Source: Sphingomonas morindae
GTDB taxonomy: Bacteria; Pseudomonadota; Alphaproteobacteria; Sphingomonadales; Sphingomonadaceae
Direction: 5' to 3'
Length of the DNA stretch: 64,000 nucleotides
Assembly (NCBI RefSeq): GCF_023822065.1
Contig: NZ_CP084930.1
Span: 2,372,001-2,436,000, forward strand
Shown here: piece by piece, positions 1-64,000 of the stretch
Layout of the letters: every line of letters starts with the position of its first letter
Position numbering within the stretch: position 1 is the stretch's first letter
Notes under the pieces: generated by a model
The model's database searches: none
Told to the model about the DNA's origin: nothing
The model's input: only the letters and a program-made list of their open reading frames with translations
Translations under genes and position numbers: made by a program

Positions 1-178
1 TCGCGGCGGGCGCATCGGGGCGCGCGGTGAAGGGACGCGCCGCGAGCCGGGCGGCCTCCGCCTTCAGCCAGTCCCAGGAGAAAGGCTGGCCGGGGGCGGT
101 GGCTGCGGCAAGGCGGCCGGCGGGCAGGGCGGCGATCGCGCTCATGGCGGCGATCAGGGCGCGTCTCGTCGTCGTCAT
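1..178 (-). CDS. OpgG/MdoG-like periplasmic glucan protein, N-terminus only
   Basis: Only the first 59 codons are present; the rest lies left of the window. The ATG at 178 on the minus strand opens a short basic start, a hydrophobic Ala-rich signal segment and then a stretch reading FSWDWLKAEAARLAARPF. That resembles the start of the mature domain of OpgG/OpgD proteins, which shape osmoregulated periplasmic glucans. The signal peptide is directly visible. The family call rests on one short motif and the neighbouring envelope genes, so it is moderate. A different secreted protein remains possible. Confidence 0.5.
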   Translation of the reverse strand, partial: MTTTRRALIAAMSAIAALPAGRLAAATAPGQPFSWDWLKAEAARLAARPFTARPDAPAA

Positions 179-326
179 CGCCCCAGATACGGGGCGGCTG
201 GCGGATTTTGCAAGGGGCGGCGCCATTTCACCGGGGTGTCGCCGGGCGGCGAAGGATCTCCTTCACCGCCCGGCGGGCACGCCTCCCCCGGGCGACCAGC
301 TTGCGCGCTGGCTTATGCGATCCGCG

Positions 327-1007
327 TCACACCTTGTCGGCGTAGATCATCCGGCCGGTGCCGAGCGCCTGGAGCGTGTAGTCCAGCTCCGCGACGGACA
401 CCGCGAAACAGCCTTCGGAACGGCCGAGCTTGCCATGCTGCGCGACCATATCGGGGCTGACATACCAGGCCGAATGGACGACGATGGCGCGCGGCTCGGC
501 ATTGTTGTTGGTGCTGTCGAGCCCGATCAGGCGACGCGAGCGACCATGCTGGCCGACATAGATATCGCCGGTGAGGAAGGCGCCCGAAGAGGAGGCTTCC
601 GAGCCCGGCTCGTTCGAGAAACGGTTGAGCCAGCCGCTATGCGCGGGATCGGACCCGCGGCCATGGCTCACCAGCAGGCTGCGGCTCTGCCCCGAGGCGA
701 GATCGACGATGTGAAAGCGCGGCTGCGACGAGGGCAGATCGAAATCGACCAGCGCGATGCGATCGCGCGCGCGCACCTGGTTCTGATGCCGGCCGAGCGC
801 GGCCAGCGCGCGGCGGAAAAGATCGGGCCGGATCGTCATCGGCGTGGCCGGCAGCGCCGGCGAGCTCGCCTTGGCGGCGGCGGCGATGCCGCCATCCAGC
901 GGCCCCGTCGCCAAAGCGGGCCCTGCAACCGCGCCGGCCGCGATGATAGTGCCGGTGCGAAGCAATTCGCGGCGCGACAGGGCGCCAGCCCCCCGGTGTG
1001 CAATCAC
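327..1007 (-). CDS. Tat-exported L,D-transpeptidase-fold (murein LDT family) protein
   Basis: The protein is about 226 residues long. A twin-arginine motif (SRRELL) and a hydrophobic stretch near the N-terminus indicate export by Tat. The C-terminal half carries HSAWYV and GRSEGCFAVS, the His and Cys motifs of the murein L,D-transpeptidase catalytic-domain family, which acts on peptidoglycan stem peptides in the periplasm. I chose the GTG at 1007 because GAGGAA lies 8 nt upstream; a TTG at 1043 and an ATG at 1037 are longer alternatives with weak ribosome sites. It is followed on the opposite side by a second, YcbB-like transpeptidase gene, so this is a small cell-wall group. The exact reaction is not known from sequence. 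Confidence 0.8.
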   Translation of the reverse strand: MIAHRGAGALSRRELLRTGTIIAAGAVAGPALATGPLDGGIAAAAKASSPALPATPMTIRPDLFRRALAALGRHQNQVRARDRIALVDFDLPSSQPRFHIVDLASGQSRSLLVSHGRGSDPAHSGWLNRFSNEPGSEASSSGAFLTGDIYVGQHGRSRRLIGLDSTNNNAEPRAIVVHSAWYVSPDMVAQHGKLGRSEGCFAVSVAELDYTLQALGTGRMIYADKV

Positions 1008-1166
1008 TCGTGAATTCCTCGCTCGTTCTGCCCACATGCTCAAGGCGGACAGATAGCAGGAAAACAGTTAATAGTCCCGCAACCGAGTGGGGTAGTTCCA
1101 TCGCCGGATCGCAGTTGGGCCCAGCCGGCTCACGCTTCGTCGCTCCGTTGCCGGTTCGGCACCGAC

Positions 1167-2432
1167 TCAAGGCGCAGCAGAAGCGAGGTGCATCGTCTCC
1201 GTTTCACTGCCGTCCAGCGCCTCGATCAGCGCCGAGTCCTGCGCATAGGGATCGCCAAAGGTATGAAACTGGCCCTCTGCATCCGTTCCGGCGGTGAAAT
1301 AGGCGATGTAGACGGGCACGCTCTTCTCCAGCTGGAGCGTCTGCGTCGCCTCATCGTCGAGCGCCATGTCCACCCGTCCATCCTCGGCCAGCGCCTCGGC
1401 CAGCTGCGCGATCCCCTTGACCCGGATACAGCCGTGCGAGAGCGCGCGGTCGCTGCGGGCGAAGGCCGCCTTGGCGGGCGTATCGTGGAGGTAGATGGCA
1501 TAGGGGTTGGGCATGTCGATCTTCACCCGGCCCAGCGCATTGTTGGGGCCGGGCTTCTGGCGGATCATCGCGCGGCCGCCGACGACGCGCGTGACAAAGC
1601 CGCGCTCGGGCGAGTAGCGCTTGCCCTCGGCCAGCACGGTGGGCGGCAGCGTCCACCAGGGATTGACGACCACCGCATTGGCATAGCTGGCGATCATCGG
1701 CGTCGGCGTCTTGGGTGCGCCGACCACCACGACATGATCCGCCGTCACCGCGCCATCTTCGACCAGGTCGAGCCGATAGGCGGGCACGTTGACGAGGATG
1801 TAGCGATCGCCGAGCGTGCGCGGCATCCAGCGCCACCGCTCCATCGACGCGCGGATCGCCCGCACGCGGTCGAGATCGCTGGGATCGGAGTCGCGGAGCG
1901 CGTCGCGCAGCGCCTGGTAGCGCGCGTCGCGCGGCAGCAGCGACTGGAAATAGTCCGCCACGCGATCCGCGCGCACCGCCGGATCGAGCCCGGATTCGAG
2001 CGCCGCAAGCTCGGCCGGATCGCGCTCGATATGCCAGTTGAAGCGGGCATGGTCGCGGACGCGACCTTCCGCATAATCATGCGCCAGCGCCCGGGCGGCG
2101 CGCTCGGCCAGCGCGTCGCGCGCGGGCGACTCGTCGTGACGGGCGATCAGGTCGGCGATCATGTCGCGCTGATAATCCTGCGGGCGCAGCCCTTCGTCGC
2201 GCGCCCCCTCGACAGCGGCGAGCAACTGGTGCAGAGCGTCATCACTCCAGCGCGGGGTGGCCGCCGGTGCATCGCCCGGCAGCATCATCGCGGCGCTGGC
2301 GTCGGTGCCGGGCGTGCCCATCATGGTGGGGGCGGCCGCAGGAGCCCGGCTCGGCAGAGGTGCCGCCGAGGCGCAGATAGTCATGCCCGCAAGCGCCAGC
2401 GCGAGCCGGCGGGCTTTCTCCCGAAAATCCAT
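1167..2432 (-). CDS. L,D-transpeptidase, YkuD domain (YcbB/LdtD-like)
   Basis: A 421-residue secreted protein with an N-terminal signal segment. A long N-terminal region is followed by a YkuD catalytic domain. The catalytic motif is visible as HDTPAKAAF and then SHGCIRV, with Cys as nucleophile. This enzyme class forms 3-3 peptidoglycan crosslinks or attaches proteins to peptidoglycan in the periplasm. Length and order fit the YcbB-like branch. The ATG at 2432 has GGGATAGAG a few bases upstream. A related gene at 19969-21276 has the same architecture, so the window carries two YcbB-like enzymes plus one smaller relative. Confidence 0.85.
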   Translation of the reverse strand: MDFREKARRLALALAGMTICASAAPLPSRAPAAAPTMMGTPGTDASAAMMLPGDAPAATPRWSDDALHQLLAAVEGARDEGLRPQDYQRDMIADLIARHDESPARDALAERAARALAHDYAEGRVRDHARFNWHIERDPAELAALESGLDPAVRADRVADYFQSLLPRDARYQALRDALRDSDPSDLDRVRAIRASMERWRWMPRTLGDRYILVNVPAYRLDLVEDGAVTADHVVVVGAPKTPTPMIASYANAVVVNPWWTLPPTVLAEGKRYSPERGFVTRVVGGRAMIRQKPGPNNALGRVKIDMPNPYAIYLHDTPAKAAFARSDRALSHGCIRVKGIAQLAEALAEDGRVDMALDDEATQTLQLEKSVPVYIAYFTAGTDAEGQFHTFGDPYAQDSALIEALDGSETETMHLASAAP

Positions 2433-2530
2433 CGCTCTATCCCTGATGTCTGGGCGTGCGGCCTTAACGAGCGACGCGCCGTTCGGTGCCGCGCCGCGCC
2501 GGGGCGATCAGCGATGGGGCCGCAGGCTGC

Positions 2531-3772
2531 TCAGCGATGGTGCTTGGCGTGGGTCGTGTGGGCGGCTGTGCCCTTGCCCTTGATGCCACCCTTGGCCTTG
2601 GCGCCGCTCTTGGCCTTGGTGCCCGTCTTGCCCCGGCTCGCGGGCTTGGCCTTGCCGTGCGCGCCGCTCCTGGCCGAGGCCTTGCCGGCGCCGTGCCGGA
2701 GATGCGTGGCCGAGCGCGCGTGGCCGGGGCGGGCGGCGGCGTGGTGGACCGGACCGGCGCGCGTGGCGCGGCGCGGACGCGGCGGGTTCGGCTCGTCCGA
2801 CGATCCCTGCTCGATCACCGGCTCGATCCGCAGCGCGGGGTGGGAAAGCGTCGGCAGCACCGAGGCGACCGTCACCGACTGGCCGAGCGCGCGCCGATCG
2901 AGCACCGAGAAGCCCGCCTCGATCAGCGCGGTCACGTCGCGGTTGCGCGCGGCGAGGCTGGGCTCGCCGAGCACGATGGCGATCAGCCGGCGATCGCCGC
3001 GCACCGCCGAGGCGGCCAGCGTGAAGCCCGAATCGACGGTATAGCCCGTCTTGATCCCGTCCATGCCGACCATGTGCCCGAGCAGATGATTGTGGTTGAT
3101 CAGCATGGCGCGCTGCCACTGGAAATCGCGCTGGCCGAAATAGCGATAGTAGCGGGGATGGCGCTGGATCAGCGCGAGGCCGAGAATGGCGAGATCGCGC
3201 GCGGTAGTGATGTTGGTGCTGTCGGTGAGCCCCGAGGGGTTGGCATAATGCGTGTTGCGCATGCCAAGCTCGCGCGCCTTGGCGTTCATCATCGCCACGA
3301 AGCGCGGCACCGAGCCGCCGATCCGCTCGGCCAGCGCCACGGCGATGTCGTTGGCGCTCTTCACCGCCACCACCGAAATGGCGTTGTCGACGCTCAAGCT
3401 CTGGCCGACGGCGAGGCCGAGGCGCGACGGCTGCTGCGCGGCCGCGAGGCGCGACACCGGCACCGCATCGGTCAACCGCAGCCGCCCCGCCTCGAGCGCG
3501 TCGAAGGTGAGGTAGAGCGTCATCATCTTGGTCAGCGAGGCGGGGTGGCGGGGCTCGTCGGCGGCGTTGCTGTACAGCACCTCGCGCGAATTGGCGTCGA
3601 TCATGAAGGCGGCGTAGCGCGGCGCGGCGCGGGCGGCGCCGGTGCCGAGCAGCAGCGCCGCCAGGGCGAGCAGCGGCATCAGCAGGGCCGCGCGCGCGGC
3701 GGAGGAAAAACGATTGCTTCGCGGGAGACCCACCCGCCCCGCATGGCCCACGCCCGTCACCGCCCGCATCAT
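2531..3772 (-). CDS. D-alanyl-D-alanine carboxypeptidase (peptidase S11, DacA/DacC type)
   Basis: All three penicillin-binding motifs of family S11 are visible: SLTK (catalytic Ser and Lys), SAN and KTG (in GIKTGYT). The enzyme removes the terminal D-Ala from peptidoglycan stem peptides in the periplasm. A hydrophobic signal segment ending in ARAAP precedes the catalytic domain. After the domain comes a tail rich in Lys, Ala, Gly and His, which is low-complexity, very basic and not typical of Escherichia coli homologues. The frame is open further upstream to 4057, but that would run into pstS. The ATG pair at 3772/3769 gives a proper signal peptide and is preferred. The gene is divergent from pstS. 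Confidence 0.85.
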   Translation of the reverse strand: MMRAVTGVGHAGRVGLPRSNRFSSAARAALLMPLLALAALLLGTGAARAAPRYAAFMIDANSREVLYSNAADEPRHPASLTKMMTLYLTFDALEAGRLRLTDAVPVSRLAAAQQPSRLGLAVGQSLSVDNAISVVAVKSANDIAVALAERIGGSVPRFVAMMNAKARELGMRNTHYANPSGLTDSTNITTARDLAILGLALIQRHPRYYRYFGQRDFQWQRAMLINHNHLLGHMVGMDGIKTGYTVDSGFTLAASAVRGDRRLIAIVLGEPSLAARNRDVTALIEAGFSVLDRRALGQSVTVASVLPTLSHPALRIEPVIEQGSSDEPNPPRPRRATRAGPVHHAAARPGHARSATHLRHGAGKASARSGAHGKAKPASRGKTGTKAKSGAKAKGGIKGKGTAAHTTHAKHHR

Positions 3773-3891
3773 GCCCCGCGCGTGGGGCGCCCTTCGCCCC
3801 TTCTGCCCTCGGTATACAGGATCCGGCGAACTGTGCCATGCCGGGATCGACTCGCATGGTCGCAGGCGCTCAACGCCTTGGCGCGAAAGCT

Positions 3892-3909
3892 CTGTCACAT
3901 AGCCGTAAC
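3892..3909 (+). promoter_or_regulatory. Pho box before pstS
   Basis: CTGTCAC-ATAG-CCGTAAC is two 7-base half sites separated by 4 bases, matching the PhoB consensus CTGTCAT-N4-CTGTCAC closely (second half 5 of 7). It ends about 60 bases upstream of the pstS start, inside the divergent dac/pstS intergenic region. This indicates induction of pstSCAB by PhoB at low phosphate; no phoB gene lies in the window. Confidence 0.8.
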
Positions 3910-3968
3910 AGGAGCTTTCTAGGGCCGAGCGGCCGGGAAGGGGACACCCGGCGTTCGGAGACATGCTC

Positions 3969-5009
3969 ATGTTCAAGACCTTCGTCGCGCTGGCCGGCGT
4001 GGCCGCCATGGCTGGCACCACCGCTTTCGCCGCCGACATCTCGGGCGCCGGCGCCACTTTTCCGGCGCCGATCTACGCGAAGTGGGCCGAGGCCTATAAG
4101 GCGCAGACCGGCGTGGGCCTGAACTATCAGGCGATCGGATCGGGCGGCGGCATCAAGCAGATCAAGGCGAAGACCGTTGATTTCGGCGCCTCCGACAAGC
4201 CGCTGAAGCCGGAGGATCTGTCGGCCTCGGGTCTCTATCAGTTTCCGACCGTGATGGGCGGCGTGGTGCCGGTGGTGAACCTGCCGGGGATCGCGCCGGG
4301 CCAGCTGAAGCTCACCGGCCCGCTGCTCGCCGCCATCTTCTATGGCCAGATCAAGAGCTGGAACGACGCCAACATCGCCCGCATCAACCCGGGCCTCAAG
4401 CTGCCGGCGCTGCCGATCACCGTGGTCCACCGTTCGGACGGTTCGGGCACCAGCTTCCTTTTCACCTCCTATCTGGCGATGAAGAGCAAGGCGTGGGGCG
4501 AGAAGGTCGGCGCGAGCGACACCGTGTCGTGGCCGGTCGGTCTGGGCGGCAAGGGCAATGACGGCGTGTCCGCCTTCGTGAAGCAGACCCAGGGCGCGAT
4601 CGGCTATGTCGAATACGCCTATGCCAAGCAGAACAAGGCCACCTACGCGCTGGTGCAGAACAAGGTCGGCCGCTTCCCGCAGCCCGACGCGCCGGCCTTC
4701 GCGGCGGCGGCGGCGGGCGCCAAATGGGCGGCGGCGCCGGGCAATTATCTGCTGCTGCTCGACCAGCCGGGCGCCAATGCCTGGCCGATCACCGGCGCCA
4801 CCTTCATCCTGGTCTACAAGGATCAGTCCAACCCGGCGCAGGGCGCGCAGGTGCTGAAATTCTTCGACTGGGCCTATAAGAGCGGCGACCAGGCCGCCGC
4901 CTCGCTGGACTATGTGCCGCTGCCGGCGCCGGTGAAGGCGCTGATGCGCAAGCAGTGGCTGACCAACGTCACCGCCGGCGGCAAGCCGGTCTACACGCCG
5001 GGCAAGTAA
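3969..5009 (+). CDS. pstS: Phosphate ABC transporter, periplasmic phosphate-binding protein PstS
   Basis: A 346-residue exported protein with a signal peptide ending around TAFAAD. The mature protein begins with ISGAGATFPAPIY and has GSGGGIKQI, DFGASDKPL and HRSDGSGTSF, the phosphate-contact segments of PstS. It captures phosphate in the periplasm for the PstCAB importer. The ATG at 3969 sits 8 nt after GGAG; an ATG at 3963 is in frame but only 2 nt from that site. It is first in the pstSCAB order, behind the Pho box at 3892-3909, and is separated from pstC by a strong hairpin. That arrangement is usual where the binding protein is made in excess over the membrane parts. Confidence 0.96.
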   Translation: MFKTFVALAGVAAMAGTTAFAADISGAGATFPAPIYAKWAEAYKAQTGVGLNYQAIGSGGGIKQIKAKTVDFGASDKPLKPEDLSASGLYQFPTVMGGVVPVVNLPGIAPGQLKLTGPLLAAIFYGQIKSWNDANIARINPGLKLPALPITVVHRSDGSGTSFLFTSYLAMKSKAWGEKVGASDTVSWPVGLGGKGNDGVSAFVKQTQGAIGYVEYAYAKQNKATYALVQNKVGRFPQPDAPAFAAAAAGAKWAAAPGNYLLLLDQPGANAWPITGATFILVYKDQSNPAQGAQVLKFFDWAYKSGDQAAASLDYVPLPAPVKALMRKQWLTNVTAGGKPVYTPGK

Positions 5010-5035
5010 GCGCCCGCGCCGCGTGAACGATGGAC

Positions 5036-5056
5036 GGGGGCGCCGGCGGCGCTCCC
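5036..5056 (+). terminator. Intercistronic hairpin between pstS and pstC
   Basis: GGGGGCGCC and GGCGCTCCC form a 9-bp stem (one G-T pair) around a GGC loop, starting 27 bases after the pstS stop. There is no T-run, so it probably protects or partly terminates the pstS message rather than ending the operon. A CCTATAA element follows at 5061-5067, just before pstC. Confidence 0.55.
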
Positions 5057-5078
5057 GTCTCCTATAAGTGGAAGGGCG

Positions 5079-6038
5079 ATGGCGAGCGTGACCATGGAAG
5101 CGGCGGCCGAACGACAGGCGCAGGATCGGCAGCCCGGCGGAGAGGCGCTGTTCCGCGCGCTCTGCTTCAGCGCCGCGACGCTGCTGCTGGCCTCGCTGGC
5201 CGGTGTCGTCGCCAGTCTCGCGATCGGCGGCTGGCCGGCCTTCCGCGCCTTCGGGCTGGGCTTCCTCACCTCGACCGAGTGGAACCCCGTCACCGAAGTC
5301 TATGGGGCGGCCGGGCCGATCGTCGGCACCGTCGTCACCTCGCTGCTCAGCCTCGCGCTCGCGCTGCCGCTGGCGCTGGGCGTCTCGATCTTCCTCGTCG
5401 AATTCTGCCCGCGCACCGTGGCGCGGCCGGTCGCGATCGCGGTCGAGCTGCTCGCCGGCATCCCGTCGATCGTCTACGGCATGTGGGGCCTGTTCGTGCT
5501 GGCGCCCTGGTTCGCCACCCATGTCCAGCTGCCGCTGATGATGCATCTCGATCCGGACAGCTGGATCGGCCATCTGCTCTACGGCGTGCCCAACGGCGCC
5601 AACATCTTCACCGCCTCGCTGATCCTGGCGATCATGATCCTGCCCTATATGTCGGCGGTGTTCCGGGAGCTTCTGCTCACCATCCCCGCCCAGGTGCGCG
5701 AGGCCGCCTATGGCCTCGGCGCGACGCCGTTCGAAGCGGTGACCCAGGTGCTGCTGCCCTATGTGCGGCGCGGCGGCGTCGGCGTCATCATGCTCGGCCT
5801 CGGCCGCGCGCTGGGCGAGACCATGGCCGTCACCTTCATCATCGGCAATTCGCACGGCTTTCCGCATTCGCTGTTCGACAGCGGATCGACGATCGCCTCG
5901 ACCATCGCCAATGAATTCGCCGAGGCCACCAGCGACATGCACACCTCGGCGCTGATCGCGCTCGGGCTGGTGCTGTTCGTGCTCACCTTCGCGGTGCTGG
6001 CGATCGCCCGCCTGCTGCTCGCCACCCAGAAGCATTGA
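5079..6038 (+). CDS. pstC: Phosphate ABC transporter permease PstC
   Basis: A 319-residue inner-membrane permease with about six hydrophobic segments. It carries the binding-protein-dependent transport signature in the cytoplasmic loop near EAAYGLGATPFEAV and an ALGETMAV motif near the C-terminus. With PstA it forms the phosphate channel. The ATG at 5079 follows GGAAGGG closely; an in-frame ATG at 5094 is possible but too far from that site. pstA follows after 8 bases, so the two are co-transcribed. Confidence 0.95.
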   Translation: MASVTMEAAAERQAQDRQPGGEALFRALCFSAATLLLASLAGVVASLAIGGWPAFRAFGLGFLTSTEWNPVTEVYGAAGPIVGTVVTSLLSLALALPLALGVSIFLVEFCPRTVARPVAIAVELLAGIPSIVYGMWGLFVLAPWFATHVQLPLMMHLDPDSWIGHLLYGVPNGANIFTASLILAIMILPYMSAVFRELLLTIPAQVREAAYGLGATPFEAVTQVLLPYVRRGGVGVIMLGLGRALGETMAVTFIIGNSHGFPHSLFDSGSTIASTIANEFAEATSDMHTSALIALGLVLFVLTFAVLAIARLLLATQKH

Positions 6039-6046
6039 GGCCCGGA

Positions 6047-6886
6047 ATGGACCGCGCTCTCCGCCGCCGTATCGCCAATGGCCTCTTCGTCGGCCTGTGC
6101 ATCGCCGCCACGCTGGTCGCGCTCGGCGCGCTGGTGCTGATCCTCTGGTCGCTGCTTACCCAGGGGGTGGGCGGCATCGATCTCAAGATCTTCACCATGA
6201 CGCAGCCGGCCCCCGGATCGCCCGGCGGCCTCGCCAACGCGATCGTCGGCTCGCTGATGATGTGCGCGCTCGCCATGGTGCTGGCGGTGGTCGTCGGCGT
6301 GCTGGCCGGCACCTGGCTCGCGGAATATGGCGGCCGCACCACCTACGGGCAGATCGTGCGCTTCCTCAACGACGTGCTGCTCTCGGCGCCGTCGATCCTG
6401 GTCGGCCTGTTCGTGTACCAGCTGCTGGTGCGGCCCTTTCACGGCTTTTCCGCCTATGCCGGCGCGGTGGCGCTGGCGCTGCTGGCGGCGCCCATCGTCA
6501 CCCGCACCACCGAGGACATGCTCACCCTCCAGCCCAACACGCTGCGCGAGGCCGGCATGGCGCTCGGCGCGGGGCGCGGGCTGGTGATCCGCTCGATCAT
6601 CTGGAAGGCGGCGGGTGCCGGTCTGCTCACCGGCGGCCTGCTCGGTTTCGCGCGCATTTCCGGCGAGACCGCGCCCTTGCTCTTCACCTCGCTCGGCAAC
6701 CAGTTCTTCTCGACGAACATGAGCCAGCCCATGGCCAGCCTGCCGACCACCATCTTCCAATTCGCCCTTTCGGCCTATGACGATTGGCGCCGCCTCGCCT
6801 GGGTGGGCGCGCTGCTGATCGCCGTCGCCGTTCTTGCCGTCAACACGATCGGGCGCCTGCTCGCCCGGGAGACCCACCGCCCATGA
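6047..6886 (+). CDS. pstA: Phosphate ABC transporter permease PstA
   Basis: A 279-residue membrane protein, the second permease of the Pst importer. It has the coupling-loop signature around [13 protein letters not shown] and the [11 protein letters not shown] motif typical of PstA. The ATG at 6047 comes 8 bases after the pstC stop and follows a short purine stretch (CCCGGA). Its stop codon overlaps the pstB start as ATGA, showing translational coupling. About six membrane spans are visible as hydrophobic blocks. Confidence 0.95.
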
Positions 6887-7767
6887 CCGACCTGACCACC
6901 GCCATGCCGGCCGCGGCCGGGACCGAGGCGCCGATCATGGCCCGCCCGCCGGAAGACCGGCTGGTGCTGGAGGCCCGGCAGCTCGATTTCTTCTACGGCA
7001 AGACGCAGGCGCTGTTCGGCGTCGACCTGCCGATCGAGCGCAACCGCATCACCGCGCTGATCGGGCCTTCGGGCTGCGGCAAGTCGACGCTGCTGCGCGC
7101 GCTCAACCGTATCTACGATCTCTATCCGGGCCAGCATGCCACCGGCCGGATCCTGCTCGAGAACAAGGACATCCTCGCCGATCGCGCGAGCCAGGCGCGG
7201 CTGCGCGCGCGGGATGGCGAGGTCGCGCTCGAGCCCGCCGGGCTCAACGTCTCGGCGCTGCGCGCGCGCGTCGGCATGGTGTTCCAGAAGCCCACGCCCT
7301 TTCCGATGTCGATCTACGACAATGTCGCCTATGGCGTGCGCCTCTACCACCGCAAGTCGCGCGCCGAGATGGACCAGATCGTGGAACGCTCGCTGCGCCG
7401 CGCGGCGCTGTGGGACGAGGTGAAGGACAAGCTCACCGCCTCGGGCCTCGGCCTGTCGGGCGGCCAGCAGCAGCGGCTATGCGTCGCGCGCGGAATCGCG
7501 GTGGAGCCCGAAGTGCTGCTGCTCGACGAGCCCGCCTCCGCGCTCGATCCCGTCTCCACCGCCAAGCTGGAAGAGACGCTGATGGAGCTGCGTCAGGACT
7601 TCTCGATCGTCATCGTCACGCACAATCTGCAGCAGGCGGCCCGCATCTCCGATTGGACGGGCTTCATGTTCCTCGGCAAGATGATCGAGTTCCGGCCGAC
7701 GGCGGAGCTGTTCGAGCGGCCGCAGAGCCCGCGCACCCGCGATTACGTGACCGGCCGCTTCGGCTGA
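6883..7767 (+). CDS. pstB: Phosphate ABC transporter ATP-binding protein PstB
   Basis: A 294-residue ATPase that powers PstCA. Walker [10 protein letters not shown], the Q-loop [12 protein letters not shown] typical of PstB, the signature LSGGQQQR, Walker [13 protein letters not shown] and the switch His in VTHNLQQA are all visible. The start overlaps the pstA stop (ATGA). Between Walker A and the Q-loop there is an insertion of roughly 20-25 residues compared with the Escherichia coli protein, with a charged stretch [16 protein letters not shown]. phoU, which commonly follows, is absent here. Confidence 0.96.
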
Positions 7768-7775
7768 ACCGGGCC

Positions 7776-7805
7776 GGCCGGGCGCGCGATGGCGGCGCCC
7801 CGGCC
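7776..7805. terminator. Terminator hairpin between pstB and a convergent gene
   Basis: GGCCGGGCGC and GCGCCCCGGCC pair with a one-base bulge around a short loop, immediately after pstB and before the end of the convergent LuxR-type gene. It could serve both strands. No long T-run is present. Confidence 0.5.
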
Positions 7806-7818
7806 AGTCCGCGCCGCG

Positions 7819-8097
7819 TCAGGCGATCAGGCTTTGCGGGGCCAGCATGGTCTGCGCGGCCACCGCCACCTGGGTGCGGTTGCGCACGTTCAGCTTGCGC
7901 ATCAGCGCCGTCATATGCGCCTTCACCGTCTTTTCCGCGATGCCGAGATCGAAGGCGATCTGCTTGTTGAGCAGGCCCGAGGACACGCCGCGCATCACCT
8001 TGATCTGCGTGGGGGTAAGCCTGGCCAGATCGACCGGCTGCGGGGCCATGCCATAGTCCGCCATAGCGGCGGCGGCGCTCAGGTTACGCTGTTCCAA
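7819..8097 (-). CDS. Small stand-alone LuxR/GerE-type DNA-binding protein
   Basis: About 92 residues, nearly all of it a helix-turn-helix of the LuxR/FixJ type: LTPTQIKVMRGVSSGLLNKQ, then GIAEKTVKAHMTALMRKL. It has no receiver or ligand domain, so it looks like an isolated output domain. I chose the TTG at 8097 because GGGAGAG lies just upstream; the first ATG is at 8064, and a longer reading to 8202 has no good ribosome site. It converges on pstB and is divergent from the GntR-type gene, sharing the AT-rich intergenic region. The regulated genes are unknown. Confidence 0.7.
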   Translation of the reverse strand: MEQRNLSAAAAMADYGMAPQPVDLARLTPTQIKVMRGVSSGLLNKQIAFDLGIAEKTVKAHMTALMRKLNVRNRTQVAVAAQTMLAPQSLIA

Positions 8098-8395
8098 ACC
8101 GTCTCTCCCTTGGCTGGGCCGCGTGCCCGCTCTGCGGCGGGCTTCACGGCGGTGGCCGGCGGGCCGGCCCGAATCTCGCCGCCGCATCCAGCTTGGAGGC
8201 AAAGCGGTTGGACAGGTTTAGGCTATGGCTTTCCGATGTTAGCGTCAACCAGCAATTGAATTGCTGTTTTACGGCGGTAGCTGTCATACAGGTTGACGAA
8301 CCGCGCGTCGTGCGCGGCGGCGGTGGAACGCCGCGCGCCGGCTCTCGTCAGCGCGCGCGGCGCCGGCTATCTCCGGGACGCGGGGAGGGGAAGAG
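8098..8395. promoter_or_regulatory. Divergent regulatory region with a 17-bp palindrome
   Basis: This gap separates the small LuxR-type gene from the GntR-type gene. It is clearly more AT-rich from about 8210 to 8300. At 8250-8266 it holds the perfect inverted repeat CAGCAATT-G-AATTGCTG, followed by TTTT, and at 8271-8281 the smaller CTGT-CAT-ACAG. The first could be an operator for either regulator or a short intrinsic hairpin. No gene is supported here. Confidence 0.5.
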
Positions 8396-9070
8396 ATGGA
8401 AGGGCGGCTGGCGGACCGGGCCTATACCGGCATCGTCGAGATCATCAACGCGGAGCATCTGGAGATAGGCGATCGCCTGCCCTCCGAGGCACGGCTGGCG
8501 GACCGCTTCGGCATGTCGCGCACCATCGTGCGCGAGGCGCTGGTGCGGCTCGCCGCCGACGGCATCACCGAGGCGCGGCGCGGCGCGGGCTCCTTCGTCA
8601 AGCGCCGGCCGTCCGACCGGCTCGGCTCGCACATGCCGCTGGCCGATCTCTCGGCCACGCTGGGCAGCTACGAGGTGCGCTTCGTGCTCGAGGCCGAGGC
8701 GGCCCGTCTGGCGGCGATGCGCCGCTCGGTGGAGCAGATGGAGGCGATCGAGCAGGCCATGGCCGCGCTGCGCTGCGCGTTGGTGGCGAGCGGGCCCGCC
8801 CATGTCGAGGACATGGCCCTGCATCGCGAGATCGTGCTGGCCACCGCCAATCCCGTCTTTCTCTCCAGCTTCGATCATATGCATGAGGAAATCGATCGCA
8901 TCATGCGCGCCGGCGTGGATATTTCACGCTCGCGGCCGCCGGACGCGATCGGGGCGATGCTGGAAGAGCATGAGATGATCGTGGAGGCGATCCGCGTGCG
9001 CGATTCCGACGCCGCCGCGCTCGCCATGCGTTGGCACCTCGCCCAGGGGCGCAAGCGGCTCATGCCCTGA
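8396..9070 (+). CDS. GntR-family transcriptional regulator, FadR subfamily
   Basis: A 224-residue protein with an N-terminal winged helix (GDRLPSEARLADRFGMSRTIVREAL, two parts of the canonical GntR recognition region) and an all-helical FCD-type C-terminal domain that normally binds a small organic acid. The His and acidic positions that usually bind a metal or ligand are present in the C-terminal region (LHREIVLA, HEMIVEAI). The ATG at 8396 follows GGGGAAGAG. It lies upstream of the large secreted-protein gene, and a palindrome is found 4 bases after its stop. By position it should regulate the glycan/gluconate locus. Confidence 0.88.
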   Translation: MEGRLADRAYTGIVEIINAEHLEIGDRLPSEARLADRFGMSRTIVREALVRLAADGITEARRGAGSFVKRRPSDRLGSHMPLADLSATLGSYEVRFVLEAEAARLAAMRRSVEQMEAIEQAMAALRCALVASGPAHVEDMALHREIVLATANPVFLSSFDHMHEEIDRIMRAGVDISRSRPPDAIGAMLEEHEMIVEAIRVRDSDAAALAMRWHLAQGRKRLMP

Positions 9071-9074
9071 TCTA

Positions 9075-9085
9075 GGACCATGGTC
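9075..9085. promoter_or_regulatory. Probable operator GGACCATGGTC (site 1)
   Basis: A palindrome GACCATGGTC (9076-9085) lies between the GntR-type gene and the first large secreted-protein gene. The same core recurs as a perfect 12-mer before the paralogue at 13722-13733. FadR-family proteins bind short palindromes with TGGT/ACCA halves, so this is the best candidate operator for the regulator at 8396-9070. Confidence 0.5.
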
Positions 9086-9126
9086 GCGCCTGAGAGGGGC
9101 GGTCGGCTGGGCTAGGGAGGGCGGAC

Positions 9127-12100
9127 ATGCGCCGGGGGCTGCGGGAGGAGAGTGGAGTGAGACGAGCGCGCGCCTTGATGGGAACCTGCCTCGCGGCGCT
9201 GCCGGTGCTGGCGATTCCCGCCGCCGCCATGGCCGCGGCCCGCCCGGCGCCCAGCGTCTCCATGCTCGAGAAGGCGCCCGAGGATCCACGCGCCGTCACC
9301 GTGCGCGCGCCGGCCGATGGGCGCGGCGATGCGAGCGCGGCGCTCCAGCAGGCGCTGGACCAGGCGGCCGCGCGTCTCGGTGGCGGCATCGTCTTCCTGC
9401 CCTCGGGCCGCTACCGCTTGAGCCGCACCATCTTCATCTGGCCGGGCATCCGCCTGTTCGGCACCGGCGCGACGCGGCCGGTGCTGCTGCTGGGTGATGC
9501 CACGCCGGGCTTCCAAAAGGGCCTGGCGACGATGGTGATGGTGGTGGGGCGTGGCCCGGAGGCGAAGATGGGGCCGGTGCCGATGCCCCCGCCCGACAGC
9601 GTGCCCGCCAATCCCGCCATCGCTGACGCCAATTCGGGCACCTTCTACACGGCGATCGCCAATATCGATCTGGATCTCGGCCAGGGCAATCCGGCGGCGA
9701 TCGGCGTGCGCTTCCATGCCGCGCAACATGCCTATCTGCGCCATATGCGCTTCGCTGTCGGCTCCGGTCTGGCCGGTGTCTATCAGGTCGGCAATTTCGG
9801 TCAGGATCTTGAATTTCTCGGCGGCCGCTACGGCATTCTCACCGAGAAGACCTCGCCCGCCTGGCAGTTCACCCTGCTCGATTCCAGCTTTTCGGGCCAA
9901 CGGGGCGCCGCGATCCGCGAGCATGAGGCGGGGCTCACGCTGGTCAATGTGCGCATGGCGGACGCCCCGATCGGCATCGAGATCGACAAGGGCTATGGCG
10001 ACTGGCTGTGGGGCAAGGATGTCCGCTTCGAGCGGATCGCCCAGGCCGGCGTGGTGATCAGCAACGAAGCCAATGCCTATACGCAGATCGGCTTCCAGAA
10101 TGCGGTGGCGGAGGCGACGCCGGTCTTCGCCCGCTTCCGCGAGAGCGGCAAGACGGTGGCCGGGCCGGGCCGCCGCTATCGCGTCGCCGATTACAGCTAT
10201 GGGCTCACCGTGCCCGCGCTCGGCGAGATGGGCCGCTATGAAAGCCGGATCAGCGCCGCGCCGCTCGCCCGCCTGCCGGCGCGCCCGGCACCGGCGATCC
10301 GCGCGCTGCCGCCGGTGGCGCAATGGGCCAATGCCCGCGCGCTTGGCGCCGCCGGCGATGGCACCACCGACGATACCGCCGCGCTCCAGCGCGCGATCGA
10401 CACGCACCGGACCGTCTATCTGCCCAGCGGCCATTACCGGGTGACGGACACGCTGCGGCTGCGCCCGGACAGCGTGCTGATCGCGCTCCATCCCGATCTC
10501 ACCCAGATCGTGCTGCCCGACGATACGCCCGGCTTCCAGGGTGTCGGCACGCCCAAGCCGCTGCTGTTCGCGCCCAAGGGCGGCGATACCATTGTTTCGG
10601 GCGTGGGCCTGTTCACCGGCGGCGTGGCGATGCGCGCGACCGGGCTCTTGTGGAAGGCGGGCGCGGGCTCGCTGGTGGAGGATGTGCGCTTCCATGGCGG
10701 CCACGGCACCAGCCGTGCCGATGGCAGCCGGCTGGATCCCTATAACGACACGCACAGCGGCGATCCCGATCCGCGCCGCCGCTGGGGCGCGCAATATCCC
10801 AGCCTTTGGGTAACCGATGGCGGCGGAGGCACCTTCAATGGCGTGTGGACGCCGGATACCTATGCGCAGACCGGCTTCTATGTGTCGGACACGGATACGC
10901 CCGGCCATGTCTACGAAGTTTCGGCCGAGCATCACATGCGCACCGAATTCGGCCTCAACCGCGTCCGGCATTGGGAGTTTCTCGCGCCGCAGACCGAGGA
11001 GGAGGCGGGCGAGAGCCAGGATGCGGTGTCGTTCGACATTCGCGACAGCCACGACATCCTGCTCGCCAATCTCCACGCCTATCGCGTCACCCGCTCGGTC
11101 AAGCCGGCGGCGACCGCGATCCGTCTCCAGGGCGGCGGCGATATTCATCTGCGCAACGTGCATGTGAATGCCGAGAGCGGCTTCGCCACCTGCGACGCCA
11201 ATGGCTGCGCCACCTATCTGCGCGCCAGCAAATTCCCGTTCGAGAACGCGCTCACCGACATCACCAGCGGCATCGCGGTGCGCGAGCGCGAATTCGCGCG
11301 GCTGGACATCCCCGCCCTGCGCCCCGCCGCCCCCGCGCCGGACGAGCGCGTGTCGCGGCTGGCGACGGGCTTTTTCTCGGCCTCGGGCGGCGCGGTGGAC
11401 GCGCGCGGCAAGCTCTATTTCGTCGATCACGGACAGCAGCGCATCCATGGCTGGAGCGAGGCCGAGGGGCTCACGACCGAACGCGACGCGCCGCTCGATG
11501 CGGTCAATCTGGCGGTGACGCGATCGGGCGCGCTGATGGTGCTCTCCTCCTACGGGCCGGACGCCACCGTCTACAGCTTCATGCCCGGCAGCCCCGAGGA
11601 CCAGCTGACGCTGATCCCGCCCACGCCTATCGCCACGGCCGCCGGCCTGCCCGTGCTGCTGCCGGTGAATTGGTGGAATAATGGCGAATTCCGCGATCAA
11701 TATGATCCCGCCACCGACCATTTCACGACGCTCTCCGAGATGTTCGCGCGTGATGCGGCGGCGCCCAAGGCGCGCGCCTATGTCGCGCCCGATGCCAGCC
11801 TGGCGCTGCCGGCCTTTCGCGTCTTCCAGCAGGGGCCTGCCGATCATCGCGGCTGGCGCTTCTCGGATACGCTGGACGCGCACGGTCTGGTCGCCGCCGC
11901 GCCCGGCGCGCGGGTGCTGATCAGCAACGAGTCGGAGGATCGCAGCTATTCCGCGCTGGTGGGTGCCGGCGGCAGCCTGACCGATCTCAAGCCCGTGGCC
12001 GATCGGGGCGGGGAGAGCGTGGTGGCGGGGCCGGACGGCCGCGTCTATGTCGCGAACGGCGAGATCTTCGTCTATGACGCGACCGGGCGGCAGGTGGATC

Positions 12101-12216
12101 GCATCGACGTGCCGGAACGGCCGCTGCAGCTCCTGTTCGGCGGGGCGGACGGGCGACGGCTCTACATCCTCACCCATCACAGCCTGTACGCGGCGCGGAT
12201 CGGCGGGGCCGGCTGA
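9127..12216 (+). CDS. Secreted tandem beta-helix (Pectate_lyase_3/GH55-like) protein with C-terminal beta-propeller, paralogue 1
   Basis: A protein of about 1,029 residues with a signal peptide. Two copies of a Pectate_lyase_3-type motif are visible: one near residue 90 (GGGIVFLPSGRYRLSRT) and one near residue 415 (TDDTAALQRAID, then YLPSGHYRVTDTL). This double right-handed helix layout is known from GH55-type beta-1,3-glucanases. The last third, from about residue 745, reads like an NHL/SMP-30 propeller (GKLYFVDHGQQRIHGWSE). The substrate cannot be told. ATG 9127 follows AGGGAGG; a GTG at 9157 after GGGAGGAG would give a shorter signal peptide and matches the start context of the paralogue at 13820. 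Confidence 0.75.
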   Translation: MRRGLREESGVRRARALMGTCLAALPVLAIPAAAMAAARPAPSVSMLEKAPEDPRAVTVRAPADGRGDASAALQQALDQAAARLGGGIVFLPSGRYRLSRTIFIWPGIRLFGTGATRPVLLLGDATPGFQKGLATMVMVVGRGPEAKMGPVPMPPPDSVPANPAIADANSGTFYTAIANIDLDLGQGNPAAIGVRFHAAQHAYLRHMRFAVGSGLAGVYQVGNFGQDLEFLGGRYGILTEKTSPAWQFTLLDSSFSGQRGAAIREHEAGLTLVNVRMADAPIGIEIDKGYGDWLWGKDVRFERIAQAGVVISNEANAYTQIGFQNAVAEATPVFARFRESGKTVAGPGRRYRVADYSYGLTVPALGEMGRYESRISAAPLARLPARPAPAIRALPPVAQWANARALGAAGDGTTDDTAALQRAIDTHRTVYLPSGHYRVTDTLRLRPDSVLIALHPDLTQIVLPDDTPGFQGVGTPKPLLFAPKGGDTIVSGVGLFTGGVAMRATGLLWKAGAGSLVEDVRFHGGHGTSRADGSRLDPYNDTHSGDPDPRRRWGAQYPSLWVTDGGGGTFNGVWTPDTYAQTGFYVSDTDTPGHVYEVSAEHHMRTEFGLNRVRHWEFLAPQTEEEAGESQDAVSFDIRDSHDILLANLHAYRVTRSVKPAATAIRLQGGGDIHLRNVHVNAESGFATCDANGCATYLRASKFPFENALTDITSGIAVREREFARLDIPALRPAAPAPDERVSRLATGFFSASGGAVDARGKLYFVDHGQQRIHGWSEAEGLTTERDAPLDAVNLAVTRSGALMVLSSYGPDATVYSFMPGSPEDQLTLIPPTPIATAAGLPVLLPVNWWNNGEFRDQYDPATDHFTTLSEMFARDAAAPKARAYVAPDASLALPAFRVFQQGPADHRGWRFSDTLDAHGLVAAAPGARVLISNESEDRSYSALVGAGGSLTDLKPVADRGGESVVAGPDGRVYVANGEIFVYDATGRQVDRIDVPERPLQLLFGGADGRRLYILTHHSLYAARIGGAG

Positions 12217-12230
12217 GCGCGGGGCTCAGC
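12212..12230. terminator. Bidirectional hairpin spanning two convergent stop codons
   Basis: GCTGAGC-GCGGG-GCTCAGC is a perfect 7-bp stem with a 5-base loop. The stop codon of the large secreted-protein gene sits in the left arm and that of the convergent esterase gene in the right arm, so one element can end both transcripts. Confidence 0.6.
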
Positions 12231-13104
12231 CCGCCGGCGGCCGCCGTTCGTGGGCGCCGGCGGTCAGCCAGCCGCCATCGCTCAGCCAGTCGATCAGCCG
12301 GTCCGGCCAATGCTGGATCGAGATCCGCTCCGAATGCATGGCGACGTTGAAGCCATGGTCGGTATCGGCGAACAGATGCAGCTCGGCCGAGACGCCGGCG
12401 GCGCGCAGCTGCTGGTAGAGCGTGATGGTCGGCGTCGCGCAGCATTGATCGAGCGAGCCTGCGGCGAGAAAGGCGGGCGGCGCGCCGGCGGCCGCCCTGG
12501 CCGGTATGCCGAGCGGGCCGGGATAGATCAGCACCTGGAAATCGGGCCGCGCGCTGACGCGATCGATCGCATCCGCGCCGGCGGGAAGCGAGGGCGCCGG
12601 ATTGTCGGCGGCGAGCGAAACCAGCTCGCCGCCCGCCGAAAAGCCCATCAGCCCGATGCGCGCCGGATCCACGCCATAATCGGCCGCATGGGCGCGGACG
12701 AAGCGCACCGCCCGCCGCGCATCGGCGGCGGCATCGCCCTCGATGCTGTAGGGCGAGCCCGGTTCGCGCGCGAGCCGGTATTTGAGCACGAAGACGGTGA
12801 TGCCCGCGCGGTTGAGCGTGCGCGCGGGCCACACGCCCTCGTTCATCCACACCAGCATGCGATGGCCGCCCCCGGGCACGACGATGATGCCCACGCCGTT
12901 GGCGTGGCGCGGATCGGCGCGGAACAGCGTCAGCGAGGGGCGGTGCACATTGTGGACATAGCTGTCCACGATGCGCTCGGGCGTCGCCGCGGCGGAATCG
13001 CCCGGCGGCGGTCCTGGCCAGAGCGGCAGCACCGGCTCGGCCGGCGGCGCCGGCGCCGCGCCGATACAGGCGAGCGCCGCGAGCCAGGCGAGGCGCCGCC
13101 GCAT
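12226..13104 (-). CDS. Secreted alpha/beta hydrolase (acetyl-xylan-esterase/lipase-like)
   Basis: A 292-residue protein with a signal segment (MRRRLAWLAALACIGAAP). It shows the oxyanion region VVPGGGHRM, the nucleophile elbow GFSAGGE and a late His in DTDHGFN, which together form a Ser-His-Asp hydrolase site. Relatives in glycan-use loci remove acyl groups from sugars; whether it does so here is inference from the neighbours. The start at 13104 overlaps the gluconokinase stop as ATGA, so the two genes form a minus-strand operon between the two large paralogues. Confidence 0.8.
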   Translation of the reverse strand: MRRRLAWLAALACIGAAPAPPAEPVLPLWPGPPPGDSAAATPERIVDSYVHNVHRPSLTLFRADPRHANGVGIIVVPGGGHRMLVWMNEGVWPARTLNRAGITVFVLKYRLAREPGSPYSIEGDAAADARRAVRFVRAHAADYGVDPARIGLMGFSAGGELVSLAADNPAPSLPAGADAIDRVSARPDFQVLIYPGPLGIPARAAAGAPPAFLAAGSLDQCCATPTITLYQQLRAAGVSAELHLFADTDHGFNVAMHSERISIQHWPDRLIDWLSDGGWLTAGAHERRPPAG

Positions 13105-13649
13105 CAGCGCACCGCCGCGCCGGCCAGCCATTCGACCGCGCGGGCGGCGAGCGCCTCGGGCGGCCGCGTGCTGTCCAGCACCAGCGCCGGCTCGTCCGCG
13201 TCGGGGCGCTCAAGCGTCGCCAACTGGCTGTCGAGCAGGCTTTTGGGCATATAATGATCGGTGCGCCGCTCCAGCCGCGCGGCGAGTTCGTCGCGCGCCA
13301 CGTCGAGCAGCAGAAAGGCGACCGGCGCGGCGATCGCCGCCTCCAGCCGCGTGCGATAGGCGCGCTTGAGCGCCGAACAGGCGGCGATCGCCAGCCCCTC
13401 GGCGCGCACCGCCTGATCGAGCGCCGCGCCGAGCCGATCGAGCCAGGGCCAGCGATCCTCGTCGGTCAGCGGCTCGCCGCCGCGCATCTTGGCGACGGCT
13501 TCGGGCGCGTGGAAGGAATCGCCTTCCAGAAAGGGGCAGGCGAGCCGCGCCGCGAGCGCGGCGCCGAGCGTGGATTTGCCGCTTCCGCTCACGCCCATCA
13601 GGACGATCGCGCGGGGCGCGAGCTGCTCGCGATCGATATGGGGTGGCAC
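13104..13649 (-). CDS. gntK: Gluconokinase
   Basis: A 181-residue cytoplasmic P-loop kinase. The Walker A motif GVSGSGKST is at residues 19-27, followed by EGDSFHAPEAVAKM, LTDEDRWPWL and CSALKRAYR, all hallmarks of the short GntK family, which makes 6-phosphogluconate from gluconate and ATP. The start is GTG at 13649, preceded by AAGGAGGAG. It is translationally coupled to the esterase gene. Its presence suggests that the locus releases or takes in gluconate or a gluconolactone. Confidence 0.92.
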   Translation of the reverse strand: MPPHIDREQLAPRAIVLMGVSGSGKSTLGAALAARLACPFLEGDSFHAPEAVAKMRGGEPLTDEDRWPWLDRLGAALDQAVRAEGLAIAACSALKRAYRTRLEAAIAAPVAFLLLDVARDELAARLERRTDHYMPKSLLDSQLATLERPDADEPALVLDSTRPPEALAARAVEWLAGAAVR

Positions 13650-13721
13650 GGCTCCTCCTTCGCGTCCCGAGCCTGATCGGGCGCCTGGCTAGTATCGATC
13701 GGCCCGCTCCGGCGGCCATTA

Positions 13722-13733
13722 GGACCATGGTCC
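13722..13733. promoter_or_regulatory. Probable operator GGACCATGGTCC (site 2)
   Basis: A perfect 12-bp palindrome lies in the divergent gap between gntK and the second large secreted-protein gene. It shares the core with the site at 9075-9085. Its position allows control of both gntK/esterase (leftward) and the paralogue/TonB-receptor pair (rightward). Confidence 0.55.
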
Positions 13734-13819
13734 CGGCTGCCGCCTCCTGGCCGCAGGTCTAATCGCCGCTGAACGAAGACGCAGGCCGTCAGGCGCCGAC
13801 GCGGAACAGAGGAGGAGAG

Positions 13820-16800
13820 ATGCGGAGCGCCTTGCTCGCCACGACCTTGGCCCTGGGCGCGAGCGCGGCCTGGGCGGCGCCCGAGGCGCGTTCGAGCCTG
13901 GCGACCATGCCCGTGGATGCCCGCGCGGTGACGGTGCGGGGCGCCGGCGACGGCCGCGCCGACGATAGCGAGGCGATTCAGTCCGCCATCGCCGCCGCGC
14001 GCGGACCGACGGGCGAGGGCATCGTCTTCCTGCCTTCGGGCCGCTACCGCATCACCCGCTCGATCCTGATCCCGCAGGGCGTTCGCCTGTTCGGCACGGG
14101 GCGGACGCGCCCGGTGCTGGTGCTGGCGCCGCGCACCCCCGGCTTCGATACCGGGGTCAAGACGATGGTCGTCTTCACCGGCGGCGATCAATATGAGGTC
14201 GGCAAGGTGCCGGTGCCGGTGCCGACGCTGGTGCCGGCGAGCGACACGGTGCGCGACGCCAATTCCGCCACCTTCTACTCGGCGATGAGCAATATCGACA
14301 TCGAGATCGGCGAGGGCAATCCCGCCGCCGCCGGGGTGCGCTTCCGCGTCGCGCAGCATGCCTATCTGTCCCACATGGACTTCCGCCTCGGCTCCGCCTT
14401 CGCGGGCATCTACCAGGCGGGCAATGTCGCCCAGGATCTGCATTTCCATGGCGGCCGCTACGGCATCGTCTCGGAAAAGACCTCGCCCGCCTGGCAGTTC
14501 ACGCTGCTCGATTCGAGCTTCGACGGACAGCGCGACGCCGCGATCCGCGAGCATGAGGTGGATCTCACCCTCGTCAATGTCCGCATGGCGGATGCCCCGG
14601 TCGGGATCGAGATCGATCAGGGCTATAGCGACTCCCTGTGGGGCAAGGATGTGCGCTTCGCGCGCATCGCCAAGGCCGGCATCATCATCAGCAACGAGAA
14701 CAACGCCTTCACGCAGATCGGCTTCGACAATGCCATGGCCGAGGCGACGCCCGTCTTCGCGCGGTTTCGCGAGAGCGGCAAGACGCTCGACGCGCCGGGC
14801 CAGGCCTATCGCGTGGCGGACTTCAGCTATGGCCTGACGCTGCCCGGCACGGGCGCGATGGGGCGGTTCGAGACGCGGTTCAGCCCAACCCCGATCGCGC
14901 GCATGCCCGCGCCCGCGGCGCCCGCGATCAAGCCGCTGCCGCCGGTGTCGCAATGGGTCGATGTCCGCACGCTGGGCGTCAAGGGCGATGGGCATAGCGA
15001 CGACACCGCGGCGCTGCAGCGCGCGATCGACGCGCATCGTATCCTCTATTTCCCGGTCGGCTTCTACATGATCAGCGATACGCTGCGGCTGCGGCCGGAC
15101 AGCGTGCTGATCGGCCTGCACCCCAGCCTCACCCAGATCCAGCTGCCCGATCGCAGCCCGGCCTATGCGGGCTTCGGCGGCCCCAAGCCGATGCTGGAGA
15201 CGGCCAAGGGCGGCTCCACCATGGTGTCCGGCCTGGGCCTGTTCGGCGGCCGCATCAATCCGCGCGTCACGCCGCTGCTGTGGAAGGCGGGCGCCGCGTC
15301 GCAGATCGACGACGTCAAGATCCAGGGCGGCGGCGGCACCTTCATCGCCGATGGCAAGCCGCTGGGCCTCTATGCGCGGCCGGGCGGCGATTTCGTCGCC
15401 AACACCTATATGGACGCGCAATATCCGGGCCTGTGGGTGACGGATGGCGGCGGCGGCACCTTCGTCGATATCTGGGCGCCCAACACCCAGGCGCAGAACG
15501 GCCTCTATGTCTCCAACACCAAGACGCCGGGGCATGTCTACGAATTCTCGAACGAGCATCATGTCCGCAACGAGATCGTGCTGGACGGGGTGGAGAATTG
15601 GGAGTTCCTCGCGCCGCAGACCGAGCAGGAGGTGGGCGAGGGCGGCGATGCCGTGTCGCTCGAGGTGCGCAATTCGCGCAATATCCTGTTCGCCAACTAT
15701 CACGCCTATCGCGTCACGCGGAACTACAAGCCCGCGCTCACCGCGGCCAAGCTCTACAATGTCTCGGACATCCGCTTCCGCAACGTGCATGTGAACGCCG
15801 AGAGCGGCTATGCCACCTGCGACGCCAATGGCTGCGGCACCTATCTGCGCGCCAGCAAATTCCCGTTCGAGAACGCCATTCTCGACGTCACGCACAAGCA
15901 GGAGGTGCGCGAGCGCGAATTCGCGCGGCTGGACGTGGCCGCGAGCCCGCCGCCGCCGCTCGCCGGCGCCGCCGCCGATCCGGCCGGCGCCGGGGTGGAG
16001 CGGCTGGAGGATGGCTTCTGGTCCATCTCGGGCGCGGCGGTGGACAAGGAGGGCCGGCTCTATTTCGTCGACCATCGCTTCCAGCGCATCTATCGCTGGA
16101 GCGAGGCGGGGCGGCTGGAGGTGGTGGCCGATCATCCGATCGATCCCGTCAATCTCGCGGTGGACGGCCAGGGCAATCTCCTGATCCTCTCCTCGCTCGG
16201 CGCGGAAGGCAGCGTCTACAGCCTCAAGCCCGGCACCACCGACGGCACGATCACGCCGATCGCGGCGACCCCGGCCCGCCCCCATGCCGGCGCACGCACG
16301 CTGCTGCCGGTCAATTGGTGGAACAATGGCGAGTTTCGCGATCAATATGATCCCGCCACGGATCATTTCACAACGCTGGCCGAGATGTTCGCGCGCGATG
16401 TCGCGGCGCCCAAGGCGCGCGAATATGTATCGCCCGATGGCAGCCTGGTGCTGCCCGCCTTCCGCGTCTTCCAGCAGGGGCCGGCCGATCATGTCGGCTG
16501 GCGCTTCTCGGATACGCTGCAATCCTATGGCTTCACCGCCGCCCGCCCGGGCGACCGCGTGTTCGTCAGCAATGAATCCGAGGATCGCACCTATTCGGCG
16601 CGTCTCGGCGCGGGCGGCAGCCTGACGGACCTCAAGGTCTTCGCCAATCGCGGCGGCGAGAGCGTGGCGGTGGGACCGGATGGCAAGGTCTATGTCGCGA
16701 ACGGCCAGATCTTCGTCTACGCGCCCGACGGCGCCGAAATCGGGCGGATCGACGTGCCCGAGCGGCCCTTGCAGCTGATCTTCGGCGGCGCCGACAAGCA

Positions 16801-16849
16801 CACGCTCTTCATTCTCGCGCATCACGCGCTGTTCGCGACGCGCCGCTGA
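13820..16849 (+). CDS. Secreted tandem beta-helix/beta-propeller protein, paralogue 2
   Basis: A protein of 1,009 residues, closely related along its whole length to the protein at 9127-12216 (long stretches such as EKTSPAWQFTLLDSSF and SKFPFENA are shared). It has the same order: signal peptide, two Pectate_lyase_3/GH55-type helix repeats (GEGIVFLPSGRYRITRS; DDTAALQRAIDAHRILYFP) and a C-terminal NHL/SMP-30-like propeller (GRLYFVDHRFQRIYRWSE). The ATG at 13820 follows GAGGAGGAGAG. The TonB-dependent receptor gene starts 35 bases later, so the two are likely co-transcribed. Two diverged copies suggest different linkages or a two-step attack, which is inference. Confidence 0.75.
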   Translation: MRSALLATTLALGASAAWAAPEARSSLATMPVDARAVTVRGAGDGRADDSEAIQSAIAAARGPTGEGIVFLPSGRYRITRSILIPQGVRLFGTGRTRPVLVLAPRTPGFDTGVKTMVVFTGGDQYEVGKVPVPVPTLVPASDTVRDANSATFYSAMSNIDIEIGEGNPAAAGVRFRVAQHAYLSHMDFRLGSAFAGIYQAGNVAQDLHFHGGRYGIVSEKTSPAWQFTLLDSSFDGQRDAAIREHEVDLTLVNVRMADAPVGIEIDQGYSDSLWGKDVRFARIAKAGIIISNENNAFTQIGFDNAMAEATPVFARFRESGKTLDAPGQAYRVADFSYGLTLPGTGAMGRFETRFSPTPIARMPAPAAPAIKPLPPVSQWVDVRTLGVKGDGHSDDTAALQRAIDAHRILYFPVGFYMISDTLRLRPDSVLIGLHPSLTQIQLPDRSPAYAGFGGPKPMLETAKGGSTMVSGLGLFGGRINPRVTPLLWKAGAASQIDDVKIQGGGGTFIADGKPLGLYARPGGDFVANTYMDAQYPGLWVTDGGGGTFVDIWAPNTQAQNGLYVSNTKTPGHVYEFSNEHHVRNEIVLDGVENWEFLAPQTEQEVGEGGDAVSLEVRNSRNILFANYHAYRVTRNYKPALTAAKLYNVSDIRFRNVHVNAESGYATCDANGCGTYLRASKFPFENAILDVTHKQEVREREFARLDVAASPPPPLAGAAADPAGAGVERLEDGFWSISGAAVDKEGRLYFVDHRFQRIYRWSEAGRLEVVADHPIDPVNLAVDGQGNLLILSSLGAEGSVYSLKPGTTDGTITPIAATPARPHAGARTLLPVNWWNNGEFRDQYDPATDHFTTLAEMFARDVAAPKAREYVSPDGSLVLPAFRVFQQGPADHVGWRFSDTLQSYGFTAARPGDRVFVSNESEDRTYSARLGAGGSLTDLKVFANRGGESVAVGPDGKVYVANGQIFVYAPDGAEIGRIDVPERPLQLIFGGADKHTLFILAHHALFATRR

Positions 16850-16884
16850 ACCTTCGACAAGATGAAAAAACCGGGGAGAGACTG

Positions 16885-19800
16885 ATGGATCCGATTACCA
16901 CCCGACTGGCCCGCCGCAGCCGCTATTGCGCCGGCGCGGCGCTCGCAACCCTCGCGCTCGCCATGCCGGCCTTCGGCCAGGCGCCGGTGCAGGGGCCGCC
17001 GGCCTCGGCCGCCAGCGCCGCGCCCCAGGGCGGCGCGCAGCAGAGCACGCCCGCCGCCTTGCCCGATCCCGCCGCGACGCTGCCGACGCCGCAGAGCCAG
17101 GCCGCCGAGGCGCCGGCGCAGACGCCCGCCGACATCGTCGTGACGGGCACGCGCATCACCACCAGCGGCTTCAGCGCGCCCACCCCCACCCAGGTGCTGA
17201 GCGCCGCCGCCATCGCCAAGAATGCGCAGCCCAACGTCTTCACCACCATCGCCCAGCTGCCCTCGCTCCAGGGCAGCAGCGGCGCCACGGTCGGCACCAA
17301 CTCCACCTCGAGCGGCACGCAGGGGCTAAGCTCGTTCAGCCTGCGCGGCCTCGGCACGATCCGCACGCTGACGCTGCTCGACGGCCAGCGCGTGGTCGGC
17401 GCGAACGTGACGGGCGTGCCCGATGTCAGCCTCTTCCCCCAGCTGCTGATCCAGCGCGTGGACGTGGTGACGGGCGGCGCCTCCGCCTCCTACGGCTCGG
17501 ACGCGGTCGGCGGCGTGGTCAATTTCGTCACCAACAAGCGCTTCGAGGGCTTCAAGGCCAATGCGCTGGGCGGCGTCACCAAATATGGCGACGATGGCAA
17601 TTACACCTTCCAGGCGGCGGCGGGAAAATCCTTCCTCAACGATCGCCTGCACGTGGTGGTCAGCGGCGAATACAGCCATGAGGACGGCGTGCCCGCCTAT
17701 GGGTTCGGCGAAGGGCCGGGGCCGAACGGGCGCAGCTGGTACGACACGGAAACGCTCGTCAACCGGGGCGTGCTGAACGATGGAAGCCCGCAATATCTGT
17801 ATCGCGAGCATGTCCAGGCCAACCAATACACCAAATATGGCCTGATCGCCGCCGGCCCGCTCCAGGGCATCGCCTTCGACAAGAATGGCCGGCCGTTCAA
17901 CTTCAACTATGGCTCCAACGGCGTGCCGCTGAAGGACGCCAAGGGCAATGTCTCCAACTGCTATAACGGCTTCTGCGTGGGCGGCGATCTGTCGGGCAAT
18001 GTCGGCAACGGCACCAGCCTCCAGTCCGAGCTGACGCGCTGGGACGGCTATGGCCGGGTCGGCTTCGATCTCGATCCCGACAACGAGATCTACGCCACCG
18101 TGAACATCGCCCGCGTGCGCAGCAGCAACACTCCCAATCCGGGTGCCGCCAAGCAGGGCAATCTCACGATTCAATGCTCCAACCCGTTCGTGCCGGCGGA
18201 AATCCAGGCGGCGTGCGCGGCCAATGGCATCACCAGCTTCGCCTATGGCGTGAGCAATGCCGTGCTGCCCAATTTCACCAGCGTCCAACCCACCCGCACC
18301 CAATATCGCTTCGTCGGCGGCGCGGACGGCAAGTTCAACCTGTTCGGCAGCGACTGGCGCTACGACGCCTATTACGAGCATGGCGAGAACATCACCAACA
18401 TCCATGTCCGCGACATCACGCTGACCCCGCACTACAACGCCGCCATCCAGGCGGTGCTGGGGCCGAACGGGCAGATCATCTGCGCCAATCCGGCGGCGGT
18501 GGCGAGCGGCTGCCAGCCGCTCAACATCATCGGCGGCGATACGCCGAGCGCCGCGACGCTCGCCTATGTCACGCCGATCAACGGGCCGTATCAGCACACG
18601 CGCCAGACCCAGGATGCCGCCAGCCTCAGCTTCAACGGCGCGCCCGTCTCGCTCTGGGCGGGGCCGCTTTCGGTGGCGATCGGCGCCGAGTTCCGCCGCG
18701 AATATTACCGCGTCAACGCCGATCCCTATGGCAATGGCGTCACCGCGAGCAATCCGTACACCGCCGCCTATCCGGCCGATCCCCTGGTCAACAGCGCGGG
18801 CAACAACTGGTATGCCGGCAATTATCACGACGGTCACGGCTCCTACAAAGTCTATGAAGGCTTTCTGGAGCTGAACCTGCCGCTGCTCGACTCGCATTCG
18901 CTGGGCAAGGCCAATCTCAACCTCGCCGGCCGCGCGACGCATTACAGCACCTCGGGCACCGTCTATACCTGGAAGATCGGCGGCGGCTGGCAGACCCCGA
19001 TCGATGGCGTGAAGCTGCGCGCCGTCACCTCGCGCGACGTGCGCGCGCCCAATCTGAGCGAGCTGTTCGCCGCGCCGATCGCCGTGACGGTGCCGAACAT
19101 CAACGATCCCTTCAACAACCGCTCGATCAGCATCATCCAGAATTCGATCGGCAATACCGCGCTGAAGCCCGAAATCGCGCGCAACACCGAGGCCGGCATC
19201 GTGCTGTCGCGCCCCGCCTGGGCGCCGGGGCTGAGCCTGTCCTTCGATTATTACCGCATCAAGCTGAAGGGCGTCATCTCGGCGCTGGGCGCGCAGCAGG
19301 AGATCAACCTCTGCTCGCAGGGCGTCACGCAGACGTGCAGCGCCTTCGATCTCAGCGGCAGCGGCCCCTATATCGTCAACGTCCAGTCCTTCAACCTCGC
19401 GTCGATCTACACCGACGGCTTCGATATCGAGGCGAGCTACCAGTTCCCGCTCGAGAAGATGGGCCTGCCGGGCAATTTCACCGTCCGCGCGCTGGCCACC
19501 AATGTCCGCCACTTCATCACCGACACCGGCATCCCCGGCACGGTGCCGATCGACAGCGCCGGCGCGAACAGCGGCGCCACGCCCAAGTGGAAGCTGCTCG
19601 GCGTGGAAAGCTGGGATACGGACAAGTTCAGCATCACCTTCACGCAGCGCTGGTTCAGCGACGGCACCTTCGGCAACCAATATATCGTCTGCCAGACGAA
19701 CTGCCCCGCCTCGACCGAGAGCCGGCCGACGATCGACTATAACAAGATGCCGGGCGCCTTCTATTTCGACATCGGCGGCTCGTACAACCTGACCAAGAAG

Positions 19801-19944
19801 CTCACCGCCTATTTCAAGATCGACAATCTGTTCGATCACGATCCTGCGGGCTCGCCGCAGACCAATACCGGCATCGACGTCAACCCGCAGCTCTACGACG
19901 TGCTCGGCCGCATGTACCGCGCCGGCATCCGCTATAATTTCTGA
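16885..19944 (+). CDS. TonB-dependent outer-membrane receptor
   Basis: A 1,019-residue receptor. A signal peptide ends near PAFGQA, a Pro/Ala-rich linker follows, and the plug domain starts at DIVVTGTRITTSGF. FSLRGLGTIRTLTLLDGQRV and VDVVTGGASASYGSDAVGGV are the conserved plug segments. The C-terminus ends in RAGIRYNF with a terminal aromatic, as in outer-membrane barrels. It imports a large ligand across the outer membrane using TonB energy. Its place directly behind paralogue 2 suggests the ligand is the oligosaccharide or aldonate product of those proteins. GGGGAGAG precedes the ATG. Confidence 0.93.
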   Translation: MDPITTRLARRSRYCAGAALATLALAMPAFGQAPVQGPPASAASAAPQGGAQQSTPAALPDPAATLPTPQSQAAEAPAQTPADIVVTGTRITTSGFSAPTPTQVLSAAAIAKNAQPNVFTTIAQLPSLQGSSGATVGTNSTSSGTQGLSSFSLRGLGTIRTLTLLDGQRVVGANVTGVPDVSLFPQLLIQRVDVVTGGASASYGSDAVGGVVNFVTNKRFEGFKANALGGVTKYGDDGNYTFQAAAGKSFLNDRLHVVVSGEYSHEDGVPAYGFGEGPGPNGRSWYDTETLVNRGVLNDGSPQYLYREHVQANQYTKYGLIAAGPLQGIAFDKNGRPFNFNYGSNGVPLKDAKGNVSNCYNGFCVGGDLSGNVGNGTSLQSELTRWDGYGRVGFDLDPDNEIYATVNIARVRSSNTPNPGAAKQGNLTIQCSNPFVPAEIQAACAANGITSFAYGVSNAVLPNFTSVQPTRTQYRFVGGADGKFNLFGSDWRYDAYYEHGENITNIHVRDITLTPHYNAAIQAVLGPNGQIICANPAAVASGCQPLNIIGGDTPSAATLAYVTPINGPYQHTRQTQDAASLSFNGAPVSLWAGPLSVAIGAEFRREYYRVNADPYGNGVTASNPYTAAYPADPLVNSAGNNWYAGNYHDGHGSYKVYEGFLELNLPLLDSHSLGKANLNLAGRATHYSTSGTVYTWKIGGGWQTPIDGVKLRAVTSRDVRAPNLSELFAAPIAVTVPNINDPFNNRSISIIQNSIGNTALKPEIARNTEAGIVLSRPAWAPGLSLSFDYYRIKLKGVISALGAQQEINLCSQGVTQTCSAFDLSGSGPYIVNVQSFNLASIYTDGFDIEASYQFPLEKMGLPGNFTVRALATNVRHFITDTGIPGTVPIDSAGANSGATPKWKLLGVESWDTDKFSITFTQRWFSDGTFGNQYIVCQTNCPASTESRPTIDYNKMPGAFYFDIGGSYNLTKKLTAYFKIDNLFDHDPAGSPQTNTGIDVNPQLYDVLGRMYRAGIRYNF

Positions 19945-19951
19945 TCTGCCC

Positions 19952-19989
19952 CGCGATCCCGGCGGCGCCTAGCCGGCGCCGGGATCGCG
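19952..19989. terminator. Strong bidirectional hairpin between convergent genes
   Basis: CGCGATCCCGGCG (19952-19964) and CGCCGGGATCGCG (19977-19989) make a perfect 13-bp stem around a 12-base loop. It starts 7 bases after the TonB-receptor stop, and its right arm lies in the last codons of the convergent transpeptidase gene, so it can end both transcripts. Confidence 0.65.
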
Positions 19990-21276
19990 CCCATAGGGAT
20001 CGGCGAGCAGCGCCACGCCATGGGGCGTGGGCGTGGCGGTGGCGTAGGTGAGATAGACCGGCACCGCCGGCGCGAGCGCCACCGGCCGCTCGGCCGCGCC
20101 CGGCTTGGCCGGCAAGGCCGTGCCCATCAGCCAGCGGGCGAGCCGCGGCGCATCCTCCAGCCGCACGCAGCCATTGCTCAGATGGCGATCGGCCTTCGCC
20201 ATCAGCGCCTTTTGCGGCGTATCGTGCAGATAGATGCCCTGATCGTTGGGGAAGATGAATTTCACCCGCCCCATGGCGTTGGCGCCGCCTGGCAGCTGGC
20301 GCAGCCGCACCTCGGCCCGCCCCGCCGCCACCGCCCGCCAATCGATGCCGCGCGGATCGAGCCGCGCCGGGCTGGCGCTCCAGTCCGACAGCGCCTCGAA
20401 GCGCAGCGCGGCGAGCGAGGCGCCCGCCACCATCTTGGGCGCGATCCGGCGCTGCACCAGATCGGGCGGCACGTTCCAATAGGGATTGAGGATGGCGTAG
20501 CGCACCATGCCCGCGAGCATCGGCGTGGGCGTTTCGGGCGTGCCGACCACCACCCGCATCATGCCCTGCTGGCGCCCCTTGTCGTAATAGAAGAGCCGCG
20601 CCGAGGCGGCGTCGACGGTGATGTGGCGCACCCAGGGGCCGGGGAGCAGGCGCAGCCGATCCAGCGTGGCGGCGAGCCGGCGGCGGCCGGCGCCATCGAG
20701 CGCGCGGGGATCGGCGGTGCGGAGCCGGGTGTAGAGCGGGTCCATCCACTCCATCCGCGCGATATAGGGCAGCAGCGCCGGCGCCAGCGCGGCCTGGCGC
20801 AGAATGGCCTCCGGCGCCGGGCGGCCGGGCTTGAGTTCGGCGTCCAGATAGGTGATCCGCGCCTTGGGCGCGCGCCGCATATCGCGGACATAGCGTGCGA
20901 ACAGGGCGGAGAGGGCCAGTTCGGCCTCGGCGCGCGCGGCGGCATCGCCCGTGCGCGCCGATGCGAGCAGTGCCGCCATTCTGCCGAGCCGGTACTGATC
21001 GGGATCCAGCCCGTCGCGATCCGCCTGCGCCACCAGCGCGAGCAGCGCCTCGCCGGCGGGGGCGCGGCCATGGTCCTCGATCCAGAGCGGCCAATAGCCG
21101 CGCGCGGCATAGAAGCGGGCGAGCGCGCCGTGCGCGCGCGCCTGGAGCGCGGCCGCGACCGGCCGAAGCGCGGCGCGATCCGCGCCGCCGGTGCGTTCGA
21201 CCGGCGCCGCCAGCACCGCCGGCGCGGCGAGCGCCCCGGCCAGGGCGAGCGCGGCGCGCCATCGCTCGCCCCGCAT
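19969..21276 (-). CDS. L,D-transpeptidase, YkuD domain (YcbB-like)
   Basis: A 435-residue exported protein (signal MRGERWRAALALAGALAAP). A long N-terminal region of helical, peptidoglycan-binding-like character precedes the YkuD domain. Catalytic segments are YLHDTPQKAL and HLSNGCVRLED, with the conserved Cys. Compared with the enzyme at 1167-2432, the usual SHGC is SNGC here, a tolerated variant. It begins 5 bases after the small lipoprotein gene, with which it likely forms an operon. Confidence 0.85.
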   Translation of the reverse strand: MRGERWRAALALAGALAAPAVLAAPVERTGGADRAALRPVAAALQARAHGALARFYAARGYWPLWIEDHGRAPAGEALLALVAQADRDGLDPDQYRLGRMAALLASARTGDAAARAEAELALSALFARYVRDMRRAPKARITYLDAELKPGRPAPEAILRQAALAPALLPYIARMEWMDPLYTRLRTADPRALDGAGRRRLAATLDRLRLLPGPWVRHITVDAASARLFYYDKGRQQGMMRVVVGTPETPTPMLAGMVRYAILNPYWNVPPDLVQRRIAPKMVAGASLAALRFEALSDWSASPARLDPRGIDWRAVAAGRAEVRLRQLPGGANAMGRVKFIFPNDQGIYLHDTPQKALMAKADRHLSNGCVRLEDAPRLARWLMGTALPAKPGAAERPVALAPAVPVYLTYATATPTPHGVALLADPYGRDPGAG

Positions 21277-21281
21277 GGCGA

Positions 21282-21536
21282 TCAGCCGCGCTCGCCGCGA
21301 CGGGTGGGAAGCGGCGGCGGCGGCGGCGGGCAGGGGGGCGCGACAAAGGCGTGGTACACGCCATCGGCCGAATACCAGCCATCGGCGATGCCATCGCCGT
21401 TGCGATCGGCCGCGACCGTGCCCGCGATCGCGCCCGGCGCGGCGGGCGGCGCGCCCGCCACCGGCGCCTTGCCGCTATGCGCGCAGCCCGCCAGCGCGGC
21501 GACGCCGGCGGCTATGGCGAGACGTGAAACCCTCAT
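21282..21536 (-). CDS. Small lipoprotein with an EF-hand-like loop
   Basis: An 84-residue protein with a lipobox (LAGC, Cys about 18) after a short signal. The mature part contains DRNGDGIADGWYS, which looks like a single calcium-binding loop (D-x-N-x-D-G), and ends in a run of prolines followed by a basic tail. No known function. It lies directly upstream of, and probably in an operon with, the L,D-transpeptidase, so a cell-wall-associated role is possible. Confidence 0.65.
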   Translation of the reverse strand: MRVSRLAIAAGVAALAGCAHSGKAPVAGAPPAAPGAIAGTVAADRNGDGIADGWYSADGVYHAFVAPPCPPPPPPLPTRRGERG

Positions 21537-21937
21537 CCTGTCCTCCCATCCTTCTCGTTAACCAACGCGATCGGTTCGAGGCGGCGCGGCCTGTCTGCAC
21601 CATGAACGGCCCGGGGGCGGACCCGGGGCGCGGCGGACGAACAGTGGCTGTCGCGCGGCTGGTGGAACAAGCGCCGCCCCGAAGCCTTTCCCCGACAGGC
21701 GACGCGCGCGTTCGCGTCGGACGCGCGGCACGGCTCCCGACACGATCGTCCCCGCGCGTCATGCCGCGCCGGCCGACCAGCCCGGAAAGCGCGACGCCGA
21801 CCGCTTGATCACCCTGGTTTATCCCAAGTTGCTTTTCGGTCCATTATGGACCAATTGCGGCTGGTCCGGATCGATCCGGGGCCCGGGCGCCACGCGCCCA
21901 ACGGCGATGCCATGGTGGGGAAGGCGGCGAGCGACGG
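21537..21937. promoter_or_regulatory. Intergenic region with inverted repeat GGTCCA-TTA-TGGACC
   Basis: No gene is supported in this 401-base divergent gap. From about 21800 it becomes AT-rich, and at 21838-21852 it carries a perfect 6+3+6 inverted repeat, about 85 bases before the response-regulator-like gene. Dyads of this size suit a LuxR/FixJ-type dimer, so autoregulation is a reasonable guess. Confidence 0.45.
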
Positions 21938-22561
21938 ATGGAGCGTGGAACCGAGTGCCTCGTCGAGCCGCTGCGCGTCCATATTCTGGATGATGATCGC
22001 CACGACGCCGATCAGGTGGCGGCCCTGGTGGCGCCGCTGGGCGGGATGCCCGTGCTGCATCACGGCATCGACGCCTTTGTCGAGGCGGCGATGCGCGACA
22101 CCATGGCCTGTCTGATCGTGGAGCAGGTGCTCGCGACCGGAACCGGGCTTGCCGCGCAGCGCGAGCTGGCGCGCCGCGCGTGCCGGCTGCCGCTGATCCT
22201 GCTCTCGCGTCGACCGACGCTGGGCTCTGCGCTCGCCGCGATGCGCGCCGGCGCGCTCGACTATCTCGAACGGCCGATCGATCCCGCACTGCTTGCCGCC
22301 GCGTTCGCCGCCGCGCGGCTGCACGTGCGCTCGGTGGCCGGCCAGAGCCGCTCGGCGGCGCGTCTGGCGCTGCTCACGCCCCGCGAGCATGACATCTTCC
22401 TGCGTCTCGCCATCGGCACATCCACCAAGATGATTGCGCACGAGCTTGGCCTGGCCAGCCGCACCGTCGAACATGGCCGCGCCCGCATCCTGCGCAAGCT
22501 CGACGTGACCAGCCTCGCCGCGGCGACGCGGCTGGCGCTCGAAGCGGGCGTGATCGACTAG
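21938..22561 (+). CDS. FixJ/NarL-type regulator with a degenerate receiver
   Basis: A 207-residue protein: a receiver-like domain (about 12-130) and a LuxR-type helix-turn-helix (about 145-205; LTPREHDIFLRLAIG, SRTVEHGRARILRKL). Aligning with FixJ, the acidic pocket is kept (HILDDD), but the phospho-acceptor Asp is Glu (CLIVEQVL) and the conserved Lys is Arg (YLERPI). It therefore probably does not cycle through ordinary phosphorylation and may be locked in an active-like state. The start is uncertain: the ATG at 21938 has only GGGGAAGG some 13 bases upstream. Target genes are unknown. Confidence 0.75.
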   Translation: MERGTECLVEPLRVHILDDDRHDADQVAALVAPLGGMPVLHHGIDAFVEAAMRDTMACLIVEQVLATGTGLAAQRELARRACRLPLILLSRRPTLGSALAAMRAGALDYLERPIDPALLAAAFAAARLHVRSVAGQSRSAARLALLTPREHDIFLRLAIGTSTKMIAHELGLASRTVEHGRARILRKLDVTSLAAATRLALEAGVID

Positions 22562-23210
22562 CCGCGCGCCGCCCGGTGCCGCCGCGCGATGCTTGGGCGC
22601 GAGAAGGCGGGGCGGCCGCGCCGTAGCCGGGTTGCGGTGGCGCGGCGCAAGGTGGGCGCGCGACGCGGCGGTGGCAGACCGGCACCAACGGGCTGCGCGC
22701 GCCGTCGTCCTTCGGCGCCGGCGTGCTTCTCCGCGAGGTCGGAGACGGCCGCATTCGTGGGAAAGGCGGAGCGCGCTCTCGCCCCGTCGCTCGCCGTTTA
22801 CGGGCCGCCCATCGCCGCGCCGCGTCTTTAAACCGGCCGCGTCCCGCCGGCCCGGTCAGGGCGAGGCGCGAACCGCCGGCGCTGGCTCCGGGGCCTTCAG
22901 ATGGACGAGTCGGCGCATGCGGCTGGCATGCGTCGCGTGCGGGCGCGCGATCGCCCGGCCCCGCTGGCGGCGCGTCACCCGATCGATGCAGAGGCCGGCA
23001 CATCGGGCGCGCGGGCGGCACTTTCCCGCGCCTCCCGACGCGCGCGCAGGGCTGATCGAGGCGGCCCGCGCCCCGGCGGCCCGGTCGCGGCGCGGGGGAT
23101 CAGGCGCGGGTGCGGAAATCCCAAGGCCGCATCCTGAGACGGGCGGCTAACCTGCGTCCCCCGCGATGGTCCGTGCGCGCCCGAAGCGCCATGCGCACGC
23201 CGCGCCGCGA
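22562..23210. other. GC-rich gap without a recognisable gene
   Basis: About 650 bases of very GC-rich sequence between the response-regulator-like gene and flgH. Reading frames are open on both strands but translate into Arg/Ala-rich sequence with no domain, signal or ribosome site, so I do not call a gene. It resembles the other gene-poor stretches at 29260-29832 and 62476-63435 and may be decayed DNA. Confidence 0.4.
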
Positions 23211-24047
23211 TCAGAAGGGCGAGACGGCTTCGTAGAGCTGCTGGCCCCAGCGCGGTTGCTGCATGTCCGTCAGCTGGCCACGGCCGCCATAGCTGATCCG
23301 CGCCTCGGCGATCTGGTCGCTGCGGATGCTGTTGTCGCGGGCAATGTCCTGCGGGCGGACGATGCCGGTGATCAGCAGCTCGCGCAGCTCGAAATTGACG
23401 CGGATCTCCTGCCGCCCCTCGATCACCAGATTGCCATTGGGCAGCACCGCCTTGACGATCGCCGCCACGCTCGTCTTGATTTCCTCGGTGCGCGAGGTGT
23501 TGCCCGTGCCGGTGGAGGTGGAGCTGGTCTTGCCGGCGACCAGCGCGGCCGGATCGGGGCTGCCGGGCAGGATCTGCTGCAGCTTGGTCTGAAGCCCGAA
23601 AAAGCCGCTCAGCCCGGCATTCTCGGCGCCCGTGCGGCCGCGCGAGGAGCTGTTGCCGAGCGTGGCGCTGTCGGCGATCTGGATGCGGACGGTGAGGATG
23701 TCGCCGCGCGCCGAGGCCCGCTGATCGTGGAAAAAGGCCCCCGCGCCGGTGCGGAACAGCGAGGCGCCGCCCGGCGCGGCGGGATTGCCGCCGGTATAGC
23801 GCTCGCCCAGCGGCTGCGCGCCGAGCGAGGGTTCCACCGCCGGCGTCTGCGGCGTGACCGATGGGCTGACGGCGGGGGCGCGGCCGATCGCCTTGACGCG
23901 GCCGACCACGCCGCAGCCGGAAAGGCCGAGACCGAGCAGCGCCAGCAGGAGGGGCAGGGCGAACCCCGGCATGCCCCGGCGTCGATCCTCCGCGCACCCC
24001 CTGGTGCATGGCGCGGCGTGGCTGGTCTCGGACGCGCGATCCCGCAT
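23211..24047 (-). CDS. flgH: Flagellar L-ring protein FlgH
   Basis: A protein of about 278 residues forming the outer-membrane ring around the flagellar rod. It has a lipobox (LGLSGCG), and the family segments SLFRTGAGAFFHDQRA, GDILTVRI and the C-terminal GQLTDMQQPRWGQQLYEAV. The ATG at 24047 has GAGGAG 7 nt upstream; an in-frame ATG at 23972 (MPGFALPLL) would place the lipobox at a more normal distance and may be the true start. It is last in the flgG-flgA-flgH operon. Confidence 0.93.
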   Translation of the reverse strand: MRDRASETSHAAPCTRGCAEDRRRGMPGFALPLLLALLGLGLSGCGVVGRVKAIGRAPAVSPSVTPQTPAVEPSLGAQPLGERYTGGNPAAPGGASLFRTGAGAFFHDQRASARGDILTVRIQIADSATLGNSSSRGRTGAENAGLSGFFGLQTKLQQILPGSPDPAALVAGKTSSTSTGTGNTSRTEEIKTSVAAIVKAVLPNGNLVIEGRQEIRVNFELRELLITGIVRPQDIARDNSIRSDQIAEARISYGGRGQLTDMQQPRWGQQLYEAVSPF

Positions 24048-24058
24048 CGCCACTCTCC

Positions 24059-24511
24059 TCAGCGGGTGCCGACGCGGACGCGGCCGGGCCCGTCCACCAC
24101 GGTATCCAGCGTCTGCCGCGTCGCCGCGCTGAGGACGCGCACCGGATCGCCCAGCGCGCCGCCGTTCAGCGCGCGGCCCTGGGCGGTGATGGAGAGCGGA
24201 CCGGCGCGATAGGCGATGGCGACGGTGTCGCCCCGGCGCACCTGCTGCACCGGACGGATGTCGCCGGCGCGCACCGGCATGCCCTCGGCGAGGCGATAGC
24301 TCGCCTCATGGCCGGCGAGCGCGGCGGGGGCGAGGCCGCCGCGCGCGCGGGCGATCTCATCGCCCTCGGCCGGGCGCAGATCGCCCGGCACCAGCGGCGT
24401 GCCGGCGTCCACCGCATGGGCGAGCACATGGCCGGCCGAGGCGCCGGCGAGCACATGGCCGGCCGGGGCGCCGGCGAGCAACAGCGCGAGCAGCGGCGCC
24501 ACCGCGCTCAC
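24059..24511 (-). CDS. flgA: Flagellar P-ring assembly chaperone FlgA
   Basis: A 150-residue exported protein with the SAF-type C-terminal half (GMPVRAGDIRPVQQVRRGDT, then ITAQGRALNGGALGDPVRVL) seen in FlgA, the periplasmic helper for P-ring assembly by FlgI. The start is GTG and overlaps the flgG stop (GTGA). It is shorter than the Escherichia coli protein. Near the N-terminus a short unit is doubled (AGAPAGHVLAGASAGHVLA), caused by a local direct repeat of about 24 bases. Confidence 0.85.
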   Translation of the reverse strand: MSAVAPLLALLLAGAPAGHVLAGASAGHVLAHAVDAGTPLVPGDLRPAEGDEIARARGGLAPAALAGHEASYRLAEGMPVRAGDIRPVQQVRRGDTVAIAYRAGPLSITAQGRALNGGALGDPVRVLSAATRQTLDTVVDGPGRVRVGTR

Positions 24512-25293
24512 CGCAGCTGGCTGGTGGTGGCGAGCATCTCGTCCGCCGCCTTCACGGTTCGGCTGTTCATCTCATAGGCGCGCTGCGCGCTGATCAGCGC
24601 GGTGATCTCCGCGACGGGATTGACGTTGGAGGTTTCCAGGAAATGCTGGTTGAGCTTGCCGAAGCCGGGCTGGCCGGGATTGGCGACATTGGGCTGGCCC
24701 GACGCTTCGGTCTCGAGATAGAGATTGCCGCCCAGCGCCTGGAGCCCGGCCTCGTTGACGAACAGAGCGAGGTCCAGCTGGCCGACATCCTGCATCTGGG
24801 TCTGGCCGGCGAGCTTGACCTGGACCAGCCCCGTCTTGGAGATCTGCACGTCCAGCACGTCGCGCGGGATGGTGATGTCGGGCTGGACGCGATAGCCGTC
24901 CGTCGTCACCAGCTCGCCCTGATCGGACAGGCGGAAGGAGCCGGCGCGGGTATAGGCGGTCTCGCCATTGGGCATGGCGATGCGGAAATAGCCGGGCCCG
25001 TCGATCGCGAGATCGTAGCGGTTGCCGGTGGCGGTGAGGGGGCCCTGCTCCTCGATCCGGTAGATATCCGCCGTGCGGACGCCGCTGCCGATCTGGATCC
25101 CGGCTGGCACGCGCGTGCCGTCGGCGCTGCTGGTGGCGCCGGGCCGGGCCTGGGTCTGGTACAGAAGATCCTGGAATTCCGCCCGCTGCCGGCGGAATGC
25201 GGTGGTGTTCATATTGGCGATGTTGTTGGCGATGACGTCCACGTTGGTCTGCTGCGCGAGCATTCCGGTCGCGGCGATCGAGAGGGAACGCAT
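24508..25293 (-). CDS. flgG: Flagellar distal rod protein FlgG
   Basis: A 261-residue rod protein. It starts MRSLSIAATGMLAQQTNVDV and has the rod signature NNIANMNTTAFRRQ, and the C-terminal domain NVNPVAEITALISAQRAYEM that is typical of FlgG. It builds the distal part of the rod that crosses the periplasm. It is first gene of flgG-flgA-flgH, with a CCTATAA element on its own strand at 25338-25344, about 45 bases upstream. Confidence 0.95.
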   Translation of the reverse strand: MRSLSIAATGMLAQQTNVDVIANNIANMNTTAFRRQRAEFQDLLYQTQARPGATSSADGTRVPAGIQIGSGVRTADIYRIEEQGPLTATGNRYDLAIDGPGYFRIAMPNGETAYTRAGSFRLSDQGELVTTDGYRVQPDITIPRDVLDVQISKTGLVQVKLAGQTQMQDVGQLDLALFVNEAGLQALGGNLYLETEASGQPNVANPGQPGFGKLNQHFLETSNVNPVAEITALISAQRAYEMNSRTVKAADEMLATTSQLR

Positions 25294-25337
25294 GGATCCT
25301 GGCCTTTTGCTGCGGGCGTGTGCGCGATGCGTCTCTT

Positions 25338-25344
25338 TTATAGG
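25338..25344 (-). promoter_or_regulatory. CCTATAA flagellar element before flgG
   Basis: On the minus strand this reads CCTCCTATAAAAG, about 45 bases before the flgG start and inside the flgF-flgG gap. It is one of a family of such elements before flagellar transcription units in this window. No clear -35 partner is visible. Confidence 0.5.
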
Positions 25345-25347
25345 AGG

Positions 25348-26130
25348 CTATTCGGCCTTCCCGAGCCGCCCGATCGCTTGTTTGCGCAAGGCATCGAGAT
25401 TGGCGGACATTTCCATGCTCGTCTGGTAGGCGCGCAGGATCTCGATCATGTGGGTGGATTCGAGGATCGGCTGGACGTTGGAGGCCTCGGCGCCGCCGGT
25501 TCGGAGATGGGTCTCGGCGGGCGCGAGCAGCCTACCGCCGGCGCCCGACAGCAGGCCATCGCCGCGTTCGGACACGCGCAGCTCGTCGAACACGGTCACC
25601 CCTAGCCGCGCGATCGGCGCGCCGGCGACGGGGCTGCCCGTGTCCGATCCGGCGCCGCTCGCGGCGGTGATGGTGCCGTCGGCGGCGATCGCCAGCCCCG
25701 CCCGGCGTTCGGGCGGGATGGTGATGGGCCGGCCGCCCTCGTCCAGCACCGGCTGGCCGCCCGCCGCCGCGAGCAGGCCATCGGGCCGCACATGCAGCAT
25801 GCCGTCGCGCGTATAGGCGGTGGCGCCGGCGGCGTCGCGCACGGCCAGATAGCCGGGCCCCTCGATCATCACGTCCAGCGGATTGCCGGTGGCCTGGAAG
25901 GCGCCCGCCCGCGCATCGTGCACCGCGCCGAAATCGAGCACGAAGCTGGTGCTGCGCGCATCGGGGATCGGCGCCTCGCGCGTGCGCTCGACAAAGCTGT
26001 GGAACAGCGCCTGGCCGCGCTTGTAGCCGGGCGTGTTGACATTGGCCATGTTGCTGGCGGCGATGTCCATCTGGCGGCGCAGCGCCTGGGCATGGCTCAA
26101 CAGCACATAGGTCGAGACATCGGAGGACAT
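25348..26130 (-). CDS. flgF: Flagellar proximal rod protein FlgF
   Basis: A 260-residue rod protein: N-terminal MDIAASNMANVNTPGYKRGQ, a central domain with GNPLDVMIEGPGYLAV, and a C-terminal SNVQPILESTHMIEILRAYQ. It forms part of the proximal rod. I chose ATG 26130 because GGGAGCGGCG precedes it directly; the frame is open to 26169 without a ribosome site. It is divergent from fliL, with a palindromic TATAAT element in between, and is followed by flgG after its own element. Confidence 0.92.
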   Translation of the reverse strand: MSSDVSTYVLLSHAQALRRQMDIAASNMANVNTPGYKRGQALFHSFVERTREAPIPDARSTSFVLDFGAVHDARAGAFQATGNPLDVMIEGPGYLAVRDAAGATAYTRDGMLHVRPDGLLAAAGGQPVLDEGGRPITIPPERRAGLAIAADGTITAASGAGSDTGSPVAGAPIARLGVTVFDELRVSERGDGLLSGAGGRLLAPAETHLRTGGAEASNVQPILESTHMIEILRAYQTSMEMSANLDALRKQAIGRLGKAE

Positions 26131-26194
26131 CGCCGCTCCCGCGTGCCGGCATGATCGCGAAATCGGCATCGGCCGACCGGCTGGCCGACGCCCT

Positions 26195-26207
26195 CTCTAT
26201 AATAGAG
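26195..26207. promoter_or_regulatory. Palindromic flagellar element CTCTATAATAGAG
   Basis: A perfect 13-base palindrome (odd centre) containing TATAAT on one strand and TATTAT on the other. It lies in the divergent flgF/fliL gap, 65 bases from flgF and 119 from fliL, so it could serve both directions. It belongs to the same family as the CCTATAA elements at other flagellar genes. Confidence 0.5.
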
Positions 26208-26325
26208 GCGTGATGGCCGTTCGCGGCGGATCGGCGGCATTTCGGCTGGCGAACGTGATGCCGGCGGACGTGATGCGGGCGGAAAGCAGGGCTGGCTGAA
26301 GAAGCGGCCGGCGGAGGGAGTGGCT

Positions 26326-26868
26326 GTGTCGAACGAAGCACGGATCGCGTCGGGCGGGCGGTCCTATGACGATGACGAGATCAGCGCGGCGGCGGCGGTG
26401 CCGGCATCGGCGCCGGCGCCGCTCGCGCCCGCGCGCCGCACGCGCGTGCTGCCGATGCTCTTCGGCGGGGCGCTGGCGCTGGCGGCCATGGCGGGGGCCG
26501 GCGTCTATCTGCTGCGGCCGGCCGCCCCGCCGACCGAGGTCGCCCCCGCGAGCGGCGCCGCGGCCGATCTCTATGTCGATGCGCCGCCCATCATCGTCAG
26601 CGTCCACGGCGCCGATGGCCGCGCGCACTTCATCAAGCTGCGCTTCGTCGTGGTGGCGCGGAGCAAGGGCAAGGCCGAGCTGCTGAAGGAAAGGATGCCG
26701 ATGCTGCTCGACGCGCTGCAATCCTTCCTGCGCGAACTCCGCGCCGAGGATCTGGACGGATCGGCGGCGGTGTACCGCGTCAAGGAGGAGATGATGCTGC
26801 GCATCCGCGCCGCGATCGGCGACGACAGCGTGAGCGACGTCCTCATCCAGGATCTGGTGGAGCAATGA
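26326..26868 (+). CDS. fliL: Flagellar basal-body protein FliL
   Basis: About 180 residues: a cytoplasmic N-terminus, one membrane span (MLFGGALALAAMAGAGVYLL) and a periplasmic FliL domain (FIKLRFVVVARSKGKAELLK, then YRVKEEMMLRIRAAIGD and the end VLIQDLVEQ). FliL supports the stator at the motor. The GTG at 26326 lies 7 nt after GGAGGG; a GTG at 26320 is too close. The stop overlaps the fliM start (ATGA), opening a four-gene operon. Confidence 0.88.
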   Translation: MSNEARIASGGRSYDDDEISAAAAVPASAPAPLAPARRTRVLPMLFGGALALAAMAGAGVYLLRPAAPPTEVAPASGAAADLYVDAPPIIVSVHGADGRAHFIKLRFVVVARSKGKAELLKERMPMLLDALQSFLRELRAEDLDGSAAVYRVKEEMMLRIRAAIGDDSVSDVLIQDLVEQ

Positions 26869-27863
26869 GCGTGGAGGAGGCCGAGCGTCCGCGCGAGCCC
26901 GCGATCGATCGCTTCGACCAGGCCGGGATCGACGCGATCTTCGGTTTCGATACGCCGCCGCCGCGCGCCGCCAAAAAGGGCCTGCGCGCGCTGCTCGATG
27001 CCGATATCGCCAATCGCGAGCGGCTGCCCATGCTCGAAGTGGTGTGCGAGCGCATGGTGCGCACCTTCGCCACCAGCATGCGCAACCTCACCTCCGATGC
27101 GCTCGACGTGCATCTCGAGCGGGTCAGCACCACGCGCTTCGGCGATTTCATGAACCGGCTGCCGCTGCCTGCGATGATCGGCGTCTTCCACGCCGCGCCC
27201 TGGGACAATTTCGGCGCGATCACGGTCGATTCCGGCCTGATCTACGCGGTTGTGGACTCGCTGCTGGGCGGCCGGCGCGGCGGCGCCGTGATGCGCATCG
27301 AGGGGCGCGCCTTCACCTCGATCGAAACGGTGCTGGTCGGCAAGATGATCCAGCAGACCCTGGCCGATTTCGCCGCCTCCTTCAGCGCGATCGAGCCGGT
27401 GCAGATGACGCTGGAACGGGTCGAGACGACCCCCCGCTTCGCCGCGATCGCCGGGCCGAGCAACCTCACCGCCGTCGCCACCTTCCGGGTCGAGATGGAG
27501 GAGCGGGGCGGCAGTTTCTCGATTGTGCTGCCCTATGCCACGATCGAGCCGGTGCGCGACAAGCTGGTGCAGCGCTTCGCCGGCGAGAAACTCGGCCATG
27601 ACGCGGTGTGGGGCGCCCATATCGCGCGCGAACTGCTCGCCACCGAAGTTACGCTCGAGGCGGTGCTGGGCGAGCGCACCATGCGCGTGCAGGACTATAT
27701 GGCGCTGCGCGTCGGACAGACGATCGGGCTCAACCGCGAGCCCGACGATCCGATCACGATCGCCAGCGGCGGCGTGCCGCTGGGCCAGGCGCAGATCGGC
27801 AAGCGCGCGGCCTCGGTGGCGGTGCAGATGCTCAACGACATCGCCGATGGATTCTCCGCATGA
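26865..27863 (+). CDS. fliM: Flagellar motor switch protein FliM
   Basis: A 332-residue C-ring protein. The central CheC-like domain includes FGDFMNRLPLPAMIGVF, YAVVDSLLGGRRGG and MTLERVETTPRFAAI; the C-terminal SpoA domain carries LEAVLGERTMRVQDYMALRV. The N-terminal CheY-binding motif usually reads LSQxEIDALL; here FDQAGIDAIFGFD takes that place and is diverged. Translationally coupled to fliL before it and to a DUF6468 gene after it. Confidence 0.94.
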   Translation: MSVEEAERPREPAIDRFDQAGIDAIFGFDTPPPRAAKKGLRALLDADIANRERLPMLEVVCERMVRTFATSMRNLTSDALDVHLERVSTTRFGDFMNRLPLPAMIGVFHAAPWDNFGAITVDSGLIYAVVDSLLGGRRGGAVMRIEGRAFTSIETVLVGKMIQQTLADFAASFSAIEPVQMTLERVETTPRFAAIAGPSNLTAVATFRVEMEERGGSFSIVLPYATIEPVRDKLVQRFAGEKLGHDAVWGAHIARELLATEVTLEAVLGERTMRVQDYMALRVGQTIGLNREPDDPITIASGGVPLGQAQIGKRAASVAVQMLNDIADGFSA

Positions 27864-28504
27864 CCCTCTCGGCCTTGAGCGACGGGCTGGTGGCGATGCT
27901 CTGCCTTGCCCTGCTGGTGCAGACCTCGCGGCTGTCGCTGCTCGTCCGGCGCCTCCGCAGGGAGGAACTCGGCGCCATGGTGCGCACCATCGATGCCGCG
28001 CTCGCGGCCACCCAGTCGGCCATGGCCGAGTTGCGCGGCGCGCTCGCCACCGAGGCGTCCGCCCAGGCGGAGGCGATCGCCCGCGCCGCGCCGCTGCGCG
28101 ACGAACTGACGATGCTGCGCGACGAGCTTTCGGTGATGGTGGGCGTCGGCAATGGCATAGCCGAGCGGTTGGTGGCGGCGGCGGAGGCGGCGCGCACGGC
28201 GCGGCCCGCCAGCCCCGAGGCGGTGGCTCCGGACGACGACGCCGATGCGCGGCCGCCGGCGCGCACCGCGCGATCGCGCCGGCGTCGATCCAAGCCCGCG
28301 GCGGCGGTGCCGGATGCGGGTGCGGCCGAAGGCCGGGCGGCGGTGCCGCGCGTATCCGAGACGCCGCAGCCCTATCGCCCCCCCGTGAAGATCCGGCCCG
28401 CGGAGACGATCCGGACGGCGGCGATCGACGCCGCGCCGCCCCACGCGGCCGAGCCCGAACGCCACGACGCCACCATAATTCCCTTTCTGGGTGCTTCGGC
28501 ATGA
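27860..28504 (+). CDS. DUF6468-type flagellar-cluster protein, one membrane span
   Basis: A 214-residue protein with an N-terminal membrane span (LSDGLVAMLCLALLVQTSRL), a helical stretch likely to form a coiled coil (EELGAMVRTIDAALAATQSA onward) and a low-complexity Ala/Pro/Arg tail ending IIPFLGASA. The place between fliM and motE, and the layout, match the DUF6468 family of alphaproteobacterial flagellar operons. The role is not established. ATGA overlaps link it to both neighbours, so it should be made in step with FliM and MotE. Confidence 0.7.
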   Translation: MTLSALSDGLVAMLCLALLVQTSRLSLLVRRLRREELGAMVRTIDAALAATQSAMAELRGALATEASAQAEAIARAAPLRDELTMLRDELSVMVGVGNGIAERLVAAAEAARTARPASPEAVAPDDDADARPPARTARSRRRRSKPAAAVPDAGAAEGRAAVPRVSETPQPYRPPVKIRPAETIRTAAIDAAPPHAAEPERHDATIIPFLGASA

Positions 28505-29259
28505 GCCGCGCCTCCCGTCCGGCGCGGCGCCGCCCGCCGCGCCTGCCGCCGCTGCTGCTATTGACGGGCGCGGCAGCGGGTTTCGCCGCCATCACCCATG
28601 CGGTGGAGGCGGGAACGCAGCCGCCGCCGCCCCGCGTGACGCCGGCGGCCAGCGCGCTGGGCGCCGCCGTGTTCGAAGGCCTGTCCGATCGCGATCGCGC
28701 GCTCGCTCGTCAGATGCGCGCGCTCGATCTGCGCGAGCGCAGCGCGCGCGCCGCCGAGCAGCGCTTGCAGCAGGCGCTCGATCCCGGGCAGGGCGGATCG
28801 GCGCCCGCCGGCGGCTTCGCGTCGCCGGGGCCCGCACAGCCGGCGCGTCCGGCCGGCTCCGCACCCGCCTCGACCGATGTGCTGGATGATCTGGCGCGCA
28901 TCTACCAGACGATGAAGCCGGCACGCGCCGCGCCGATCTTCTCGGCGCTGGAGCCCGAGGTGCAGGCGCAGCTCGCCCGGCACATGCGCGATCGCGCCGT
29001 GGCCGCGCTGATGGCGGAAATGGATCCGCTCGCCGCCGCCCGGCTCAGCACCATGCTCGCCGGCCGCCGGGTGCCCGATCGGCTGCTGCCCCCGGCGCCA
29101 CGCCTCGGCGACCGGACGCCGCCCGTGCGCGTCGCAAGCCTCGCGCCGCCGGCCGCGGCGCGCGACGCGCGCCCCGGCGCGTCCGCGCTGCGCCCCGCGC
29201 CGGAACCGCTCGCCGCATCCCCCGCCGCCCCGCCGGCGGCCGGGCCGCGCGGACGATAG
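28501..29259 (+). CDS. motE: MotE-like motor chaperone
   Basis: 252 residues: an N-terminal signal or membrane span, a helical segment rich in Arg and Gln (MRALDLRERSARAAEQRL), then a MgtE-N-like domain (LDDLARIYQTMKPARAAPIF, MAEMDPLAAARLSTML) and a disordered Pro/Ala tail. MotE in rhizobia is a periplasmic chaperone needed for MotC folding. Position behind fliM and DUF6468 is the common alphaproteobacterial order. No motC is seen in this window, so its client may differ here. Confidence 0.75.
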   Translation: MSRASRPARRRPPRLPPLLLLTGAAAGFAAITHAVEAGTQPPPPRVTPAASALGAAVFEGLSDRDRALARQMRALDLRERSARAAEQRLQQALDPGQGGSAPAGGFASPGPAQPARPAGSAPASTDVLDDLARIYQTMKPARAAPIFSALEPEVQAQLARHMRDRAVAALMAEMDPLAAARLSTMLAGRRVPDRLLPPAPRLGDRTPPVRVASLAPPAAARDARPGASALRPAPEPLAASPAAPPAAGPRGR

Positions 29260-29832
29260 GCGGGAGGCTGCGGCCCGAAGGGGCGCGCGGGTGGGCGGGG
29301 CGGTCGCGCGACACGATGCGTCCGGCGTCTTCGAGCGCGCCGCTTCGCTCGGCCGCTATCGGCATGCCTGTCCGGTCGGCGCCTCCCGGCGCTCCCCGCC
29401 TCGGCTGTGTCAGCGAGCGGATTCCGCCGAGGCGCCGATCGGAGACACGCCTGCGTCCGGCTGCGATGGCGCCATCTGCCCCACCAGCCGAGCGGGCGAC
29501 CGGCGCGCGCCCGCCGCGGCCTCTCCCGGCTCCGCGTTGCGCGGGTGGCAAGCACAGAGCCGCCGGCGCGGGGCCGGTCGCGCGACGGTGCGACCAGCAG
29601 GTGCGGGAGCACGTCCGCGACCGGGACCATAGGGAATGCCCGTCCGTAAGAGGCCCCGTCGAGCCTCTTTCGGGCGTCTTCGAGCGCCTTTCCCGATCGA
29701 ACTCGCGCCTCGGTCCGACCGCTAGGCTGGAGCGTCGCGGCTCGGGCGCGCGGGAGCGCCGCTGGAGGCGGAATGCGCGCAAGGAGAGCTGGCCTCCGCA
29801 GCGCCTGCGATCATGTGCGCCGCCGGCGCGGT
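29260..29832. other. Gene-poor GC-rich gap with a probable terminator
   Basis: Between motE and a convergent small gene I find no supportable coding region. A 15-base direct repeat (GGCGTCTTCGAGCGC) occurs near 29326 and again near 29676. At 29648-29669 AAGAGGC and GCCTCTT form a 7-bp stem, which could end the fliL-motE transcript although it is almost 400 bases after motE. Confidence 0.4.
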
Positions 29833-30240
29833 TCAGCTGGGCGAGCAGGTGAGATCGAGGATCAGCACGCGCCGCACCTCGTCCTGCGGCGTGAAATCGC
29901 GGCTGTTGAGCATCAGGCTCAGCCGCTGCGCGTCGGGCGCGGTGAGCGAGGAGCCGTGCAACCGCCCGAATTCGAGCAGCGCGGCGAGGAGCTGGGCGCG
30001 CAGCACCGGCAGCGTCCGGTTCAGGCGGACGAGCGCGGCGCTGTCCTGCGCCTCGGCGGCGAGCCGCGCGGTGAGGTGACCGCTGATATTGCCGTTGACG
30101 ATCATGGGCAGCTCGAACGGCTCGAGCCGCAGGATGCGCGGCGCCTCCGTGCGGACGGCATGCGGCGCCGCGTCGCGCGGGAGGCCGTGGGGCGCGGTGG
30201 CGAGGGCGGGCAGCGCCGCCAGCACGATGCGGTAGGACAT
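29833..30240 (-). CDS. FliL-like small exported protein, flagellar context
   Basis: A 135-residue protein with an N-terminal signal (MSYRIVLAALPALATAP). The core reads PFELPMIVNGNISGHLTARL, then LNRTLPVLRAQLLAALLEF and ends DEVRRVLILDLTCSPS. The pattern resembles the protein at 40647-41078 and, more distantly, FliL domains. I chose the ATG at 30240; the frame is open to 30390 but that would cross the promoter-like element at 30285-30300. Function unknown; a periplasmic motor accessory is the likeliest guess. Confidence 0.65.
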   Translation of the reverse strand: MSYRIVLAALPALATAPHGLPRDAAPHAVRTEAPRILRLEPFELPMIVNGNISGHLTARLAAEAQDSAALVRLNRTLPVLRAQLLAALLEFGRLHGSSLTAPDAQRLSLMLNSRDFTPQDEVRRVLILDLTCSPS

Positions 30241-30284
30241 AAGGTCTCGCTTTCCCGGGAGGGACCGTCGGTCCGCGCCCTTCC

Positions 30285-30300
30285 GCTCTATAATAGGAGC
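30285..30300. promoter_or_regulatory. Near-palindromic flagellar element GCTCTATAATAGGAGC
   Basis: The core CTATAATAG is a perfect 9-base palindrome. It lies in the divergent gap between the FliL-like gene (45 bases away, leftward) and a small membrane-protein gene (16 bases away, rightward), as the similar palindrome at 26195-26207 lies between flgF and fliL. Confidence 0.5.
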
Positions 30301-30315
30301 GTTGCGGCTCGGGGG

Positions 30316-30537
30316 ATGCGAATGGCGGGTGATCGAATGGAACGGATGCGGCTGCTCGCGGCCTCCCAGCAGCGTGTCTGGCGCCGCCACGATGATCCGT
30401 CGTTCGGCGAACCGGATTCGCCCTCGCGGCCGCTGCCGTCGCTGGCGCTGCCGCTGATCCTTCTTTTCCTGTTCGGGAGCAGCGTGGGCGGGCTGCTGAT
30501 CGCCGCCTTCGGCCTGTTCGCGCCGGCAGCGCCCTGA
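30316..30537 (+). CDS. Small one-span membrane protein, flagellar context
   Basis: A 73-residue protein with a charged N-terminal half (RLLAASQQRVWRRHDDPSF) and one C-terminal membrane span (LPLILLFLFGSSVGGLLIAA). An ATG at 30322 with GGGGGA upstream is an alternative start. The stop is 2 bases before the start of the large TPR-like gene, so both are probably co-transcribed from the element at 30285-30300. No family recognised. Confidence 0.6.
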   Translation: MRMAGDRMERMRLLAASQQRVWRRHDDPSFGEPDSPSRPLPSLALPLILLFLFGSSVGGLLIAAFGLFAPAAP

Positions 30538-30539
30538 GG

Positions 30540-32297
30540 ATGCGCGGCGCGTTCACGGCCCGGGCGGCGGCGCTGCTGCCGCTGCTCACCGCCGCCCTCG
30601 CGCAGCCGGGCGGCGCGCAGGCCCTCGCCGCCTTTTCGGCGCGCCTCGTCGCCGCGCCCCCGCTGACCGGTCCGGCGGTGTGGCAGCCCCAGGCGATGGA
30701 GACGATCTGGGCGCGGCTGGCGCGCAGCCCGGGCGACCGCCAGCCGGTGCGATGGGACTATGCCCGCAACCTGATCGGGCGCGGCTTCGGTGCGGAGGCG
30801 GCCGGGGTGCTGACGGTGATGCGCCAGGCCGATCCCGATCTGGCGCTGGTGCCGCACTATCGGCTCGCTTATGGCGCCGCGCTGGTCGAGATCGGCCATG
30901 CCGACCAGGCGCTCTCGTGGCTCGCTCCGCGCGGCGACGAGCCCGCGCCCGGCGCCGAACGCTGCGCCTGGCTGGCGCGTGCGCTGGCGGAGGCCGGGCG
31001 GGGCGGCGAGGCGCTGCGGCACATGGCCTGTGCGGCGCCCGCGCTCAACCAGCGCGTGCCGGCGGCGCGCACCGCCTTCGTCGCGCCGCTGGCGGCGGCG
31101 GCGGTGGACGCGGGCGATCCGGCGCGCGCGCTGCGCTGGCTGGCGGCGCTGCCCGATGCCGATCCCGCCGCCAATGTGCAACGCGGACGCGCGCTGGCGG
31201 CGCTGGGCCGGAGCGGCGAGGCGCGGCTGCGCCTCGGCCGGGTCGAGACGGCGGGTCCGCTGCCGCTGCGCATGGCGGCGCGCCTCGCCCGGATCGAGGC
31301 GGGCGTGGCCGATCACAGCATGACGGTGGCGGCGGCGCGCGCGGCGCTGGATCGGCTGCGCTTCGCCTGGCGCGGCGGCCCGATCGAGGCGCGCGCCCTG
31401 CTGCTCGCCTATCGCCTGGCCGATCAGGCGAAGGACGTGCCGGGCGCGCTCGCCGCCGGCGCCACGTTGATGCGCTATTTCCCGGCGCGCGCCCAGCCGC
31501 CCGGCTTCGGCGCGGCGTTGCAGGATCGGTTCGCCCATCTGCTCGAGGATGGGCGCACGCTGCCGCTCATCCCCGCCGCCGATCTGTTCTGGAGCTATCG
31601 CGATCTCGTGCCGAGCGGCCCGGCCGGGGATCGGCTCGTCGCCGCCATGGCGAACCGGCTGCAATTGGCGGGCCTGTACCGGCGCGCCGCGAGCCTGCTC
31701 GAATTCCAGCTGTTCAACCGCACGATCGATCTCGCGCGCGGGCCGCTCTCGGTGCGGGTGGCGAGCCTCTATATCCTCGCGGGCGATCCGGCGCGCGCGG
31801 TGCGGACGCTGCGGCAGAGCGACGCGCCCGGCTTTGACGCGACCATGCTGAACGATCGGCGCCGGATCGAGGCGATCGCGCTGCACCAGCTCGGCCGGGT
31901 CGACCAGGCGCTGGCGCTGCTCGCCGACGTGCCCGACGGCACCACGCTGCGCGCCGAAATCCTCTGGAAGCAGCGGCGCTGGCAGCAGCTGGCGGAGACC
32001 ATGCCCGCCTTGCTGCCCGCGCCGGGCCGGCTGGATGCGGTGGGGCAGACGCTGGTGCTGCGCCAGGCGATCGCGCTCGCCATGCTGGGCCGGAGCGACG
32101 CGCTCGCCGCGCTCCACGCGCGCTATGCGGCAGGGCTGGCGGGGGCGCCGAGCGCGGCCGTGGTCGCGCTGCTCGGCGCGCCCGGCGCCGGCGCGGGGGG
32201 CGCGTCCATCGCCCGGGCCATGGCGGCGCTGCCGAGCGCGAGCCCCGCCGCCGGCTATTCCGAACTGTTCGATGCGCCGGCCGGCGGGCCGGGCTGA
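30540..32297 (+). CDS. Exported TPR-like helical-repeat protein, flagellar context
   Basis: 585 residues starting with a signal-like segment (LLPLLTAALAQPGGAQA). Most of the sequence is a chain of helix pairs rich in Ala, Leu and Arg with TPR-like spacing (RLAYGAALVEIGHADQALSWL; AWLARALAEAGRGGEALRHM; ALRWLAALPDADPAANVQRG). It has no enzyme motif. It lies in the flagellar region behind a flagellar-type promoter element, so it may be a periplasmic scaffold of the motor or its assembly; this is inference from position only. The next small gene overlaps its stop (TGATG). Confidence 0.7.
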   Translation: MRGAFTARAAALLPLLTAALAQPGGAQALAAFSARLVAAPPLTGPAVWQPQAMETIWARLARSPGDRQPVRWDYARNLIGRGFGAEAAGVLTVMRQADPDLALVPHYRLAYGAALVEIGHADQALSWLAPRGDEPAPGAERCAWLARALAEAGRGGEALRHMACAAPALNQRVPAARTAFVAPLAAAAVDAGDPARALRWLAALPDADPAANVQRGRALAALGRSGEARLRLGRVETAGPLPLRMAARLARIEAGVADHSMTVAAARAALDRLRFAWRGGPIEARALLLAYRLADQAKDVPGALAAGATLMRYFPARAQPPGFGAALQDRFAHLLEDGRTLPLIPAADLFWSYRDLVPSGPAGDRLVAAMANRLQLAGLYRRAASLLEFQLFNRTIDLARGPLSVRVASLYILAGDPARAVRTLRQSDAPGFDATMLNDRRRIEAIALHQLGRVDQALALLADVPDGTTLRAEILWKQRRWQQLAETMPALLPAPGRLDAVGQTLVLRQAIALAMLGRSDALAALHARYAAGLAGAPSAAVVALLGAPGAGAGGASIARAMAALPSASPAAGYSELFDAPAGGPG

Positions 32298-32488
32298 TGC
32301 GCCGTCCCGCCGCCCTGTGCTTCGCCTTCGCGCCGCGCGCGACCGTGGCGCGCGCGCGGCGCCCGGCGCGTGCGGATCGGAAGACGGGTGAGGGCCGGCG
32401 CGCGGAGGCGCCCGTCGGCGCGGCGTCCACGCCCGCGCGGCCGCGCGGCGGCGCCAAGATACTCGCCTTTGCCCCCGCGCGGGGCTAG
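32297..32488 (+). CDS. Possible small basic protein
   Basis: A 63-residue reading frame whose ATG overlaps the stop of the TPR-like gene (TGATG), a layout that favours coupled translation. The product is Arg/Ala/Pro-rich and ends KILAFAPARG. It has no domain. It converges on and overlaps the last bases of the efflux gene on the other strand. Chance opening in GC-rich DNA cannot be ruled out. Confidence 0.3.
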   Translation: MRRPAALCFAFAPRATVARARRPARADRKTGEGRRAEAPVGAASTPARPRGGAKILAFAPARG

Positions 32489-33972
32489 CGGCGGGCGTCG
32501 CCCGCTGCCGCTGCCGGTGCTGATGCCGGTGCCGGAGCCGGGCCCGCCGCGTCGGGCGCGCCGGCGTCGGCCGTCCAGCCGCCGCCGATCGCGCGGACCA
32601 GCCGGATACTGGCGTCGAGCCGGCGGGTCTGCAGGTCGAGCGCCTTGCGCCGCGCCTGCAACGCCACCGCCTGCGCGGTCGACACGTCGAGATAGGTGAC
32701 GACGCCCTTCTGATAGCGGTTGAGCGCCAACTGCTCCGCCGCGCCTGCGAGGCGGACCGCATCGGCCTCGGCCTGCGCCTCCTCGCCGAAATGGTGGAGC
32801 TGGGCGAGATCGTCCTCCACATCCTGAAAGGCCTGGAGCACGCGCGCGCGATAGTCGGCGGTCGCCTGCGTCCAGCGCGCGCGGGCGACGGCAAGCTGCG
32901 CGCGGCGCCGGCCGCCATCGAAGATCGACAAGGCGATGTTCGGCCCGATCGACCAGAACAGAGTGGGCGCCGAGATCAGCCCCGCCAGCGCCGTATTCTG
33001 GAAGCCGCCCGAGCCGCCGAGGCCGATCGCGGGAAAGAAGGCGGCCTTGGCGACGCCGATATCCGCATTGGCGGCGGCCATGCGGCGCTCGGCGGCGGCG
33101 ATGTCGGGACGCCGCTGCAACAGCGTGGAGGGCAGGCCTGTGGGAAAGGCGGGGATGGCGGGCTGGCCTTCCGCCGGCGCGATCGAGAAAAGGCTGGCGG
33201 GCTGGCCGATCAGGCTGGCGATTGCATGGTCCACCAGCGCGCGGGCGGCGGCGAGATCGGCGCGCTGGCCGCGCGCATCCGCCAGCAAGGCGCCCGCGCG
33301 CGCGGTATCGATGCCGGAGGCGATGCCGCCCGCGAAGCGCCGCCGGGTCAGCGCATCGGCCTGGCGATAGGCCTCGATTGTGTCCGTCAGCAGCGCGATC
33401 TGCGCATCCAGGCCGCGCAGCTCGACATAGCGGGTCGCCAGCTGCGCCTCGAGCGCGAGCCGGATCGCGGCGAGATCGTCCGCGCTCGCCTGGACCTCGG
33501 CGCGGCCGGCGGCGGCGCGGTTGCGCAGCCCGCCCCAGAGATCGAGATCCCAGGCGAGCGACCCGCCGAGCGTATCGGCCGCGTAGAGATCGGGCTGGTT
33601 GCTGCCGCGCAGCGGGCGATTGTCGGACTGGCGGTTCTGCGTGATATCGGCGCTGACGCCGAGCCGGGGCAGAAGATCGGAGCGGATCTCGCGCAGATCG
33701 GCCTGGGCCTGCTGATAGCGGCCGAGCGCGCCGGCGAGCGTGGGATTGGCGGCCGCCACCTGGCTTTCCAGCCGGTCGAGCGTCGGATCGCCGAACACCG
33801 TCCACCAGCGGCCATCGGCCGGGAGCGCCGGGGCGGCGGGGATCCACGGCCCCGCCTCGCGGAAGACGGGCGCCGTCGCGACCACCGGCGGGCGATAGGG
33901 CGGCGCCATCGAACAGCCGCCGAGCAGCGCGCCGATCGCCGCCAGCATTCCGGCCGCGGCGCTACGCATCAT
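32485..33972 (-). CDS. NodT-family outer-membrane factor of an RND efflux pump
   Basis: A 495-residue lipoprotein: lipobox LLGGC (Cys about 20), then the NodT/TolC-type repeats (TLDRLESQVAAANPTLAGAL; NADIGVAKAAFFPAIGLGGS). It forms the outer-membrane exit duct. Its start overlaps the adaptor gene before it by 11 bases, so adaptor, pump and duct form one operon in the order pump, adaptor, duct. A low-complexity Ala/Pro tail follows the last helix. Confidence 0.93.
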   Translation of the reverse strand: MMRSAAAGMLAAIGALLGGCSMAPPYRPPVVATAPVFREAGPWIPAAPALPADGRWWTVFGDPTLDRLESQVAAANPTLAGALGRYQQAQADLREIRSDLLPRLGVSADITQNRQSDNRPLRGSNQPDLYAADTLGGSLAWDLDLWGGLRNRAAAGRAEVQASADDLAAIRLALEAQLATRYVELRGLDAQIALLTDTIEAYRQADALTRRRFAGGIASGIDTARAGALLADARGQRADLAAARALVDHAIASLIGQPASLFSIAPAEGQPAIPAFPTGLPSTLLQRRPDIAAAERRMAAANADIGVAKAAFFPAIGLGGSGGFQNTALAGLISAPTLFWSIGPNIALSIFDGGRRRAQLAVARARWTQATADYRARVLQAFQDVEDDLAQLHHFGEEAQAEADAVRLAGAAEQLALNRYQKGVVTYLDVSTAQAVALQARRKALDLQTRRLDASIRLVRAIGGGWTADAGAPDAAGPAPAPASAPAAAAGDARR

Positions 33973-35131
33973 GGCCCTGCTCGACGCGCACCAACTGGCC
34001 CTCAGCGATCGAATCCGGCGGATTGTCGATCACGCGGTCGCCGGCGGCGAGGCCGGCGCGCACTTCCACCGTCTGGCCGAGATCGCGCCCGATGGTGATG
34101 CGCCGCAGCCGCACATGATCGTCCGGCCCCAGCATCGCCACCGCGCTGCCCTGCGCGCGGAAGAGGAGCGCGCTCGCCGGGATCTGCACCGCGCCGCCCG
34201 TGCCGGTGCGCGGGAAGGAGACTTGCGCATAGCCGCCGGGTTTGAGCATCGCGCCGGGATTGTCGGTGATCAGCTGGACCTGGAAGGCGCCGCTCGCCTG
34301 GTTGATCGCGCCCGATGTGCCGATCACCCGCGCCGCGAAGCGGCGGCCGGGATAGTCCGGCACCGTCAGGCTGGCCTCCAGCCCGGTCTTGATCCCGGCC
34401 GAATAGGATTGCGGCACGCTGACATAGATGCGGATGCGGTGGAGATCGGCGATCGCGAAGAGCGGCTGCTGGCTGCCGCTGCTCGGCCCCACGAGATCGC
34501 CGATCTCGGCGTTGCGCGCGGTCACCACGCCGGCGAAGGGCGCGCGTACCGTGGCGAAGCCTTTGAGCGCCAGCAACCGGCCGAGATTGGCCCGCGCGCC
34601 GCTCACCGCGGCGGCGCGCACCGCCAGCTCGCCATTCTTCTCGTCGGCCTCCTGCTGCGAGACCGAATGGGTGGTGAGCAGGTCGTTCCAGCGCGCGGCG
34701 GTGCTGCGGGCGAGCCGGGCGGCCGCCTCGGCGCTGTTGAGATCGGCGCGCGCCTGGCCGATCTGCTGGTCGAGTTCGGGCGTGTCGATCTCGGCCAGCG
34801 GCGTGCCCGCCGCCACCGTGGCACCGAGATCGCGGTTCCAGGCGCGCACATAGCCGGCGACCCGGGGATAGAGCCGGGCCGCGTTCCACGCCGCCAGCGT
34901 GCCGGGCAGATCGAGCGTGCCGCCAGACGCCGCCGCGCGCACCGGCACCAGCTGCACCACCGGGATGGCGCGGGCCGCGCTCCAGCTCTGGGCCTCGCCG
35001 GTCTCGCGGCTGCGAATCAGGGCGCCGGCGGCGACGGTGGCGAGCGCGACGAGCACGGCCACGCCGCCCGCCATCTTGAGCCCCTTGGGCGCGCGGGGGG
35101 AGGCGCCGGGCGGCAGGCTGTCACTCTGCAT
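33962..35131 (-). CDS. RND efflux periplasmic adaptor (membrane fusion protein)
   Basis: About 389 residues: an N-terminal membrane anchor (MAGGVAVLVALATVAAGALI), a lipoyl/barrel-sandwich region (LYPRVAGYVRAWNRDLGATV, AEIDTPELDQQIGQARADL), a coiled hairpin, and a beta-barrel with LTVPDYPGRRFAARVIGTSG. It bridges the inner-membrane pump to the NodT duct. The ATG at 35131 overlaps the end of the pump gene; ATGs at 35146 and 35164 are in frame. Confidence 0.93.
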   Translation of the reverse strand: MQSDSLPPGASPRAPKGLKMAGGVAVLVALATVAAGALIRSRETGEAQSWSAARAIPVVQLVPVRAAASGGTLDLPGTLAAWNAARLYPRVAGYVRAWNRDLGATVAAGTPLAEIDTPELDQQIGQARADLNSAEAAARLARSTAARWNDLLTTHSVSQQEADEKNGELAVRAAAVSGARANLGRLLALKGFATVRAPFAGVVTARNAEIGDLVGPSSGSQQPLFAIADLHRIRIYVSVPQSYSAGIKTGLEASLTVPDYPGRRFAARVIGTSGAINQASGAFQVQLITDNPGAMLKPGGYAQVSFPRTGTGGAVQIPASALLFRAQGSAVAMLGPDDHVRLRRITIGRDLGQTVEVRAGLAAGDRVIDNPPDSIAEGQLVRVEQGHDA

Positions 35132-38100
35132 AAGCGGGCTCTTCATTCTCGAGTTCGGGTGCAAGCGGGGCCGTCGCGCGGCGGTGCGCGAGGCTGAAGA
35201 CGACGGGCACGAAGATCAGCGTCGCCAGCGTGGCGCAGATCAGGCCGCCGATCACCGCGCGGCCGAGCGGCGCATTCTGCTCGCCGCCCTCGCCCAGGCC
35301 GAGCGCCATGGGCAGCATGCCGATGATCATCGCCAGCGCCGTCATCAGCACGGGGCGGAAGCGGGTGGCGCCGGCCTCCATGGCGGCGCGCGCCGCATCG
35401 CCGGTGGCGGCGAGCCGTTCGCGCGCGAAGCTGACGACGAGCACCGAATTGGCGGTGGCCACGCCCATGCACATGATCGCGCCGGTCAGCGCCGGCACCG
35501 ACAGCGGCGTGTGCGTCGCGAATAGCATCCAGACAATGCCGGCCAGCGCCGCCGGCAGCGCCGAGACGATCACCGCCGGATCGACCCAGGACTGGAAGTT
35601 GACGACGACGAGCAGGTAGATGAGCACGATCGCCCCGGCGAGGCCGAAGAGCAGGCCGGAAAAGGCGGTGTTCATCGTCTCCACCTGGCCGCGCAGGGTC
35701 ACCGTCGCGCCCTTGGGCGCCTGCGCCGCGCTCTGCCGGATCACCCGCGTGATCGCCGCCGCCACCGCGCCGAGATCGCGGCCCTGGGTGGTGGCGTAGA
35801 TGTCGAACACCGGCTGCACCGCATAATGCGAGACCACCGCCGCGCTCGGCGCCCGGTGCAGCGTTCCCAGCGCGCCCAGCATCTGCGCGGCGCCGGGCTG
35901 GCTGCCCGTGACGGGCAGCGCCTGGAGCTGGGCGAGGCTGTCGGTGCGATATTGCGGCGCCTGGACGACGATCGGATAGGACACGCCGTTCCTGGGATTG
36001 AGCCAGAAGGTCGGCGCGATCTGGAAGCTGCCGGCGAGATTGACCGAGAGGCTGCGCGTCACGTCATTCTCGGTGATGCCGAGCCGGCTCGCCTGGGCGC
36101 GATCGACATCGAAATCCAGCTCGGGATAGTCATCCGCCTGCTGCACGCGCACATCGGCGATGCCGGCGATGGGGGCGAGCCGCGCCGCCAGCCGGTGCGC
36201 GAAGGCCGCGCCCGCCGCGCGGTCCGGGCCCGAGATCTGCACGTCGATCGGCGCGGGGGCGCCGAAATTAAGGATCTGGCTGATGATGTCCGACGGCAGG
36301 AAGGAGAAGGTCGAGCCGGGGAAGTGATCCGGCAGCACCGCCCGCAGCGTCTTCACATAGGCCTCGGTCGGCCGATGCCGCTTGGCGAGCGTGATGAGCA
36401 TGTCGCCATCCTGCGGGCCGACGCCGCCGGTGTTGGAATAGGCGCGATTGATGCCGCTGACGGGCAGGCCGATATTGTCCACGATCGAGACCAGCTCGTC
36501 GGGCGGGATCACCGCGCGGATGCGATCCTCGATACGGTCGAACAGGGCGGCGGTCTCCTCGATCCGCGTCCCCACCGGCGCGCGGACATGGAGGTTGATC
36601 TGCCCGGCGTCCACGGTCGGGAAGAAGATGCGGCCGAGCAGCGGGATCAGCGCGAAGGACAGCAGCACCACCGCCGCGAAGCCGGGGAGGAAGCGCCGCC
36701 GCCGCGCCAGCGCGAAGCCGAGCAGCGCGACATAATAGGCGCGCACCGCCTCGAAGCCGCGCTCGAACCCGCTCTGGATGCGGCGCAGGGGATTGCGGCT
36801 GGCGGGCGTGCCGGCCATCGCGTCATGCTGCGCCATATGCGCTTCGGTGTGCGGCCCGGCATGGGCGCGCAGCAGGAAATTGCCCATGGTCGGCACCAGC
36901 GTGCGGCTGAGCACGAAGCTGGCGATCATCGCGAACACCACCGCTTCGGCCATGGGTGCGAAGAGAAAGCCCGCGACGCCCGGCAGGAAGAACATGGGCA
37001 GAAAGGCGATGCAGATGCACAGCAGCGAGACGAAGGCGGGCTGGACGATCTGGCGCGCGCCATCCAGGATCGCGTCGCGGACCGTCTTGCCCTGTTCCAG
37101 ATGCCAGTTGATATTCTCGATGGTGACGGTGGCATCATCCACCAAAATGCCCACCGCCAGCGCGAGCCCGCCCAAGGTCATGATGTTGAGCGTCTGGCCC
37201 GCCGCGGCGAGCGCGGCGATCGCCGCCAGCACCGCGAGCGGGATCGAGGCGGCGATGATGAGGGTGGAGCGCCACGAGCCGAGGAAGAGCAGGATCATCA
37301 GGCTGGTGAGCGCCGCCGCGATGGCGCCCTCGCGCACCACGCCGGATACCGCCGCCTTGACGAAGAGCGACTGGTCCGAAAGCGGCTGCACCCTAAGATC
37401 GGGCGGCAGCGTCTCCGCCAATCTGGGCAGCAGCGTCTTGACGCCATCGACGATCGCGATGGTGGAGGCGGCGCCGCTCTTCAGGATCGTCATCAGCACC
37501 GCGCGGCGGCCGTCCACGCGCACCACGTTGCGCTGGGGCGGCGATCCGTCGCGGACATGGGCGACATCGCGCATCAGCACGGTCGCGCCGTCCACCGTCT
37601 TGATCGGCAGCGCGTTGAGCTGGTCCACCACCGAGGGGCTGTTGTTCAGCCGCACATTATATTCGTAGGTGCCGATCTTGGTGGTGCCCGCGGGTACGAT
37701 CTGGTTCTGCTGCGCCAGCGCGGTGCCGACATCGGTGGCCGAGAGGTGGCGCGCCTGGAGCGCGGCTGGATCGAGATCGATCTGGATCTGCCGCTCCTTG
37801 CCGCCATAGGGCGAAGGCACGGCGGCGCCCTGGACCGACGCCAGCGCCGGCCGGATCTGATTCTGCCCGAGATCGAAGATCTTCTGCTCGGACAGGCTTT
37901 TGGACGACAAGGCCAGCTGCAGGATCGGCACCGTCGAGGCATTATAGTTGAGGATGAGCGGCGGCGTGATGCCGGGCGGCATCTGCTTGAGCACCGTCTG
38001 CGAGGCGGCGGTGACCTGCGCGGTGGCGGTGCGGATATCCACGCCGGGCCGGAAGAAGATCTTCACCACCCCGATGCCGGCGAGGCTCTGGCTCTCGATA

Positions 38101-38342
38101 TGATCGATATCGTTGACCGTGGTCGAGAGCTGGCGCTCGTAATAATAGACGACGCGGCCCGACATCTCCTCGGGCGGGAGGCCGCGATAGGTCCACACCG
38201 CCGCGATCACCGGGATCTTGATGTCCGGGAAGATATCGGTCGGCGTGGTGCGCGCGGCGATGCCGCCGCCCAGCACGATCAGGATCGCGAGCACCACGAA
38301 GCTGAGCGGCTTGCTGAGGGCGATCCTGACGAGCTGGAGCAT
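35121..38342 (-). CDS. RND efflux pump inner-membrane subunit (AcrB/MdtB type)
   Basis: A 1,073-residue permease. The first span is followed by TPTDIFPDIKIPVIAAVWTY, and the usual two halves with 12 spans are visible, including the conserved region GGLALAVGILVDDATVTIEN with the proton-relay Asp pair. It pumps substrates out using the proton gradient. The ATG at 38342 follows GGATGGA; the frame extends 17 codons upstream. The substrate cannot be told; the neighbouring two-component system probably induces the operon. Confidence 0.93.
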   Translation of the reverse strand: MLQLVRIALSKPLSFVVLAILIVLGGGIAARTTPTDIFPDIKIPVIAAVWTYRGLPPEEMSGRVVYYYERQLSTTVNDIDHIESQSLAGIGVVKIFFRPGVDIRTATAQVTAASQTVLKQMPPGITPPLILNYNASTVPILQLALSSKSLSEQKIFDLGQNQIRPALASVQGAAVPSPYGGKERQIQIDLDPAALQARHLSATDVGTALAQQNQIVPAGTTKIGTYEYNVRLNNSPSVVDQLNALPIKTVDGATVLMRDVAHVRDGSPPQRNVVRVDGRRAVLMTILKSGAASTIAIVDGVKTLLPRLAETLPPDLRVQPLSDQSLFVKAAVSGVVREGAIAAALTSLMILLFLGSWRSTLIIAASIPLAVLAAIAALAAAGQTLNIMTLGGLALAVGILVDDATVTIENINWHLEQGKTVRDAILDGARQIVQPAFVSLLCICIAFLPMFFLPGVAGFLFAPMAEAVVFAMIASFVLSRTLVPTMGNFLLRAHAGPHTEAHMAQHDAMAGTPASRNPLRRIQSGFERGFEAVRAYYVALLGFALARRRRFLPGFAAVVLLSFALIPLLGRIFFPTVDAGQINLHVRAPVGTRIEETAALFDRIEDRIRAVIPPDELVSIVDNIGLPVSGINRAYSNTGGVGPQDGDMLITLAKRHRPTEAYVKTLRAVLPDHFPGSTFSFLPSDIISQILNFGAPAPIDVQISGPDRAAGAAFAHRLAARLAPIAGIADVRVQQADDYPELDFDVDRAQASRLGITENDVTRSLSVNLAGSFQIAPTFWLNPRNGVSYPIVVQAPQYRTDSLAQLQALPVTGSQPGAAQMLGALGTLHRAPSAAVVSHYAVQPVFDIYATTQGRDLGAVAAAITRVIRQSAAQAPKGATVTLRGQVETMNTAFSGLLFGLAGAIVLIYLLVVVNFQSWVDPAVIVSALPAALAGIVWMLFATHTPLSVPALTGAIMCMGVATANSVLVVSFARERLAATGDAARAAMEAGATRFRPVLMTALAMIIGMLPMALGLGEGGEQNAPLGRAVIGGLICATLATLIFVPVVFSLAHRRATAPLAPELENEEPAYAE

Positions 38343-38450
38343 GTTCCATCCGAAGCCTGACGCGCCGGCCCAGAGCGCCGCCCTCTGCGACACCGGTCCG
38401 CTCCGCGCGCCTCTGCCTCCTCGGCGGCCGCGTGACGACTGAAATGAATG

Positions 38451-39824
38451 TCAGGTCGCGGCGGGCTCCGGCGCGGATGCGGGCGCAGCGCGGATGCGCG
38501 CCACCAGCCCCGGCGCCGCGTCCGCCAGCTCCAGCGTGAAGCCATGGATATGGACGATCGCCCCGACCACGGCGAGGCCGAGCCCGCTGCCCTCGACACC
38601 CGCGGCGCCGCGCGCGCGGTGAAACCGCCGCAGCACCGCCTCGCGCTCGTCGGGCGGGATGCCGGGGCCGTCATCGATCACCTCGATCAGCACCATGGCC
38701 GCACAGGCGCGCGTGCGGAGCGTCACGGCCCCTCGCGCGAACTTGCTGGCATTGTCGACCAGATTGGCGATCGCCTCGAACAGCAGCGCGGGATCGGCCT
38801 CGATCGGCGGCACCGGCGCGACGCGGCTGTGCAGCACCACGCCGCGATCCTCGGCCAGCGGCGCGTAAAGCTCGGCCAGCTGGGCGAGCAACGGCGCAAG
38901 ATCGATCGGCCGCAGCCCCGATCGCCGGCCCGCGGCTTCCAGCTCGGACAGGCGCAGCAGCGCGGCGAAGCGCGCGATGACATGATCGAGATCGGCGATG
39001 GCGGGATCGAGCAGCGCGCCCTGACCCGGCGGGGCCGCCGCCGCGCGGGCGCGGTGCAGCGCCGCGCGCACCCGGGTGAGCGGCGTGCGCAGATCGTGCG
39101 CGATCGCGTCCGTCGCCGTCTTCACCTGCGCGACCACGCGGCCGACCTCCTCCACCATGTGGTTCACCGTCGCCGCGAACTGGTCCAGCTCGTCGTGCCG
39201 CCCGGCGATCGGCATGCGCTGATCGAAGGCGCCCGCCGCGATCAGCCGGCTCGCCCGTGCGAGATCGCGCACCCGTCGCAGGGTCGGCAGGCTGAGCGCG
39301 ATCGCGGCCGAGAGGATCACCAGCGTCCCGCACAGCCCGCTCACCACGAGGATGAAGAGCAGCCGGCGGCGCAGATCGCGGATCTGGGTGATGTCGCGGC
39401 CGAGAATGATCGTCTCGCCGGTGGCGGCGCGCACCGCCAGCACGCGCACCGGCCCGTGATCGCCCGGCCGCGCCTCCAGGTTGAACGGGCGCCCCGGCGG
39501 CTGCGGCGAGATCAGCCGGATATTGCCCGCGATCAGCGTGCCATCGCGGCTCTGCAGCGCGAAATAGCTGAAGCCCGGCGTGGCGCGCGCGATCTCGGCA
39601 TCGATGCGGCGCGGCAGGGCGGCGGCGGGCACCGCCAGCAGGATGCGCGCGCGGGCGTGGAGGATGCGATCGCTGCGCAGCGTCAGCTCGTGCGCGGTGA
39701 GCCCGTAGCTGAAGCCGAGCGTTGCCCAGAGCCCGGCCAGAAAGAGCGCGCCCAGCAACAGGGTGAGCCGGAAGGGCGTGGTGGCGCGCACATCGCGCCA
39801 GCGCAGCCGCTCATCCCGGATCAA
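38451..39824 (-). CDS. Sensor histidine kinase of the efflux-linked two-component system
   Basis: About 457 residues. Two membrane spans flank a periplasmic sensor of about 120 residues; a HAMP-like segment (LRRVRDLARASRLIAAG), the His box IAHDLRTPLTRVRAAL, an N box (NLVDNASKFA) and G boxes (DDGPGIP, GSGLGLAVV) follow. I chose a TTG at 39824 with GAAGGA upstream, which overlaps the response-regulator stop by 14 bases; no ATG fits. It lies next to, and reads in the same direction as, the RND operon. Confidence 0.87.
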   Translation of the reverse strand: MIRDERLRWRDVRATTPFRLTLLLGALFLAGLWATLGFSYGLTAHELTLRSDRILHARARILLAVPAAALPRRIDAEIARATPGFSYFALQSRDGTLIAGNIRLISPQPPGRPFNLEARPGDHGPVRVLAVRAATGETIILGRDITQIRDLRRRLLFILVVSGLCGTLVILSAAIALSLPTLRRVRDLARASRLIAAGAFDQRMPIAGRHDELDQFAATVNHMVEEVGRVVAQVKTATDAIAHDLRTPLTRVRAALHRARAAAAPPGQGALLDPAIADLDHVIARFAALLRLSELEAAGRRSGLRPIDLAPLLAQLAELYAPLAEDRGVVLHSRVAPVPPIEADPALLFEAIANLVDNASKFARGAVTLRTRACAAMVLIEVIDDGPGIPPDEREAVLRRFHRARGAAGVEGSGLGLAVVGAIVHIHGFTLELADAAPGLVARIRAAPASAPEPAAT

Positions 39825-40485
39825 GGCGATATCCTTCGCCCTTGACGGTGACGATCGCCGAGGGCGCGCCGGGGGCATCGATCTTGCGCCGCAGCCGCGC
39901 GATATGGACCTGGATGAGATTGGGGCCGGGATCGAAATGATACTGCCAGACCTGCTCGAACAACATGCGCCGGCTGACCACCGACCCGGCGTGACGGAGC
40001 AGGAATTCGAGCAGCTTGAACTCCATCTGGAGCAGCTTCACCGGCCGGCCGGCGATCGTCACCACGCGCAGGATCAGGTCCATCTCGATCGCGCCGGCGC
40101 GCAGCCGCGTCTCGGTGGCGCCCTGGCCGCGGCGCAGCAGCACCTCGATCCGCACCGCCATCTCGGTCGGCACGAAGGGCTTGGTGAGATAATCGTCGCC
40201 GCCCGCGCGCAGCCCGGCGATGCGTTCGTCGACATCGCCCAGCGCGCTGAGCATCAGCACCGGCGCGCGCACGCCCGCGCGGCGCAGCGCGGCGATCACC
40301 GACAGGCCATCGGTATCGGGCAGTAGCCGATCCAGCGTGATTGCATCGAAGCGCCGATCCAAGGCGGAGGCGAGGGCGGCCGCGCCGCTCTCGACCCAGT
40401 GCGGCGCATGGCCGTGCGCGCGCAGCGCCGTCACGATCTCATCGGCCGTCGCCGGATCGTCCTCCACCACGAGTATCGCTGCCAT
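39811..40485 (-). CDS. OmpR-family response regulator
   Basis: A 224-residue regulator with an intact receiver (acidic pocket EDD at 8-10, phospho-Asp about 52 in ITLDRLLP, Lys in LTKPF) and an OmpR-type winged helix ending DAPSAIVTVKGEGYRLDPG. It pairs with the histidine kinase that overlaps its 3' end, and is predicted to control the RND efflux operon downstream. It sits just after the mot operon but is separated by a 160-base gap. Confidence 0.93.
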   Translation of the reverse strand: MAAILVVEDDPATADEIVTALRAHGHAPHWVESGAAALASALDRRFDAITLDRLLPDTDGLSVIAALRRAGVRAPVLMLSALGDVDERIAGLRAGGDDYLTKPFVPTEMAVRIEVLLRRGQGATETRLRAGAIEMDLILRVVTIAGRPVKLLQMEFKLLEFLLRHAGSVVSRRMLFEQVWQYHFDPGPNLIQVHIARLRRKIDAPGAPSAIVTVKGEGYRLDPG

Positions 40486-40646
40486 GGCAAGACCATAGGA
40501 GCCGGACGCGGCCGCGCCAAGCAGCGGCGGAGGGCGGGCGGGGCTGGCGCCGGATCAGCGGCAAGTCCGGAGCATGGCGCGAGCCGGCCGGCGAGCGGTC
40601 TGCCCTCGACACGCACCGCCGCCCGCCGCTTCGATCCAGCGACGCG

Positions 40647-41078
40647 CTACAGCATCGAGGCCTGGGTGATGACCACGCGCGAGACGAGGCTGGGGCCGTA
40701 GACCTGGCGGCTGGCGTCGCGCACCACCGCGCGGAACACCGCCAGATCGGGCAGCAGCCCGTCGCGGCCGCCGGCGATGGGCGCCTTGAAGGTGCGCAGA
40801 TTGACCGCGTCGAGCAGGAGCGGGAGATTGGCGCGGACGCGCTTCTCCTCGATGCCGGGTATCTCGAGCTGCGCGTCGAACGCCACATAGCCGAGCAGCT
40901 GGCCGTCGCGGCTGACCAGGGGCGCGTTGATCGTGCCCGTCGCCACGAAGACATTGGGGCTGTCCAGGCGCAGCACCGGCCGGCCCTGCAGCAGCGCGGC
41001 GAGCGTATAGGCCGATCCGCCGCCCAGCAGCATGCCGGCGATCAGCATCGCCGGGATCAGCATCAGCAATTTCACCAT
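40647..41078 (-). CDS. FliL-like membrane protein downstream of motB
   Basis: 143 residues with one N-terminal span (LLMLIPAMLIAGMLLGGGSA). The periplasmic part reads NVFVATGTINAPLVSRDGQL, then RVRANLPLLLDAVNLRTF and ends SLVSRVVITQASML, a pattern like FliL domains and like the protein at 29833-30240. It starts 12 bases after motB, closing the motA-cheY-motB operon, which supports a role at the stator. Not the main FliL, which is at 26326-26868. Confidence 0.65.
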   Translation of the reverse strand: MVKLLMLIPAMLIAGMLLGGGSAYTLAALLQGRPVLRLDSPNVFVATGTINAPLVSRDGQLLGYVAFDAQLEIPGIEEKRVRANLPLLLDAVNLRTFKAPIAGGRDGLLPDLAVFRAVVRDASRQVYGPSLVSRVVITQASML

Positions 41079-41090
41079 GGCGGGCCCCGA

Positions 41091-41963
41091 TCAGAAGCGG
41101 AAATTGAGATCATGCGGCACCGCCGAGCCTTCGCCGATAAGGACGAGCGTGACGCGGCGGTTCTCGGGCCGATCGGGCCGGTCGGCGTAGATGGGTTCGG
41201 TGCCGGCCTTCCCGGTGATCTCGGAAATCCGGTCGGGCGCGAGGCCGGCGGCGGTGAGCGCGGCGCGGGCGGCGAGCGCGCGCGCGGTGGAGAGCTGCCA
41301 GTTGGCGGCGCTCTGCGGCCCGCCACGCGCATCGGTATGGCCCTCGATCGCGATCTGGACGGGCGCGGAGAGAAGCTTGGCGGCGACCTTGGCGAGCAGC
41401 GCGCGGCCATAGCCGTTGAGCTCGGCCGTGGTGCCGACGAACAGGGTCTGCCGCGCATTGTCCATCAGCTGGATGCGCACGCCGTTCTGCGCCGGCTCGA
41501 CCTTGACCGAGGCATTGGCGCCGGGCGCGTCCGCGGGCGGTTCCAGCGCGATCCGCATCTCTTCCGCGAGGATGCGCTGCGAGGCTTCGGGGATGTTGGC
41601 GGTGCCGCCGCGCGAGGCGCCCGATCGCCCGGCCTCGTCGCTGGGCGTGCCGAGCGCATGCTCGACATCGCCCTGCGCGCGCCGCCGGCGGCCACCCACG
41701 CCGGCGTCGGACCCGGGCTGGTCCGTCTGCGTGGTGATGGGCGAGGAGACGCTGGTGGTGGAGAAATATTCCGCCAGCCCCTTGTGCCGCCCCTTGTTGG
41801 GCGAGGAGAGCAGCCAGAGCAGCATGAAGAAGGCCATCATCGCCGTGACGAAATCGGCATAGGCGACCTTCCACGCACCCGTATGGGCGGCGCCATGAGC
41901 CTTGGCGCGCCGGCGCCGAACGATGATGTTCGGCGCCGCCTCCGCGTCCGGACGGCGGCTCAT
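41091..41963 (-). CDS. motB: Stator protein MotB
   Basis: A 290-residue stator subunit. The single span AYADFVTAMMAFFMLLWLLS carries the proton-binding Asp at residue 37. The C-terminal OmpA-like peptidoglycan-binding domain has QIAIEGHTDARG and NRRVTLVLIGEG. It anchors MotA to the cell wall. Together with motA it lies in an operon with a CheY-like gene between them. Confidence 0.95.
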   Translation of the reverse strand: MSRRPDAEAAPNIIVRRRRAKAHGAAHTGAWKVAYADFVTAMMAFFMLLWLLSSPNKGRHKGLAEYFSTTSVSSPITTQTDQPGSDAGVGGRRRRAQGDVEHALGTPSDEAGRSGASRGGTANIPEASQRILAEEMRIALEPPADAPGANASVKVEPAQNGVRIQLMDNARQTLFVGTTAELNGYGRALLAKVAAKLLSAPVQIAIEGHTDARGGPQSAANWQLSTARALAARAALTAAGLAPDRISEITGKAGTEPIYADRPDRPENRRVTLVLIGEGSAVPHDLNFRF

Positions 41964-41994
41964 CGGTCGGGACCGGTCGGCGCCGTCGCGCCGC

Positions 41995-42384
41995 TCATAC
42001 CAATTCCCCGAACACGCGCTCGATCTTCTCCTTCAGCGCCGCCGGGGCGAAGGGCTTGACGACATAATTGTTGACGCCAAGCGCGGCGGCCTTCTCGACG
42101 ATGTTCCGCTCGGCCGATCCGGTGAGCATGATGAAGACGGTGCGCGCCAGCTGCGGATCGCCCCGCACCGCCTCGAGAAACTGGAGGCCGTTCATGCCGG
42201 GCATATTATAATCCGAGATGATGAGGTGGACGCGATCCTCCTTGATCGACGCGAGGGCCTCCTCGGCGCCCGGTTTGTCCCGCACGTCGCGAAAGCCGAG
42301 ATCCTGCAGCGCGCGCCGGATCATCGCGCGCATGCTGGCCTGATCGTCAACCACCATCACCCGTATCGCAGAGGTTTGAACCAT
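41995..42384 (-). CDS. CheY-type chemotaxis response regulator
   Basis: A 129-residue single-domain receiver. Asp13 and Asp14 of the acidic pocket, phospho-Asp58 in IISDYNMPG, Thr88 and Lys110 in VVKPF are all present, so it should be phosphorylated normally. Its place between motA and motB suggests that it acts on the motor (FliM) directly, as CheY does. No cheA or cheW is found in the window. Confidence 0.9.
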   Translation of the reverse strand: MVQTSAIRVMVVDDQASMRAMIRRALQDLGFRDVRDKPGAEEALASIKEDRVHLIISDYNMPGMNGLQFLEAVRGDPQLARTVFIMLTGSAERNIVEKAAALGVNNYVVKPFAPAALKEKIERVFGELV

Positions 42385-42447
42385 GTCTGGGCCTCGAAAA
42401 CGGTCAGGGGCCCCGCCGCCGGGCGGGGCGCGGCGCGGAAGGGCTGG

Positions 42448-43335
42448 TCAGGCGGCCTTGGCGAGCTGGAGCTGGTTCTGCTTCTCCTGCATCGCCGCCT
42501 CCAGCTCGGTGAAGGACGGCGCGAAGTCCGAGGGTGTCATCCGGCGCCCGAGTTCGATCGCCAACTGGGTCGGCGCGCCCTGGGCATGGGCGACGATCGC
42601 GGTCTTCACGATGATATAGGGTTTGCAATCGGAATCGATGATGTGTTGCAGCTTGGACGCGATCGGCCCGACGAAGCAGTAGGAGAGCAGCACGCCGAGA
42701 AAGGTGCCGACCAGCGCGCCGCCGATCATGGCGCCGAGAATGTCGGTCGGCTGGTCGATCGAGTTCATCGTCTTGATCACGCCGAGCACGGCGGCGACGA
42801 TGCCGAGCGCGGGCAGGCCGTCCGCCATCACCTGCATCGCCTGGGCCGGCAGCAATTCCTCCGCGTGATGCCGCTCGGCATCGCCCTCCATCGCCTCGGC
42901 GAGCTGGTGGGGATCCTCCAGGTTCACCGTCATCATGCGGAGATAGTCGCAGATATAGTCGATCAGCTGGGTATCGGCGAGCAGCCGGGGATAGGCCGAG
43001 AAGATCGAGCTGGCCTTGGGATCGTCGAGATGGTTCTCGATCTGGGCGGCGCCCCCCTTGCGGAACAGCAGCAGCAGCGAGAAGAGCATCGAGAGAAGAT
43101 CGCGATAATCGCTTTCGCGCCAGTGCGGGCCGCGGAACACCATCAGCGTGCCAGCCCAGGCCTTCTTGATCGTGCTGGTGGAGTTGCTGAGCATGAAGGC
43201 GCCCGTGGCGGCGCCGGCGATGGCGAGCATCTCGTGCGGGAGGGCGCGCGCGATGACGGCGATATTGCCGCCCGACATCATGAAGCTGCCGAAGACGCAG
43301 ATCAGGATCACCGCGACGCCGATACCGTTGAACAT
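42448..43335 (-). CDS. motA: Stator protein MotA
   Basis: A 295-residue inner-membrane stator subunit with four spans. Conserved segments include GAFMLSNSTSTIKKAWAGTL, the charged cytoplasmic loop with RHHAEELLPAQAMQ and the channel helix ADGLPALGIVAAVLGVIKTM. It works with MotB to convert ion flow into torque. It opens the motA-cheY-motB-FliL-like operon, with a CCTATAA element on its strand about 43 bases upstream. Confidence 0.95.
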   Translation of the reverse strand: MFNGIGVAVILICVFGSFMMSGGNIAVIARALPHEMLAIAGAATGAFMLSNSTSTIKKAWAGTLMVFRGPHWRESDYRDLLSMLFSLLLLFRKGGAAQIENHLDDPKASSIFSAYPRLLADTQLIDYICDYLRMMTVNLEDPHQLAEAMEGDAERHHAEELLPAQAMQVMADGLPALGIVAAVLGVIKTMNSIDQPTDILGAMIGGALVGTFLGVLLSYCFVGPIASKLQHIIDSDCKPYIIVKTAIVAHAQGAPTQLAIELGRRMTPSDFAPSFTELEAAMQEKQNQLQLAKAA

Positions 43336-43377
43336 GAGCCCATCCGCTGTTTCGATGTGGCCGAGGCCATGCTCCCC

Positions 43378-43384
43378 TTATAGG
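43378..43384 (-). promoter_or_regulatory. CCTATAA flagellar element before motA
   Basis: The minus strand reads ATCCTATAAGGGG. It lies in the divergent motA/flaF gap. The flaF element on the plus strand is about 95 bases away, each pointing to its own gene. Confidence 0.5.
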
Positions 43385-43473
43385 ATGATCGCCCGCCTTC
43401 GCGTGTGTGGGCGCCCGCTTTCCTTCGCGGCTGCGCGTCTGTCGCCGCCTCGCCGCCGGCCGCGCCGCGATCC

Positions 43474-43483
43474 GCCTATAATG
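43474..43483 (+). promoter_or_regulatory. CCTATAATG flagellar element before flaF
   Basis: GCCTATAATG lies 26 bases before the flaF start codon, on the flaF strand. Upstream sequence is GC-only, with no TTGACA-like -35 box. Confidence 0.5.
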
Positions 43484-43508
43484 ACGCATGGCCAGAGAGA
43501 GGAAGGCA

Positions 43509-43895
43509 ATGTCCCTGGATGCATATCGCCAAGCCCGCGTCTTCTCGGAGACGCCGCGCGCGGTGGAGTATCGGCTTGTCAGCGAAATCACGCGCGATCT
43601 GGTGCAGGCGCGCGACACGGCGCTGCGCGGCGGGGCGCTGATGGCGCTGCTGGCGCGCAACCGGGAGATGTGGCTCGTCTTCTCGGCCGCCTGCGAGGAT
43701 GACGCCAACGGCCTGCCGGTGGCGCTGCGCGCCGGCATCATCTCGCTGGCGCTGTGGGTGGATCGCCACACCAGCGCGGTGATGCGCGGCCACGAGACGG
43801 TGGAGCCGCTGATCGACGTGAACCGCGCCGTCATGGCGGGGCTGGCGGGCGAGGGCGCGGCGCCGTCCCCGTCCGAGGCCCGCACCGCGGCCTGA
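43509..43895 (+). CDS. flaF: Flagellin biosynthesis regulator FlaF
   Basis: A 128-residue helical protein starting SLDAYRQARVFSETPRAVEY, with EITRDLVQARDTALRGGALM and a RNREMWLVFSAACEDD segment, all typical of FlaF. In alphaproteobacteria FlaF helps flagellin synthesis and secretion and works against FlbT (encoded at 55219-55614). I chose ATG 43509 since GAGGAAGG lies just upstream; an ATG at 43488 is in frame but unsupported. Confidence 0.9.
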   Translation: MSLDAYRQARVFSETPRAVEYRLVSEITRDLVQARDTALRGGALMALLARNREMWLVFSAACEDDANGLPVALRAGIISLALWVDRHTSAVMRGHETVEPLIDVNRAVMAGLAGEGAAPSPSEARTAA

Positions 43896-43938
43896 CGGGG
43901 CGCGCGCGGCGCGCGGCCTTCACGCCCGCCGCCGGCGA

Positions 43939-44736
43939 TCAGCCGAAGCTCTTGATGAGCGAGCCCGCCACCAGCGCCCAGCCATCCACCAGCACGAAGA
44001 AGATGATCTTCATCGGCATGGAGATGGTAATCGGCGGCAGCATCATCATGCCCATCGCCATCAGCACCGCCGAGACGGCGAGATCGATCACCAGAAAGGG
44101 CAGCAACAGCAGAAAGCCGATCTCGAAGGCGCGGCGCAGCTCCGAGATCATGAAGGCCGGCGTCACCGTCGCGAGCGGCAGCCGCGCCGCCGGCTGGGGC
44201 GGCTGTTTGGACAGGCGCGTGAAGAGCGCCAGATCCTGCGATCGGACATGCTTGAGCATGAAGGTCTTGAACGGCGCGGTGGTCGCCTCGATCGCCTGCG
44301 CCTCGCTGATCTTGCCCGCCGAATAGGGCGCCACGCCCTGGTTCCACGCGGCATCGAAGGTGGGCGCCATGACGAAGAAGGAGAGGAAGAGCGCGAGGCT
44401 GATCAGCACCGGATTGGGCGGCACGCCCGGCGCGCCGATGCCGGTGCGCAGGAGCGACAGCGCCACGACGATGCGCGTGAAGCAGGTGACCGTCATCAGG
44501 ATGCCGGGCGCGAGGCTGAGCACGGTGAGCGCCAGCACCATCTGCATCGCCCGCGCCGAGACCGAGCCGCCGCCGCCGGCGGCCGCCGCATCGGCCATGG
44601 TGCCCGCGGCATGGGCGGCGGCGGCGAGCGGGCCGGGCTCCGCCAGCGTGGCCGATCCGCCCGCCAGCAGGGCGAGCGCCAAGGCGGAGCGGAGCAGGGC
44701 GCGCCGCCGCGCGGCGGCCGGCCAGGAGGGGCGCAT
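43939..44736 (-). CDS. fliP: Flagellar type III export protein FliP
   Basis: A 265-residue export-gate protein with a cleavable signal, then four spans. Conserved parts are MVLALTVLSLAPGILMTVTC, FTRIVVALSLLRTGIG and PFLVIDLAVSAVLMAMGMMM. It forms the core of the export gate with FliQ and FliR, which are encoded on the opposite strand at 46150-47167. It is last in a fliN-fliO-fliP operon. Confidence 0.95.
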   Translation of the reverse strand: MRPSWPAAARRRALLRSALALALLAGGSATLAEPGPLAAAAHAAGTMADAAAAGGGGSVSARAMQMVLALTVLSLAPGILMTVTCFTRIVVALSLLRTGIGAPGVPPNPVLISLALFLSFFVMAPTFDAAWNQGVAPYSAGKISEAQAIEATTAPFKTFMLKHVRSQDLALFTRLSKQPPQPAARLPLATVTPAFMISELRRAFEIGFLLLLPFLVIDLAVSAVLMAMGMMMLPPITISMPMKIIFFVLVDGWALVAGSLIKSFG

Positions 44737-44746
44737 CGCGAAGCTC

Positions 44747-45025
44747 CTAGCGAGAGGCGTCGGCGGCGGGCCGGCTATCGACCAGCAGCGGCTGGCCGGG
44801 GCCGAGCAGCAGGAGATGCTCGGCCGCGTCGCGGCGGAGCAGCACCAGCGTGTGGCGATTGTCGAGCGCCAGTCGCTCGACCAGCGCGAGCCGCGCCCCC
44901 GCCCGGCCGCCGACGCCGCCCGGCAGGCGCAGATCGAAGCGCCGGACCGCCCAGAGCGCGCCGGCCAGCAGCCCCAGCACCAGCGCCAGCGCGCCGAGCG
45001 CGCGCATCAGATCGGCGGCTTCCAC
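44747..45025 (-). CDS. fliO: Flagellar biosynthesis protein FliO
   Basis: A 92-residue protein with one N-terminal span (LMRALGALALVLGLLAGALW) and a short cytoplasmic domain (LALVERLALDNRHTLVLLRR, LLLLGPGQPLLVD), the FliO signature. FliO stabilises FliP during gate assembly. It begins three bases after fliN and lies 10 bases ahead of fliP. Confidence 0.87.
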   Translation of the reverse strand: MEAADLMRALGALALVLGLLAGALWAVRRFDLRLPGGVGGRAGARLALVERLALDNRHTLVLLRRDAAEHLLLLGPGQPLLVDSRPAADASR

Positions 45026-45028
45026 CGC

Positions 45029-45262
45029 TCAATCCTTGCGGCCGACGAGGCGCAGCACCTCCACCACCATGCGATCCTCCTCGGCCACGATCCGCGCCTC
45101 GCCGATCAGATCCTCGCCCACATAGAGCAGGCTGGGATCGTTCTGATGGCACGAAAGCGGGATGGTGGCGCCGCGCCCGAGGCGCAGCACCTGCCGGATC
45201 GGCAGCTCCCTCGCACCAAGCTCGACCGTCACCTCGATCGGCACGCCGTCGCTTACGTCCAT
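45029..45262 (-). CDS. fliN: Flagellar motor switch protein FliN
   Basis: A 77-residue protein consisting of little more than the SpoA domain: VPIEVTVELGARELPIRQVL, LGRGATIPLS, then GEDLIGEARIVAEEDRMVVE. It completes the C-ring with FliM. It is shorter than the Escherichia coli protein (137) because the N-terminal extension is missing. The gene starts the fliN-fliO-fliP operon and has GAAGGAGAT before the ATG. Confidence 0.9.
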   Translation of the reverse strand: MDVSDGVPIEVTVELGARELPIRQVLRLGRGATIPLSCHQNDPSLLYVGEDLIGEARIVAEEDRMVVEVLRLVGRKD

Positions 45263-45283
45263 GACATCTCCTTCTTTCCGGCC

Positions 45284-45290
45284 TTATAGG
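45284..45290 (-). promoter_or_regulatory. CCTATAA flagellar element before fliN
   Basis: The minus strand reads CTCCTATAAGGCCGG, 22 bases before the fliN start. The divergent flgC element is 40 bases away on the other strand. Confidence 0.5.
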
Positions 45291-45328
45291 AGAAATCGCG
45301 GCGGCGGCGGCGCGCGTGCGGCTTTTCT

Positions 45329-45340
45329 GCCTATAATGGC
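45329..45340 (+). promoter_or_regulatory. CCTATAATG flagellar element before flgC
   Basis: GCCTATAATGGC is on the flgC strand, 46 bases before the flgC start. It matches the flaF element over GCCTATAATG. No -35-like box is visible upstream. Confidence 0.5.
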
Positions 45341-45386
45341 GGCATCGAGCCTCTGCGGAACCGTCTCGCCATGTCCCTTGGTCGCC

Positions 45387-45794
45387 ATGTCCTTTGAAAG
45401 CGCCATCGCCGCCTCGGCCTCCGGGCTGCATGCCCAGTCGCTGCGGATGCGCGTCATCGCGGAGAATCTGGCCAATGCCGATTCCGTCGCGCGCACGCCC
45501 GGCGGGGCGCCCTATCGCCGGCGCGTCGCCACCTTCGCGCCCAAGCTCGATCGGGCGACCGGCGCCATGACAGTGGCGGTGCGCTCGATCATCGGCGATC
45601 CCGGCGCGTTCGAGCGCAGCTATGATCCGGGCAATCCCGCCGCCGACGCGGCCGGCTATGTGCTGCGGCCGAATGTGAACAGCCTGATCGAATCCGCCGA
45701 CATGAAGGCGGCGCAGCGCTCCTACGAGGCCAATCTCAACGCCATCGAGGCGGCGCGCGGGATGACGATGCGCACCATCGACCTGATCCGCTGA
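45387..45794 (+). CDS. flgC: Flagellar proximal rod protein FlgC
   Basis: A 135-residue rod protein: SFESAIAASASGLHAQSLRM, ENLANADSVARTPGGAPYRR and the C-terminal NLNAIEAARGMTMRTIDLIR, as in FlgC. The ribosome site before ATG 45387 is weak. flgB, normally directly upstream, is missing; the gene instead opens a flgC-fliE-fliQ-fliR-flhB run. It is in the plus direction, opposite to fliN. Confidence 0.92.
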   Translation: MSFESAIAASASGLHAQSLRMRVIAENLANADSVARTPGGAPYRRRVATFAPKLDRATGAMTVAVRSIIGDPGAFERSYDPGNPAADAAGYVLRPNVNSLIESADMKAAQRSYEANLNAIEAARGMTMRTIDLIR

Positions 45795-45819
45795 GCGGAC
45801 GATCCGGAGGAGATTGAGC

Positions 45820-46146
45820 ATGGCCTTGAAGGTGCAACAGGGCGTGGCCGCCTATGGGCGCGCGGCGGCGGTGAGCGGTGCCGCGCCGGGCGGGGCGGGC
45901 GATGGCGCAGAGCCGGCCGCCGCCGCCGGGCCCGATTTCGCGAGCCTGGTGTCCGGCCTCGTCACCGATGCCGGCGCGACGCTGCGCGAGGCAGAGAAAG
46001 CCAGCGCGCGCCAGGTGGCCGGCAAGGGCGATCTGATCGACGTGGTGACCGCGATCGGCGCCGCCGAGACGGCGCTCAACACCGTGGTCGCGGTGCGCGA
46101 TCGCGTGGTGGGTGCCTATAATGAAATCATGCGCATGCAGATCTGA
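45820..46146 (+). CDS. fliE: Flagellar hook-basal body protein FliE
   Basis: A 108-residue protein with the FliE core SLVSGLVTDAGATLREAEKA and the end VTAIGAAETALNTVVAVRDR, then YNEIMRMQI. It joins the MS ring to the rod. ATG 45820 lies 7 nt after GGAGGAG; a TTG at 45814 is in frame. The terminal codons contain CCTATAATG by codon choice, so that match is not counted as a promoter element. Confidence 0.92.
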   Translation: MALKVQQGVAAYGRAAAVSGAAPGGAGDGAEPAAAAGPDFASLVSGLVTDAGATLREAEKASARQVAGKGDLIDVVTAIGAAETALNTVVAVRDRVVGAYNEIMRMQI

Positions 46147-46149
46147 CCC

Positions 46150-46413
46150 ATGGAGGCCGCCGAGGCGATGGAGCTGGCGCGGGCGGCGCTGCTGCTCACG
46201 GGCACGGTCGCCGGGCCGCTGCTGCTCACCTCGCTGATCGTCGGCGTGGGCGTGGGCCTGGTGCAGGCGCTCACCCAGATCCAGGAAGCGACGCTCACCT
46301 TCGTGCCCAAATGCCTCGCCATGGCGGCGATGCTGCTGCTGCTGCTGCCGATGATCAGCCACGCGCTGGCCGGCTTCATGGCGCGCGTCGCCGATATGAT
46401 CATCGCCGGCTGA
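46150..46413 (+). CDS. fliQ: Flagellar type III export protein FliQ
   Basis: An 87-residue two-span protein: ALLLTGTVAGPLLLTSLIVG, GLVQALTQIQEATLTFVPK and a second span. It belongs to the export gate with FliP and FliR. It follows fliE by three bases, and fliR follows after one, so all are co-translated. Confidence 0.94.
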   Translation: MEAAEAMELARAALLLTGTVAGPLLLTSLIVGVGVGLVQALTQIQEATLTFVPKCLAMAAMLLLLLPMISHALAGFMARVADMIIAG

Positions 46414-46414
46414 C

Positions 46415-47167
46415 ATGGCCCGGCTGCCGGCGGAGCTGCTCGTCCTGCTGCTGCTCTTCGCGCGCATCGGCACGGTGACGATGCTGCTCCCGGCCTTTTC
46501 GGAAGAGGCCATTCCGGGCCGCATCCGCCTGCTGCTGGGGCTGGGCGTCACCCTGGGCCTGTACGGGCTGGTGCGGCCGCGCCTCGTCCCGCTCGCCGAG
46601 GCGGGCGGGCTGATCGCGCCGCTCTCGTGCGAGCTGCTGGTGGGGCTGGCGCTCGGCCTGGTCGTGCGGCTGGTGTTCCAGGCGTCGGCGATGGCGGGCG
46701 CGGTGATCAGCATGCAGATCGGCCTCACCTCGGCGCTGGTGTCGGATCCCGCTCTGGGCGGCCAGGCGCCGCTGCTCGCCCGCTTCGCCAGCCTCGCCGC
46801 CGCCATGCTGTGCCTCGCTCTCGATCAGCATCATCACTGGATCGCCGCGCTGCTGCGCTCCTATGCGGCCTTTCCGCCGGGCGCGATGCCGCCGGCGGCG
46901 GATTTCGCGCGGCTGGCGGTGACGGGCTGCGGCGAGGCGACCGCGCTGGCGCTGAGCATGGCCGCGCCGATGCTGCTCTACGCCATGGTGTTCAATATCA
47001 TGCTGGGCTTCGCGGCGCGCATGGCGCCGGCCATCCAGATCTTCTTCATCGCCCAGCCGCTGGCCATTATGCTCGGGCTCGGCCTGCTCGGCACGGTGAT
47101 CGGCGCGATGCTCACCACCTTCGCCAACGGCATGGCGGCGATCCTCGCCGGCCTGGGGATCGCGTGA
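46415..47167 (+). CDS. fliR: Flagellar type III export protein FliR
   Basis: A 250-residue membrane protein of the export gate, with about six spans. LFARIGTVTMLLPAFSEEAI, GLALGLVVRLVFQASAMAGA and FFIAQPLAIMLGLGLLGTVI are typical. It caps the FliP-FliQ helical assembly. It is tightly packed between fliQ and flhB. Confidence 0.94.
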   Translation: MARLPAELLVLLLLFARIGTVTMLLPAFSEEAIPGRIRLLLGLGVTLGLYGLVRPRLVPLAEAGGLIAPLSCELLVGLALGLVVRLVFQASAMAGAVISMQIGLTSALVSDPALGGQAPLLARFASLAAAMLCLALDQHHHWIAALLRSYAAFPPGAMPPAADFARLAVTGCGEATALALSMAAPMLLYAMVFNIMLGFAARMAPAIQIFFIAQPLAIMLGLGLLGTVIGAMLTTFANGMAAILAGLGIA

Positions 47168-47168
47168 C

Positions 47169-48230
47169 ATGGCCGAGACCGGCGAGAAGACCGAAAGCCC
47201 CACCCAGCGCCGGCTCGACCAGGCCTATAGGCGCGGCGAGGGGCCGGTCTCGGGCGAGGTGCGCCACGCCGCCCTGTTCGCCGCGCTCCTGCTGATGATG
47301 GGCTGGATCGGCGCGCGCGCCTGTCGCGCCTTCGGCGCCGCCGCGACCCGGATCTGGAGCGGCGCGGCCGACTATCCGCTCGACGAGCAGGGGCTGCGCG
47401 CGCTCGCCGCCGGCCTGGCAGCCGGGCTGGGCCGCGGCCTGCTGCCGCTCGGCGCGCTGGTGCTGGCGATGCCGGTGGTGGCGGGGCTGGTGCAGGGGCG
47501 GCCGGGCCTGCACTGGAACCGGCTCGCGCCGCGCTGGTCCCGGCTTTCGCCCGCTTCGGGACTGAAGCGGGTGTTCGGCCCCGCCGCGCTGATCGAATTC
47601 GCCAAGACGCTCGCCAAGTTCGCGCTGATCGCCGGGGCCGCTTTGTGGGTGGCGTGGCCGCGCGCGATCGGCTTTGGCGATCTGATCGGATCCGGCCCAG
47701 GCCGGATCGTGGCGGCGCTGGTGACGCTGGTGCGCGCCATGGTCAAGACGGTGCTGCTGGTGACGCTGGCGCTGGCGGCGGCCGATCTCCTCTACCAGCG
47801 GCGCGCCTTTCTGCGCCGCATGCGGATGACGCTGCGGGAGGTGCGCGACGAGTTCAAGAACAACGAGGGCGATCCCAAGATCAAGGCGCGCATCCGCGCC
47901 ATCGCCCAGTCCCGCAGCCGCCAGCGGATCAGGGCGGCGGTGCCGCGCGCCGCCGTGATCGTCACCAACCCCACCCATTATGCGGTCGCGCTCGATTATC
48001 GCCATGGCGAGACGCCCGCGCCGCTGGTGCTGGCCAAGGGCGTGGACGCGGTGGCGCTGCGCATCCGCGCGATCGCGACCGAGGCCAAGGTGCCGATCGT
48101 CGAAAGCCCGGCGCTGGCGCGTGCGCTTTATGCCTCGGCCGAAGTGGATCGGCCGATCCCGGCCGAACATTATGCGGCGGTCGCCGAGATCATCGGCTAT
48201 GTGCTGCGGCTGGCGCGCCGCGCGGGATGA
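47169..48230 (+). CDS. flhB: Flagellar export switch protein FlhB
   Basis: A 353-residue protein starting MAETGEKTESPTQRRLDQAY, with four spans and a cytoplasmic domain. The autocleavage site NPTH is at about residues 267-270, inside AVIVTNPTHYAVAL, and EFKNNEGDPKIKARIRAIAQ is the usual linker. FlhB switches export from hook to filament proteins. It closes the flgC-fliE-fliQ-fliR-flhB run. Confidence 0.95.
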   Translation: MAETGEKTESPTQRRLDQAYRRGEGPVSGEVRHAALFAALLLMMGWIGARACRAFGAAATRIWSGAADYPLDEQGLRALAAGLAAGLGRGLLPLGALVLAMPVVAGLVQGRPGLHWNRLAPRWSRLSPASGLKRVFGPAALIEFAKTLAKFALIAGAALWVAWPRAIGFGDLIGSGPGRIVAALVTLVRAMVKTVLLVTLALAAADLLYQRRAFLRRMRMTLREVRDEFKNNEGDPKIKARIRAIAQSRSRQRIRAAVPRAAVIVTNPTHYAVALDYRHGETPAPLVLAKGVDAVALRIRAIATEAKVPIVESPALARALYASAEVDRPIPAEHYAAVAEIIGYVLRLARRAG

Positions 48231-48277
48231 GCGGCGGTGAAAATCTGGCGTCCGCGTCGCCGCGCCGGGGGCGCGCC

Positions 48278-48289
48278 TTCCTATAGGAA
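48278..48289. promoter_or_regulatory. Palindrome TTCCTATAGGAA just before flgI
   Basis: A perfect 12-base palindrome overlapping the flgI ribosome site (AGGAAAGG). If it works as a -10 element, the flgI transcript would have almost no leader, so it may instead be an operator or a chance relative of the flagellar CCTATAA elements. Confidence 0.35.
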
Positions 48290-48294
48290 AGGCG

Positions 48295-49425
48295 ATGCTG
48301 CTCCGCCTCTCCTCCGTGCTGCGCCAGATCGCCCACGGCCTCGCCTTGGCCTGCGCGCTGCTCGTCGCCACGCCGGCCTGCGCCACCGCCCTGTCGCGGA
48401 TCAAGGACATTGTCGATGTCGAGAATGTGCGGCCCAACCAGCTGGTCGGCTATGGCCTGGTGGTGGGGCTGGCGGGCACGGGCGATCGCATCCGCAACGT
48501 GCCCTTCACCGAGGAATCGCTCCAGGCCATGCTGGAACGGCTGGGCGTGAACATTCGTGGCGCGCAGATGCGCACGCAGAATGTCGCCGCCGTCTCCGTC
48601 ACGGCGACCTTGCCGCCCTTCGCGCGCATCGGTTCGCGCGTCGACGTGCAGATCGGCTCGCTCGGCGATGCCACCAGCCTGCAGGGCGGGGTGCTCATCG
48701 CCACCTCGCTGCACGCGCTGGACGGCGAGATCTACGCCGTGGCGCAGGGGCCGGTCGCGGTGTCCGGCTTCAAGGCGCAGGGCCAGGCGGCGAGCGTGAC
48801 GCGTGGCGTCGCCACCTCGGCGCGGATCGCGGGGGGCGCGCTGGTGGAGCGCGAGGTGCCCTATGCGCTGCTTTCGGCGGGCGCGCTCAAGCTCGCGCTG
48901 CGCAACCCCGATTTCACGACCGCCTATCGCGTGGCGCGCGCGATCAACGGGGCGGTGCCCGGCGTCGCCGAGGTGCTGGACCCGAGCACGGTCCAGATCG
49001 TGCCGCGCGGCGCGGGCGACAGCGCGATGGCGATCGTGGCGCGCACCGAAAACCTGCCGGTGGAGGTGGATCAGCTGGCGCGGGTGGTGATCAACGAGGC
49101 CGCCGGCACGGTGGTGATGGGCGCCGATGTGCGGATCAGCCCGGTGGCGATCGCGCAGGGCGGCCTCACCATCTCGGTCAGCGAGAGTCCCGTCGCCTCG
49201 CAGCCCGGGCCCTTTTCCGCCGGCGGCACGGTGGTGCTGCCGCGCACCGCCATCTCCGTGGACGATGGCGGCGGCCGATCGCTCGCCACCCTGGGCGGCG
49301 GCGCCTCGCTGCGCGATCTCGTCACCGGGCTCAACGCGCTCGGCGTGAGCCCGCGCGATCTCATCACCATCTTGCAGGCGCTGCGCACGGCCGGCGCGCT
49401 CCAGGCCGAGATCGAGGTGCAATGA
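48295..49425 (+). CDS. flgI: Flagellar P-ring protein FlgI
   Basis: A 376-residue secreted protein with a signal peptide ending PACA. The mature protein opens SRIKDIVDVENVRPNQLVGY and has GLVVGLAGTGDRIRNVPFTE and the C-terminal LVTGLNALGVSPRDLITILQ. It forms the periplasmic P ring, assembled with help from FlgA. Its stop overlaps the next start (ATGA). Confidence 0.95.
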   Translation: MLLRLSSVLRQIAHGLALACALLVATPACATALSRIKDIVDVENVRPNQLVGYGLVVGLAGTGDRIRNVPFTEESLQAMLERLGVNIRGAQMRTQNVAAVSVTATLPPFARIGSRVDVQIGSLGDATSLQGGVLIATSLHALDGEIYAVAQGPVAVSGFKAQGQAASVTRGVATSARIAGGALVEREVPYALLSAGALKLALRNPDFTTAYRVARAINGAVPGVAEVLDPSTVQIVPRGAGDSAMAIVARTENLPVEVDQLARVVINEAAGTVVMGADVRISPVAIAQGGLTISVSESPVASQPGPFSAGGTVVLPRTAISVDDGGGRSLATLGGGASLRDLVTGLNALGVSPRDLITILQALRTAGALQAEIEVQ

Positions 49426-49727
49426 TCGACGGTTCTTCCGCGCCGCCGCCCGGCCCGCCCGCCGCCTCCACCGCCGCGCCGCCGGACCGGGTGCGGCAGA
49501 CCGCGCGGGAGTTCGAGGCGGTGCTGCTCGGCCAGATGTTCAAGCCGATGATGGAGACGGTGGCGACCAATACCGGCTTCGATGGCGGCCAGGCCGAGGA
49601 GATGATGCGCGGGCTGCTGGCGGAGGAGCTGGGACGCGCCGTGGCGGTACGCGGCGGCATCGGCCTCGCGCCCGCCGTCGCCGATCAGATCATGAAGCTG
49701 CAGGAGGGGCGCGGCGATGGTCGCTGA
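49422..49727 (+). CDS. FlgJ-type rod-binding protein (no muramidase domain)
   Basis: A 101-residue protein carrying only the rod-binding part of FlgJ: REFEAVLLGQMFKPMMETV, then FDGGQAEEMMRGLLAEELGR. The peptidoglycan hydrolase half of enterobacterial FlgJ is missing, as is usual in alphaproteobacteria, where a separate lytic transglycosylase serves; a candidate is at 52543-53460. Overlaps at both ends couple it to flgI and to the following gene. Confidence 0.85.
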   Translation: MIDGSSAPPPGPPAASTAAPPDRVRQTAREFEAVLLGQMFKPMMETVATNTGFDGGQAEEMMRGLLAEELGRAVAVRGGIGLAPAVADQIMKLQEGRGDGR

Positions 49728-50139
49728 ATTGATCGAGCTGATGCACTCGTTGACCCTGGTGATCCGCGAGGAGACCGAGGTGATCGAGGCGCATGGCCGA
49801 TCGGCCGAGCTGCGCGAGCTGGTGCGGGTGAAGCATCGCCTGATCGGCATCGTGGAGAGCGAACTCGCCCGGCGCGACCGCGAGGCGCCGGGCTGGGCGC
49901 AGGCGCTGGACGAGGCGGACCGGGCGCGCTTCCTGCCCGCGGTGGAGGCGCTGTGCGAGGCCTCCGATGCCAATGCGACGCTGTTGCGCCGCCGGCTCGA
50001 GCTGACCGGCGAACTGATCCAGGCGATGACCAACGAGGCGCGCCGGCTCAGCAACCGCAACCGGTTCATCTACGGCGCCGATGGCGACATGGCGCCGCCC
50101 ACCGAGATGCCCCCCATCTCCTTCAACAACCGCTTCTAG
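49717..50139 (+). CDS. FlgN-like export chaperone
   Basis: A 140-residue, mostly helical protein (ELIELMHSLTLVIREETEVI; HRLIGIVESELARRDREAPG; LLRRRLELTGELIQAMTNEA) ending in PPTEMPPISFNNRF. Size, position and helix pattern suit the FlgN family, the chaperone for FlgK and FlgL, whose genes are at 57111-60107. Sequence identity to known FlgN is low by eye, so the call is moderate. It overlaps the preceding gene by 11 bases. Confidence 0.6.
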   Translation: MVAELIELMHSLTLVIREETEVIEAHGRSAELRELVRVKHRLIGIVESELARRDREAPGWAQALDEADRARFLPAVEALCEASDANATLLRRRLELTGELIQAMTNEARRLSNRNRFIYGADGDMAPPTEMPPISFNNRF

Positions 50140-50169
50140 CGCCCGGTTCGCCGTGCCGGCGGCGGGGGA

Positions 50170-51270
50170 TCAGAAGCGCGCGGCGATCACGGTGGCGAGA
50201 TCGGCGGGATCGCAGGCGTCGATCGCGATATCGCGCGGCGGGTTTACGCTATGGCCCCGCATCTGGCCTTCGCGATCCAGCCCGATGGCGAGCAGCCGCA
50301 TTCCCTCCGCCTCGCGCAGCACGGCGAGCGTGCCCGGTGCGGGAAAGCGATCCGGATCGACGATCAGGATCGCGCCCGCCGGCAGGCCCAGGCCGAGGCT
50401 TTGCCGATCCGAGCGCAAGCCATAGGCGCGCGGCCCCGCCACGCTCGGCGCCTCGACCCACTGGCCCAGCGGGGTGCGCCCGATCAGCCCGTCCGCGCGC
50501 GGCGTTCCGAACACGGGCAGAAGCGGCACCGCCCGCATCTCGCGATCGGCGGGGGCTGGATCCACCGCGCGCGCGGGGGGCGGCGATGGCGGGTCGCGGC
50601 GCGGTGGCGGCGGCCGGCGCGCCGGCGCGGACGCGGCGCCGGTCAGCGCCAGGCGCAGGGCGGCCACGCGCGCGTGCGTCTTGGCGATCCGGATCTCGGG
50701 CGCGGCGATCGCGGCGATGAAGGGCGCGAGCGCGTCCGTCTCCGCCAGCGCCTCCACATGCGCGCGCAGCGCGGCTTCGTCCGCCACCCCCAGAAGATCG
50801 CACAAAGCCGCGCGCAGCCCCGGATGCCAGCGGCCGAACGGCTTCATCGCCGCCTCGACGCGCGACAGCATCACCGGCGGAATATGGTGGCGCGCCTCGA
50901 TCGCGGCGATGGTGAGGCCCGGCGCGCGCGCGCGGAGCGCCCGCACCGCCGCGCCGAGCAGGATGGCGAAGCGATCCTCGTCCGGCGGTGCCGGATGCCA
51001 ATCGCGCAACTCGGCCGCCCAGGCGGCGATATCGAAATCGGGCGCGTCGATGTCGATCAGCAGACGCTCGGGCGGGAGCGCAAGCACCGCCGCGATCGCG
51101 CGGACTTCCTCGGGCTTGGCGAAAATCTCGCCGCGTTCGATCTTGGAGAGGCGGATATAGGCGAGGTCGGGCAGGTGCGCCGCCAGCGCGAGCAGCGTGG
51201 CGAAGCCCGCCGCCCGCCGCGCGCGGCGGATCGCATTGGGGAAGACCAAGGATCGATAGGGATCACCCAA
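50170..51270 (-). CDS. XRE helix-turn-helix regulator with a LexA/S24-like C-terminal domain
   Basis: About 366 residues. An N-terminal helix-turn-helix (AIRRARRAAGFATLLALAAH, IRLSKIERGEIF) is followed by a helical middle, a Pro-rich linker and a C-terminal S24-like fold (YGLRSDRQSLGLGLPAGAIL, then IVDPDRFPAPGTLAVLREA). The nucleophile Ser is plausible, but the usual Lys partner is replaced (EGMRLLAIGL), so it may not self-cleave. No ATG fits the start; a TTG at 51270 (or 51249) is chosen. It lies downstream of, and reads with, the sigma factor gene, so a flagellar regulatory role is likely. Confidence 0.6.
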   Translation of the reverse strand: MGDPYRSLVFPNAIRRARRAAGFATLLALAAHLPDLAYIRLSKIERGEIFAKPEEVRAIAAVLALPPERLLIDIDAPDFDIAAWAAELRDWHPAPPDEDRFAILLGAAVRALRARAPGLTIAAIEARHHIPPVMLSRVEAAMKPFGRWHPGLRAALCDLLGVADEAALRAHVEALAETDALAPFIAAIAAPEIRIAKTHARVAALRLALTGAASAPARRPPPPRRDPPSPPPARAVDPAPADREMRAVPLLPVFGTPRADGLIGRTPLGQWVEAPSVAGPRAYGLRSDRQSLGLGLPAGAILIVDPDRFPAPGTLAVLREAEGMRLLAIGLDREGQMRGHSVNPPRDIAIDACDPADLATVIAARF

Positions 51271-51345
51271 AGCCTCGCCGGACAGTGTCTTACCCTTCCC
51301 ACGCGCGGGATCGCGCCGCCTTTCTCCTGATGTGATCGATCCGCC

Positions 51346-51355
51346 CGTATAAGCC
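51346..51355 (-). promoter_or_regulatory. Promoter-like TATACG element before the XRE/S24 regulator
   Basis: The minus strand reads GGCTTATACG about 75 bases before the chosen TTG start and just before the end of the sigma gene. It is a weaker relative of the flagellar elements. Confidence 0.3.
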
Positions 51356-51382
51356 AAGCGCTTCGCTAAGCGCGCGTCGGCT

Positions 51383-52369
51383 TTAATGCAGCGCCCGGCT
51401 CGTCCGCTCGCCCGCGTCGCCCTCGCAGAGGCGCACGGCATGGTCTTCGGGCGCGGGGTCGCGGCCGCGCGGCGCGCCCGGCCGCTGGGGCGGAGCGGCC
51501 GGGGCGGGGCTTTGATGCTGATCGGGCGCGGGCGGCGTGGCGCTGTCCACCATGATGGCGAAACGGGGATCCTGCTGGGCGATGGTGGCGATGGTGCGCG
51601 CCGCCCGCTTGGCGATCTGGCGCATCCGCTCCTTGGTAATCGCGCCATCCTCCTCGCTCTTCTCGATCGGGCTGAGCTCGAAGATACGCTGCTCGACCAG
51701 CGCGCGGTTGCGGTGCAGCCGCTCCTCGAGTTGGCGCAATTCTTCCGGATCGATGCTGTTCACCTTCAGCCTTGGCCGTTTCTCCGTGGGCGGGGTGGTG
51801 CCCGGGCGGCGCGGGCGGCGGCTGAGCTGGGCGATGCCGATCGCGCGGAGATGGGCGACATAGCTGTCGATCATGGCCCGCATGGCGTTGTCCGCCAGAT
51901 AGGCGGAAGCGTCCGCCTCGGTCTGGGCGAGCGCCTCCTCATCCTCGATCAGCAACTCACCCGGGCCGGCATCGTCGCTGGTCTGCGTCAGCGCATGCAG
52001 CGAGACGGTGGTGGCCGCCACCTTGCGCGCCGAGGGGCGCTGGTCCGTCATCAGCCGGAAGCGCAGGCCCTGCAGCTCGCCCCGGATCAGCCAGTTGACG
52101 AAGGTGGTGAAGCGCGCGCGTTCCGGATCATAGGTCTCGATCGCGCGATGCACGGCGATGGCGCAGACCTGTTCGGCATCCTCCCAATGGCCGCCCAGCC
52201 CATATTGCCGGATGAAGTGCCGGATACGCGGCGCGAGCAGCGTCAGGATCCGCGCGAACAGCCGATCTTCCGCAAGCCTTTGACGGGGGCTGGGCGCGGG
52301 ACCGTGCGCCTCCTTGGCCGCGCGCAGGCTGGTCACCGCATCTTCGATCGCCACCGTGGTTTTCGACAT
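51383..52369 (-). CDS. Divergent sigma-70-family factor in the flagellar cluster
   Basis: 328 residues. Region 2 is clear: IRHFIRQYGLGGHWEDAEQV, then AIETYDPERARFTTFVNWLI and RGELQ. A long, charged middle follows. A region 4.2-like helix-turn-helix reads DGAITKERMRQIAKRAARTI. A disordered Pro/Gln tail of about 60 residues ends the protein. It is not a plain FliA; region 3 is weak and the spacer unusual. ATG 52369 follows GGGGG at 7 nt; upstream ATGs at 52387 and 52375 are less likely. Its position between flagellar genes suggests that it reads the CCTATAA elements, which is inference. Confidence 0.75.
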   Translation of the reverse strand: MSKTTVAIEDAVTSLRAAKEAHGPAPSPRQRLAEDRLFARILTLLAPRIRHFIRQYGLGGHWEDAEQVCAIAVHRAIETYDPERARFTTFVNWLIRGELQGLRFRLMTDQRPSARKVAATTVSLHALTQTSDDAGPGELLIEDEEALAQTEADASAYLADNAMRAMIDSYVAHLRAIGIAQLSRRPRRPGTTPPTEKRPRLKVNSIDPEELRQLEERLHRNRALVEQRIFELSPIEKSEEDGAITKERMRQIAKRAARTIATIAQQDPRFAIMVDSATPPAPDQHQSPAPAAPPQRPGAPRGRDPAPEDHAVRLCEGDAGERTSRALH

Positions 52370-52443
52370 GATCATGCCCCCGATCACTGATCGGCACGCC
52401 GGCCCTGGCGCGCCGTTGCTGGGCAGATTTGGCCGTCAAAGAC

Positions 52444-52456
52444 TAACCAATGGTTA
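52444..52456. promoter_or_regulatory. Palindrome TAACCA-A-TGGTTA upstream of the sigma gene
   Basis: A perfect 13-base palindrome in an unusually AT-rich gap, about 75 bases before the sigma-factor start. It is the best candidate site for a regulator that switches on the sigma factor. Confidence 0.5.
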
Positions 52457-52492
52457 ATTCCTATAAAGCGTTTCTGCAATATATTCCTATAA
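52457..52492 (+). promoter_or_regulatory. Two ATTCCTATAA repeats, 26 bases apart
   Basis: ATTCCTATAA occurs at 52457-52466 and 52483-52492. They match the flagellar element, but here they read on the plus strand although both flanking genes are on the minus strand. They could drive an antisense RNA into the transglycosylase gene or act as operator copies for the sigma gene. Confidence 0.4.
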
Positions 52493-52542
52493 GCCGGAAG
52501 GATCTGCCGACTTGGGCGGCGTACCGCGATCGGGCGGTCGGA

Positions 52543-53460
52543 TCAGGCGCGGGTGACCGGCGGCAGATGTGCGTCGCAGAAGCCGAGAAGCCAGGCGCGA
52601 TGCGCGGCGGCGGCGCCGCCGGCGGCGGCGATCGCGCGTGCGGCGGCGGCGGGGCCGATCTGCGCGGCAAGCAGGCGGCCGGGATCGGGCGCGGCCCCGC
52701 CTTCAAGGAAGCGGATGGCGCCGCGCGCGCCGAGCTGATGCGCGAGATAGGCGGCCCGGGTGCGCGCCGCGACGGCGACGCCGGCCAGATTGGCGGAGTC
52801 GAGCGCGGCAAGATTTGCCACCGCATGATCGGCGACCGTCTCGATCGCCGCGCGAGGATCGTAGCGCAGCGCGAGCAATGCGCCGCGCGCCTCCGCGCGC
52901 ACATGGCCGTCCGTCGTCAGCCAGCCTTCGGCGGCGGCGCGGCGGTGCAGCCAGCTGCCGGGATCCGCCGCCACGCGCAACCAGGTGCCGGCGAGGAACT
53001 GGCCCAGCCCGGCGGCCGAGGAGCGCGGGTTGCGCGCCAGCGGCCGCCACCCGCCCGCGCCATCGCCCGCCTCGGCGCCGATGATGGCGGCGAGGGTGGC
53101 GGCGGGCAGGCCGGTGCGCTGCGCCGCCTCGCGCACCATCGCCGCATAGGCTTCGGGAATGGCCGGGCGGTCCTCGCGGGAAAGCGGCCCCGGCGCGGCG
53201 CTGGCGACGCGCGCCGGCGCCGGCGCGGGCGCGGGCGGCGGCAGGCCCGGCGCCGCCGTGGCGAGATCGAGCAGCGCTTCCAGCCCGGTTTTGGCGAGCG
53301 CCGGCGCCGCGCCGATGGCCGAGGCCGGCGCATCCGGCGCGGCCTCGCCCAGCGCCGCCTGCCACAGCGGCCTCGCCAACGGCGCCCGCGCCGCCTCCAG
53401 CAGCAGCGCGGCGCGGGCCTGGGGCGCGAGCGCGCGCAGCTGGGCGGCGGCGATCGTCAT
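52543..53460 (-). CDS. Lytic-transglycosylase-like flagellar peptidoglycan hydrolase
   Basis: A 305-residue protein. The N-terminal 95 residues are Ala/Pro-rich. From about residue 105 a lysozyme-like fold is seen: EAYAAMVREAAQRTGLPAAT, AAIIGAEAGDG (candidate catalytic Glu), PRSSAAGLGQFLAGTWL. This matches the SLT-type enzymes that open peptidoglycan for the rod in alphaproteobacteria. It has no clear signal peptide, so export may be through the flagellar apparatus or poorly predicted. Overlaps fliJ by 4 bases. Confidence 0.75.
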   Translation of the reverse strand: MTIAAAQLRALAPQARAALLLEAARAPLARPLWQAALGEAAPDAPASAIGAAPALAKTGLEALLDLATAAPGLPPPAPAPAPARVASAAPGPLSREDRPAIPEAYAAMVREAAQRTGLPAATLAAIIGAEAGDGAGGWRPLARNPRSSAAGLGQFLAGTWLRVAADPGSWLHRRAAAEGWLTTDGHVRAEARGALLALRYDPRAAIETVADHAVANLAALDSANLAGVAVAARTRAAYLAHQLGARGAIRFLEGGAAPDPGRLLAAQIGPAAAARAIAAAGGAAAAHRAWLLGFCDAHLPPVTRA

Positions 53461-53879
53461 GCGCGGCCGATCAGGCTCCGCGCGTGGCGCGCGCCGCTCA
53501 GATCGTCGATCACCCGATGCTCGCGCCGCGCCGCCTCGGCGTGACGCGCGGCGCGGAAATCGGCGGCGGCGCTGCGCGTGGCGGCGAGCTGGCCGAGCGC
53601 ATCGCGCGCGCCGTCGCGCAAGGCGGACAAACGCGCGTCGATACCGTCCCGCGCGGCCGCCAAATCGGCCTTTTCCGCACGCATTCGGGCCAAATAGAGG
53701 TGGGAATCGATCAAAACGGCGTCGGTCGCGCAGGCTTCCGCCTCGCGCATATGGCCTTCCAGCTGCGCGCGCCGCCGCTCCAGCGTCGCCCGCTCGGCCA
53801 CCTCGGCCAGGATGGCGCGGCGCATCTCGTCCAGGCCGCGCTCGCCGAGCCGGATCAGCGTGTCGTAAGGGGTGCGCAT
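53457..53879 (-). CDS. fliJ: Flagellar export protein FliJ
   Basis: A 140-residue helical coiled-coil protein (LIRLGERGLDEMRRAILAEV; LYLARMRAEKADLAAARDGI) of the length and pattern of FliJ, the stalk-like partner of the FliI ATPase. Placement directly after fliI supports the call, since coiled coils alone are not specific. The start at 53879 is 11 bases after the fliI stop. Confidence 0.82.
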   Translation of the reverse strand: MRTPYDTLIRLGERGLDEMRRAILAEVAERATLERRRAQLEGHMREAEACATDAVLIDSHLYLARMRAEKADLAAARDGIDARLSALRDGARDALGQLAATRSAAADFRAARHAEAARREHRVIDDLSGARHARSLIGRA

Positions 53880-53890
53880 GATGGATCCTC

Positions 53891-55219
53891 TCAGGTCGCG
53901 AGAATGTCCGCGAGTTGGGCGAAGCCCCGGGCGGCGCTGGCGCGCGCGTCCTTGGTCTGGCAGAGCAGCGCCTCGATCCGGGGGGTGAGGGCGGCGGCGC
54001 GGTCCACCGCGGGGTTGGCGCCCTGCTTATAGGCGCCGAGCCGGATCATATCCTCCATATCGCCATAGATGGAGAGTTCGCGCCGGGCGGAGAGGCGCAG
54101 CTCATTCTCCTCGATCCGCAGCGCCTGGGGCAGGCTGCGCGAGAGCGAGCGGAGCACGTCCACGGCGGGGTAGCGGCCCTGTTCGGCGATGCGCCGGCTG
54201 AGGACGATATGCCCGTCCAATATGCCGCGCACGGCATCGGCGACGGGCTCGTTATGATCGTCGCCATCGACCAGCACGGTGAAGACGCCGGTGATCGCGC
54301 CCGATCCTTCGGCGCCCGGGCCGGCGCGCTCGAGCAGCCGCGGCAGCTCGGCGAAGACGGTGGGCGTATAGCCCTTGGTGGCGGGCGGCTCGCCGCTGGC
54401 GAGGCCGATCTCGCGCTGCGCCATGGCGAAGCGGGTGACGCTGTCGATCAGGCACAGCACGCGCAGCCCCTGATCGCGGAAATGCTCCGCTACCGCCAGC
54501 GTGGTCCACGCCGCCTGGCGCCGCATCAGCGCGGGCTCGTCGGACGTGGCGACCACCACCACGCTCCGCGCCAGCCCGTCGGCGCCGAGATCGTCCTGCA
54601 CGAATTCCTGCACCTCGCGCCCGCGCTCGCCGATCAGGCCGATCACCGCCACATCGCATTCGGCCCAGCGCGCCAGCATCGCCAGCAGCGTCGACTTGCC
54701 GACGCCGGAGCCCGCGAACAGGCCCAGCCGCTGGCCGATGCAGAGCGGCGCGAACAGATCCAGCGCCGCCACCCCCGTCTCGATCCGCGCGCCGATGCGC
54801 GCGCGCCGCGACGCGGGCGGGGGCGCGGCGCGGATCGCGCGCGTCTGCGCGCCGAGCAGCAGCGGGCCGCGCTGGTCCGCCGGACGGCCGAGCCCGTCGA
54901 TGATGCGGCCGAGCCAGGCGGAGGAGGGCCGCAGCGCGAGCTGTTCCGCCGCGAGATCGGCGCGCGCGCCCGCCGCCACCCCCTGCGGATCGCGAAAGGG
55001 CAGGCAGTGCGCGATGCCCCGGTCCAGCCCCGTCACCTCGGCCTCGATCGGTCCGGCCGCGGTGGCCACCGTCACGCGCGCGCCGATCTGCGCGGCGCCG
55101 CTGAGCCCCTCCACCTCGATCAGGCTGCCGCGCACCGCCACCACGCGCCCGTAGCGCTGATCCAGCGGCCGGGCGCGCAGCCCCGCGACGGCGGTGGACA
55201 GGGGCAGCATCAGCGGCAT
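53891..55219 (-). CDS. fliI: Flagellum-specific ATPase FliI
   Basis: A 442-residue ATPase of the F1-beta type. Walker A GSGVGKS is at residues 170-176, with VGLFAGSGVGKST-like context (LGLFAG), and GERGREVQEF, DSVTRFAMAQREIGLASGEP and ATKGYTPTVFAELPRLLERA follow. It powers and unfolds export substrates at the gate. Its ATG overlaps the flbT stop by one base, and fliJ follows closely. Confidence 0.95.
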   Translation of the reverse strand: MPLMLPLSTAVAGLRARPLDQRYGRVVAVRGSLIEVEGLSGAAQIGARVTVATAAGPIEAEVTGLDRGIAHCLPFRDPQGVAAGARADLAAEQLALRPSSAWLGRIIDGLGRPADQRGPLLLGAQTRAIRAAPPPASRRARIGARIETGVAALDLFAPLCIGQRLGLFAGSGVGKSTLLAMLARWAECDVAVIGLIGERGREVQEFVQDDLGADGLARSVVVVATSDEPALMRRQAAWTTLAVAEHFRDQGLRVLCLIDSVTRFAMAQREIGLASGEPPATKGYTPTVFAELPRLLERAGPGAEGSGAITGVFTVLVDGDDHNEPVADAVRGILDGHIVLSRRIAEQGRYPAVDVLRSLSRSLPQALRIEENELRLSARRELSIYGDMEDMIRLGAYKQGANPAVDRAAALTPRIEALLCQTKDARASAARGFAQLADILAT

Positions 55220-55614
55220 CAGGCGGCATCGCCCGGCGCCAGAAGCTCGCCCTCATACTGGACGAGGCGCCGGCATTCGGCGAGCGCGGCGTAGAAATCG
55301 CCGGCGCCGCCATGCCCGATCACCGCCAGACAGGCGGCGCGCATCTCGGGATGGGCGAGCGCGGCGAAGAGTTCGCCCGCGCGCGCGGCGATGGCCTGGC
55401 GGTGCCGATCCGCCGCCTCGGGTTCGATATAGGCCATCATGCAGGCGAAATAGAGCCGCCGCGCCGGCGTGTTGGCCTCCTCGGCGCGCATCACGTCGCG
55501 GCCGCGCAGCACCGCGCTCGCCGTCTCCACCGCCAGCGTCACGCGGCCCTGCGCGCGCAGCACCGCGCCGTTGATGATCACGCGCTCGCCGTCGCGCAAC
55601 CCGATCCGCAGCAT
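55219..55614 (-). CDS. flbT: Flagellin mRNA regulator FlbT
   Basis: A 131-residue protein: MLRIGLRDGERVIINGAVLR, VMRAEEANTPARRLYFACMM and YEGELLAPGD match FlbT. In Caulobacter FlbT binds the flagellin mRNA leader and controls its translation and decay. Here flagellin is encoded 5 kb away at 60352. It starts the flbT-fliI-fliJ-transglycosylase run, behind a TCTATAAAC element. Confidence 0.9.
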   Translation of the reverse strand: MLRIGLRDGERVIINGAVLRAQGRVTLAVETASAVLRGRDVMRAEEANTPARRLYFACMMAYIEPEAADRHRQAIAARAGELFAALAHPEMRAACLAVIGHGGAGDFYAALAECRRLVQYEGELLAPGDAA

Positions 55615-55634
55615 CGCCGCCTCCTTCCTGCCCG

Positions 55635-55643
55635 TTTATAGAC
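55635..55643 (-). promoter_or_regulatory. CTATAAA flagellar element before flbT
   Basis: The minus strand reads CCGTCTATAAACGGG, 21 bases before the flbT start. The flgE elements on the plus strand are 45-80 bases away in the same divergent gap. Confidence 0.45.
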
Positions 55644-55685
55644 GGTCCGGCGCCGGTCTGTACGAAAGCAGGCTAGGAAAATAAT

Positions 55686-55725
55686 GCCTATATTGGGCCG
55701 GCGCATCGCTCGCTCTACAATAAAG
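55686..55725 (+). promoter_or_regulatory. CCTATATTGG and CTACAATAAAG before flgE
   Basis: Two AT-rich elements on the flgE strand: GCCTATATTGGGC (55686-55698) and CTCTACAATAAAG (55713-55725), about 60-90 bases before flgE. Either could be the -10 box; neither is as close to consensus as those of flaF or flgC. Confidence 0.4.
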
Positions 55726-55783
55726 CAGGCGCCGCCCGGCGCTGCCGACGCTGCGCTGCGCAGATGATTAGTTGGAGACAAGT

Positions 55784-57079
55784 ATGAGCCTCTATTCCGC
55801 TCTTAATGCTGGTGTTTCCGGGCTCGGCGCGCAATCCGGCGCGATGGCGACGGTGGCGGACAACATCGTCAACGTGAACACGGTCGGCTTCAAGGGCAGC
55901 AAGGCCGATTTCGCGACGATGGTGACCGGGGGCAACAGCCGCTCCAGCTATTCGGCGGGCGGCGTCAGCCTCGTTACCAAGGCCGCGATCTCGCGCGCCG
56001 GCACGCTCAACGCCGGCAGCCGCACCACCGATCTCGGCATTGAGGGGAAGGGCTTCTTCATCGTCCGCCCGCAGCCGGACAGCAAGGACGTGGCCTATAC
56101 GCGGGCGGGCAATTTCTTCGCCGACCAGCTTGGCAATCTCGTCAACGCGGCGGGCTATTATCTGCAGGGCTGGCCGCTCGACGCGGACGGCAATGCCGCA
56201 GGCAGCGGCCTGGAGAGCCTGCGCACCGTCAATCTCAACGGCCTGCTCGGTTCGGCCGATCCGACGCGCAGGCTGACGATGCAGCTGAACCTCGATTCCC
56301 GGCTGGATCCCTATGCCGGCACGCCCGCCTACAGCGCCGGCGCCATGGCCCAGGGCACGGTGAAGCCCCAATATTCCCAGTCCAAGCTCGTCTATGACGC
56401 GCAGGGCAATCCGCACGACGTGACCTTCGGCTTCATCAAGACGGGGCCGAACACGTGGCAGGCGGAAATCTATGGCAAGGCGGGCGAAGTCGATGCCAGC
56501 CAGGCCAATGGCCTGCTCGCCTCGGGCAAGCTGGTCTTCGATGGCGACGGCAAGCTGGACCCGACCGCCAGCGACAGGGCCGTGCTGGACGGCTTCACCC
56601 CGAAATGGGCCAATGGCGCGGGTTCGGTCAAGATCACCATGCCTTTCGGCGGCACCGACAATGTCTGGAAGCAGATCGCCGACGTATCGAAGATCGGCGC
56701 CTATTCGGTGGACGGCGGCAAGCTCTCGGAGATCACCAAGGTCCAGGTCTCGCAGAAAGGCATCGTCACGGTCTTTTTCGAGGGCGGCAGCGCGCGCGAC
56801 ATTTTCAAGGTGCCGCTGGCGGCTTTCCAGAATGCCGATGGGCTGACGCGGCTCAACGGCAATGCCTATCAGGACGCGATCGAATCGGGCTCGCCCTCGA
56901 TCGAGCCCGCGGGCGAGGGCGCCGGCAAGATCTGGGGCGGCCAGCTCGAGGCCTCGACCACGGACTTGGCGGAAGAATTCAGCAACATGATCCGCTTCCA
57001 ACGCGCCTATAGCGCCTCGTCCAAGATCATCACGACGGTGGACGAGATGCTGCAGGAGCTGAGCGCGCTCAAGCGCTGA
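55784..57079 (+). CDS. flgE: Flagellar hook protein FlgE
   Basis: A 431-residue hook protein: MSLYSALNAGVSGLGAQSGA, DNIVNVNTVGFKGSKADFAT, TDLGIEGKGFFIV and a C-terminus NMIRFQRAYSASSKIITTVD, then EMLQEL. ATG 55784 lies four bases after GGAGAC. flgD, the hook-cap gene usually before it, is not here. It starts a flgE-flgK-flgL run. Confidence 0.95.
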   Translation: MSLYSALNAGVSGLGAQSGAMATVADNIVNVNTVGFKGSKADFATMVTGGNSRSSYSAGGVSLVTKAAISRAGTLNAGSRTTDLGIEGKGFFIVRPQPDSKDVAYTRAGNFFADQLGNLVNAAGYYLQGWPLDADGNAAGSGLESLRTVNLNGLLGSADPTRRLTMQLNLDSRLDPYAGTPAYSAGAMAQGTVKPQYSQSKLVYDAQGNPHDVTFGFIKTGPNTWQAEIYGKAGEVDASQANGLLASGKLVFDGDGKLDPTASDRAVLDGFTPKWANGAGSVKITMPFGGTDNVWKQIADVSKIGAYSVDGGKLSEITKVQVSQKGIVTVFFEGGSARDIFKVPLAAFQNADGLTRLNGNAYQDAIESGSPSIEPAGEGAGKIWGGQLEASTTDLAEEFSNMIRFQRAYSASSKIITTVDEMLQELSALKR

Positions 57080-57110
57080 TCCGGGCGCGCGCGGCCAGGA
57101 GGGCTCCACC

Positions 57111-59186
57111 GTGTCGATCTACCAGATCCTCTCGTCCGCGATCAGCGGCCTCAACGCGACCCAGGCGGCGATCCGGACGACCGCCAACAACATCTCCAAC
57201 GTGGTGACGCCGGGTTATGCCCGGCGTCGCACCACGATGACGAGCGCGGTCACCGCCGGCGAGGTGACGGGCGTCGACGTCGCCGATATCCAGCGCATCG
57301 CGGACCGCTATCTGGAAGGCGCCGTCTATGCGCGCGGCGGCGATGCCGGCCGCAACAAATCGCTCGCCGATTACTATGATCGGCTGCAAAGCCTGTTCGG
57401 CAAGCCCGGCGCGTCGGGCGGCCTGCCCAGCCGGCTGACGGGAATCGTCAAGGCCGCCACCAAGATGGGCGGGCTGAGCGATCCCACCGAGGCGGTCAGC
57501 GCCTTTCTCGGCGAGGTCAGCAGCACGATCGACGCGATCCGCGGCGCGCGCGACGATCTTCGCGCGATGCGCGACGAGACCAGCGCGTCGGCGGCGGAAA
57601 GCGCGGCGCGCGTCAACGCGCTGCTCACGCAGATCGACGGCCTCAACACGGATATCGCGCGGCTCGGCCCGGCCAATCGCGAGTCCGGCCTGATCGATCA
57701 GCGCATGGCGGCGCTCCAGGAGCTGAGCGGCCTGATCTCGGTCCGCGCCACCGATCAGGCCGATGGCCGGGTGAGCATCGACACGATCAGCGGCATCACT
57801 TTGCTGGACCAGCGGCGCCGGCAGATCGATCCGCCCGAGCCCGGTACGGGCGAGATGGCGATCCGTGTCGTGGGGGTCGACGGCAAGCCCGGCGCTGCGA
57901 CCGGCGAGACCATCGCCTCCACCACCATCGGCGGCAAGCTCGGCGCGCAGATCGAGATGCGCGACCGCATCCTGCCCAAGGCCGAGGATGATCTGGAAGG
58001 GCTGTTCGCCAGCCTTACCGAAACGCTCAACACCGTTTCCAACGCCGGCACGGCGGTGCCGCCGCCGCCCAGCCTCACCGGCCGCCGGACCGGGCTGGTC
58101 GCCACCGACACGCTCGGCTTTTCGGGCGGCGCCGCCATCGCCATCCTCAAGGCCGATGGCACGGTGACGGCGTCCGCGCGCCTCGATTTCGACGCGCTCG
58201 GCCGCAACGCCAGCGTTCAGGACATGCTCGACGCCATCAACAGAGGCCTGGGCGGCGCGGGCACCGCCTCGCTCGACACGGGCGTGCTGACGATCACATC
58301 GACCGACGCCGCCAACGGCGTTTCGATCGCGCAGAACGGACAAAGGGGCGCCAGCCGCGCCGGGCTCGGCTTCTCCGCCTTTTTCGGCCTCAACGATCTC
58401 ATCCGCAGCCCGACCGCGCCGGGCGCCCCGATCGGCCTCGCCGGTACGGACAAACATGGGTTCGGGCGCGGCGAAAGCGTCGGCCTGACGCTGCGCGACC
58501 CGACCGGCCGGAGCGTCGGCCGCTATACGCTGACCGGGAGCCGGGGCGATACGGTCGCGGATCTCGTCGCCGAACTCAATGCGAGCCCGCTCGGCCAGGC
58601 GGGCCAGTTCGGCCTGGATGATCGCGGCCGGATCCGGTTCGCGCCCAGGGATGCCAATTCCGGCCTCAGCCTGTCGATAAGCGCGGATACGACCGATCGA
58701 CTGGGCACCGGCATCAGCTTCTCGCAATGGTCGGGGCTGGGCAATCAGGGGAGCGGCCTCGACGATGCCGCCGTTTCGCCGAGCCTGATCGAGAATCCCA
58801 GGCGCCTGCCCATGGCGCGCGCCAATGCCGATGCCGGGGTCGGCGAAAAGGCCGTGGCGCCGGGCGATGTGACGGGTGCCAAGGCCTTTGCTCAGGGCCT
58901 GGGCGCGGCCATCGATCTCGGCCGCCGCGGCAAGGCGAACATCAGCGCCTATCTGAGCCAGATGGTGGCGGATATCGCGAGCGGTGCCGCCGCCGCCAGC
59001 GCCGCCGAAAAGGCTTCCACCGCCCGCCTGACCGACGCGATGAGCCGCCGGGACAATTTTTCGGGCGTGAACAAGGACGAAGAATTGGCGCTGCTGGTGG
59101 AACTCCAGAAGAGCTACGCCGCTTCGGCGCGGATCGTGACGGTGGCCGCCGAAATGTACGAGACCCTCGTCAACATGGTGAAGTGA
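57111..59186 (+). CDS. flgK: Hook-filament junction protein FlgK
   Basis: A 691-residue protein starting at GTG 57111. The N-terminus SIYQILSSAISGLNATQAAI, NNISNVVTPGYARR and the C-terminus DEELALLVELQKSYAASARI are typical of FlgK. The middle is longer than in Escherichia coli (547) and is the variable, surface-exposed part. It links the hook to the filament together with FlgL, encoded next. Confidence 0.93.
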   Translation: MSIYQILSSAISGLNATQAAIRTTANNISNVVTPGYARRRTTMTSAVTAGEVTGVDVADIQRIADRYLEGAVYARGGDAGRNKSLADYYDRLQSLFGKPGASGGLPSRLTGIVKAATKMGGLSDPTEAVSAFLGEVSSTIDAIRGARDDLRAMRDETSASAAESAARVNALLTQIDGLNTDIARLGPANRESGLIDQRMAALQELSGLISVRATDQADGRVSIDTISGITLLDQRRRQIDPPEPGTGEMAIRVVGVDGKPGAATGETIASTTIGGKLGAQIEMRDRILPKAEDDLEGLFASLTETLNTVSNAGTAVPPPPSLTGRRTGLVATDTLGFSGGAAIAILKADGTVTASARLDFDALGRNASVQDMLDAINRGLGGAGTASLDTGVLTITSTDAANGVSIAQNGQRGASRAGLGFSAFFGLNDLIRSPTAPGAPIGLAGTDKHGFGRGESVGLTLRDPTGRSVGRYTLTGSRGDTVADLVAELNASPLGQAGQFGLDDRGRIRFAPRDANSGLSLSISADTTDRLGTGISFSQWSGLGNQGSGLDDAAVSPSLIENPRRLPMARANADAGVGEKAVAPGDVTGAKAFAQGLGAAIDLGRRGKANISAYLSQMVADIASGAAAASAAEKASTARLTDAMSRRDNFSGVNKDEELALLVELQKSYAASARIVTVAAEMYETLVNMVK

Positions 59187-59195
59187 GAAGAGATC

Positions 59196-60107
59196 ATGAT
59201 CAGGATCGCGACACTCCCGATGCAGGCGGCGATGCGTGACCTGCTGGTCGATCAGGGCAACGCGCTTCAGGATGCGACGATGCGCAAGGCTTCGGGCAAG
59301 CGCCTCTCCAGCTTCGCCGAACTCGGGGCGGACACGGGGCGCAATCTCGCCACGCGCACGCTGCTCGCGCAATATGAGGGGCAGAAGGTGGTGCTGGATC
59401 GCGTCGACACCGCGCTGGCGCTGTACAAGACGCGACTGGGCGAGATCGACACGGCGGCGAGCAGCTTGCGCACCGTCTTGCTCAAGGGGATCGGAACGGG
59501 CGACATCCAGAGCATCATGAGCGAGGCCGAGGCGGCCTTTGGTCGGTTCCGGGAGTCGATCAACGCGGCCGATGACGGCACGCTCATCTTCGCGGGCGGC
59601 CGTACCGATACGCCGCCGCTCGGCCCCAATAGGCTGTCCGACATGGCGACGATCGATCCCGCCACCCTCTTCGCCAACGATGATTTCCGCCGCAGCGCGC
59701 GGCTGTCGGACGGCTATGAGATGCGCTATGGCATCGTCGCCAGCGATTTCGGCCAGCCTTTCGCCACCGCGTTCAAGATTCTCGCGACATTGGGTCCGGT
59801 CGGACCCGACGGCAAGGCCACCAGGGAACAGCTCGACAAGATGGGCCAGGCCAGGGTCGCGATCGACGACGGGCTGAAGCTGCTCCGCACCGCCGACGCC
59901 AATAACGGCAACAGCCAGGCGCGGGTGGACGACATCGTGTCGCATCTGGCGGAGCGCTCCGACCTGCTCACCAAGGCGCTGAGCGACATGGAAGATGCGG
60001 ACGATGGCGCGCTCTCCATGGAGATCACCACGCGGGATGCTATGTATAAATCCTCGCTCGCCGCGTTCAGAATGGTAAACAGTGTTTCTCTGGCAGACTA
60101 TCTCTAG
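59196..60107 (+). CDS. flgL: Hook-filament junction protein FlgL
   Basis: A 303-residue flagellin-like junction protein: IRIATLPMQAAMRDLLVDQG, RKASGKRLSSFAELGADTGR and the end AAFRMVNSVSLADYL. It starts nine bases after flgK. The N- and C-terminal coiled regions are like flagellin; the centre is unique. Confidence 0.9.
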   Translation: MIRIATLPMQAAMRDLLVDQGNALQDATMRKASGKRLSSFAELGADTGRNLATRTLLAQYEGQKVVLDRVDTALALYKTRLGEIDTAASSLRTVLLKGIGTGDIQSIMSEAEAAFGRFRESINAADDGTLIFAGGRTDTPPLGPNRLSDMATIDPATLFANDDFRRSARLSDGYEMRYGIVASDFGQPFATAFKILATLGPVGPDGKATREQLDKMGQARVAIDDGLKLLRTADANNGNSQARVDDIVSHLAERSDLLTKALSDMEDADDGALSMEITTRDAMYKSSLAAFRMVNSVSLADYL

Positions 60108-60255
60108 TCGACCAAGCCGTCGTGCGGGTCGGAGCGAGGCGCAGGACGGCGCCATGCTCCGGCCCTTTTCTTTTAAAGCGCGGCCGACGCGTGCTAAAGA
60201 AATCCCCGACGCCGGAAAAAATAGTCCCTCACTCGACGCTGATCCTCTCTCGCGT

Positions 60256-60267
60256 CCCATAATAGGG
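60256..60267 (+). promoter_or_regulatory. CCCATAATAGGG element before flagellin
   Basis: A near-palindrome with CATAAT, 84 bases before the flagellin start. It is like the flagellar elements elsewhere but has CAT instead of TAT. No sigma-54 TGGCAC-TTGC pair or classical sigma-28 TAAA/GCCGATAA box was seen. Confidence 0.45.
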
Positions 60268-60319
60268 TGTGGCGTCTATTCCGCGCCATCGGGGATCAGC
60301 GCTTCTGGTCCAGGCCGAA

Positions 60320-60335
60320 GAAACGGCTTCGTTTC
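60320..60335 (+). promoter_or_regulatory. Hairpin in the flagellin mRNA leader
   Basis: GAAACG-GCTT-CGTTTC forms a perfect 6-bp stem with a 4-base loop, ending five bases before the AAGGA ribosome site (60340-60344). A stem at this place can block or expose the site. It is the natural place for the translation regulator FlbT to act. Confidence 0.5.
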
Positions 60336-60351
60336 CGAGAAGGATATTTCC

Positions 60352-61239
60352 ATGGGCATGACGATCAACACCAATGTCGGCGCGATGGCCGCGCTGCAGA
60401 CGCTGAACGCGACCAGCAAGCAGCTTCAGACCACCCAGGCCCGCATCAACACCGGCCTCAATGTCGCTTCCACCAAGGACGATTCCTCGACCTATGTCAT
60501 CGCGCAGAAGCTGCGCGGCGACGTGAGCGACATGAAGGCCGTCACCAACTCGCTCAACAATGGCAAGAGCGTGCTGGACGTCGCCGTGTCCGGCGCCGAG
60601 CAGATCAACGAGATCCTGAGCACCATGGCCACCAAGGCCAAGGAGGCCGCCGATCCGAGCAAGTCCAAGGACGACCGCGACATTCTGGACAAGGACTTCC
60701 AGAAGTACAAGGAAACGATCAAGACGATCATCGACTCGGCCGAATTCAACGGCACCAACCTGCTCAAGAAGGCGGGCGGTGACGTGTCGGCGCTGACCTC
60801 GATCCGCTCGTCGGATGCCACCGCCTTCGTTCCGCAGACGATCAAGGTCACCAACCAGGGCCTCGAAGTCGCGGCGACAACGGCCACCGCCACGGGCGCG
60901 ATCAAGTTCAGCGACGAGACCAAGCTGGTCGACTCGAGCACGGTCGGCGCGACGAACAGCAACGCTACCGAAGCGGTGAAGCTGGTCGCCGATACGCAGC
61001 AGGCCTTCAAGGCGGTGCTGGGCGATCTCGGCGCCGCCGCGCGCCAGATCGAGACGCAGCTGACCTTCGTCAGCAAGCTGTCCGACACGGTCACCTCGGG
61101 CATCGGCAACCTGGTCGATGCGGATATGGCGAAGGAATCCGCCAACATCCAGGCGCTGCAGGTCAAGCAGCAGCTGGGCGTCCAGGCGCTCGGCATCGCC
61201 AACCAGACCCCGCAGACCATTCTCTCGCTGTTCAAGTAA
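60352..61239 (+). CDS. fliC: Flagellin FliC
   Basis: A 295-residue flagellin: TINTNVGAMAALQTLNATSK, NTGLNVASTKDDSSTYVIAQ and the C-terminal half ending QALGIANQTPQTILSLFK. The conserved D0/D1 helices are complete. The central region is short, as is usual in alphaproteobacteria. ATG 60352 follows AAGGA at seven bases; an ATG at 60358 is also in frame. A strong double hairpin follows. Confidence 0.95.
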   Translation: MGMTINTNVGAMAALQTLNATSKQLQTTQARINTGLNVASTKDDSSTYVIAQKLRGDVSDMKAVTNSLNNGKSVLDVAVSGAEQINEILSTMATKAKEAADPSKSKDDRDILDKDFQKYKETIKTIIDSAEFNGTNLLKKAGGDVSALTSIRSSDATAFVPQTIKVTNQGLEVAATTATATGAIKFSDETKLVDSSTVGATNSNATEAVKLVADTQQAFKAVLGDLGAAARQIETQLTFVSKLSDTVTSGIGNLVDADMAKESANIQALQVKQQLGVQALGIANQTPQTILSLFK

Positions 61240-61249
61240 AAATGAGGGG

Positions 61250-61303
61250 CGGCCATCCTGCCCCGGATGGCCGTTATGGCCGGGATGCCCGCGCATCCCG
61301 GCC
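61250..61303 (+). terminator. Double hairpin terminator after flagellin
   Basis: Two perfect stems in tandem: CGGCCATCC/GGATGGCCG (9 bp, 61250-61273) and GGCCGGGATGC/GCATCCCGGCC (11 bp, 61278-61303), the second followed by CCTTTC. It starts 10 bases after the flagellin stop and would also stabilise the message. Confidence 0.75.
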
Positions 61304-61464
61304 CCTTTCGCAAGCGTCGACGAACGCCTGTGGAGATTACCAGGGGCGTTCTGCGCTTATCCCTAGCTCTGCAATCCAGATCCGACCGTTTAGGACCAAA
61401 AGTGCATCAGGATCGGCGGTTCACGGGGCGGCTCGACCTCGGTCGATCGCGTGAGCGGATCGAT

Positions 61465-61785
61465 GAGTGAGCCGCCTGTCGAGTAAGGCGGCCCGATTGA
61501 GTGGGCCGCCCGATTGCGTGGACGGCTCGTTGCGTGGACGGCTCGTTGCGTGGACGGCTCGTTGCGTGGACGGCTCGTTGCGTGGACGGCCCGTTGAGTG
61601 GATGACCCGTTGCGTGTGCGATCGTCGACTGGGCGACCGTCGAACGAGGCGGCCTCTCGAATGGGGCGGCGTCTCGAACGGGGCGGCGTCTCGCGTGGGG
61701 CGCGTTTCGAGTGGGGCGGCGTTTCCAGTGGTGCGGGTGTCGAGTGGACGTTCCGATCCGGCGTGCGATCCGGTGCGTGGTAGAT
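61465..61785. repeat. Tandem repeat array, 16-17 bp units
   Basis: Units of GCGTGGACGGCTCGTT (16 bp) are perfect four times from 61516 to 61579, with a fifth copy differing by one base (61580-61595). Degenerate relatives continue on both sides, passing into 17-bp units such as GAATGGGGCGGCGTCTC between about 61660 and 61750. Such arrays expand and shrink by slippage. Confidence 0.7.
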
Positions 61786-61875
61786 CCGGCGAGTAGGCGG
61801 CCTGACAGGTCGATGGCCGCTGATTTGATCGATCATAATCCTGGCAATCCGCCGGTTCGCGTCGCGGGGTTTGAA

Positions 61876-62030
61876 CGGCGCCACGGGGCATGTTCGGCGT
61901 CATGGAGCATGTTCGGCGTCGCGGCGCATGCGGCGTCACGGAGCATGTTCGGCGTCGCGGGATCCGATAGGCGTCACGGGATATGTTCGGCGTCGCGGCA
62001 TGTCATGGGCGTCGCGGCAGGGGGTGCGAA
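61876..62030. repeat. Tandem repeat array, about 19 bp units
   Basis: About eight degenerate copies built on CGGCGTCACGGAGCATGTT and variants follow each other. The family differs from that at 61465-61785 but shares its overall layout. It ends about 100 bases before the small gene at 62134. Confidence 0.65.
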
Positions 62031-62133
62031 GGCGGGCGGAGCATCGGAGCAGGCCGGGGCAGGGCGATGATCGGGCATGATGCCTATGCGCGACGCTTCG
62101 GCAGCACGCGCCCCTCCTGCGCCTCGGAGAGAG

Positions 62134-62475
62134 ATGATGGGCATATTTCCTGATCCGGGGAACTTCAGAAACCCGTTCAGCCATGAATCGGGCGATGTCC
62201 ATGCCGATGTCCTGCTGCACATCGCGGTGCGCGATCGCGCCGCCCTGTGGCGCGCGGCCTATCAGCGCTTGCTGGCGGCGGGCCTGACTCCCGAGGAGAT
62301 CACCGCCTGTATCGGCCCCGTCGAAGATGCTGCGGTGGATGATTGCCTCTATGCGATGCTGCTGCCCCTGGAACTGCCCGGCTGCATCCCGACCGATGTC
62401 ACCGTCCGCAATCTCGGCGCCATGCCGCCACCCGCCCCGCTGCCGCACGGCCGCGCACCGGAACGCCCGCGCTGA
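62134..62475 (+). CDS. Small uncharacterised protein
   Basis: A 113-residue protein. Two adjacent ATGs follow GGAGAGAG. It reads IFPDPGNFRNPFSHESGDVH, then LHIAVRDRAALWRAAYQRLL, TPEEITACIGPVEDAAVDDC and ends in a Pro/Arg-rich tail. It has normal helical character and codon use, unlike the surroundings, so it looks real. No family recognised. It lies next to a repeat array on one side and a decayed duplication on the other. Confidence 0.6.
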   Translation: MMGIFPDPGNFRNPFSHESGDVHADVLLHIAVRDRAALWRAAYQRLLAAGLTPEEITACIGPVEDAAVDDCLYAMLLPLELPGCIPTDVTVRNLGAMPPPAPLPHGRAPERPR

Positions 62476-63590
62476 TCGCCCGAGCGGAGCGGCCGCCTCG
62501 GCCTCGATCGCGCGGATCGCCCCCCACCGGACGGACGCGCGCCGCGCCACCCGCCGATCGCCCCGCCAGCGCCGCCGCCCGCACGGCTTTCGCTCCGGAT
62601 CGGCCGCTCCGCCCCGGCGCGCCGTCCGCGCGCGGGCGCCCCAAGGCCAGGCGCTGGTTCGGCGTCGAGGCGCGCGCCCCTCGCGCGGGCGACTCCAGGC
62701 TTTCCGCCGGTCCGCCGTCCGCGCGCAGCGTCCCGTGGCGCGGGGCGGCTCGAACCTCCGCGCCGTTCCGCCGTTTCGCGAGGCGCTGCGTCGCACCGGT
62801 GGCGCGGCGCCCGATCGCCGACGCGGCGGCACGGCCCGCGCGGCGCTCAGCCGGTGAGGGGTGCGCGCGCTTCGCCTGGATGACCGTGTCCGGCTCTCCC
62901 GCCATGGCTTCGATCCGATAGCAATGGCGCTGGAAGCGGCTAGTGTCGGGCCGTGTTCCGAGCGAGACGCGCGTCGCCCGAGGTGCTCGAAATGCCCGCG
63001 CTGATCCCCCAAGCGGAGCGGCCGCCTCGAGCCTCGATCGCGCGGATCGGCCCGCCGCCAGAAGGCCGCGCGCCGCGCCACCCGCCGATCGCCGCGCCAG
63101 CGCCGCCGCCCGCCCGGCCTTCGCTCCGGATCGGCCGCTCCGCCCCGGTTCGCCGTCCGCGCGCGGGCGCCCCGAGGCCAGGCGCCGGTCCGGCGTCGAG
63201 GCGCGCGCCCGTCGGGCGGGCGGCTCCAGGCTTTCCGCCGGTCCGTCGTCCGCGCGGCGTTCCTTAGCCCGGTGCGTCCGGAGGCTCAGCGCCGTTGCGC
63301 CGTCTAGGCACGCCGTCCTTAGCCGGCGGAAGTTCGAGCCTCCGCCCCGGTCCGCCATCCCTTCGCCCGCGGCAGCTCAAGCTTCCCTCCGGTCCGCCGT
63401 CCGCGCCACCCGCGCGGCGGCACGGCGCGCGGCGCTCAGCCCGGGCCCTTGCCGTGCGCGCGCTTGGCCTGGATCACCTTGTCCAGCTCGGCCAGCATGG
63501 CTTCGATCCGATAGGGTTTGGGCACGAAGCGGCTATCGTCGGGGAGCGCCTCGGGCGAGACGGGCGTGTCGCCCGAGGTGAGCAAGATGC
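62465..63590. repeat. Decayed tandem duplication beside the response regulator
   Basis: The stretch from 62465 is repeated from 62994 (shift 529 bases), starting with GCCCGCGCTGATC and staying highly similar for about 250 bases. Further on, 62860-62990 matches the response-regulator gene end at 63450-63590 (shift about 593). Copy 2 is about 64 bases longer. The unit thus covers the 3' flank plus the 3' end of the regulator gene. Confidence 0.75.
62860..62990 (-). pseudogene. Fragment of a response-regulator gene (3' end)
   Basis: On the minus strand a frame reads TSRFQRHCYRIEAMAGEPDT, then VIQAKRAHPS. The intact gene at 63436-63837 reads DSRFVPKPYRIEAMLAELDK, then VIQAKRAHGK. The fragment has lost the conserved KP pair and has no start or receiver core. 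It is a remnant of the duplication at 62465-63590. Confidence 0.75.
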
Positions 63591-63837
63591 CGATGCGCGG
63601 CCAGGTGGAGTTGATGAAATGGGCGAGATCCATCCCGTCCATGCTGCCGGGCATGCGAATATCGGAGAAGACGAAGCGCACATCGGGGCAGGTCTTGAGC
63701 AGTTGGATCGCTTCGTCGGCCGTGGCCGCTTCGATCACGGTGAACCCATGTTCCTCCAAGGCATCGGCACTGATCATGCGGACGAGGGGTTCGTCCTCCA
63801 CCACCAATACGGTCATGCCGCTGTGCATATCGGGCAT
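63436..63837 (-). CDS. Single-domain response regulator (CheY-like)
   Basis: A 133-residue receiver: VVEDEPLVR (Glu14, Asp15), phospho-Asp59 in FVFSDIRMPG, Thr87 and Lys107 in FVPKPY. No output domain is present. This type often pairs with HWE/HisKA2 sensor kinases in sphingomonads and controls stress or motility by phosphate relay. The basic tail QAKRAHGKGPG is short. The 160 bases beyond it, up to the window end, are GC-rich and hold no recognisable gene. Confidence 0.88.
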   Translation of the reverse strand: MPDMHSGMTVLVVEDEPLVRMISADALEEHGFTVIEAATADEAIQLLKTCPDVRFVFSDIRMPGSMDGMDLAHFINSTWPRIGILLTSGDTPVSPEALPDDSRFVPKPYRIEAMLAELDKVIQAKRAHGKGPG

Positions 63838-64000
63838 CTCGGCGTCCTTGCTTGAGGGAGCGGGAGAACGCGAGAGCGGGGGGCGCCGTTCCGTTCGCCG
63901 GCGGGGCGGCGGGCGCCGGCGCGGGCCCCGGCGGGCGGGGGCGTAACGGCCATACGCGCGAGCAGGCCCGCGCGGGGCGGTGCGGGGCGGAGGCCGGTCG

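Follow-up and report, generated by a model that had tools for sequence, protein, structure and literature searches.

The heptamer CCTATAA, noticed in the initial annotation of this Sphingomonas morindae DNA, is best explained as part of a longer element, TTCCTATAAT, which would act as the -10 element of promoters that serve only the alpha-type flagellar system in these sphingomonads. This promoter class would have taken the place of the sigma-54/FlbD promoters that related families still use. Its reader would be RNA polymerase carrying the product of a divergent sigma-70-family gene within the cluster, here called sig (51383 to 52369, minus strand). In place of a -35 box, an A/T palindrome near position -50 relative to the presumed start site would probably be bound by an FlbD protein that has lost its sigma-54-activating ATPase (the motif or the whole domain) and kept its DNA-binding helix-turn-helix (HTH). 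As sig lies behind a CtrA-type box, the proposed order is CtrA, sig and then the flagellar operons. We give this model as a whole, with FlbD assisting and CtrA at the top, a probability of about 0.7. That the regulon has switched polymerase, the unannotated sig taking over the flagellar promoters of sigma-54, with FlbD now a DNA-binding helper at a fixed -50 site and a flagellum-specific sigma factor that is neither FliA nor RpoN, appears to us somewhat better than an even bet.

Occurrence of CCTATAA and its variants

Exact CCTATAA was found 13 times in the window, i.e. the whole 64-kb stretch of DNA that was analysed, whereas 100 dinucleotide shuffles averaged 0.52 copies and never gave as many as 13. 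Nor is the genome rich in this word, since its 184 copies are fewer than the 259 of a backwards control word. According to our own gene calls, five of the 13 window copies are intragenic and explained by codon choice, as had been foreseen (4093, 4873, 10739, 46115 in fliE and 54027 in fliI). The eight non-coding copies comprise one in the pst operon (5061) and seven in flagellar gaps (25338, 43378, 43475, 45284, 45330, 52460 and 52486). The latter seven lie in 2,580 bp of flagellar non-coding DNA, compared to a single copy in 47,717 bp of background (p = 7e-9), in a test that is partly circular, as the word was first picked out in the same window. The background consisted of 16 stretches, L038 being excluded as the holder of a second flagellar system (system B), and its non-coding length is overestimated because the gene caller missed genes in L037 and L039, which leaves the result unchanged. 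In an independent test on orthologous genes of relatives only, CCTATAA was present in 27 of 189 upstream regions versus 0.75 expected, and ranked second among 7-mers after the overlapping TCCTATA (27 versus 0.5 expected). Recurrence of the word before flagellar transcription units is thus confirmed by the window, background and relatives-only counts, and the motif search proposed as a check, against shuffled sequence and other non-coding DNA, returned strong enrichment. That codon choice or base composition produced the word by chance, as the five intragenic copies and the coding location of 11 of the 12 copies in 340 kb of background might suggest, has next to no probability given the seven non-coding copies within 2.6 kb and the independent enrichment in relatives, and was rejected on the shuffles, the backwards control, the background stretches and the relatives' upstream regions.

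The related word TCCTATAA has 12 copies in the 4.24-Mb genome, five of them inside the 38-kb flagellar cluster (p = 4e-8). The 12 places are five flagellar gaps, one pst operon gap, three intragenic positions by our own gene calls (L169, L170 and L172) and three places that either have no assignment or adjoin non-flagellar genes (L171, L179 and L180). Genome-wide counts of TCCTATAAT in 296 genomes were dominated by base composition, and were dropped as a co-occurrence test, this exact 9-mer being scarce in the genome of the window itself (2 copies versus 6 of the control). Position weight matrix (PWM) scans of low-GC genomes lacking sig were noisy, and the comparison was therefore made on orthologous upstream regions.

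The element was recovered de novo and is conserved in relatives, and its spacing to the start codon is mostly near-constant for a given gene. In the motA/flaF gap, CCTATAA lies 49 nt before motA (43378 to 43384, minus strand), with the strict element in 7/8 relative loci and the best match at 45-57 nt in 7/8, and CCTATAAT lies 34 nt before flaF (43475 to 43481, plus strand), where the strict form occurs in 3/8 relative loci and the best match at 33-38 nt in 6/8. Between fliN and flgC, CCTATAA is found 28 nt before fliN (45284 to 45290, minus strand; strict element in 6/7 relative loci, best match at 27-32 nt in 3/4) and CCTATAAT 48 nt before flgC (45330 to 45336, plus strand; strict element in 4/8). 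The third such gap holds TCTATAA 28 nt before flbT (55636 to 55642, minus strand; strict element in 7/12 relative loci, best match at 36-43 nt in 10/12) and CCTATAT before flgE (55687 to 55693, plus strand), for which 9/12 relative loci have the strict element, mostly as CCTACAAT.

The palindromic and variant copies listed in the initial annotation were all present in the window. They include CTCTATAATAGAG in the flgF/fliL divergent gap (26195 to 26207, plus strand), with the variant copy TCTATAATAGAG at 26196; the form in relatives is CCTATAATAG (L066) or CCTATTATAG (L073 and L069), and flgF has the strict element in 2/8 relative loci. The palindrome TCTATAATAGGAG lies in the divergent gap 30240/30337 (30287 to 30299, plus strand), and flagellin gene fliC is preceded by the weak variant CCATAAT(AGG) (60257 to 60263, plus strand; strict element in 1/4 relative loci). 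The variants at 26196, 30287, flgI, flbT, flgE and fliC are weaker than CCTATAA, and flgI, flbT and flgE often bear a fuller form in relatives than in the window. The copy claimed before flgG does exist, 51 nt upstream (25338 to 25344, minus strand; PWM score 15.9), but it is not conserved: none of five relatives has the strict element, and the best matrix score was at most 6.5 in all five. Two further copies, at 52460 to 52466, adjoining the CtrA-type box, and at 52486 to 52492, 26 nt from the first, precede sig but face the opposite way (plus strand).

Upstream of flgI, the window has CCTATAG(G) (48280 to 48286, plus strand; CCTATAGG among the variant copies), its hexamer ending 7 nt 5' of the ATG. 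The TATAAx hexamer ends 5-7 nt 5' of the ATG in three genomes (window, L009 and L010), the position expected of the -10 box of a predicted leaderless mRNA; flgI is not leaderless in L118-L121.

Sigma-54 sites, FlbD and sig in relatives

Sigma-54 sites were searched with the pattern TGGCAY-N5-TYGCW; PMC4287350 prints GGCNC-N4-CTTGC. Upstream of flgI, all 17 relatives without sig had a sigma-54 site and none the strict element, whereas among those with sig the sigma-54 site was found in 0/9 and the strict element in 7/9. Over all compared regions, the strict element occurred in 49/115 with sig versus 0/65 without, and the sigma-54 site in 0/115 versus 24/65, counts whose Fisher values ignore shared ancestry and which may reflect one evolutionary event, all genomes with a strong sig match belonging to one family. 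The regions with sig come from 21 loci, some of which share a genome (L008, L066 and L067 in G290; L062 and L120 in G278; L068 and L069 in G275; L073 and L118 in G253; L074 and L119 in G190), and include the nearly identical L006 and L008. L137 had no upstream sequence, genes whose BLAST match left too much of the query's beginning unaligned were skipped, and G031 was counted as lacking sig despite a weak generic sigma match (6e-6). The sigma-54 pattern had no match in the window or in L058. The comparison indicates that the box would have replaced sigma-54 promoters, not sigma-28 ones, the sigma-54 state probably being ancestral. Loss of rpoN, considered as support for the swap, was not found, as RpoN is still encoded in 32/32 genomes tested.

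FlbD divides along the same line. Its GAFTGA motif was present in 18/18 proteins identified in genomes without sig versus 0/7 with sig; in the latter, the loop reads GDFPGA twice, GAFPGA and GAFDGA once each, and the AAA+ domain is deleted in three. The HTH is kept in 7/7. FlbD was not identified in G138 and G233 (with sig) or in G021 and G023 (without). The substituted loop in some genomes and the deleted ATPase in others look like intermediate states.

Of the 296 sampled genomes, 7 matched sig strongly, at more than 250 bits, and all 7 have an A-type FlgI (67-100% identity); one of these, G138, has no FlhA match. In the cluster of G233, sig is only 25% identical and flgI has neither the element nor a sigma-54 site; this genome, with its diverged sig, was excluded from the group with sig. 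Among family members, 11 of the 31 with a sig match have no FlhA match, and 4 of the 14 with an FlbT match have no sig match (G053, G262, G091 and G127). At distant sig genes without an FlhA match or at FlbT-sig pairs, the element was found in one of the ten places inspected.

By its domains and fold, the sig product is classed in the sigma-70 superfamily: Pfam detected Sigma70_r2 in 23/24 and Sigma70_r4 in 6/24 members of its family (regions 2 and 4), Sigma70_r2 alone in the window's own protein, and the best matches of a fold search were sigma factors, none below E 0.001. The protein lies under the cut-off of all eight NCBIfam models listed for it, scoring 22.3 bits with the sigma-70/ECF model TIGR02937 (cut-off 42.9) and 16.7 bits with the FliA/WhiG model TIGR02479 (cut-off 189.6). 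The earlier designation of 51383 to 52369 as a sigma factor gene holds, in that the gene is of the sigma-70 family and accompanies the element. Downstream of it, an HTH protein gene (HTH_31; 50170 to 51249, minus strand) with homologues in several relative loci encodes a candidate partner. Upstream lies the CtrA-type box TTAACCATTGGTTAG (52443 to 52457, minus strand), the sole match to its pattern in the window, through which CtrA may drive sig. Ahead of sig, the pattern TTAA-N7-TTAA matched in the window and in 3/16 relative loci (L006, L008 and L009, the first two nearly identical to each other), whereas 110 control regions taken at other flagellar genes of relatives had no match; TTAG-N7-TTAA was seen by eye in L001 and L004.

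In Caulobacter, as described in PMC3930126, CtrA drives early genes including flbD, and FlbD is an RpoN-dependent activator that binds ftr. The present system resembles this CtrA-FlbD/FliX-sigma-54 hierarchy by its FlbD homologue beside flhA, its FlbT and FlaF and the CtrA-type box at its proposed top, and the palindromic sites could be ftr; no ftr consensus was found in the literature consulted on this point, and we infer the link between palindrome and FlbD. It differs by the absence of sigma-54 sites, by an FlbD without GAFTGA or without AAA+, by promoters of the TTCCTATAAT class and by the sigma-70-family gene in the cluster. PMC10274813 describes GAFTGA-less enhancer-binding proteins (bEBPs; Rhodobacter and Caulobacter NtrC, VspR) in which the sigma-54 loop is lost and DNA binding retained, and states that GAFTGA is kept in Caulobacter FlbD; here, the protein is FlbD itself, whose promoters changed along with it. 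A Sphingomonas flagellum is supposed in PMC8921679 to follow the Caulobacter sigma-54/FlbD scheme. If our model is true, this scheme fails for one sphingomonad lineage, which would be a natural experiment in which a regulon of dozens of genes moved from sigma-54 to a sigma-70-type factor while the organelle was kept. Such a swap would be a new way of controlling the flagellum, to which the element and the unannotated sigma gene point.

Alternative readers of the element

Alignment of 55 sites revealed no conserved -35 box, as the initial annotation had remarked, but just a weak C at -19 and a weak G at -17. Some 35 bases ahead of TTCCTATAAT there is an A/T palindrome (GGCAAAAATTGCC, GGAAAATTTTTCC); A or T occupies -36 in 47/55 sites and -35 likewise in 47/55 (baseline 26%), the block being weaker in the window's genome (8/12 at -35). 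Near flagellar genes, a CGGCAA...TTGCC-type palindrome was enriched, in 27/84 cases with sig (2.7 expected) and in 13/58 without (1.3 expected).

The TATAAT core could be read by the housekeeping sigma factor RpoD and made flagellar by an activator, a shortened FlbD or CtrA, at the palindrome, with sig doing something else. An RpoD promoter has a TTGACA-like -35 box about 17 bp from the -10 box, which the 55 sites do not show, and activator-dependent sigma-70 promoters likewise lack a -35 box. Precedents are given in PMC10274813, where some GAFTGA-less bEBPs are reported at sigma-70 promoters without ATP hydrolysis, and in PMC6180460, where the R. sphaeroides fla2 promoters use CtrA and a conserved A at -11 is taken as a sigma-70 contact. 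However, the two C ahead of TATAAT hardly vary (91% and 96%), 263 other genes of this genome show no upstream enrichment of CTATAA (2 versus 1.4 expected) or TATAAT (1 versus 0.7), and the promoter swap goes together with possession of sig. The k-mers upstream of these 263 genes gave no clear RpoD consensus for a direct comparison of -10 boxes. We consider reading by RpoD unlikely, though not to be neglected.

The box might instead be an operator for a repressor or activator, as palindromic forms like CTATAATAG, suggestive of a dimer site, the palindromic copies at 26195, 30287 and 48280 and the two copies facing away from sig could indicate. The near-constant distance to the start codon of each gene, the lack of a conserved second half-site (KL below 0.2 in columns 8 to 10) and the flgI hexamer 5-7 nt ahead of the start in three genomes make this very improbable.

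The initial annotation had proposed an altered flagellar promoter class, a sigma-28 -10 box in which T replaces G. The appearance of a flagellar promoter class is supported, its sigma-28 identity is not. A sigma-28 promoter has a GCCGATAA-like -10 box with TAAA some 15 bp before it, and the likeness of GCCGATAA to GCCTATAA speaks for a FliA-type reader. The true FliA of the same genome (C1:902583-903230; 220.2 bits, cut-off 189.6) belongs to system B, at whose loci two canonical TAAA-N14-16-GCCG[AT]TA sites are present. This pattern is absent from the window and L058, none of the 55 aligned sites has TAAA at -20 to -17, and neither CCTATAA nor CCTANAAT occurs in 2.2 kb of system B non-coding DNA (L060 and L038). 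As the cluster's own sig also scores far under the FliA cut-off, reading by a FliA-type factor is hardly credible and was rejected in its simple form.

The proposed reading by sig shares with the FliA class a dedicated flagellar sigma factor and the CC ahead of the -10 core. FliA acts on late flagellar genes (PMC12826043), whereas the element here precedes basal-body, motor and export genes, not late genes alone. Within PMC12826043, no flagellum-specific sigma factor is said to be known in Alphaproteobacteria, a statement that goes too far, given the FliA clusters of sphingomonads (PMC6472365; system B here), but that illustrates how little such a factor is expected there. The same source describes Azospirillum RpoE6, an ECF sigma factor in an alphaproteobacterial flagellar cluster, which acts on one, minor flagellin and on other functions, whereas the link of sig extends to the majority of first genes in its flagellar system. 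In genomes like that of S. morindae, the second flagellum, under a true FliA, provides an internal control.

The CCTATAA element in flagellar gaps

The initial annotation had placed CCTATAA ahead of nearly every flagellar transcription unit and attributed the copies inside genes to codon choice, and both observations hold. The window contains 13 exact copies, compared to 0.52 expected; five lie within genes and are codon-driven, and seven of the eight non-coding copies are located in flagellar gaps. Genes were predicted from codon usage by script; some of them were named with Pfam and NCBIfam, the others by similarity and by eye. The enrichment of the element in flagellar gaps was also found, with 7 copies in 2,580 bp versus 1 in 47,717 bp from 16 background stretches; 11 of the 12 CCTATAA sequences in 17 background stretches (340 kb) are coding. 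The whole 4.24-Mb genome contains 12 copies of TCCTATAA, five of them within the flagellar cluster. The sole non-flagellar, non-coding copy of the window is the TCCTATAA at 5061-5067 in the pst operon gap, 12 nt before pstC.

Relatives were fetched using the divergent sigma-70-family gene of the flagellar cluster (51383-52369, minus strand; hereafter sig) as query, which yielded 10 loci from Sphingobium, Sphingomonas, Novosphingobium, Sphingorhabdus and one Sphingomonadales MAG. They constitute an independent test of the element: in a motif search upstream of orthologous flagellar genes in relatives only, the two leading 7-mers were TCCTATA and CCTATAA, each in 27 of 189 regions (expected about 0.5 and 0.75, respectively). 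A weight matrix reads T-C-C-T-A-T-A-A-T, at a near-constant, mostly gene-specific distance from the start codon. Over 55 non-redundant sites, C makes up 91% and 96% of the two CC positions, and conservation of TA..AA is 89-96%; a single core base is more variable (T, 82%), which accommodates CCTACAATG and CCTAGAATG upstream of flgE and flaF. Conservation does not extend to all copies; the flgG copy is absent in all five relatives compared.

The initial annotation had noted no clear -35 box, and no such hexamer was found at sigma-70 or sigma-28 spacing, only a weak bias towards C at -19 (familywise p 0.05) and towards G at -17 (familywise p 0.002). Centred ~35 bases upstream of the CC is a further conserved block, rich in A/T, which often forms a palindrome (GGCAAAAATTGCC, GGAAAATTTTTCC). 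A or T occurs at -36 and at -35 in 47 of the 55 sites each, versus 26% in the spacer; in the window's own genome this block is weaker (7/12 and 8/12). In the flbT/flgE gap of two relative loci (L006 and L008), a single such palindrome is shared by the two directions, at 34.5 bases from one box and 32.5 from the other. In the window as well as in L009 and L010, the flgI hexamer ends 5-7 nt ahead of the ATG, a position that would suit a -10 box if the mRNA were leaderless; the flgI ATG of L118-L121 is farther downstream.

Two flagellar systems in one genome

The genome carries two flhA genes. System A, of the alpha type, comprises the window, at C1:2372001-2436000, and C1:400-411 kb (L058, in which flhA was named by search and flgD, fliK, fliF, fliG and flgB by eye and similarity), and system B, at C1:884-920 kb (L060 and L038), has a true FliA and its own enhancer-binding protein (EBP). 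Neither CCTATAA nor CCTANAAT was found in the non-coding DNA of L060 (868 bp) and L038 (1,360 bp). Two sigma-28-like sites (L038:57, plus strand, and L038:8966, minus strand) and two sigma-54-like sites are present in L038, and no such sites were found in the window or L058. The word is therefore a property of one flagellar system rather than of flagella as such. Tandem GGCAAAA..TTGCCG-type repeats (L038:8750-8890) lie upstream of a sigma-54-like site before the system B flgB.

Among the papers listed by searches of the open-access PMC literature, none describes the element or the sigma factor in its title or the opening of its abstract. Two independently acquired FliC-containing clusters are described in plant-associated Sphingomonas (PMC13015449), in a main text in which neither 'sigma' nor 'promoter' occurs. 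The FliA/FlgM flagellar cluster outlined for Sphingopyxis (PMC6472365) resembles system B. For Sphingomonas sp. WG, two flagellar clusters are reported in which no fliA was found, and a Caulobacter-like scheme is supposed (PMC8921679).

Sigma-54 sites, the element and FlbD

FlgI served as query to locate system A-type clusters across the order, and the DNA surrounding flgI was retrieved. In the window's family, eight genomes encode FlgI of at least 65% identity. The sig match is strong in seven of them and weak (25%) in G233, where it lies in the flagellar cluster. The cleanest comparison is that of flgI itself. Among genomes that lack sig, G053 of the window's family included, a sigma-54 site precedes flgI in 17/17 cases and the strict element in 0/17, whereas with sig the counts are 0/9 and 7/9. 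For the two remaining regions with sig, L118 (with TTCTATAAG) and L068, the matrix gives 16.0 and 12.4, compared to 4.4 to 13.9 in genomes without sig. The flgI of the window itself has CCTATAGG and no sigma-54 site. Over all regions compared, the element occurs in 49/115 with sig versus 0/65 without, and the sigma-54 site in 0/115 versus 24/65, in gene sets that differ because cluster contents differ; the 115 include several genes largely internal to operons, at which the element is absent (fliE 0/8, flgK 0/13, flgA 0/5, flgH 0/5). These sequence comparisons are best read as a promoter swap, in which the element would have replaced sigma-54 sites in genomes carrying sig. The G233 cluster (L122) has neither site at flgI, and GGCTATAA, seen by eye before its motA, is possibly a co-evolved variant promoter.

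FlbD, the sigma-54 activator homologue, is encoded beside flhA. Of the 20 genomes lacking sig that were searched, 18 have an identified FlbD, always with Walker A and KGAFTGA (18/18), and two (G021, G023) had no match at FlbD level. GAFTGA is described as the loop contacting sigma-54 (PMC7175178). Where sig is present, this loop is GDFPGA (G253, G275), GAFPGA (G278) or GAFDGA (L010, Sphingorhabdus), and the Walker B DE of these full-length proteins is RG (G253), RD (G275), RE (G278) or RN (L010). The AAA+ domain is wholly missing in G290, G190 and the window's genome (L058:3808-4314, 168 aa). FlbD was not found in G138, nor between flhA and the adjoining fliN-like gene of G233. The sigma-54 function of FlbD thus appears, from its sequence, to be lost in the same genomes that carry sig. 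Each of the FlbD proteins identified alongside sig (7/7) retains the C-terminal helix-turn-helix (GNRT..A..LGISVRTMRNKL), and some bEBPs without GAFTGA are reported to be active at sigma-70 promoters (PMC10274813). Near flagellar genes, a CGGCAA...TTGCC-type palindrome is enriched whether sig is absent (13/58, expected 1.3) or present (27/84, expected 2.7); therefore one DNA-binding protein, which we infer to be FlbD, may have kept its site while the adjoining promoter changed.

The sigma factor gene and its putative role

Matches to sig were found in 33 of 296 genomes of the order, seven at >250 bits including the window's own genome. Of 24 aligned members, 23 have region 2 by Pfam and six have region 4; the window's protein is below the cut-offs of all eight NCBIfam models listed for it. 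Its AlphaFold model (mean pLDDT 78.6) is confident in region 2, with at least 94 in each block of residues 1-100, and the closest solved folds are sigma factors, with a best E-value of just 4e-3. A CtrA-type box upstream of sig (52443-52457) is the sole match of the pattern in the window; the pattern also occurs at this place in L006, L008 and L009, giving no match in 13 of 16 relative loci and none in 110 control regions. TTAG-N7-TTAA was seen by eye upstream of sig in L001 and L004.

The simplest account is that CtrA would activate sig, whose product would serve the TTCCTATAAT promoters, helped by a DNA-binding FlbD positioned around -50. In the main rival account, RpoD would serve these promoters with the same FlbD, but the co-occurrence of sig and element favours sig. 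As all genomes with strong sig matches belong to one family, this co-occurrence may represent a single evolutionary event. In addition, 11 of 31 sig-matching family members lack an FlhA match, including G138 with its strong sig, and FlbT matches are present in 14 members, four of them without a sig match.

Two reversed CCTATAA (52460 and 52486), facing away from sig, lie beside the CtrA-type box, and similar reversed copies are found near sig in several relatives; the arrangement of box and copies in the window (52443-52492) could be an antisense promoter or an autoregulation site. Downstream of sig, 50170-51249 encodes an HTH_31 protein, S24/LexA-like by eye in its C-terminal part, with homologues in several relative loci. 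G278 has a second, closely related sig copy (L065:22-954), around which no flagellar gene was recognised (L064, L065). Some genomes that lack an FlhA match carry weaker sig homologues, in some cases next to an FlbT-like gene, as in L096, L097 and L098 (~9700-10900), where the homologue is shortened. The element was found at one of 10 such places inspected, in L097, as TCCTATAAT 48 nt upstream of the FlbT-like/sig pair.
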